IMG/VR virus record: IMGVR_UViG_3300017613_001185
Coordinates: 1 to 25,642 of that record
Direction: 5' to 3' (one strand)
Length of the DNA: 25,642 bases
Source: a virus
Positions 1-25,642 of the stretch are shown in pieces. A program made the position numbers and the translations under genes. The stretch's first letter is position 1. The number at the start of each line of letters is the position of its first letter. The notes beneath the pieces were generated by a model that was given only the letters and a program-made list of their open reading frames with translations, was not told the DNA's origin and made no database searches.

Positions 1-10
1 CAATTTATTA

Positions 11-19
11 TGGTATAAT
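11..19 (+). promoter_or_regulatory. Extended -10 promoter at the left edge
   Basis: TGGTATAAT at 11-19 is a perfect extended -10 element (TGn followed by TATAAT). The -35 region would lie outside the window. Transcription would begin near position 26, leaving a leader of about 48 nt before the first gene at 74. It probably drives the row of small + strand genes that starts there. Confidence 0.6.
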
Positions 20-73
20 GGGGGTGAAAATTGAAGAAGGAAGGAAAGTTTGGGTGAAAGGAGGTGAGGGAAG

Positions 74-262
74 ATGCTTAAAGCAAAGATTGATTGTACT
101 ACCTATCCAGTCGTTAGGGTAGAGTCCATCGAAAGGCCGGTCGTGCCAAGTCGTGCACTCCATCCTTTATTATTTGAACCTGGGTTTACTGGACTCTCAA
201 GGAATGAATATTATCTGCTTTACTTTAAGGAGGTGGAACAAGATGACAGACAAGCTTTTTAA
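74..262 (+). CDS. Small phage protein of unknown function (62 aa)
   Basis: First gene after the edge promoter, with a strong SD (GGAGGTGAGG) about 5 nt before the ATG. The 62-residue product has no family I recognise. It has a proline-rich first half and an aromatic, acidic C-terminus (EYYLLYFKEVEQDD). Its last 20 bp overlap the start of the next gene, which is typical of translationally coupled phage early genes. The good SD and tight packing are the main support. Function is unknown. Confidence 0.6.
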   Translation: MLKAKIDCTTYPVVRVESIERPVVPSRALHPLLFEPGFTGLSRNEYYLLYFKEVEQDDRQAF

Positions 263-446
263 AGGAACTTTCAACCATGCAGGCATCTCGTACACTCTTT
301 ACACTCATTCGAGTTCGTCTGCACTTGCCTTTTACAACTTCATCACACAACTTCATAAGAAAACTAAAGTTCCTAAAAGGACCTTAACCTATTGGTTTGA
401 CGGTTCAAGGGATAACTATTATATTAGAGAGGAGGTGAAGAAATGA
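243..446 (+). CDS. Small phage protein of unknown function (67 aa)
   Basis: Start chosen at the ATG at 243 because AAGGAGGTGG lies 6 nt upstream. An in-frame ATG at 153 has no SD and would extend deep into the preceding gene. The product MTDKLFKGTF... is 67 aa, rich in Tyr, Ser and Lys, and of mixed alpha/beta character by eye. No family is recognised. It overlaps the upstream gene by 20 bp and the downstream start by 4 bp (ATGA), so the three genes at 74-628 look like one coupled early operon. Confidence 0.6.
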   Translation: MTDKLFKGTFNHAGISYTLYTHSSSSALAFYNFITQLHKKTKVPKRTLTYWFDGSRDNYYIREEVKK

Positions 447-628
447 GTGTAACCATCTTAGGAAGTCACATTCGACTAATCAGGCCGGAGAAGATCAAAA
501 AACCTATCATCTTCAAGACCGATAGGCCTAGATGCAAGTATAATAAGAAACCTTCTTCGCTGATTAAAGTAAACATTAACTGGGCTAAAGTAACTATACC
601 GCCAGAGCCAACTTATTATTCACATTAG
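443..628 (+). CDS. Small basic phage protein of unknown function (61 aa)
   Basis: GAGGAGGTGAAGAA precedes the ATG, and the start overlaps the stop of the previous gene. The 61-residue protein is strongly basic (many Lys and Arg in RPEKIKKP and RPRCKYNKKP), so nucleic-acid or protein binding is possible, but no family is recognised. Its TAG stop (626-628) is partly made by the first two bases of the first dyad repeat at 627-651. Confidence 0.55.
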   Translation: MSVTILGSHIRLIRPEKIKKPIIFKTDRPRCKYNKKPSSLIKVNINWAKVTIPPEPTYYSH

Positions 629-651
629 ATCGTTCAATAATTGAACAGACT
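627..651. repeat. 25-bp dyad repeat, copy 1
   Basis: Core GTTCAA, centre TAA, TTGAAC; outer arms AGATC and AGACT. It matches the consensus half-site AGWYYGTTCAA on both arms. The AG forms the end of the upstream TAG stop, and the repeat ends 14 nt before the next ATG (666). It is a probable protein-binding site shared with nine other clear copies. Confidence 0.85.
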
Positions 652-665
652 TAGGAGACAAGAAG

Positions 666-974
666 ATGACAAAAGAAGATAGAAATGAACTAGAGCTTAG
701 AAAGGCTAATGCAAAGAGTAGGTGCAATGAAACTTATTCGACTATTCAACAACTAAAACACATCCTCGCTGCTTATTATAAGGACTACTACCATTGGAGA
801 GAAAGGTACTTGGAGGCAGATAGGAAACTTGCATTGGAAGATAAGTTGAGGATAGTTTCAGTTGGAGAGAAGAAAGAGAAGAAAACTCTAGAACTCGCAG
901 TTAAGTTAACAAAGGCACAGATAATTGCTATTGCAGAGGAACTTGGAGTTTTGGAGGAGTTGAACTTTGATTAA
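666..974 (+). CDS. Predicted coiled-coil phage protein (102 aa)
   Basis: An SD (TTAGGAGACAAGAAG) lies between the dyad repeat and the ATG. The product is highly charged and almost entirely helical in character. Residues 1-70 have spaced Leu, Ile and Ala with many Glu, Lys and Arg, which suggests a coiled coil. The C-terminal 35 residues (AVKLTKAQIIAIAEELGVLEEL) look like a further amphipathic helix. No enzyme motif is visible and function is unknown. It lies in a run of small early genes, directly downstream of dyad repeat copy 1. Confidence 0.6.
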   Translation: MTKEDRNELELRKANAKSRCNETYSTIQQLKHILAAYYKDYYHWRERYLEADRKLALEDKLRIVSVGEKKEKKTLELAVKLTKAQIIAIAEELGVLEELNFD

Positions 975-1000
975 TCTTTAAAGAGGAAAGGAGAAAAAGA

Positions 1001-1180
1001 ATGGAAGCTAAACTTAAGTTCAAACTAACCAGGCCTGCAAAGAAAAGTGGAGGTGACCGCTATGAGTATGGAGTGAAGGGGGATAAAGATTTCATGACCG
1101 TCTACCTACCACAGTGGATCTCAAGACCAGAGGAAATTCCACTTAAGTCAATAAATCTAATTATAACTACCGAAAAATAA
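1001..1180 (+). CDS. Very small phage protein of unknown function (59 aa)
   Basis: A short reading frame with an SD (GAGGAAAGGAG) 6-8 nt before the ATG at 1001 and a TAA at 1178-1180. The product starts MEAKLKFKLTRPAKKSGG and continues with alternating hydrophobic residues, including DFMTVYLPQW and PLKSINLII. It reads like a small beta-rich fold. It fills the gap between the 666-974 gene and the promoter at 1219. It is 59 codons long and easily missed by length cut-offs, but SD quality and position make it believable. No family recognised. Confidence 0.6.
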   Translation: MEAKLKFKLTRPAKKSGGDRYEYGVKGDKDFMTVYLPQWISRPEEIPLKSINLIITTEK

Positions 1181-1218
1181 GAGTGTTGTACCTATACGTA
1201 ATATTGCCAAATTTAATG

Positions 1219-1247
1219 TTGACAATCAACAAAACTACGTGTATAAT
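1219..1247 (+). promoter_or_regulatory. Consensus sigma70 promoter
   Basis: TTGACA at 1219-1224 and TATAAT at 1242-1247, separated by exactly 17 bp. Both hexamers match the bacterial housekeeping consensus perfectly. Transcription should start near 1254, giving a leader of about 50 nt before the gene at 1305. It is the strongest promoter visible in the window and would be read by host RNA polymerase without phage factors. Confidence 0.88.
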
Positions 1248-1304
1248 GTTTTTTATCGTTTGAGATCGTAACCATTAACCTTTTAAAAGTCAGGAGGAAC
1301 AAAG

Positions 1305-1703
1305 ATGGATGCAAGAGAAGTAACAGCGAAAGTGCCCGAGAAGAAAGATTCAGAAGGTGTAGTTGTACAAGAAGCTTTAGGACCTGTGACTGTCCTAGTG
1401 CCTTTTCCAAAGGACTATGAGGAGGCTGCAGATTATTGCACTGAGGAAGCAATGCTCTCTAACGCCTTCGCTAACTTCAAAGTCACACCAGTCCAAGCGA
1501 TGATCAGAGCAGGTTTGAAAGCCGGTAAGTCGGAAGAACAGATTCAGGAGGAGGCTGAAAAACTTGTAATGGGTATTGCAAGACAAGGTGGTGGAAAAGT
1601 GGACGTCAAAGCTGCTTATGCCGCTAAGTTCCGGAGTGCAACTCCTGAGGAACAGGCCCAGATGATTGCAGACCTGAAGAGGGATGCAGGGTTAGTAGAC
1701 TAA
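1305..1703 (+). CDS. Strongly expressed phage protein of unknown function (132 aa)
   Basis: An SD (CAGGAGGAACAAAG) precedes the ATG at 1305. The 132-residue product has a flexible charged N-terminus (about residues 1-25), a short beta segment (GPVTVLVPFP), and then helical, Ala-, Glu- and Lys-rich sequence to the end. It has no Cys cluster, Walker motif or membrane segment. It resembles small conserved phage proteins whose role I cannot name. It is the only gene between a perfect promoter (1219-1247) and an intrinsic terminator (1731-1767), so it is an independent single-gene transcript that is probably abundant early in infection. A host-takeover or DNA-binding accessory role is possible, but that is inference only. 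Confidence 0.7.
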   Translation: MDAREVTAKVPEKKDSEGVVVQEALGPVTVLVPFPKDYEEAADYCTEEAMLSNAFANFKVTPVQAMIRAGLKAGKSEEQIQEEAEKLVMGIARQGGGKVDVKAAYAAKFRSATPEEQAQMIADLKRDAGLVD

Positions 1704-1730
1704 GATCGTTTATCTTTTCCTTTATGCTGG

Positions 1731-1767
1731 CCCTGGAGTCTTTATCCACGAGGACTCCAGGGTTTTT
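1731..1767 (+). terminator. Intrinsic (rho-independent) terminator
   Basis: A perfect 10-bp stem, CCCTGGAGTC (1731-1740) with GACTCCAGGG (1753-1762), has a 12-nt loop and is followed at once by five T residues (1763-1767). It ends the single-gene unit that begins at the promoter at 1219. Confidence 0.9.
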
Positions 1768-1772
1768 CTTCC

Positions 1773-1801
1773 ACTTAAAATGTACGTTTTAGGGATATTA
1801 T
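1773..1801 (+). promoter_or_regulatory. Possible weak promoter overlapping a dyad repeat
   Basis: TATTAT at 1796-1801 could be a -10 box, but the matching -35 region (ACTTAA, 1773-1778) is poor. Because the strong terminator lies just upstream, the next genes need a new promoter or readthrough. If this promoter is real, dyad repeat copy 2 (1806-1830) would cover the start site, an ideal place for a repressor. The segment also holds AAAATGTACGTTTT (1777-1790), which recurs inverted near 7154. Confidence 0.3.
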
Positions 1802-1805
1802 GAAT

Positions 1806-1830
1806 AGACCGTTCAAAAATTGAACAATCT
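1806..1830. repeat. 25-bp dyad repeat, copy 2
   Basis: Outer arms AGACC and AATCT, centre AAA, core GTTCAA/TTGAAC intact. It lies between the terminator at 1731-1767 and the SD of the gene at 1852, ending 21 nt before that start codon. Confidence 0.85.
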
Positions 1831-1851
1831 AAACGAAAGGAGAAAAAGAAG

Positions 1852-2118
1852 ATGAAACGAATAGGGGATTCTAAAGAACCTACCATCAAACAAGCCCATA
1901 ATATCTTAGCCAACCTCAGAGAAAAATATCCAGATAAGTCCTTTTCTATCGATATTAATCTATGGAACCATTCTCATAATTCAATCTATACTGAATATTC
2001 ATTAGCTATACTTCCAGGATTTGATGGATCTAATTGTCAAAGATCAGAAGATTTTAAAGACTGGCCACCTTTCCTGAAATATTATCGTAAGGTATTAAAG
2101 GAGGGAATTGATGTCTAG
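1852..2118 (+). CDS. Small phage protein of unknown function (88 aa)
   Basis: AAAGGAGAAAAAGAAG lies before the ATG, and dyad repeat copy 2 lies just upstream. The 88-aa product is mixed alpha/beta. It has a helical segment with EPTIKQAHNILANLREKYPD, a beta-like stretch around SFSIDINLWNHS, and a C-terminal KYYRKVLKEGIDV. No family is recognised. It overlaps the start of the DNA ligase gene by 8 bp, so the two are probably translated together. Confidence 0.55.
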   Translation: MKRIGDSKEPTIKQAHNILANLREKYPDKSFSIDINLWNHSHNSIYTEYSLAILPGFDGSNCQRSEDFKDWPPFLKYYRKVLKEGIDV

Positions 2119-2956
2119 TCAATGGCAACGCTGGAAGAACATCATGAAGTGTTACCCATTTAGTGAGGATCGCCTTGCAAAGTGGGAACCTCCATACATA
2201 GTTCAGCCTAAATACGATGGAGTTCGATGTAGGGCAGTTCCAGTTGAGAATGGCTACCTTCTGCTTTCAAGTGAGGAGAATGTGATCTTCTCCGTTCCTC
2301 ACATAAATCAGGAGCTGAAGTCCTCAGGCCTGCGCCAGGAACTTGACGGTGAGCTCTATTGTCATGAACTTTCCTTCAATGAGATCTTATCAATAACCTC
2401 CAGGACAGTCAATCTCCACTACGAACACAAACTAATCTCCTTCCACTGTTTTGATGTAGTAAATGATGCACCTCAACACACTCGACTGACTGAGATAATT
2501 AAGCTAAGATCCCTCAAGCTCAAATACCTCAAGGTTTCACCTTTCTGGATATGCGATACTTTCGACGAGGTTATGAGAGTTTATGATAAGTTAATTAATC
2601 TTGACTATGAAGGAATGATCGTCCGGCATAAAGACGCTCCTTATGAGGTTAAGAGGAGCACATTTCTTATGAAATTCAAGCCGAAAAAGGAAGATGAGTA
2701 TGAAATCCTTGGATGGAATGAGGAAGTCGACAAGAATGGTAATCCAAAGAAAAGACTTGGATCACTAATATGTCTTAGTGGTGATGGAAACACCTTCTCA
2801 GTCGGCTCTGGATTTACTCAAGGTCAGCGGATTGACTATTGGAATGATCAAGATTCATTGAAAGGGAAAAAAGTAAGAGTCCAATACCAGCACATAAGTT
2901 CTGGTAGAAAAGTACCACGCTTTCCTATTTTTATAGAGGTAGTAGAAAATGACTGA
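2111..2956 (+). CDS. ATP-dependent DNA ligase
   Basis: It seals nicks in phage DNA during replication and recombination, using ATP to form a ligase-AMP intermediate. The start is the ATG at 2111, with AAGGAGGG upstream; a TTG one codon earlier is less likely. The 281-aa product has the nucleotidyltransferase motifs in order: I KYDGVR at 34-39 with adenylated Lys34, III ELDGELY at 77-83, IIIa FHCFDVV near 111, IV YEGMIVR at 166-172, and V LMKFKPKK at 186-193. A C-terminal OB-fold region runs from about 200 to 281. The size fits the short two-domain phage ligases of T7 type. No zinc-finger or BRCT region is present, so it is not NAD-dependent. It overlaps the HIRAN gene by 8 bp. Confidence 0.9.
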   Translation: MSSQWQRWKNIMKCYPFSEDRLAKWEPPYIVQPKYDGVRCRAVPVENGYLLLSSEENVIFSVPHINQELKSSGLRQELDGELYCHELSFNEILSITSRTVNLHYEHKLISFHCFDVVNDAPQHTRLTEIIKLRSLKLKYLKVSPFWICDTFDEVMRVYDKLINLDYEGMIVRHKDAPYEVKRSTFLMKFKPKKEDEYEILGWNEEVDKNGNPKKRLGSLICLSGDGNTFSVGSGFTQGQRIDYWNDQDSLKGKKVRVQYQHISSGRKVPRFPIFIEVVEND

Positions 2957-3266
2957 ACAAGATAAGAAACTCGAATTCTACATAGCTGGAGTACAACACC
3001 ACGAGAGTTACAAATGCCAAGATTCGATGGCCGTAGATGACTTCCTCGCTATGGTCCTTGAACCTACCAATAAGTTCGATCCTAATGCAATCAGACTTGA
3101 ATGGCGTGATACTATGATCGGCTACGTCCCAGCTCGGCTTAGTGCAGAAGTAACTGCTTTGGTAATGAGTGATGAGGAAAATCTTTGGGCCTGCAAACTC
3201 ATCGAACTGAACAAAGATGAGAAACCCTGGGAGAGATTCAAAGTCCTAATTGAGGAGGTAAACTAA
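2949..3266 (+). CDS. Stand-alone HIRAN-domain protein
   Basis: The 105-aa protein is nearly all HIRAN domain. A FYIAGVQHH strand opens it, followed by LEPTNKFDPNAIRLEW (the family's typical N-x-x-D-x-N-A segment) and IGYVPARLSAEV. HIRAN domains, best known from HLTF and Rad5, bind DNA ends or 3' ends at stalled forks. Many phages encode the domain alone. It starts 8 bp inside the ligase gene and its stop overlaps the next ATG (TAATG). The linkage to ligase and the recombination genes suggests a role in repair or replication-fork processing. The domain assignment is firm; the role is inferred. Confidence 0.75.
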   Translation: MTEQDKKLEFYIAGVQHHESYKCQDSMAVDDFLAMVLEPTNKFDPNAIRLEWRDTMIGYVPARLSAEVTALVMSDEENLWACKLIELNKDEKPWERFKVLIEEVN

Positions 3267-3682
3267 TGAAATTTGTCTACTGTGCAGAATGTGGAGAGAG
3301 ATTTGAAGTCCTCTACAAGGCTTCGCAAGGAAAGGTCTTCCATATAATAAGGCCTCACAAGTGCTCTGGAATTGTTAAGGGAGAAGTGACAGAAAAGATG
3401 AGGGAGAATGAACTACAACCAATCCCTCCTGAACCTAACATTAAATCTATGTTCGACTCGTTTAAGTTTGTTCAAAAATTGAACGATCTTGAACCAAAAA
3501 TTGCAGAGCCAGAATCTATACCTGAGTCAATGGTTCAAGAAACTGGAGACAAGAGGAGCAAGGAACATCTACGGAAAGAATTAATAACCTCAAATGCTCC
3601 ACTTAACCTAATAAGCAATATTAAGAACCTTCCTACATCACAACCAGTAGGGGATATTAGCAAGGAACCGAAAGGAGATTAA
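3266..3682 (+). CDS. Small protein with possible N-terminal zinc-binding module (138 aa)
   Basis: SD GAGGAGGTAAAC, start overlapping the upstream stop. The N-terminus has YCAECGERFEV and then IRPHKCSG. That gives a CxxC pair plus His/Cys near residue 32, possibly a small zinc-binding knuckle. The rest (about 45-138) is proline- and charge-rich, low in hydrophobics, and probably disordered. Dyad repeat copy 3 (3465-3489) is embedded in frame and encodes FVQKLND, so the DNA site is accommodated in the disordered tail. Function unknown. A small DNA- or protein-binding adaptor is one possibility. Confidence 0.6.
   Translation: MKFVYCAECGERFEVLYKASQGKVFHIIRPHKCSGIVKGEVTEKMRENELQPIPPEPNIKSMFDSFKFVQKLNDLEPKIAEPESIPESMVQETGDKRSKEHLRKELITSNAPLNLISNIKNLPTSQPVGDISKEPKGD
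3465..3489. repeat. 25-bp dyad repeat, copy 3 (inside a CDS)
   Basis: Outer arms AGTTT and GATCT, centre AAA, core intact. It lies wholly inside the 3266-3682 gene, in the part encoding a presumably disordered tail. It shows that the site is maintained even within coding sequence. Confidence 0.85.
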
Positions 3683-3683
3683 G

Positions 3684-3992
3684 ATGCCAAAGGTCTTCGT
3701 TGTAAACAAGTCCACAAGCAAGAGCGGAACAGGCCATGATTTTAGTCCTGCAGAAAAGTTCGGTGAAATCGTCTTTTTATCCAAAGGCCCTATGAACCGT
3801 TATAGTACTAACAACATGCATAGAAGGTTTACTGAAGTTATGCAAAACTCCAACCCTGACGACTACATCGTACCATGTAGTCTAAACGTGATGAACATAA
3901 TCGCAGGTGCCGTGTTCGCCTTTATGCATGGAAAACTTAACCTACTATTATTTAAGGAGGGTGAGTATCTTGAAAGAAACTTAATAATTTAA
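3684..3992 (+). CDS. Conserved-looking phage protein of unknown function (102 aa)
   Basis: SD AAAGGAGATTAAG; the ATG follows one base after the previous stop. The product begins MPKVFVVNKSTSKSGTGHDF and continues SPAEKFGEIVFLSKGPMNRY. It has a compact alpha/beta look with a hydrophobic stretch near residues 68-90 (VMNIIAGAVFAFMHGKLNLLLF). The HDFSPAEKFGEIVFL segment looks like a conserved core that I have a sense of from other phage early regions, without any known function. It has no transmembrane-type charge pattern strong enough to call a membrane protein. Confidence 0.6.
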   Translation: MPKVFVVNKSTSKSGTGHDFSPAEKFGEIVFLSKGPMNRYSTNNMHRRFTEVMQNSNPDDYIVPCSLNVMNIIAGAVFAFMHGKLNLLLFKEGEYLERNLII

Positions 3993-4014
3993 CAGATGAA
4001 AGGAGAAAAGATGG

Positions 4015-4317
4015 ATGGATGGATTGACTATTGGTGACAAGGTACTTGTAATTGCTACTGCTCACACAAGGTATGTATATGGACATAAGATTTGGTATGT
4101 TGAATCTATTGATCCAAAAGAAGCTTGGTACGTAGGCTATACATGGAAACAAGAAGGTTATCATAAAATAGCCGACTATAACCCTGCTATTGAGAAACAT
4201 AACGCAAACTACTTAACTAACATAAAATCTATCAAGTTAATGCGAGTGAAGTTTCACGAGTTTGGAAATGACTACTATGCATTTAGACAACACGTTAAGA
4301 AAATGGAAGGAGAATAA
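4015..4317 (+). CDS. Phage protein of unknown function (100 aa)
   Basis: GATGAAAGGAGAAAAG precedes two nearby ATGs. The first (4011) reaches a stop after eight codons, so translation must start at 4015 (MDGLTIGDKVLV). The N-terminal half looks like a small beta-barrel (TIGDKVLVIATAHTRYVYGHKIWYVESID), with SH3-like alternating strands. The C-terminal half is more helical and basic. No family is assigned with confidence. It is followed after 4 bp by another small gene. Confidence 0.55.
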   Translation: MDGLTIGDKVLVIATAHTRYVYGHKIWYVESIDPKEAWYVGYTWKQEGYHKIADYNPAIEKHNANYLTNIKSIKLMRVKFHEFGNDYYAFRQHVKKMEGE

Positions 4318-4321
4318 GAAA

Positions 4322-4477
4322 ATGATAACTGAACGCACACTTAGAAAATGGAGGAAGGAAGTTCTTGAGGAGATAGTAATCCTAGCAAGCTCAGGAGACA
4401 AGCGAAGATTGGAGATAAGACAACGTGTTCTTCGCCTAACGCAAGAATTATTAGATCAGCATCTGCTGAGGAAGTGA
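4322..4477 (+). CDS. Very small helical protein (51 aa)
   Basis: Start chosen at 4322 (MITERTLRKW) because GAAGGAGAATAAGAA lies directly upstream. A longer in-frame ATG at 4262 lies inside the previous gene and has no SD. The 51-residue product is one or two amphipathic basic helices (LRKWRKEVLEEIVILAS, then LEIRQRVLRLTQELLDQHLL). It ends 8 bp before the nuclease gene, so the two are likely co-translated. Function unknown; it could be a small partner of the nuclease. Confidence 0.5.
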   Translation: MITERTLRKWRKEVLEEIVILASSGDKRRLEIRQRVLRLTQELLDQHLLRK

Positions 4478-4485
4478 GGTGAGTA

Positions 4486-5460
4486 ATGTTTCCACTGCCT
4501 GAACAACCTACCTGGAAAATCCGAGATTCCTCCAAACTCGACAATTACCAAGAATGTCCTCGCAAGTTCTTCTTCACCCACATTCTTGGTTGGAGGTCTG
4601 AAAAACCTAACCATGACTTGTACTTCGGCGAATCTTGGCACAAAGCACGTGAATGGCAACTAATCCACGGCTACGATGATGTTGCAGGGGCCTATAAGGC
4701 CTTCATTGACTACTACCGACTCAAGTTCCCGCCTGGGACTGATGAAATCTATCGCCCAAAAGACCCTCTTGCAGTTGGTTACGCCTTGAACAAATTTGCA
4801 GATGAAAAACAATCTGACCTAATCGAGAATGAACTCCTCTTAACCGAAACAAGTGGAACCGTCCCAGTCGGTGAAGATCGCTTCCTCCACTATCGGATGG
4901 ACTCTGTCCTACGTAACCGACTTGATGATAAGGTCTTTTCTTGGGATCACAAGTCTGCAAAAAAATTCTCACGTCAATGGGAAGAGAAATTTTACCTTTC
5001 AATCCAAAATGGAACTTACACCCATTGCCTCTATTGCATGTATCCTATTGAAGAAGTCCTTGGAATAGAGTTCTGCGGGACTTGTTTTGAATACCTTAAG
5101 CGTGGAAGCAAGTACCGTGACGCAGGTTATCACATTAATCTTAAGCGAGTCCCTGCCTTTAAAAGCCCTGATCAGATGAATACTTGGCTTTGGCAGGTTA
5201 ATGATCTCTTGGACGACCTCGACAGGGACATGGATAGACTAATGGACTCCAAAGAGGAAGATCAAGTTCTCCAGGCCTTCCCAATGCGAACTACCTCATG
5301 TACTAATTACTGGGGCTGCATCTTCCATGACTACTGCATGAGTTGGTCTAATCCTCTCCAACGATGCTATGAGCCACCTCTCGGATTCAAAATCGAGTTT
5401 TGGGATCCTTCGGCTATGGAGACTACCAATAAAATAGACTTAGAATGGAGCAAAAGATGA
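4486..5460 (+). CDS. PD-(D/E)XK nuclease of the Cas4/RecB type with a likely Fe-S cluster
   Basis: A RecB-like exonuclease, expected to resect DNA ends for phage recombination. Visible in the 324-aa product: YQECPRKFFF (Cys24), FGESWHKA (His52), YRMDS (Asp139), WDHKSAK (Asp154-x-Lys156) and QNGTYT (Gln174, Tyr178). These fit the catalytic His, Asp, acidic-x-Lys and QxxxY motifs of the family. Three C-terminal cysteines (272, 278, 284) can join Cys24 to hold a [4Fe-4S] cluster as in Cas4 and AddB, though their spacing (C-x5-C-x5-C) differs from the usual. It precedes a zinc ribbon, a Sak4-like ATPase and an ssDNA-binding-like gene. No cas genes or array are near, so a replication/recombination role is more likely than CRISPR adaptation. 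Confidence 0.85.
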   Translation: MFPLPEQPTWKIRDSSKLDNYQECPRKFFFTHILGWRSEKPNHDLYFGESWHKAREWQLIHGYDDVAGAYKAFIDYYRLKFPPGTDEIYRPKDPLAVGYALNKFADEKQSDLIENELLLTETSGTVPVGEDRFLHYRMDSVLRNRLDDKVFSWDHKSAKKFSRQWEEKFYLSIQNGTYTHCLYCMYPIEEVLGIEFCGTCFEYLKRGSKYRDAGYHINLKRVPAFKSPDQMNTWLWQVNDLLDDLDRDMDRLMDSKEEDQVLQAFPMRTTSCTNYWGCIFHDYCMSWSNPLQRCYEPPLGFKIEFWDPSAMETTNKIDLEWSKR

Positions 5461-5651
5461 ACTGCCCTGACTGTAAAACTAAAATGACTATTGACTTCAT
5501 CGACCTCCCTGCAGACAAAAGTTACTTTGAGGTAGTCTTTAAATGCCTGAAGTGCAAAGCAACTTTCTTCGGGACAATTTACCGAGACCTTGACCAAGCA
5601 TCTAATGACGCAATCTGCGTTGAATGTGAGGAGAAAAAGAATGCCTTATGA
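5457..5651 (+). CDS. Small zinc-ribbon protein (64 aa)
   Basis: Start placed at 5457 (MNCPDCKTKMT), which has TGGAG 6 nt upstream and overlaps the nuclease stop as ATGA. An in-frame ATG four codons earlier has no SD. The protein has two CxxC pairs (CPDC near residue 3 and CLKC near 30), a classic zinc ribbon, plus a further CVEC near the C-terminus. Such small phage ribbons can bind nucleic acid or partner proteins, but the role here is unknown. Its 3' end overlaps the next gene's SD and start. Confidence 0.6.
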   Translation: MNCPDCKTKMTIDFIDLPADKSYFEVVFKCLKCKATFFGTIYRDLDQASNDAICVECEEKKNAL

Positions 5652-6471
5652 TCCAATGAAAGAACTAAAACGTGTAACTGACTATTACAACAACGACCCT
5701 CTACAAAAGCGTTTCTCTGCAATAATAACTGGAGAAACAAACACAGGTAAAACGTACCTCCTAAGGACTGCACGCTTCCCTATCCACGTAGACTCCTTTG
5801 ATCCTGGAGGAACTAAGTGCCTTCTCGACTTGGTCAGGAGGAAGGAAAATCCTAACGGGCAAATAGTAGTCGATTCCTCTTGGGAAACCGAAGATCCTTA
5901 CAACCCTAAGGCCTTCGCCGAGTGGAAAAAGACTATGGACCTACGCCTTTCCACAGGCTACTTCGACATGTTTGGAACTTATTGTCTTGACAGTTTAACT
6001 ACCTTCGGCAAGGCTGCAATGAACTATCAGCTCAACTTAGCGGGCAAGGCCGGAGATGTTCCTAGACATCGTTACGACTACAACCCACAAAAAGTTTTTA
6101 TGGAAAACTATATCCGTAAACTAATGAACCTTTCTTGTGACTTCATCATCACAGGCCACTTAACGGAGATTGAGGAACTAAGGCATGTAGACAAAAGCTC
6201 CGGCATAAAGACTTACGACACCAAGTACCGCCTTTACATAACCGGTCAAGCTGTCTTAACTATCCCTTTACTCTTCGACGAGATCTATACTATAATAGGG
6301 AGGGGCAACCCACCTAAGCGTGAGATGCTAATTGACTCTCTTGGCAAATACATAGCCCGTTCTCGACTAAAGCAGAAAGGGAAGTTAGGAGCGACTGAAG
6401 AGCCGGACATAAAGAAACTGTTAAAAAAGGCAGGGTTTGCGTGGGAGGACAAACCTAGATTGGAAGCTTAA
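5641..6471 (+). CDS. Sak4-like RecA-fold ATPase (AAA_24 type)
   Basis: Probable single-strand annealing or recombination ATPase acting on phage DNA. Start at 5641 (MPYDPMKELK) because GAGGAGAAAAAG lies directly upstream; the in-frame ATG at 5590 is inside the preceding gene without SD. In the 276-aa product, Walker A is GETNTGKT at 31-38 and Walker B is TYCLDSLT around Asp117. TGHL near 171 is in a sensor-like position. Length and motif spacing match phage AAA_24/Sak4 proteins, which commonly lie beside a Cas4-like nuclease and an SSB. That is the arrangement here. An alternative label is a generic AAA family ATPase. Its TAA stop provides the first base of dyad repeat copy 4. Confidence 0.8.
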   Translation: MPYDPMKELKRVTDYYNNDPLQKRFSAIITGETNTGKTYLLRTARFPIHVDSFDPGGTKCLLDLVRRKENPNGQIVVDSSWETEDPYNPKAFAEWKKTMDLRLSTGYFDMFGTYCLDSLTTFGKAAMNYQLNLAGKAGDVPRHRYDYNPQKVFMENYIRKLMNLSCDFIITGHLTEIEELRHVDKSSGIKTYDTKYRLYITGQAVLTIPLLFDEIYTIIGRGNPPKREMLIDSLGKYIARSRLKQKGKLGATEEPDIKKLLKKAGFAWEDKPRLEA

Positions 6472-6495
6472 GATCGTTCAAATCTTGAATGAACT
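6471..6495. repeat. 25-bp dyad repeat, copy 4 (one core mismatch)
   Basis: Outer arms AGATC and GAACT, centre ATC. The right core reads TTGAAT rather than TTGAAC, the only core mismatch among the ten clear copies. It begins at the last base of the Sak4-like gene stop and ends 32 nt before the next start codon. Confidence 0.75.
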
Positions 6496-6527
6496 AACCC
6501 AAAACACTTTAACCTATGGAGGTAACA

Positions 6528-6947
6528 ATGCTTACAGACTACTCAGACTTGGAAAGTGAGATCAAAGATGCACCTGAACCTAAACTTCTAACTTCGGGAA
6601 CAGAAGTAAAAGCGAGGATCGTCATAGTTAACTCGGGCGTTAGTGAGAAGAATGACTGCACCTGGTACATGCCTACCTTCGACGTCCCTGATGATCCTAT
6701 GGTCATGATGTTCTCTGACTTTTTCTGGAATCTTGACAAGGACCTGCTTGAACCAAAGGACTATCAGCAAACTCTTTATAAATTCAAGCAGTTTGCGGAG
6801 GCCTTCGGTCTCGACTATAGCCGTCCCTTCAGTTGGGAAGATGACTTGCCAGGCCTTTCTGGATGGCTGATAGTTGGAATCCAAAAAGATAAAACTGGCC
6901 AGTATCCGGACAAAAACTCAGTGAGAAAGTACATTGCACCTAAATGA
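6528..6947 (+). CDS. Probable single-stranded DNA-binding protein (DUF669-like)
   Basis: Start chosen at 6528 (MLTDYSDLES) because TATGGAGGTAAC is its SD. An in-frame ATG at 6516 overlaps that SD. The 139-aa product has an OB-like beta pattern (GTEVKARIVIVNSG, WYMPTFDVPDDPMVMMF) and a helical segment (YKFKQFAEAFGLDYS). It ends with LSGWLIVGIQKDKTGQYPD, as in phage DUF669 or SSB-like proteins found next to Sak4-type ATPases. It would coat ssDNA during replication and annealing. The assignment is from overall pattern and position; there is no single diagnostic residue. Confidence 0.6.
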   Translation: MLTDYSDLESEIKDAPEPKLLTSGTEVKARIVIVNSGVSEKNDCTWYMPTFDVPDDPMVMMFSDFFWNLDKDLLEPKDYQQTLYKFKQFAEAFGLDYSRPFSWEDDLPGLSGWLIVGIQKDKTGQYPDKNSVRKYIAPK

Positions 6948-6955
6948 TTAACTTT

Positions 6956-7138
6956 GCTGACAGTGGCGGAATTGGCAAGTCGCATCGGGCAGGGTTCAAT
7001 TCCCTGCAATAAAGTATGATACTGGAATCCTTGCCATTGGAATTTAGACGCCTGAGGTATCCAGAAGAGGCCACAACCAAACTTACGTAGGACGGTAATT
7101 ACCTAATGTGGTCCAGGTTCGAATCCTGGCTGTCAGCA
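6956..7138 (+). tRNA. tRNA-like element (Leu-like) interrupted by a long insert
   Basis: GCTGACAG (6956-6963) pairs perfectly with CTGTCAGC (7130-7137), like an acceptor stem with one extra pair. It is followed by TG and a D-arm-like GCGGAATTGGCAAGTCGC (6966-6983), close to bacterial tRNA-Leu. The 3' side has a consensus T-arm: CCAGG, loop TTCGAAT, CCTGG (7113-7129). About 130 nt lie between the arms. A hairpin CAGGG/TTCAATT/CCCTG (6990-7006) could be the anticodon arm (CAA, Leu), but five extra bases precede it and position 37 would be T. Between it and the T-arm are more stems (CTGGA 7022-7026 with TCCAG 7060-7064). D-loop bases TGGCAAG (6973-6979) also pair with CTTGCCA (7030-7036). It may be a tRNA with an insert, a decayed tRNA or a tRNA mimic. 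Confidence 0.42.
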
Positions 7139-7193
7139 ACTTTTAAATTACCAAAAACGTACATTTAACAATCTTTGGGAAAAATCAAAAGCG
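7139..7193. other. Non-coding spacer with a shared motif and a half-site
   Basis: This spacer between the two RNA elements has no reading frame of note. It carries AAAACGTACATTT (7154-7166), an inverted match to the segment at 1777-1790. It also carries TTTAACAATCT (7164-7174), which differs by one base from a dyad-repeat half-site. No clear promoter hexamers are visible. Confidence 0.4.
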
Positions 7194-7359
7194 CAATCTC
7201 CAACAATTAGTAGGCCAGGTGTGGGTGGGTAAGTTCTCTATATAGCCAGAGAACAGTTGATGTATAACTACTAGTTCGGGCTTGGGAGGCCAACAGGTAG
7301 AACGATATTACTTTGAAGAAAAATATCATTAGGTGCCAGGTGGTTGGTGTTGGAGATTG
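7194..7359 (+). ncRNA. Predicted structured RNA closed by a 12-bp long-range stem
   Basis: CAATCTCCAACA (7194-7205) is a perfect complement of TGTTGGAGATTG (7348-7359), closing a domain of about 166 nt. Inside are a 7-bp hairpin GTTCTCT/AGAGAAC (7233-7254), a nested hairpin GTTC/GAAC (7274-7303) containing TTGG/CCAA around GAGG, and GATATT/AATATC (7304-7327). There is no open frame of significance. The 3' strand of the closing stem merges with dyad repeat copy 5 and ends 36 nt before the ribbon-helix-helix-like gene, so it could be that gene's leader or a free phage RNA. I do not recognise it as a known riboswitch, ribozyme or large phage RNA. Strand is inferred from the flanking + genes. Confidence 0.5.
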
Positions 7360-7378
7360 TTCAATTATTGAACGAACT
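7354..7378. repeat. 25-bp dyad repeat, copy 5
   Basis: Outer arms AGATT and GAACT, centre TTA, core intact. It lies 17 nt before the start of the ribbon-helix-helix-like gene and shares its first six bases with the 3' strand of the RNA closing stem. The position suits autoregulation by the adjacent gene's product. Confidence 0.85.
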
Positions 7379-7395
7379 TGAAAGGAGCTTAACTT

Positions 7396-7638
7396 ATGTC
7401 TGAAGACTACAAACCAAAGTTCTCATTTGAAATAACTGAGGAGCAAAAAGTCCGTGCCAATCGACTTCTCTCCACCTATGGCTTACGCAAGAGTGTGTTC
7501 TCTGTGGTCTTAGACGACGTGCTTGACCTGATCGAGAAGCATGGTCAAGTGGTCATCGGCGTCATTCTTGACGGTGCCACTAAACCAAGAGAAATAATAC
7601 CTATTCTTGCCAAGGCAGAAAGGAAAGGTGAAGCATAA
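7396..7638 (+). CDS. Possible ribbon-helix-helix DNA-binding protein (80 aa)
   Basis: SD GAAAGGAGC lies before the ATG, with dyad repeat copy 5 directly upstream. Residues 7-50 run as a beta segment (PKFSFEIT), a helix (EEQKVRANRLLSTYG) and a second helix (RKSVFSVVLDDVLDLIEKHG). This strand-helix-helix order and length fit the Arc/MetJ ribbon-helix-helix fold, whose dimers bind short palindromes through the strand. The remaining 30 residues may form an oligomerisation tail. The fold call is by eye and the typical G-x-S/T turn between helices is not exact. If right, this is the leading candidate for binding the 25-bp dyad repeats. The next gene follows at once. Confidence 0.5.
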   Translation: MSEDYKPKFSFEITEEQKVRANRLLSTYGLRKSVFSVVLDDVLDLIEKHGQVVIGVILDGATKPREIIPILAKAERKGEA

Positions 7639-7639
7639 G

Positions 7640-7849
7640 ATGGCAACCATTGAAGACCTACCCAACACACCTATCACCGACATGACTACCGACGAGGCGA
7701 TCGAACACCTTCGACAAATCCGCCTGTCTCGTAGAATCCCCAAGAAAAAACAGTCAAAGGCTACGGTTATAAAAAAAGCAAAAGCAAAAGCTGTTCCTAA
7801 GGTCAGTCCTGAGGAAGCAAAGGAATTATTAAAACTACTCGGAGGATAA
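7640..7849 (+). CDS. Small basic protein of unknown function (69 aa)
   Basis: Start at 7640 (MATIEDLPNTPI), one base after the previous stop, with AAAGGTGAAG upstream. The alternative in-frame ATG at 7607 is inside the previous gene. The N-terminal half is acidic (DMTTDEAIEHLRQIR). The middle is strongly basic (RRIPKKKQSKATVIKKAKAKA) and probably disordered. The C-terminus is a short helix (SPEEAKELLKLLGG). The basic stretch suggests nucleic-acid contact. It sits in an operon with the ribbon-helix-helix-like and ParB-methyltransferase genes, so an accessory role with either is conceivable. Confidence 0.55.
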   Translation: MATIEDLPNTPITDMTTDEAIEHLRQIRLSRRIPKKKQSKATVIKKAKAKAVPKVSPEEAKELLKLLGG

Positions 7850-7854
7850 ACCAA

Positions 7855-9168
7855 ATGCCTGACATTGATGTAGGCACCGTAGCAATGGTGTCGTTAGACG
7901 AGATAGAAGTCGGTGAACGTGCTAGGGAAGTAATGGGTGACTTGGATGGGCTGGAAGGTTCGATGAAAGAAAGCGGGCTGATCCAACCACTTGCGGTTAA
8001 ACACTATGGGGATGGAAAGTATTTACTCTTAGCAGGTGGACGTAGGTATCAAATATTAAGGAAGAACAGTGTAGAATCAATCCCTATTCGCATCTATCCT
8101 TCTGATATAACTGAGCTTGAGGTTAAGGTAATTGAACTTGCAGAAAACTTCTTTCGTAAGGACATGGAGCACTGGGAATTTGACAATCTAGTCCGTGAGA
8201 CTCACCAACTCCAACAAACAATCCACGGAGTCAAGGCACCTGGTCCTGGAAATCTTGGTTGGTCAGTTGAAAACACAAGCAAGATGATAGGTAAGTCTAA
8301 AGGCGGTGTATCAGATGCAATAAAGAGAGCTGAGGCACGAGACGCCTTTCCCGAACTCTTCGATCATTGCAAGACACAGAAGGATGCAACTAATGTACTG
8401 AAGAAAATGGACGAAGCAGTTATTAAGGAAGTCCTTGCACAAAAGATAGAACTTGGAAAGGCAAGTAATCAAGTTCAACAACTATCAAAATCCTTCGTCC
8501 TTGGAGATTTTTTTGAGAAGGTGAAGGAAATCCCAGATGGGATAATGCACTTGGTTGAGATAGACCCACCTTACTCAATCGACTTGAATAAGAAGAAGAA
8601 AAGTGGAGGTGAGTCACAGTATGTAAAGGAAGATTACAACGAAGTGGGTGTCCAAGACTACGACGACTTCCTGCTTAAAGTATTCAATGAGTGTTATCGA
8701 GTCATGGCTGACCACTCATGGTTAATCTGCTGGTTCGCACCTGAGCCTTGGTTCGATCAAGTATACATATCCCTATGCTCTGCTGGATTCCAAACTACTC
8801 GAATGTGCGGCATCTGGACTAAACCCTCTGGCCAATCAATGAGGCCTGAGATGTACCTCTCAAATTGCTACGAGATGTTCTTCTATGCATGGAAGGGCCG
8901 GCCTGCACTAAACAAACCAGGTCGTCTGAACCACTTCTCCACTCCTCCAGTTCCTGCAAACCAAAAGACTCACCCTACTGAGCGACCAGTTGAGTTGATG
9001 AAGGAAATTTACAACACCTTTGCCTTTCCTGGATCACGTGTCCTCATCCCCTTCCTTGGTTCAGGCAATGGACTGATAGCTGCGGACGAACTTGGGATGG
9101 CAGGCTTAGGATATGAACTTGGGAAAGGTTACAGGGATTCATTCTTGGTGAAGGTTTATGGAAAGTAA
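7855..9168 (+). CDS. ParB-like DNA-binding domain fused to a beta-class DNA methyltransferase
   Basis: A DNA-modification enzyme with its own ParB-type module. In the 437-aa product, residues 10-105 match the ParB/Srx N-terminal domain, with GGRRYQILR at 61-69 and ENFFRKDM at 97-104. Residues about 137-158 look like the ParB helix-turn-helix (SVENTSKMIGKSKGGVSDAI). The C-terminal half is a SAM-dependent amino-methyltransferase. Catalytic motif DPPY is at 237-240, HPTERP at 373-378 and the SAM-binding FLGSGNG at 400-406. The order IV before I is that of beta-class N6-adenine or N4-cytosine enzymes. No restriction gene is adjacent, so protection from host restriction or regulation is likely. 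The helix-turn-helix makes it the second candidate for binding the dyad repeats. SD CTCGGAGG is good. Confidence 0.85.
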   Translation: MPDIDVGTVAMVSLDEIEVGERAREVMGDLDGLEGSMKESGLIQPLAVKHYGDGKYLLLAGGRRYQILRKNSVESIPIRIYPSDITELEVKVIELAENFFRKDMEHWEFDNLVRETHQLQQTIHGVKAPGPGNLGWSVENTSKMIGKSKGGVSDAIKRAEARDAFPELFDHCKTQKDATNVLKKMDEAVIKEVLAQKIELGKASNQVQQLSKSFVLGDFFEKVKEIPDGIMHLVEIDPPYSIDLNKKKKSGGESQYVKEDYNEVGVQDYDDFLLKVFNECYRVMADHSWLICWFAPEPWFDQVYISLCSAGFQTTRMCGIWTKPSGQSMRPEMYLSNCYEMFFYAWKGRPALNKPGRLNHFSTPPVPANQKTHPTERPVELMKEIYNTFAFPGSRVLIPFLGSGNGLIAADELGMAGLGYELGKGYRDSFLVKVYGK

Positions 9169-9328
9169 AAAACGCCGCCCTTACATAAAACACAAAGCAG
9201 TCCAGGAAATCTTCAAAGAAAATCCTGATCTGCTTAAGAAACTAATCCATGAGGCTAAAAAGAACTTCCGCACTCCACCTGAGCAGTTAATCTACTACAC
9301 GTGGAAGTGTATAGACTTCATGGAATAG
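9158..9328 (+). CDS. Very small basic protein (56 aa)
   Basis: A short frame from ATG 9158 to TAG 9326-9328 that overlaps the methyltransferase end by 11 bp and has GGTGAAGG upstream. The product MESKKRRPYIKHKAVQEIF... is basic and helical, with a second helical part PEQLIYYTWKCIDFM. It fills the gap before the polymerase gene. The last two bases of its stop are the first bases of dyad repeat copy 6, as at copy 1. Function unknown. It is short, but position and coupling support it. Confidence 0.6.
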   Translation: MESKKRRPYIKHKAVQEIFKENPDLLKKLIHEAKKNFRTPPEQLIYYTWKCIDFME

Positions 9329-9351
9329 TTTGTTCAATAATTGAACGATCT
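9327..9351. repeat. 25-bp dyad repeat, copy 6
   Basis: Outer arms AGTTT and GATCT, centre TAA, core intact. It lies between the stop of the 56-aa gene (sharing AG) and the SD of the DNA polymerase gene, ending 11 nt before its ATG. This is the tightest spacing to a start codon. Confidence 0.85.
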
Positions 9352-9362
9352 AAGGAGGAAGA

Positions 9363-11873
9363 ATGAGAAATACCTACGTCAGCCCATCTGGAGATCGCTA
9401 TGCAAAACTAGGTGTCTGTGGCGAACAACCTGGTCAGTGGGAAGCTCGTAAAGGAAAACCTTTCATCGGGCCTGCCGGTCAAGGTCTCAACGAATGCCTT
9501 CAAATGACTCGTATTCCTCGTACTGGGTTGTACCTTACGAATGTAATAAAAGACCTCGATGCTCCACTCCGCAGCTACATCAACATAAACTATAACAGAC
9601 AAGACTGGACTATTTCTGCAGAAGGAAACAAGTACATCAATGAACTAGCTGAGGAACTCAAAGCCCTAAACCTCAATGCAATCGTAGCTTTTGGAAATGT
9701 AGCCTTGATTGCTCTGACAAGCCGTGTAGGAATAACCAAGTGGCGTGGGAGCGTCCTTGAGTCAACCATAGTCCCTGGGCTTAAAGTAATCCCTACCTTC
9801 CACCCTGCAACTTTCATTCCACCAAAGTTCAACTTCCTTAACAAACCTTTAATTTGTGAAGACCTCTTAAGAGCTAAGGACGAAAGTGAGTATCACGAGA
9901 TCAGAAGAACTGCTCGAAACATCAGGATCAAACCTGACTTCCGCCAATCAGTCGACGTCCTTAACTTCTGTTACGAAAAAGGAATGCGAGGTCAAACAAT
10001 AGACATGGACATCGAAGTCATCCATGAGGAACTCGACTGCATCGCCTTCTCCTGGTCTCCAACTGAAGCCATCTCCATCCCCTTCCGTGATCAGCAAGGA
10101 GACTACTTCACCATTGACCAAGAGCACGAAATAATGCTTTTGATTGCAAAGATTCTTGAAGAAGAAAAGATAGCCAAGCGTGGGGCTTACTTCATATTCG
10201 ATACTCAATTCATGCTACATAAGTATGGTATTAGACCTCGTGGTGAAATTCACTGTACTCAAATAGCCCAGAAGATTTCCCTCCCTGATTACTCCGCAGG
10301 CCTTGACTTCGTCACTACCAACCACACTGACATTCCTTATTACAAACAAGACGGTAAGCAATGGATGAAGATGGGGACTGGCACCTGGGAGGAGTGGTGG
10401 AACTACAACGGCATGGATTCTATTGCAACATCTGCTTCCCACCCAAGACAGATTGAAATCTTAATGAAGCAAAAGAACATGGACACCTACGATCGCCAAC
10501 GAAAGTTAATCAAACCTCTTATTTATATGATGGAAAGGGGGATTAAACTTGACGTTGACGGCATGTTGAGGGATAAGGAAGAAGAACAAGCAAAACTGGA
10601 CACGTTAATCGAATCCCTCCACAAGGAAGTCGGCTATGAAATAAACCACAACTCACCACAACAGGTAATGAAGTATTTCTACGGCGACCTTGGTATTAAA
10701 CCTTATAAGAAAAGGAATACAAAAGGAAAGTATGTAGAAACCTCAGACGTCGACGCACTCAAACGCATCTCCCGTCGAGGTTTCCCTGCTGCTCAAATAA
10801 TGCTTGACATTCGTAGTTTGAGCAAGCGCATTTCAACTTATTTGAATGTCAGGAAGGCGGATAAAGATGGAAGATACAGAAGTAGCTACAACCCAGTCGG
10901 TGCTGAGACTGGTAGACTCAGTTCAGGAGAAACTATCTTTGGCACAGGAGGAAATCAACAGAATTGGCCTCATGATCTCCTTAGATTTTTCCTCTTCGAT
11001 GAAGGGTATATCGGATACTCTTTCGACCTTAGCCAAATTGAGAACAGAATTGTTGCTTATGTTGGAGGAGTTATCGAACAAATCAGAGCCTTCGAGTCCG
11101 GCATCGACCTCCATCGACTAACCGCTTCAGTAATCCTCGGCAAGCCTTTCGATGAAGTCTCCTCCGAGGACGGCTCTTCCCCTCTCGGTGATGGAAGGCA
11201 GAGTGAACGCTACTGGGGCAAGAAAGGAAATCATGCAACTAATTACGATGTAGGCTTCAAAACCTTTGCCCTCAAGAATGAAATGCCTGAAGCAGACGCC
11301 AAGCACATAATAGAACGTATCCATCGAGGTTATCCACAAATCAGAGGCGGTTACCACTTAACCATCCAACAGATGCTTAAGAAGAACCGGATAGTCGAAA
11401 ACCTAATGGGACGCAAGCGCTTGTTCCTCGGCCCTATAATTCCTTCCTACCCTAACGTACCAAAAGGTGCTTGCCTTGACACCTTCCGCAAAGCCTACGC
11501 CCACCTACCTCAATCAACAACTGCTGACAAGATAAACGAACATGGAATAGAGTACATCTATTACAACCAAGACCTCTTTGCACCAATAGAACTCCTAACC
11601 CAAGTCCATGACTCTATAGTGTTCCAAATTCCTTTAACTATCCCTTGGATTGAACAGGCTAAGATGCTCCTGCTTATTAAAAAATCCTTAGAACAATCCC
11701 TATTCTGGCATGGAACTGAGATTAAAACTCCTGCTGACTTAGCCATAGGCTTCAATATGAACAAGAAGGATATGATAGAACTTAAAAGCAAAGAAATTCC
11801 AAATAGTGAGATTGATTTAGCAGGAAAATTAGAGGAGATCTATAATGAATTATGCCAAAATGTTCAATTATAG
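9363..11873 (+). CDS. DNA polymerase, family A, with N-terminal uracil-DNA-glycosylase-like domain
   Basis: The phage replicative polymerase, 836 aa in three modules. Residues 15-175 match family 4 uracil-DNA glycosylase: GEQPG (20-24) with Glu27, GKPFIGPAG (31-39), LYLTN (56-60), FGNVAL (110-115) and FHPATF (146-151). Residues 205-360 are a 3'-5' proofreading exonuclease with MDIE (Asp216, Glu218), FIFD (Asp280) and YNGMD (Tyr348, Asp352), all intact. Residues 380-836 are the PolA palm, fingers and thumb: ETGRLSS (515-521), motif A SFDLSQIENR (553-562, Asp555), motif B KKGNHATNYDVGF (620-632) and motif C QVHDSI (747-752, Asp750). A similar fusion is known from SPO1-like polymerases. SD AAGGAGGAAG follows dyad repeat copy 6. 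Whether the glycosylase domain is active cannot be told here. Confidence 0.92.
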   Translation: MRNTYVSPSGDRYAKLGVCGEQPGQWEARKGKPFIGPAGQGLNECLQMTRIPRTGLYLTNVIKDLDAPLRSYININYNRQDWTISAEGNKYINELAEELKALNLNAIVAFGNVALIALTSRVGITKWRGSVLESTIVPGLKVIPTFHPATFIPPKFNFLNKPLICEDLLRAKDESEYHEIRRTARNIRIKPDFRQSVDVLNFCYEKGMRGQTIDMDIEVIHEELDCIAFSWSPTEAISIPFRDQQGDYFTIDQEHEIMLLIAKILEEEKIAKRGAYFIFDTQFMLHKYGIRPRGEIHCTQIAQKISLPDYSAGLDFVTTNHTDIPYYKQDGKQWMKMGTGTWEEWWNYNGMDSIATSASHPRQIEILMKQKNMDTYDRQRKLIKPLIYMMERGIKLDVDGMLRDKEEEQAKLDTLIESLHKEVGYEINHNSPQQVMKYFYGDLGIKPYKKRNTKGKYVETSDVDALKRISRRGFPAAQIMLDIRSLSKRISTYLNVRKADKDGRYRSSYNPVGAETGRLSSGETIFGTGGNQQNWPHDLLRFFLFDEGYIGYSFDLSQIENRIVAYVGGVIEQIRAFESGIDLHRLTASVILGKPFDEVSSEDGSSPLGDGRQSERYWGKKGNHATNYDVGFKTFALKNEMPEADAKHIIERIHRGYPQIRGGYHLTIQQMLKKNRIVENLMGRKRLFLGPIIPSYPNVPKGACLDTFRKAYAHLPQSTTADKINEHGIEYIYYNQDLFAPIELLTQVHDSIVFQIPLTIPWIEQAKMLLLIKKSLEQSLFWHGTEIKTPADLAIGFNMNKKDMIELKSKEIPNSEIDLAGKLEEIYNELCQNVQL

Positions 11874-11881
11874 AATCTTGG
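11857..11881. repeat. Decayed dyad repeat, copy 7
   Basis: The left core TGTTCAA is kept with centre TTA, but the right core reads TAGAAT and the outer arms are lost. Its place matches the others: across the end of the polymerase gene and 20 nt before the next ATG. It may be a degenerate or weak site. Confidence 0.35.
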
Positions 11882-11901
11882 AAAAAAATTGAAAGGGGTT
11901 T

Positions 11902-13170
11902 ATGCAAAGACTCAAGCGGAAATTACCCAACTGGATCGAAGCGTTTATGCTCTACACTGAGAACACTGAACCTCCAACTTTATTCCGCAAGTGGACTGCA
12001 ATCTCAACTATCGCAAGCGCACTTCAGAGGAAGGTAAGAGTCGAATGGGGGACTGACTTAATTTTCTACCCTAACCTCTACATCATTCTTGTCGGCCCAA
12101 GCGCTACTGGAAAGGGCACAGCTATGACTCCTGCCCTTAACATAATGGATGAGATACCTGCAGTCAAACTATCTGCCCAAGCTACTTCCCTCCAAGCATT
12201 AATCAGAAGGTTAAAAGAAAACAACTTAACCGACATAGACATGGAAACCGCTGAGCAGATCTTCCACACCTCCATGACAATCTTCTCCGAAGAATTCACA
12301 GTCTTCCTCGGCTACCATAATCAAGAACTAATGGCTGCGCTGTGCAACTGGTACGATTGCAAGAACGTCTGGGAGTACGATACTATCTCACGAAACAAGG
12401 AAAAGATAATAGGTGTATGGGTCAATCTAATCGGAGGCACTACCCCTGACTTAATCCGAAGCTCCCTCCCTGTCGAGTCAATAGGTGGTGGCTTGACTAG
12501 TCGAATAATCTTCATCTTCGAAGAGACAAAAGGAAAACTAGTTGTCCTTCCCACAAAGACTCAAAGGGAACTAGAGCTCCGATCTTACCTAATAGAAGAC
12601 CTTGAAAAGATCTCCCTTCTTTCCGGTAGCTACCGATGGACACCTGGATTCGTAGACATCTGGACTGACTTCTGCCACGAGTGTGAGAACAGCCCTCCCT
12701 TCTATGATCCTAAGTTCGATGGATACCTTGGACGTCGCAGATCTCATGTGATGAAACTTTCAATGGTCATAAGTGCTTCGCACGGCAGGCATGACTATGT
12801 GTTATCAGGAGATGACTTGGAGGAAGCTATAATACTTTTGAAGGAAGCCGAAGTTAAAATGGGCCTCGTGTTTAGAGGCGTTGGCAAGAGCGATATGTCC
12901 GAACATCTACACAAAGCTATGGTATTTCTTGAGAATTCAAGAACAAGTGAAGTCCCCTTCTATCAATTTGCTAGGTACTTCGGAAATGATATGGATAAGT
13001 TTACAATGGAAAGAGTGCTCTTCACTCTTGAAGCAATGAAGAGGATTTCCTATCAAAGGAAACCAATGGCAGATGATATGATTAAGATACTTGACATGGA
13101 GATTGGAGATCGTTCAAAAATTGAACAGTCTAATCCACCTGAACTCTTGGAGTCTCCCCATAAGTCCTAA
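11902..13170 (+). CDS. DUF3987-like helicase/primase-type ATPase
   Basis: Probable replicative helicase partner of the polymerase. The 422-aa product has an N-terminal segment with WIEAFMLYTENTEPPTLFRKW and ISTIASALQRKV, as is usual in DUF3987 and phage helicase-like proteins. Walker A is GPSATGKGT at 65-73, a Walker B-like TIFSEE ends at Glu130-Glu131, and IGGTTPDLI near residue 175 is in a sensor position. No primase TOPRIM domain is seen, so it is the helicase half only. SD AAAGGGG lies 4 nt before the ATG. The C-terminal codons contain dyad repeat copy 8, and the last 41 bp overlap the convergent giant virion gene. Alternative: a DnaB-like or other AAA+ loader. Confidence 0.72.
   Translation: MQRLKRKLPNWIEAFMLYTENTEPPTLFRKWTAISTIASALQRKVRVEWGTDLIFYPNLYIILVGPSATGKGTAMTPALNIMDEIPAVKLSAQATSLQALIRRLKENNLTDIDMETAEQIFHTSMTIFSEEFTVFLGYHNQELMAALCNWYDCKNVWEYDTISRNKEKIIGVWVNLIGGTTPDLIRSSLPVESIGGGLTSRIIFIFEETKGKLVVLPTKTQRELELRSYLIEDLEKISLLSGSYRWTPGFVDIWTDFCHECENSPPFYDPKFDGYLGRRRSHVMKLSMVISASHGRHDYVLSGDDLEEAIILLKEAEVKMGLVFRGVGKSDMSEHLHKAMVFLENSRTSEVPFYQFARYFGNDMDKFTMERVLFTLEAMKRISYQRKPMADDMIKILDMEIGDRSKIEQSNPPELLESPHKS
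13107..13131. repeat. 25-bp dyad repeat, copy 8 (convergent junction)
   Basis: Outer arms AGATC and AGTCT, centre AAA, core intact. It is inside the helicase gene 3' end (encoding RSKIEQSN). On the other strand its AG helps form the TAG stop of the giant virion gene. It sits exactly where rightward and leftward transcription meet. No T-tract follows on either side, so it is not a classical terminator. Confidence 0.85.
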
Positions 13171-16100
13171 TCCTATTAACCTCATCTCTAAAACTTTTAC
13201 CTAAAACTCCTTTAGCCCTGGACACTATACTATATTCATTCCAAAGTTGGCGTTCTTCTTCTGGACTAGCCTTATCAAGTCTATCTACAAACACCTTCGC
13301 CTTCGCCTCCACTGGCAACCCTTTCATTCTTCTCCAAAAAGATTTCTCCGGAAGCTTCTTAATCGCATCTTCAAACTTGAATCTATCAACTAACCGATCA
13401 TAAGTATCTTTGTCCTTAAACTTCCTTGCATAGTCAAATACTTCACTCCTTTTAACATTCTTCTCATACAAGTAACCTTCAACAAGTGCATCAAATCCTC
13501 TGTTCTCGGTAAACCTTTTTATAACAAACTCTTCCTCTTTCTCATCAATCACTCTAGCATGTTTTGAGTAAGGATTAGTCACACCAAAGAACCTCTTAAT
13601 CACAGGGATTCTTGCAAGAGCCATTGCAAGGTGCTGTTGCTTCTGGCTTTCAGGAAGATCACCTAACAATTCTTCATAACCTTGGCCAAGTAGATAAGAC
13701 CACGTAGATCCACTTGTAACAAGTTCTTCAATAGCATACTTCATCCTCTCCGGCGAAAGGCCGGTGAACTTCCCTACATCAATCATTGCTTGTGGAGTCT
13801 GTCCAGGTACATATTCCTCTCTGCTCTCTGGCCAACTGAAAGGTTTCTCTGTCTTCCTCCAAATATCCTCGTTCATCCAGAAGTCCTTGTTAGTCATGTA
13901 ACCAAGTGCACCACTAACTGTTGGAGGAAGTTCACCTACACCTACAGGTGAAAGTTCCTTGAGTGAATCAACTACCCGATTAACATCTATCTCATTCCCC
14001 AGCCACTTGTCAGCACAGGCCTCGAAGAAGGTTTTAAAAAACTTCTGTCCAGGATCAAGAGGGATCTTAATATAAGGATACCTAGTCTCACCCTTCTCAT
14101 CTACAAACCCAAAGTCATCACCTAAAGGTAAACAAAGATTATTCTGCATATCTATATTACCTTGCAAATTCTTAAAAGTCTCTGGATGCATCTTACTCAT
14201 GGCTATATAGACACCAGTAGTCAATGCTGCAAGTTGTGATAACTTATACGTAGACGAAAGGGCTGATCCGCTACCTGGTTTGAATGACCTAGCAAGTCCC
14301 CTCGTACCTTGAATGGCAGCATTAAGATAAGGAAAAGCATTATCCAATGCCTTTGCGACTCCTCCACCTTGGCCAAAGTCCATATAGTCCCTAGCTGCAA
14401 ACGTAGCTTCCTGAGGAGTCTTACCCTTCCTAATCATCCTCTCCCTGATCGCAAGTCTAGTCATAATCTCTGACGTTTCACCAAAGTAACCTAAGAAATC
14501 ATAAGCTGCATCAAGTGGGCCTTCTATATGCCTGCCCCTTTGAAACAACCTCCCTTGGTGTACCAAGAACTCCATCCCACCACCTTCATTGATGTAGTCC
14601 TTATAACGTCCCTTCTTCAACGCTGCATCTGAAAACACTGTCGCTAAGTCCCTCCCTATCTGCAGCCCGAAGATTGGAAGGTTAGGATTGTAAATAGGTT
14701 TCCACTTACCTCCTTCATAACTCCTTGCAGTGTACCAAGTATGCATCACATCCCTTGGTAAATTAGCTACTGCAAATCCCCACTCAATTCCAGTTGCAAA
14801 AGTCCTAAGCACTGGTGAACCTGATGCATACCTTAAGAATTGACTAAACCTGTAAGAAACCTCAGGTGAACTTGTAATCCATTCCTTTGACATTTCAGGT
14901 GAGAGGTAAAGTGCCTTGCGTTTCCCTTCTTCATACATAAAGATCCTGTTCCAGCCGCTTGGAATCTTATCACCTTTTTCCTCTTTCACCCGAACAAAAG
15001 GGTTCTCCTTATCCTTCCTCGCTACCTCAAGCAACCCTTTATTCGCTTCATTGTTCATAATTCTTCCATAAGCCCTATTAAACACCTCAAGGGCCATGAT
15101 CTCACTCGAGGGTTCATACAAGTCCGTATCCCTACCACGTGCAAGAGCTTCAATACCTGAATCATGGACAGTCCTTTTCCTTGCACCTATCTTAGCACTA
15201 TACCTTTTGTCGAAAATCTCTACCAGTTTTATCCTACGATACTTGTGTGAGCTTAGGTCTTTGAACTCCTGTTCACTAATCAGGCCTGCATCAAGCTGAT
15301 CCTTAAGTGGCTTCTTCATCCATTCAAAGTAAGCCTTAGTCATCCCACGCAAGTTCCTTGCTTGTCCAGGCGAAAGATGTTCCATACTCTCAAACAATCC
15401 ACTGTACTCTATAGCATGGTCAGGAACCTTCCCATCACTACTTATATCTTTCGGGTACTTAAACTTTCCAGGCAGCTTATACTTCCCTATATCAATCATC
15501 CTATCGGCTAGGATCAACTTGTCAAGAATCCTTCTCTCATTCTGCGAAAGTCCTCTATAAATCTCCTTCCTCATCTGATCAAGCATCATAGCAGCACGGG
15601 ACGAGGCACCCTTTGCAAGGTACATCTTTTGTACTATCTTATACCCTTCCTCACCAAGCTCCTTTAACATATCTCTACGAATATTTCCAGAGCGGTCTAT
15701 TACTGTTCGGTTAATCCCTTCGCGTAAAATTCTTGTAATTGCAGTAGGTTTAAACTTCTTCATCCCTCTTGCTCTGTCCACATAGCTGGAGAATTTCTTT
15801 GCTCCTGCAATTATTTCTTTTGCTGCTGCATCTACTGGGATTCCAGAGTAAAGTTCCGTTCCTGGCTCAACCTTCAATTTTCCTGTTGGTTTATAGTATG
15901 AAGGAAGAGCTCCCAAGGCCCTTACCTTAGCCGTACGTGTATCTATACCCGATAGTTCTTCTTCCATCTTGTACCTATTAAGATCAATGACGGCCTCCTG
16001 ACCAAGAAGCTCTTTGACCTTCTTTATCACTTCCGTCCAGGCCTTATCAAAGTCCTTATAGGTTCTCGATCTACCAAGTTCATTAGCAGCCTCTCTTATG

Positions 16101-17824
16101 TAGTCAAATGCTTCGTTTAGTGCAATTTCCTCAGTCGGCTCAACCTTCCTCTCTGCCTTCCTAGCCCAAATAGCTGCCTCGCTTGCCACCTCACCGAACT
16201 GTTGAATCTCTGCAAGTGACATACCTTCAAATGCACTACTCACTCTCGACTTCCCAGACCCTTGTTCCTTTGCAGCAATTGCTATGTCACTTAGAAATTC
16301 CCTGGCTTCACTGATGTTGAACTCTTCTCTACCATCCAGCCAGGCATTTACCTCTGAAGTAAGCCTAGTTAAAATGGAGTGAGGATCATCTAACTTTTCA
16401 AGCGGTCCTAGTCTTTCTAAAAGAAAGTTAGTCTTCTCTGATTTCTCACGAAAAGGGGAGTTTTCAGTGGAGAGTTCAATAGGTTCCCTTGTACCTGTTT
16501 GGAGATCTAGGTCTGTAACAGGTTCTTCAACCTTCTTAGGTTTACTAATCTTCGGCGCCTTACCCTGCTTAGTCTCTATCGCCTCTCTCATCCCCTGAAT
16601 AGCCGTGCCAATGAACATCTTCTTTTGTGGATCAGGTTCTGTATTATACCTCTCCTGCTCCTCTTTCATCAGCCTATCAAGTTCAACAACATCTTCCTTA
16701 CTCAACGTCTTACCAAAATCATCTGCTCTGCCAGAGAATCCCTTTTCCTCTGGTTTAACCTCTTCATAGAACCTATCTTTCAGTGCAGTAGTTTGTTCAA
16801 TTATTGAACGATCTTTTCCTCTCAACGCCTTGTCTATCTGAACATCTGCAATATCTCTCTGAGGTTGTTTGGCCTTCTTAATCTGCGTTCTCTTGGAACC
16901 TAAGTCTTCCTCAATCATCTTTCCATAATCAAGATTCTTCTGCACTTCAATAGACTCAAGTTCAAGCTGTTTCTTCTCCATGTCGAGGATCTTCTGCTGC
17001 ACAGCTTTAACGGCTTCATCTGGAGTCATACTTAATAACTTTTCACGTTTAGTTACTTGCTCCGCCCTCCTAACAATCTCTTCAGCCTTAGCCGTAACCT
17101 CTGCTTTACTCCCTTTATAAATCCTACCAAGAGCAACCAATCCACCTATGTCACCTGCAAACTTACTCAATCCTCTAACATTTGGATAGTCTTTAAAACT
17201 CTCTGATTCAGCAACTGCTTTACCAAGTGCAGATAATGCAAGAGCAGGAGCCATAGCCGTTGAACCAACTAATTGACTTTCTGGAGTTGGAGGACCTAAC
17301 AAAGGCTCTACCATGTTCTTACTCCACATCTCCATACTCTCATTCATACCATCACTTGCGGCATCATAGAGTTCACTCAAGTCAAAAGGCCTGCCCATCC
17401 GCTCTAACATTTTCTGTCCAGCAGCTAAAATCCCAAGACCAAACCCAGGCAATGACATTACAAACTCAGCACCACCTCTGACAATCTCCATAGGATTCTT
17501 AGCAAGGTCTAAATACCCACTAAGTGTCTCAGTAATTTCTTGCTTAAACCTATCAGTTACAATAGGATTGGACTTCATCTCATCGTACTCTTCAACACTT
17601 CTTCCAAGCGCTGCTTCCATTCCTATATCAAAGATAGAAGGAGTCTTAGGTTCTTCAGGCTCAGCAGTTGGTTCAACTACTGGTTCCTCAACCTGAGCAG
17701 GTTGACTAGGCAGAGCAAACATCTGGTCAGTCAAACTAACTCCTCCAGAACCTTCAAACATCTGATCAGTTAACGACTTAGGTTTTCCATCTTGAAACAT
17801 CTGGTCAGTTAAACTAGTTGGCAT
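13130..17824 (-). CDS. Giant internal virion/ejection protein (about 1564 aa, LPD38-like region)
   Basis: Likely the largest internal core protein, ejected with the DNA, in the place of T7 gp16. Start chosen at 17824 (MPTSLTDQMF) because GTGAGG lies 6 nt upstream; an ATG at 17848 has no SD. The N-terminus has three copies of SLTDQMF, then a Pro/Glu-rich linker and a hydrophobic stretch around residues 120-150. Long charged helical regions follow. At about 1010-1170 are ANLPRDVMHTWYTA, ARDYMDFGQGGG and PYLNAAIQGTRGL, which resemble the large polyvalent-protein domain LPD38 of podophage giants. A second hydrophobic patch follows. No lytic transglycosylase or polymerase motif was recognised. Dyad repeat copy 9 lies in frame inside it. 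It overlaps the upstream gene by 11 bp. Confidence 0.75.
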   Translation of the reverse strand: MPTSLTDQMFQDGKPKSLTDQMFEGSGGVSLTDQMFALPSQPAQVEEPVVEPTAEPEEPKTPSIFDIGMEAALGRSVEEYDEMKSNPIVTDRFKQEITETLSGYLDLAKNPMEIVRGGAEFVMSLPGFGLGILAAGQKMLERMGRPFDLSELYDAASDGMNESMEMWSKNMVEPLLGPPTPESQLVGSTAMAPALALSALGKAVAESESFKDYPNVRGLSKFAGDIGGLVALGRIYKGSKAEVTAKAEEIVRRAEQVTKREKLLSMTPDEAVKAVQQKILDMEKKQLELESIEVQKNLDYGKMIEEDLGSKRTQIKKAKQPQRDIADVQIDKALRGKDRSIIEQTTALKDRFYEEVKPEEKGFSGRADDFGKTLSKEDVVELDRLMKEEQERYNTEPDPQKKMFIGTAIQGMREAIETKQGKAPKISKPKKVEEPVTDLDLQTGTREPIELSTENSPFREKSEKTNFLLERLGPLEKLDDPHSILTRLTSEVNAWLDGREEFNISEAREFLSDIAIAAKEQGSGKSRVSSAFEGMSLAEIQQFGEVASEAAIWARKAERKVEPTEEIALNEAFDYIREAANELGRSRTYKDFDKAWTEVIKKVKELLGQEAVIDLNRYKMEEELSGIDTRTAKVRALGALPSYYKPTGKLKVEPGTELYSGIPVDAAAKEIIAGAKKFSSYVDRARGMKKFKPTAITRILREGINRTVIDRSGNIRRDMLKELGEEGYKIVQKMYLAKGASSRAAMMLDQMRKEIYRGLSQNERRILDKLILADRMIDIGKYKLPGKFKYPKDISSDGKVPDHAIEYSGLFESMEHLSPGQARNLRGMTKAYFEWMKKPLKDQLDAGLISEQEFKDLSSHKYRRIKLVEIFDKRYSAKIGARKRTVHDSGIEALARGRDTDLYEPSSEIMALEVFNRAYGRIMNNEANKGLLEVARKDKENPFVRVKEEKGDKIPSGWNRIFMYEEGKRKALYLSPEMSKEWITSSPEVSYRFSQFLRYASGSPVLRTFATGIEWGFAVANLPRDVMHTWYTARSYEGGKWKPIYNPNLPIFGLQIGRDLATVFSDAALKKGRYKDYINEGGGMEFLVHQGRLFQRGRHIEGPLDAAYDFLGYFGETSEIMTRLAIRERMIRKGKTPQEATFAARDYMDFGQGGGVAKALDNAFPYLNAAIQGTRGLARSFKPGSGSALSSTYKLSQLAALTTGVYIAMSKMHPETFKNLQGNIDMQNNLCLPLGDDFGFVDEKGETRYPYIKIPLDPGQKFFKTFFEACADKWLGNEIDVNRVVDSLKELSPVGVGELPPTVSGALGYMTNKDFWMNEDIWRKTEKPFSWPESREEYVPGQTPQAMIDVGKFTGLSPERMKYAIEELVTSGSTWSYLLGQGYEELLGDLPESQKQQHLAMALARIPVIKRFFGVTNPYSKHARVIDEKEEEFVIKRFTENRGFDALVEGYLYEKNVKRSEVFDYARKFKDKDTYDRLVDRFKFEDAIKKLPEKSFWRRMKGLPVEAKAKVFVDRLDKASPEEERQLWNEYSIVSRAKGVLGKSFRDEVNRIRTYGETPRVQVD
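16790..16814. repeat. 25-bp dyad repeat, copy 9 (inside a CDS)
   Basis: Outer arms AGTTT and GATCT, centre TTA, core intact. It is fully inside the giant virion gene, about 1 kb downstream of its start, where it encodes DRSIIEQT in the same frame as copy 8. No gene start is near, so its role does not need a promoter or SD. Confidence 0.85.
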
Positions 17825-19052
17825 ATCTAACCTCACTGGTCTTCCCATCAGGCCAAGTTACGACAAATACAAAGGTCCGGCCTTCAACTCTAGTCTTATT
17901 ATAATCAATCTTCCCACCAGCTCCAGTAATCTTACTGATAATAAACTTCTCTTTCTCAGCAATAGCTGCCTTATCCTGTTCTGATGGGTCTAATGCAAAC
18001 AACCTTCTCTGAACATCGTCACTGTTAATATACTTCTCAACATCTGATGTAAGACCTTTAGGATCAGTGAAGTATTTCTTAGCCTTAATATCGGCCTTCT
18101 TTTCACCACGTTCGACTATCTCACCAATATTAGTAGCTCCGGCCTTTGCCAAATCCTCTGCAGCCTTCTTCAGTTCAGGATCTGCCATAGCAGCCCTAAG
18201 GAATTTTTCCCTTGACGTGGGCTCCAGGTTCTCCCATTCACGTTGAGACATAAACTCCTCTCCACGTTGCCTGGCTGCTTCTCTAGCTACTATATATTCC
18301 TTAGACTTGATAGGAAGACTTTTATATTCCCTTAGACTATACCCACTAATGAATGGTTGATCAAGTCTATCACCTCTCTCAATCTCTCCAATCCTTGCCT
18401 TTGACTCCTCTATCTGCTGTTTCCTATGACGATCAATTGATTCAAGCTGTCTCTGTCTAAAGGTCTGATCAGCTACATCATTCAAACTCTTCTGTCTAAG
18501 AGCCTGAACACCTGTTGCACCACTAAGCGCTTGCGACACATCTGCCGCTGTCAGCCCTGCTAAGTCAGCACCACTTAGAGGACTAGCGGAAGGGTTTAAG
18601 TAATGACTTCTTTCCATCAACTGAGAGGGTGAAGAGATAGATGAATTAGAGGCCTCAGGTACACTAGGCGTATATGAAGCATCAACAGACCCAGAAGCAG
18701 TCATTCCAGAGCCCTTAGCAGGATCAACAGATCCAAGTTCAGAACCAACTCCTCCATACATCTCAGATGGAGCATTGATAGTAGTCTTGTCCTTACCTAA
18801 TTTAACATCTCCACCACCTGCAAGGATCTCTTTCAACATTTTCATATAATACTCATTAGCCTTAGCCTTACTCTGAGCACCTATATTCTGCTGTGTTATA
18901 GCGTTAAGTGCAGGAGCCACAGGCTCACCTTGTTGCATAGCACTCCCAGCACCTGACAGGTAAGACAGGAAAAGTCTATTTTGTAACAAGTTACTCATTA
19001 TCCCAGGCTCACCACCAGAAGCTATGGAAGCCGAACTTTCATAATTAGCCAT
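17814..19052 (-). CDS. Ejection-type internal virion protein (412 aa)
   Basis: Middle member of three consecutive ejection-type genes. SD ATGGAGGATT precedes the ATG at 19052. The first 190 residues are Ser/Ala/Gly/Gln-rich and low in charge (TQQNIGAQSKAKANEYYMKM is typical). Residues about 190-330 are highly charged and probably coiled coil (RQRQLESIDRHRKQQIEESK). The C-terminus has a small beta-like end (GRTFVFVVTWPDGKTSEVRY). Such low-complexity, helical internal proteins match the place of T7 gp15 or P22 gp16/gp20 equivalents. The role is inferred from composition, size and order, not from a diagnostic motif. Confidence 0.6.
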   Translation of the reverse strand: MANYESSASIASGGEPGIMSNLLQNRLFLSYLSGAGSAMQQGEPVAPALNAITQQNIGAQSKAKANEYYMKMLKEILAGGGDVKLGKDKTTINAPSEMYGGVGSELGSVDPAKGSGMTASGSVDASYTPSVPEASNSSISSPSQLMERSHYLNPSASPLSGADLAGLTAADVSQALSGATGVQALRQKSLNDVADQTFRQRQLESIDRHRKQQIEESKARIGEIERGDRLDQPFISGYSLREYKSLPIKSKEYIVAREAARQRGEEFMSQREWENLEPTSREKFLRAAMADPELKKAAEDLAKAGATNIGEIVERGEKKADIKAKKYFTDPKGLTSDVEKYINSDDVQRRLFALDPSEQDKAAIAEKEKFIISKITGAGGKIDYNKTRVEGRTFVFVVTWPDGKTSEVRYAN

Positions 19053-19066
19053 TTTTTAATCCTCCA

Positions 19067-20071
19067 TTACATAAATCCAGAAGCTGCACCAAGAACTGCA
19101 CCTATTGCAGTTCCCCATCCAGGCATTATCATTGATCCAGCTGCCGCACCTGACAAAGCTCCACCAATTACAGACTGAGTTTGTGAAGGTCCTTTTCCAG
19201 CCCCTGGAGTTGCAGTACCACCACCTATTGCAGATAACAAATTAGCCCCATGCTGAAAGACTTCCAAATCCCAGAGACCATCAGCTTCAGCTATCTTCAT
19301 ATTAACGTCAACTTCTTCTTTATTCGCTACGATTTTAATCCTACTTCCTTCAATTGAAGTCTTCATATATCCTTCATACCAAGAAATTCTTTGTAGCATC
19401 ATTCGTATCATTTGATCAGAAGCACTAAGATTATTTTTAACAGCTTCTAGATCTTTAGATACATTAACCTTATCAACTTCAAGATGAAGCTTCTCATTTT
19501 CCACTCCAACATCTGCATTTTTAGTAGCTGCAGTCAATCTTAGCGCAGACTCGTGCTTTGCAAGTTCACGATTCCTAAATCCTTCAATGACTGCAGCGCC
19601 AAGAACAAAAGCAGAACTGGAGACAGCATTAATATCTAACATTCCAGACTGAAATCTTGGTAAGACTTTAATAGTTATCTCATCATCCAAGCTGTCAGCG
19701 AAGGCATCTACATCCGCATCTATCAGCGCTTCAGTGATCCCATCTACGTCAGTAGTATCAGGAATATCTGCAACGGCTACAGTTGCGCTAGCTAGGGCAT
19801 AGAAGGCTGTCCAATCTACGGCATCATCTAACCCCGCTAGTATATTAGAGAAGTTAGTTAAAGTTAATTCATAAGCTACAACATCAGCTGCTGGATCATA
19901 GGCAGTTATACCTGCCCAGGGTGAGGCACCATATGCTGCAGCTATTGCCGCAGTCATAGTCTCAACACCCATACCTCCAGCACCTAAAGTACCCTCATGA
20001 AACGTCCTCATGTAGTCAGGGTAGTCTACAACTCCACTACCACCACCGCCACCACCACTTGATCCACCCAT
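19067..20071 (-). CDS. Ejection-type internal virion protein with glycine-rich ends (334 aa)
   Basis: SD ATGGGAGATAAC precedes ATG 20071, with dyad repeat copy 10 15 nt farther upstream. The N-terminus is a Gly/Ser run (GGSSGGGGGGSG). Then come Ala- and Asp-rich helices (VVAYELTLTNFSNILAG), a charged central helix (ENEKLHLEVDKVNVSKDLEA), and a C-terminal glycine-zipper-like hydrophobic tail (IGGALSGAAAGSMIMPGWGT). The tail is of the kind used by T7 gp14 and P22 ejection proteins to enter membranes. It is first of the three internal proteins in gene order, as gp14 is in T7. The assignment is by architecture and position. Confidence 0.6.
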   Translation of the reverse strand: MGGSSGGGGGGSGVVDYPDYMRTFHEGTLGAGGMGVETMTAAIAAAYGASPWAGITAYDPAADVVAYELTLTNFSNILAGLDDAVDWTAFYALASATVAVADIPDTTDVDGITEALIDADVDAFADSLDDEITIKVLPRFQSGMLDINAVSSSAFVLGAAVIEGFRNRELAKHESALRLTAATKNADVGVENEKLHLEVDKVNVSKDLEAVKNNLSASDQMIRMMLQRISWYEGYMKTSIEGSRIKIVANKEEVDVNMKIAEADGLWDLEVFQHGANLLSAIGGGTATPGAGKGPSQTQSVIGGALSGAAAGSMIMPGWGTAIGAVLGAASGFM

Positions 20072-20073
20072 AG

Positions 20074-20550
20074 TTATCTCCCATTAAGATTGTTCAATAA
20101 TTGAACAGACTTGTCAACATCAAAAGAACATAAAGTAAACCTAGCTTCACCACCTAACTTCTTACACTTCTCAATCATATAAGGAACTTCTGTATAAGCA
20201 ATTATCTGACTACATTTTTCCCTCTTTGCAAACTTAGCAAGAGTCCCAATACCATTGAACCAACTTTGTCCATTAACATCTTCATAACCATAAAGACAGT
20301 AGATTAGAAGATTCTTTGTATAAGAAGCATCGTCGTAGAGTATTTGAGTTAGAACAACTCCTTCAAATATAGTTTCTTCACCTCTAGTATAAGAAGCCCA
20401 ACACTGGATCTTACCACTGAGACAGGACGATAGGACTCTGTTCATCTTATCTGGATGCTCTCCTATTACAGGAGGTAAGGATTGTTCTATCCCATACTTA
20501 ATAATATCCCAGAATTTAGCTATCTGATCTGGAAGAAGTCTTGTTAGCAT
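20074..20550 (-). CDS. GNAT-like small protein of the structural operon (158 aa)
   Basis: The 158-aa product looks like a small acetyltransferase fold. It has an N-terminal helix (PDQIAKFWDIIKYGIEQSLP), beta strands (IQCWASYTRGEETIFEGVVLTQIL) and a helix after a GIGTLAKFAKREKCSQIIAYTE segment that is near the acetyl-CoA loop position. T7-like phages often place a comparable protein (gp13-like) between tail and ejection genes, where it is thought to have a structural or assembly role. The usual Q/RxxGxG/A motif is not clean, so activity is doubtful. Its start overlaps the upstream stop (TAATG). Its 3' end carries dyad repeat copy 10 in frame. Confidence 0.45.
   Translation of the reverse strand: MLTRLLPDQIAKFWDIIKYGIEQSLPPVIGEHPDKMNRVLSSCLSGKIQCWASYTRGEETIFEGVVLTQILYDDASYTKNLLIYCLYGYEDVNGQSWFNGIGTLAKFAKREKCSQIIAYTEVPYMIEKCKKLGGEARFTLCSFDVDKSVQLLNNLNGR
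20087..20111. repeat. 25-bp dyad repeat, copy 10
   Basis: Outer arms AGATT and AGACT, centre TAA, core intact. It is in frame at the 3' end of the GNAT-like gene and 15 nt upstream (on the - strand) of the first ejection-protein start. It therefore serves both as coding sequence and as leader of the next gene. Confidence 0.85.
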
Positions 20551-21986
20551 TAGCTAGGCCCTCGTAAAGGAGGAGCATAAACTCCTCTGATTCCTCTTAA
20601 ATCAGTCATCTTATAACGTACTTTCATGTAGGTCAAGGTCATCGAAGGGATTACAAACTCAAAAGTTATTTGAATAAGAAAACTATTACCTGAAATAATA
20701 TTAACTGCTATCCCCTCACCATTAAAGGAAGAAACCTTTCCCCATCCCCACTCATCCATCGAGTTCAGCCAACCAATAGTTACCTTAGGTTCAAATGTAA
20801 AGGCCACGTCTGCCTCAACTGAAAAGATAGTCTTCAATCCTCTATATCCCATATCTATCTTATCACTCGCTATCATAGGCACGTAAGGATCATCTAAGGT
20901 ATTAGGCAGCATGACTACTTCATCGTCATAAGAGCTATCAGTCCAGAGTGCAGATGGATGTTGAGGGACTTGGGTCAGGCCGTAGGGTGAGAGTAAATAA
21001 GTTGTTGAACCATTGCTTATGTAGAAGTCTTTCCTTGCTTTGTCATAGTTAATAATAATGTCTGAGTCACCCTCCAGGTTATCCATGTACTGGTAATAAC
21101 CAAGTTCCTTGACTCCTTCACTTGTAACCTCTCTTAACACATAATCTTTTCCAAGATAGACTTGACGCTGCAGATTCCCATCCATCGCACCTTGGTTCAG
21201 CAGCCCTACATCATCAAGTTCGGTGAATCTGAAGGTCGGCGCAGGATCACTAACATGATCCATCCTAACTACACCTTTACTCGAATATCCTATCACACTA
21301 TCTCCCAACCTTCTTGTATGATAAACTACTCCTCCATAAGGATCACGTCTGTAACCAGCTACATTATCCTGTCCAGGTGTGAAGTCCGCTTGTCCTATAT
21401 TAGACCAACAATAGAACTTATCATCACAGTCATGCCAGGCATCATAAGTAAGTGTTCCACCATTCCAAACCCCTATAACATTCCCACCTACTATCATACC
21501 TTTGAAGTTACAAACTGTACGCATCATAGGAAAGGTTGCACTAGATCTAATCTCATGCCAGTCGCCAAGTGCGGCATCCCAATAGATCATCACAACTCCA
21601 TTAACCATAACTGCATACTCACCGAAGTCTGCAACTTCCATCAACGTCCCAGTTCCAAAGGTCACCTGGTCACAATTGAAGATGTGAGTTACTACATAAT
21701 CATCTGTAACCACATAGACCTTATCTTCCATATTAACTACACTATCCCGAATAACAAGGAAGTTATACCTTTCACCTGAGACCCATTGAGGGAAGGGCCA
21801 GGAATAGAGCATGTCAACTGAGCCACTCAAAGGATTATTAGTACTATGATCATAACCTTCAATCCCATCTCTCCCTATCCTAAATCCAAATGCACTCCAA
21901 AGGTATCCCGAGTTAACTGGAATATTCCTCTCAGGAGAAAGACCTTTCTTAAATGCCTCGTCTATGATAATCTCATATTCACGCAT
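20550..21986 (-). CDS. Beta-rich tail protein, possible nozzle (P22 gp10-like position, 478 aa)
   Basis: The 478-residue product is almost all beta strands with regularly spaced aromatic and Gly residues (YLWSAFGFRIGRDGIEGYD, VMVNGVVMIYWD, GMIVGGNVIGVWNGG, TYLLSPYGLTQVPQ). The pattern fits a beta-propeller such as the podovirus tail nozzle or stabilisation proteins, which close the tail tube after packaging. The C-terminal 110 residues form a separate beta domain. No enzymatic motif is visible. SD AAGGAAG precedes the ATG, and the start overlaps the previous gene by 8 bp. An alternative is another tail tubular protein. Function is inferred from fold pattern and operon place. Confidence 0.5.
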   Translation of the reverse strand: MREYEIIIDEAFKKGLSPERNIPVNSGYLWSAFGFRIGRDGIEGYDHSTNNPLSGSVDMLYSWPFPQWVSGERYNFLVIRDSVVNMEDKVYVVTDDYVVTHIFNCDQVTFGTGTLMEVADFGEYAVMVNGVVMIYWDAALGDWHEIRSSATFPMMRTVCNFKGMIVGGNVIGVWNGGTLTYDAWHDCDDKFYCWSNIGQADFTPGQDNVAGYRRDPYGGVVYHTRRLGDSVIGYSSKGVVRMDHVSDPAPTFRFTELDDVGLLNQGAMDGNLQRQVYLGKDYVLREVTSEGVKELGYYQYMDNLEGDSDIIINYDKARKDFYISNGSTTYLLSPYGLTQVPQHPSALWTDSSYDDEVVMLPNTLDDPYVPMIASDKIDMGYRGLKTIFSVEADVAFTFEPKVTIGWLNSMDEWGWGKVSSFNGEGIAVNIISGNSFLIQITFEFVIPSMTLTYMKVRYKMTDLRGIRGVYAPPLRGPS

Positions 21987-22461
21987 CTTTACTTCCTTCT
22001 TCTAACTGGTCAATTAGAAAACTCTTAACTGTAGCTTCGCCTACATGAGGAGTCCATATGAAGGCTATCCAAACTTCGCAAAGCTTCTCTTCTTCATCAG
22101 CTGGGCTTACACTAACTGTCAAGCGATCTCCTGGTGAGACTTCTAAATTAGGCTCAAGTGTTATCTGATTCCTGTTTGCTATGAAGACTTTGGACTCTCC
22201 ACCGAAGTCATTCTCTATGCCTACTGTAACAACTATGCCGGCCTTAATCTTCTTATCAAACCTAATCAATCCCTTATTAATAACTCCCTTTGCAGAAAAC
22301 ATATACTTCAGCACAGGCCCACATACATTATCTCCTGTTAAACAGTTAGAGATTGGGTAAGGAGTTATCATTGCAGAGGTTGATTTCTTGACAGCTTTAC
22401 GAATAAGTCTTCCTGTTATTAATTCAAGTTTCTTAACTCTCTTTTTAATTTCTATGTCCAT
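21979..22461 (-). CDS. Structural-operon protein of unknown function (160 aa)
   Basis: The 160-aa product starts with a short basic helix (EIKKRVKKLELITGRLIRKA). It continues with beta-rich sequence (AGIVVTVGIENDFGGESKVF, LEPNLEVSPGDRLTVSVSP, CEVWIAFIW) and an acidic tail. It sits between an adaptor-like and a nozzle-like gene with overlaps or 1-bp gaps on both sides, so it is almost surely a virion or assembly protein. A small beta-sandwich neck, decoration or fibre-attachment protein with an N-terminal anchoring helix is plausible. I recognise no family. Confidence 0.55.
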   Translation of the reverse strand: MDIEIKKRVKKLELITGRLIRKAVKKSTSAMITPYPISNCLTGDNVCGPVLKYMFSAKGVINKGLIRFDKKIKAGIVVTVGIENDFGGESKVFIANRNQITLEPNLEVSPGDRLTVSVSPADEEEKLCEVWIAFIWTPHVGEATVKSFLIDQLEEGSKDA

Positions 22462-22462
22462 A

Positions 22463-23182
22463 TCAGTCCTCGATCTGATCTACTTCAGCAATTAGTTCTT
22501 CAACCAAGTCCATTCCAAGTCCTGTCGTATCAGTTCGAATGGAAGCTTCCCAGTCATTTACACCTTGTGTATTCCTATTAACGATCTCAAGTGCCCTCAT
22601 GCCTGCCATTATCAAGGTCATTGGATGAGCACCTGACCAGAAGTTAGTATCAGTCTCATCAACTAGTTCCATTGAGTAATAAAGTCCCTTTATATCAAGA
22701 GAGGTCTTCTCGTCCACAGGTACATTAAGAATAACCGAATTATACTCATGAGTGCCTGCAGGTACATCTACCCATCCAACAAAGGATTCAATGTCTGCAA
22801 CTTCTGCGTCTTCTGGGATATGCCTGGTCAGACAAGGTGAGTAATAAAGTGGAGTCCCAACTGTACGTGAAGCAGGAAGGCCTGTCAAATAACCTGTTAT
22901 CATCTTTTGCAGATCAACCTTCTCCAACTGCCAACGAGCAGTGGAAGACATAGCCCAGACTTCCTTAATCGCTCGACAGTGAGGAAATGAAGCACTAAAC
23001 CCTCCTATCTCAACAAACCTAAAACACGAAGCCCAGGACTTTTGCGTCTCATCCAAGCGATCAAGAAACTTCCGCCCTTCATTAATAAAAAAGTCAGCAC
23101 CATTGTCTGACCCGTCCTCATTAACCAGATCATGTCGACCTGAGATGTCACGAAACTTTGTTCGTACCTGAAGTAAATTCAT
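22463..23182 (-). CDS. Probable head-tail adaptor protein (239 aa)
   Basis: Start placed at ATG 23182 (MNLLQVRTKFRD), preceded closely by GGTGAGG. A GTG at 23242 would extend it by 20 codons through a hairpin and dyad repeat copy 11, which is less likely. The sequence runs TKFRDISGRHDLV, NGADFFINEGRKFLDRL, then a beta-rich middle and a helical end (MTLIMAGMRALEIVNRNTQG). It resembles phage adaptor (gp4/gp6-like connector) proteins that join portal to tail. Its place just after the capsid gene fits. The family match is by pattern, so an unrelated neck protein cannot be excluded. Confidence 0.55.
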   Translation of the reverse strand: MNLLQVRTKFRDISGRHDLVNEDGSDNGADFFINEGRKFLDRLDETQKSWASCFRFVEIGGFSASFPHCRAIKEVWAMSSTARWQLEKVDLQKMITGYLTGLPASRTVGTPLYYSPCLTRHIPEDAEVADIESFVGWVDVPAGTHEYNSVILNVPVDEKTSLDIKGLYYSMELVDETDTNFWSGAHPMTLIMAGMRALEIVNRNTQGVNDWEASIRTDTTGLGMDLVEELIAEVDQIED

Positions 23183-23194
23183 ATCCTCACCATT

Positions 23195-23219
23195 AGATTG
23201 TTCAATTTTTGAACGAACT
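23195..23219. repeat. 25-bp dyad repeat, copy 11
   Basis: Outer arms AGATT and GAACT, centre TTT, core intact. It lies 12 nt upstream (on the - strand) of the adaptor start at 23182, in the gap after the capsid gene and next to a hairpin. Confidence 0.85.
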
Positions 23220-23248
23220 GGAGCAGCCAAGGAGGAAACCACTCCAGT
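23217..23248 (-). other. Hairpin between capsid and adaptor genes
   Basis: ACTGGAG and CTCCAGT form a perfect 7-bp stem with an 18-nt loop, about 30 bp beyond the capsid stop. No T-run follows on the - strand, so it is not a full intrinsic terminator. It could be an attenuator, or an RNA-processing or stabilising structure that lowers adaptor output relative to capsid. It abuts dyad repeat copy 11. Confidence 0.4.
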
Positions 23249-23275
23249 CCGTATTGGCCACAGGAGGTTAGCTAC

Positions 23276-24583
23276 TTACACAATATTAGCTTGGCCAACT
23301 CCGTTGAGGACAGCACACTTTTGAGGTAGACCAAACTCAAGGCCGGCCTCGGTCAAGTACTCCTCATTGAGTCCATCAACCCTGCGCTGTCCATAACCTG
23401 CAGGATGAACCTTAGCTGACGATTCACCGTAGAAGGTCGTATCAGTAATATACCTATACCCAAGCTCCTTTGGCTCCAAGAGAATTCCCATGTTACGAGT
23501 AGTAGCATCATACGAGAACAGCGGATGGGTTTTCATCTTGATCTTTCCAAAAGGCGTACGCCATTCATCTATCTCCATGCCGTAGAATTTCTGCCCCGGA
23601 CCTATGTTAATCTGACCACTGGTCTGTGCAAGGGCGTCAATTCCAAGTAAGAATCCAGACCCGCAAAGGCAGAGTTTCTCACTTGCGCCGTAGCGAAAGA
23701 TTTGCTCAAGGATAGTTTTCAACCAAGTTTCACCACCAGCTGCCCAGGTCTGGCCTGAGTAAGTTGCGTTCAACGCATAGTCATCACAATTAGCAGCTGC
23801 ATAGGTGCGAATAAAGTCAATCACACCCCTGGTCGTACGTTCAGGTTTTCCATTATCACCTGTGTTCTCAGTCATGATTCCCCAGATGAATGCAAGTTCC
23901 ATTTCCCAAGAATGCATCTCAAGGGCCTCAGCCTTCGCCTTCTGATAATCATCACCAGTGCGAAGGGTAGTTTCAAGCGCTGTTCGAGTGCTTGATAAGG
24001 GAGTACGTAGGATCTGAGTAAGGTTATAAACCTTAGTCGGATTCAAGGCGATGGCGTCAGGCATCTCGCCACCCTCAGGATTTATGTTACCGATGATCTT
24101 GAATGTATCTGCGTCTGAAAGATCATGGGCAGGTGCGGCAGTGGCTGCATCAGTCTCAAGCATTCTTACGGCAAGGATAGTAGCCAACGCACCTCTGTTT
24201 ACATTAGTCACCTTACCCTGCTTATCCACACGCCAGTCATTAGCATCACGAAGAAGGATTTGATGACCTTCACGGATACGAAGACCAAGGGCTACTGATA
24301 CTGTAATGTACAAAGTATCTCCAGCAGCTGCATATGCACCAGGCGCATAGGCGACTGTAGCTGCCGCATCGGTAAAGGTACCATCAATAGTTCCACCGAC
24401 TGTAGTTTGTTCCTGCGTCCACCAATGAAACTGTGGATCATCAACTTTCTTCCCACCCATCATTGACAGAATAGCAGTCAAAGGAGCCATACCATTAGGG
24501 TATAACTTCAGTATTTGTTGTCTCCAGTTCATGGGCCTTTGATCTGCGACCCAATCATCAGTTCCTCTCATTCCTAAAAACAT
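23276..24583 (-). CDS. Major capsid protein, SU10-like (DUF5309) family
   Basis: Forms the icosahedral head shell. The 435-aa sequence has the landmarks of the SU10-type (formerly DUF5309) capsid family. These are an N-terminal VDDPQFHWWTQEQTT, a beta P-domain-like middle (LRIREGHQILLRDAN), and the spine-helix segment (SSTRTALE, then KAKAEALEMHSWEMELAFIWG). GKPERTTRGVIDFIRTYAA and a C-terminal region with FGKIKMKTHPLF follow. Length is normal for the family. The SD is TGGAGGAATAAAC, part of a leader shared with the next two upstream genes. No separate protease or scaffold is visible in the window. The fold is HK97-type by family knowledge. Confidence 0.85.
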   Translation of the reverse strand: MFLGMRGTDDWVADQRPMNWRQQILKLYPNGMAPLTAILSMMGGKKVDDPQFHWWTQEQTTVGGTIDGTFTDAAATVAYAPGAYAAAGDTLYITVSVALGLRIREGHQILLRDANDWRVDKQGKVTNVNRGALATILAVRMLETDAATAAPAHDLSDADTFKIIGNINPEGGEMPDAIALNPTKVYNLTQILRTPLSSTRTALETTLRTGDDYQKAKAEALEMHSWEMELAFIWGIMTENTGDNGKPERTTRGVIDFIRTYAAANCDDYALNATYSGQTWAAGGETWLKTILEQIFRYGASEKLCLCGSGFLLGIDALAQTSGQINIGPGQKFYGMEIDEWRTPFGKIKMKTHPLFSYDATTRNMGILLEPKELGYRYITDTTFYGESSAKVHPAGYGQRRVDGLNEEYLTEAGLEFGLPQKCAVLNGVGQANIV

Positions 24584-24607
24584 AGTTTATTCCTCCAGTT
24601 ATTCGAA

Positions 24608-25054
24608 TTATAGTCTGTAAGCCACGAAAGTGTTAGCAGCAGTCTTCCTAACCCTAAACGTTCCAGAGCTAGGAAAGTCGTTTGTTGCTTCAGGTGACCC
24701 AATAATAGGTTCACCAACAATAGTAAATCCAGCAGCTTCAATCAATGTTACGGTATCTGTCGCTGCTGTAGCCTGTAGGTTTATAATAGTGAAGTCAAAA
24801 GAATCATTGTTAATAAAAAAGGATGTTAAAGCAGCATCCATAACAGTGCCAGTAGGCAACGTATAATTCTGATTGGCTCCAGTCGTAGGTGTTCCAGTAA
24901 TAAGACCATGTCTAAGGGCGTCAGTAGTTATTGTAGCAGCATCAGTCATAGCTACAGGAGTAGGCTGCCTTCTACCAGACACTGGCGCCCTAACTACTAC
25001 CTCCGTATCACTGGACATTATACCTCGATTTAAAAGAAAATTTCTAAAACCCAT
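24608..25054 (-). CDS. Beta-rich virion protein, possible head decoration (148 aa)
   Basis: Start at 25054 (MGFRNFLLNRGIM) with AACTGGAGGAAC directly upstream. After a short helical N-terminus the 148 residues are Thr/Ala/Asn-rich and beta-like (TTGANQNYTLPTGTVMDAAL, DFTIINLQATAATDTVTLIE, FRVRKTAANTFVAYRL). This style is common in phage capsid decoration and head-fibre beta-sandwich proteins. It lies directly upstream of the capsid gene and shares its translation leader, suggesting similarly high output. There is no catalytic motif. Identity as decoration protein is inferred. Confidence 0.55.
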   Translation of the reverse strand: MGFRNFLLNRGIMSSDTEVVVRAPVSGRRQPTPVAMTDAATITTDALRHGLITGTPTTGANQNYTLPTGTVMDAALTSFFINNDSFDFTIINLQATAATDTVTLIEAAGFTIVGEPIIGSPEATNDFPSSGTFRVRKTAANTFVAYRL

Positions 25055-25079
25055 AAGTTCCTCCAGTTAAATCTTAAAA

Positions 25080-25445
25080 TTACTTAGGAAAAAGATCGTC
25101 CCAATCGAATCTAAAAGCACCTACCATATGCCAGTAGCGTCCATCACTATACCATAACGAAGGAGTACAGGAGTCATAGTGAACTACATCATCCGTCCAG
25201 CATTCAGAATCATCTCTGTGAGTAATAGTCACAGAGTTAACTGCATCTGCTGCACGAGTTAGGATACTATAAAACCTTCCCTTGGCCTCAGCCACTGGTG
25301 GTAGAGTAATAGTAATAGGCCCAGTAGCCTCAGTTGCACTCGGACGCATTACATAGTCACGAGTGTTCATGGCATAGTTTGCACTAGGATCATGAAATTT
25401 GTCAACTACTTCTTTATCATGTTGGGCAAATCTATCCTCAAGCAT
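25080..25445 (-). CDS. Beta-rich virion-type protein (121 aa)
   Basis: SD AACTGGAGGAAC precedes the ATG at 25445. The N-terminus is charged and helical (MLEDRFAQHDKEVVDKFHD). Then beta-like segments follow (ITITLPPVAEAKGRFYSILT, NSVTITHRD) and a Trp/Tyr/Asp-rich C-terminus (SLWYSDGRYWHMVGAFRFDW). The GPITITLPP and VTITHRD segments look like the jelly-roll pattern of the neighbouring 148-aa protein, so the two may be related decoration or fibre proteins. Function is not certain. It lies in the same tightly spaced row upstream of the capsid gene. Confidence 0.5.
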   Translation of the reverse strand: MLEDRFAQHDKEVVDKFHDPSANYAMNTRDYVMRPSATEATGPITITLPPVAEAKGRFYSILTRAADAVNSVTITHRDDSECWTDDVVHYDSCTPSLWYSDGRYWHMVGAFRFDWDDLFPK

Positions 25446-25457
25446 TAGTTCCTCCAG

Positions 25458-25642
25458 TTAATGTATAAACTTCTCGTAAAGGGAAAAATGATTTTCAGTT
25501 AGCTGCCTTTGGTCATTAAGGCCAATAAGCAACTTTTTAATGATTTCCTTCATGGTGTCGCTAATTTCAATTTCTACGTCACCAACTTCTCCAGCTGCTA
25601 CAGGGTTCCAACTCAGGTTACTTCCATTCTGCACAAACCCAA
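25458..25642 (-). CDS. C-terminal part of a gene running off the right edge
   Basis: An open frame on the - strand enters from the right edge and stops at 25458-25460 (TAA). Sixty residues are visible. They start GFVQNGSNLSWNPVAAGEVG, with a helical part KEIIKKLLIGLNDQRQLTEN and an end HFSLYEKFIH. The stop overlaps the shared AACTGGAGGAA leader of the next gene. It is probably another small virion protein or the C-terminal end of a larger one. The rest lies outside the window. Confidence 0.5.
   Translation of the reverse strand, partial: GFVQNGSNLSWNPVAAGEVGDVEIEISDTMKEIIKKLLIGLNDQRQLTENHFSLYEKFIH

Follow-up and report, generated by a model that had tools for sequence, protein, structure and literature searches.

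The recurrence of a 25-bp dyad along a phage genome raises the question of which factor reads it and what the sites are for. The window analysed here is a 25.6-kb fragment of a virus genome, not the whole phage. The plus strand of its early half encodes a ligase, an exonuclease, an AAA ATPase, a ParB-methyltransferase, a uracil-DNA glycosylase-DNA polymerase A and a DUF3987 protein, and the late half lies on the minus strand. The polymerase (9363-11873) is a single protein with an N-terminal domain of the uracil-DNA-glycosylase superfamily (PF03167, residues 11-152). An earlier note on this DNA had listed ten dyads, and their coordinates and sequences proved exact (Table 1). The pattern AGWYYGTTCAANNNTTGAACRRWCT finds ten matches in the window, nine of them perfect and that at 6471 with one mismatch, against a chance expectation of 0.00 in 100 dinucleotide shuffles. 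The outer AG...CT, described as kept, is seen in all ten, and eight of them have A/A or T/T at the symmetric third positions, as claimed. The "decayed copy" reported at 11857 did not hold up, as only its inner 15 bp are matched, with two mismatches and without AG...CT. Since 1.74 chance matches are expected at that stringency, it was left out of the count as an eleventh dyad.

Table 1. Dyads of the window and the protein features considered with them.
Feature	Position	Strand	Remarks
Dyad 1	627..651		AGATCGTTCAATAATTGAACAGACT; ATG at 666 starts 14 nt downstream
Dyad 2	1806..1830		21 nt upstream of ATG at 1852
Dyad 3	3465..3489		Within gene 3266-3682
Dyad 4	6471..6495		One mismatch; end of 5590-6471, 20 nt upstream of ATG at 6516
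Dyad 5	7354..7378		17 nt upstream of ATG 7396 (first gene of ParB-methyltransferase cluster)
Dyad 6	9327..9351		11 nt upstream of DNA polymerase ATG (9363); site kept in most relatives
Dyad 7	13107..13131		DUF3987 gene end, convergent junction; site kept in several relatives
Dyad 8	16790..16814		Within very long late gene 13130-17848
Dyad 9	20087..20111		15 nt upstream of start codon (20071) of minus-strand gene 19067-20071
Dyad 10	23195..23219		12 nt upstream of likely minus-strand start ATG at 23182
Small conserved protein	7396..7638	+	First gene of ParB-methyltransferase cluster; possible partner
ParB_N (CTPase-fold)-HTH-beta-class DNA N6/N4 methyltransferase fusion, 437 aa	7855..9168	+	Proposed dyad binder
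HTH of fusion, residues 136-165	8260..8349	+	Helices 138-145 and 149-164 in the model; covariation with core at residues 144-158

A search with the DNA polymerase yielded 37 related viral contigs. Twenty-one related records were read in long pieces and searched for repeated palindromes without the window's motif. Each of 20 metagenomic relatives (contigs of 30-52 kb) carries 14 to 24 dyads (10 to 24 with the window included), all in a constant frame, AGWYY...RRWCT, of 25 bp with a 3-bp centre; the twenty-first record (G018) has a smaller set in a CT frame. Dyad sets drawn from shuffled genomes have roughly half the information content. Within the frame, the core is phage-specific: GTTYAA, GTTAAW, ATTAAA, CATTAA, ATAAA, ATTTA, GTTTTR, YCAA or CRA. 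While the core differs, the positions of the sites are largely kept among relatives, namely before the polymerase gene, at the DUF3987 gene end, in the very long late gene and before several structural genes. The earlier proposal had been staked on finding the motif in relatives, at positions conserved with the flanking genes; dyads are indeed present there and many positions are kept. The dyad inside gene 3266-3682 is retained, with differing cores, in 13 of the 17 genomes having the gene. In the 13 genomes its codon position hardly varies, and in the ATTTA phage it falls in another reading frame. Therefore, it is the DNA that is kept and not the peptide. The relatives are metagenomic contigs, among which only Desulfofustis phage MD01 is known to be complete.

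The two halves of the dyad do not behave as the arms of an RNA hairpin. Within genomes, they were concordant in 142 of 317 cases at position 3 (173 expected) and in 146 of 356 at position 5 (173 expected), and over all variable positions 616 cells were concordant against 695 expected under independence. A pooled test of the W positions (177 versus 175) had at first suggested independence, whereas the within-genome test shows an excess of difference. Since the arms agree less than independence predicts, RNA pairing between them is not selected and, if anything, perfect symmetry is avoided. An RNA hairpin signal or terminator was thus rejected, as compensatory pairing was not found. Outside the 25 bp, the flanks hold nothing conserved but ribosome-binding purines, with no -35/-10 elements, and for this reason a promoter was also rejected. 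The absence of pairing covariation, the unconserved flanks and the covariation with the HTH of one protein described below support the suggestion that the dyads are bound as DNA by a dimeric protein and do not act as an RNA signal.

To find the reader of the dyads, proteins of 23 genomes (gene calls from an in-house script) were clustered, and 8,596 ten-column windows from 30 conserved families were compared with the dyad core, corrected for polymerase distance. The top of the scan was the peptide of the in-gene dyad itself (fam27), a trivial positive control. The best non-trivial window was the HTH of the ParB_N-methyltransferase fusion, with a partial r of 0.61. The fusion gene has no dyad inside, so its covariation is not of the trivial kind seen in fam27. 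Among 43 non-redundant homologues, residues 144-158 covaried with the core at a partial r of 0.52 in the AG clade (n=33) and 0.45 in all; 0 of 2000 permutations reached this covariation, a P value that is optimistic, as the homologues are related and the genomes not independent. The peak lies at residues 142-153, where the AF2 model puts the turn and then the beginning of the second HTH helix (149-164). By comparison, the methyltransferase domain in these proteins hardly followed the core (raw r 0.10-0.16). Specifically, VTDAS or ITGAS occurs in all four ATTAAA phages and mostly SKA[ST] in GTTYAA phages, with G005 (SPAT helix, GTTYAA core) as an exception. By eye, GKSK (145-148) of the window's fusion aligns with G170-K171-S172-R173 of ParB, whose residue 173 has been proven to set specificity between parS and NBS (PMC7383237). 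Covariation of sequences, however, can be indirect.

Whole-protein distance correlation was too blunt for this purpose, giving the DUF3987 gene as the best family, and the window scan resolved the matter. The control-region family fam24 was rejected as binder because two near-identical phages, G016 and G019 (L097-L099, L106-L108), have the same dyads and ParB HTH and differ in their fam24 N-termini. In these, the N-terminal halves differ and the C-terminus is the same, which suggests a swapped domain. The small protein of the cluster was also set aside, its best window reaching only 0.43. It is the upstream neighbour of the ParB-methyltransferase in nearly all genomes and has a strand-helix-helix look, by eye a ribbon-helix-helix-like pattern; examined as a possible KorA-like locking partner, it gave no significant PDB match in a fold search.

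The fusion carries Pfam domains PF02195 (1.8e-9) and PF01555 (6e-18), and its PDB sequence matches are Spo0J/ParB/Noc and methyltransferases. In Foldseek searches with the AF2 model (mean pLDDT 78), Noc and ParB came up as matches of the first half and CcrM-type methyltransferases as matches of the second. Both domains are in one protein, which makes it a ParB-CTPase-fold-methyltransferase fusion, and the model places the methyltransferase where ParB would have its C-terminal domain. A homologue scan returned matches down to 41% identity. Among 85 fusions, regular expressions found the GxRR box in 84, ENxxRxD in 75, the PPY-type motif in 84 and FxGSG in 80; the nucleotide-binding and methyltransferase motifs appear intact in nearly all of them.

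In a more distant clade, CT stands where the first clade has AG. This clade includes MD01, the only named close relative, whose set the first dyad finder missed and a gapped-palindrome count recovered. MD01 has nine dyads of its own, GCTATGTCCCAAnTTGGGACATAGC, in the CT frame, against 0.75 expected, and its fusion has the second type of helix, matching these dyads as expected. After the recognition helix, IKR-type residues go with AG and IKL-type residues with CT, and nine of ten CT-frame sets have a non-KR pattern; the exceptions are L122 (CT frame with KR) and L171 and L182 (AG call with LQL/LVL). This split is largely phylogenetic and weighs less than the core covariation. Furthermore, three dyad patterns were run blindly against the whole viral collection, and 50 of the 52 records found encode proteins of the same phage group (exceptions 50011_000416 and 29183_000326). 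Outside the fully read set, the fusion is encoded by nine of ten records of at least 30 kb, in some of them truncated where the contig ends. The CT records found by DNA alone have fusions without KR wherever the HTH stretch is readable. Two ATTAAA records of the blind scan carry VTDAS, both already in the analysed set. Microcystis phage Mel-JY34, which encodes a distant ParB-methylase, showed no recognisable dyads, and thus the rule does not hold for every ParB-methylase fusion.

Because their code changes together with its recognition helix, the dyads are very probably parS/O_B-like sites of the phage's own ParB-HTH-methyltransferase fusion. From the sequences compared here, we are highly confident that the fusion is the protein they belong to, and only a shade less so that this is the best explanation of the data as a whole. 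Through its ParB-type HTH, the fusion dimer would recognise both half-sites; like ParB and KorB, it would then close into a nucleotide-dependent clamp and move off the site along the DNA, taking the methyltransferase domain with it. With the sites expected on the phage genome only, methylation, transcription control or both might thereby be put on phage DNA and not on host DNA. We infer clamp-carried methylation from ParB and KorB biology (PMC11790492, PMC12704722) and from the anatomy of the fusion.

As to the purpose of the sites, their placement gives two kinds of hint. On the one hand, sites are spread evenly over both the early and the late halves, with a spacing more even than the gene-aware null in 21 of 21 genomes. 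Site density is 0.225 per kb in the long late gene, about five times the 0.041 per kb of other genes, and at least one dyad lies inside the long gene in 16 of the 20 genomes having it. Even spacing, together with dyads in a long gene that offers no gaps, suggests genome-wide coverage. The chances are about even that modification of the phage's own genome is the main purpose. More tentatively, and with somewhat less than even probability, the system may mark its own genome by sequence address: clamps loaded at some 10-24 sites would slide and methylate phage DNA everywhere and host DNA not at all, and the addresses would diverge so that each clamp loads only its own genome.

On the other hand, about half of the sites lie 8-25 nt upstream of a start codon, and the same sites and protein might instead exert global transcription control in the manner of KorB, with methylation secondary or tuning the binding. 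Like O_B, the dyads are many, dispersed, palindromic and near gene starts. Intergenic sites ending at most 30 nt before a start codon number 132, against 59 expected from the available gaps, a null that is imperfect since a site itself creates a gap. A site also precedes the fusion's own cluster (7354 in the window) and several relatives' copies of this cluster, and O_B sites act at 4-10 bp or more than 1 kb from promoters (PMC11790492). However, the even spacing and the sites deep in the long late gene are unlike promoter operators, and no -35/-10 or other flank is conserved. This role is possible, though we lean against it.

It is quite improbable that the dyads are stoperators like those of mycobacteriophage L5, bound by an immunity repressor distinct from the fusion. 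Cluster A phages do have many dispersed genome-specific sites that coevolve with a protein (PMC6550527). In contrast, the present dyads are symmetric rather than 13-bp, asymmetric and oriented, and no other family covaries better than the fusion, the trivial control aside. Furthermore, no integrase, resolvase or ParA (by PF13614) was found in 18 near-complete relatives, and MD01 is predicted to be strictly lytic (PMC10370329), which makes both lysogeny and partition unlikely. Very improbable, too, is a reading by the terminase small subunit or some other phage protein with which ParB covaries passively. A terminase window did reach a partial r of 0.58, but it is a helix ahead of the predicted HTH and not the recognition helix, whereas the peak of the fusion falls exactly at the helix known to read parS, with its own methyltransferase domain as control. 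Promoters or host-factor sites might account for the half of the sites just upstream of start codons, and some phages are known to contain host CtrA sites, according to one report (PMC9437464); yet the lack of any conserved promoter element in the flanks and a code that differs between related phages and tracks a phage protein make this highly unlikely. Hardly credible is a dispersed centromere for plasmid-like ParABS partition, in spite of the ParB_N and HTH domains and the parS-like half-sites (GTTYAA versus TGTTTCAC), as no ParA was found, the ParA-contact motif LGxGL is missing in 85 of 85 fusions, the sites are evenly spread and not clustered, and a methyltransferase takes the place of the ParB C-terminal domain.

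Reading the dyads as sites of the fusion brings them close to several known systems. KorB of plasmid RK2 is likewise a ParB-family CTPase clamp with an HTH and a global plasmid regulator acting at O_B sites near or far from promoters (PMC11790492). In contrast to the fusion, KorB has no methyltransferase and works with KorA as partner, and O_B is 16 bp, whereas the phage dyads measure 25 bp around a 3-bp centre and are distributed evenly over the genome of a phage that lacks lysogeny genes. Chromosomal ParB-parS and Noc-NBS share ParB_N plus HTH, a palindromic site and HTH-set specificity, and Noc-NBS also the dispersed sites (PMC7383237). They differ by a 16-bp site, a ParA or membrane partner and a C-terminal dimerisation domain instead of a methyltransferase; moreover, theirs is a single, stable code, and that of the phage dyads diversifies rapidly. 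The stoperators of cluster A mycobacteriophages (PMC6550527, PMC9283540) are many, dispersed and genome-specific and coevolve with their protein, but they are asymmetric 13-bp sites of a monomeric immunity repressor in temperate phages. Of the analogies drawn in the earlier note, multiple parS sites thus came close, the best candidate binder being of the ParB family, while stoperators stood as a pattern of distribution and failed on the symmetry of the sites and on the missing integrase, ParA and resolvase.

The same architecture class comprises the phage ParB-CTPase-N6/N4 methyltransferase fusions (PMC12704722) and the ParB-methylase Bce_0392 (PMC5512222), the latter reported as a nonspecific nickase. 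Such fusions are phage-enriched, and a 2025 paper lists them as a class with no known function (PMC12704722). In the open-access PMC literature we found no DNA target sites described for them, in keeping with the impression that the palindromic set looked undescribed. Our study now supplies candidate sites for some 43 non-redundant fusions, and the natural matched and mismatched protein-site pairs make the function of the fusion directly testable. Besides, they amount to a dense natural archive of joint changes in specificity between a ParB-type HTH and its dozens of sites, and the system may let a virus direct DNA modification to its own genome.

Two further observations concern the late gene and the relatives. 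Three tandem 39-bp repeats (17713-17812) encode SLTDQMF where the very long late protein begins. Contigs L188-L191 (~45-48 kb) are assigned to GTDB MAGs of WOR-3, Clostridia and others, and resemble entire phages of the present group that were binned with bacteria.
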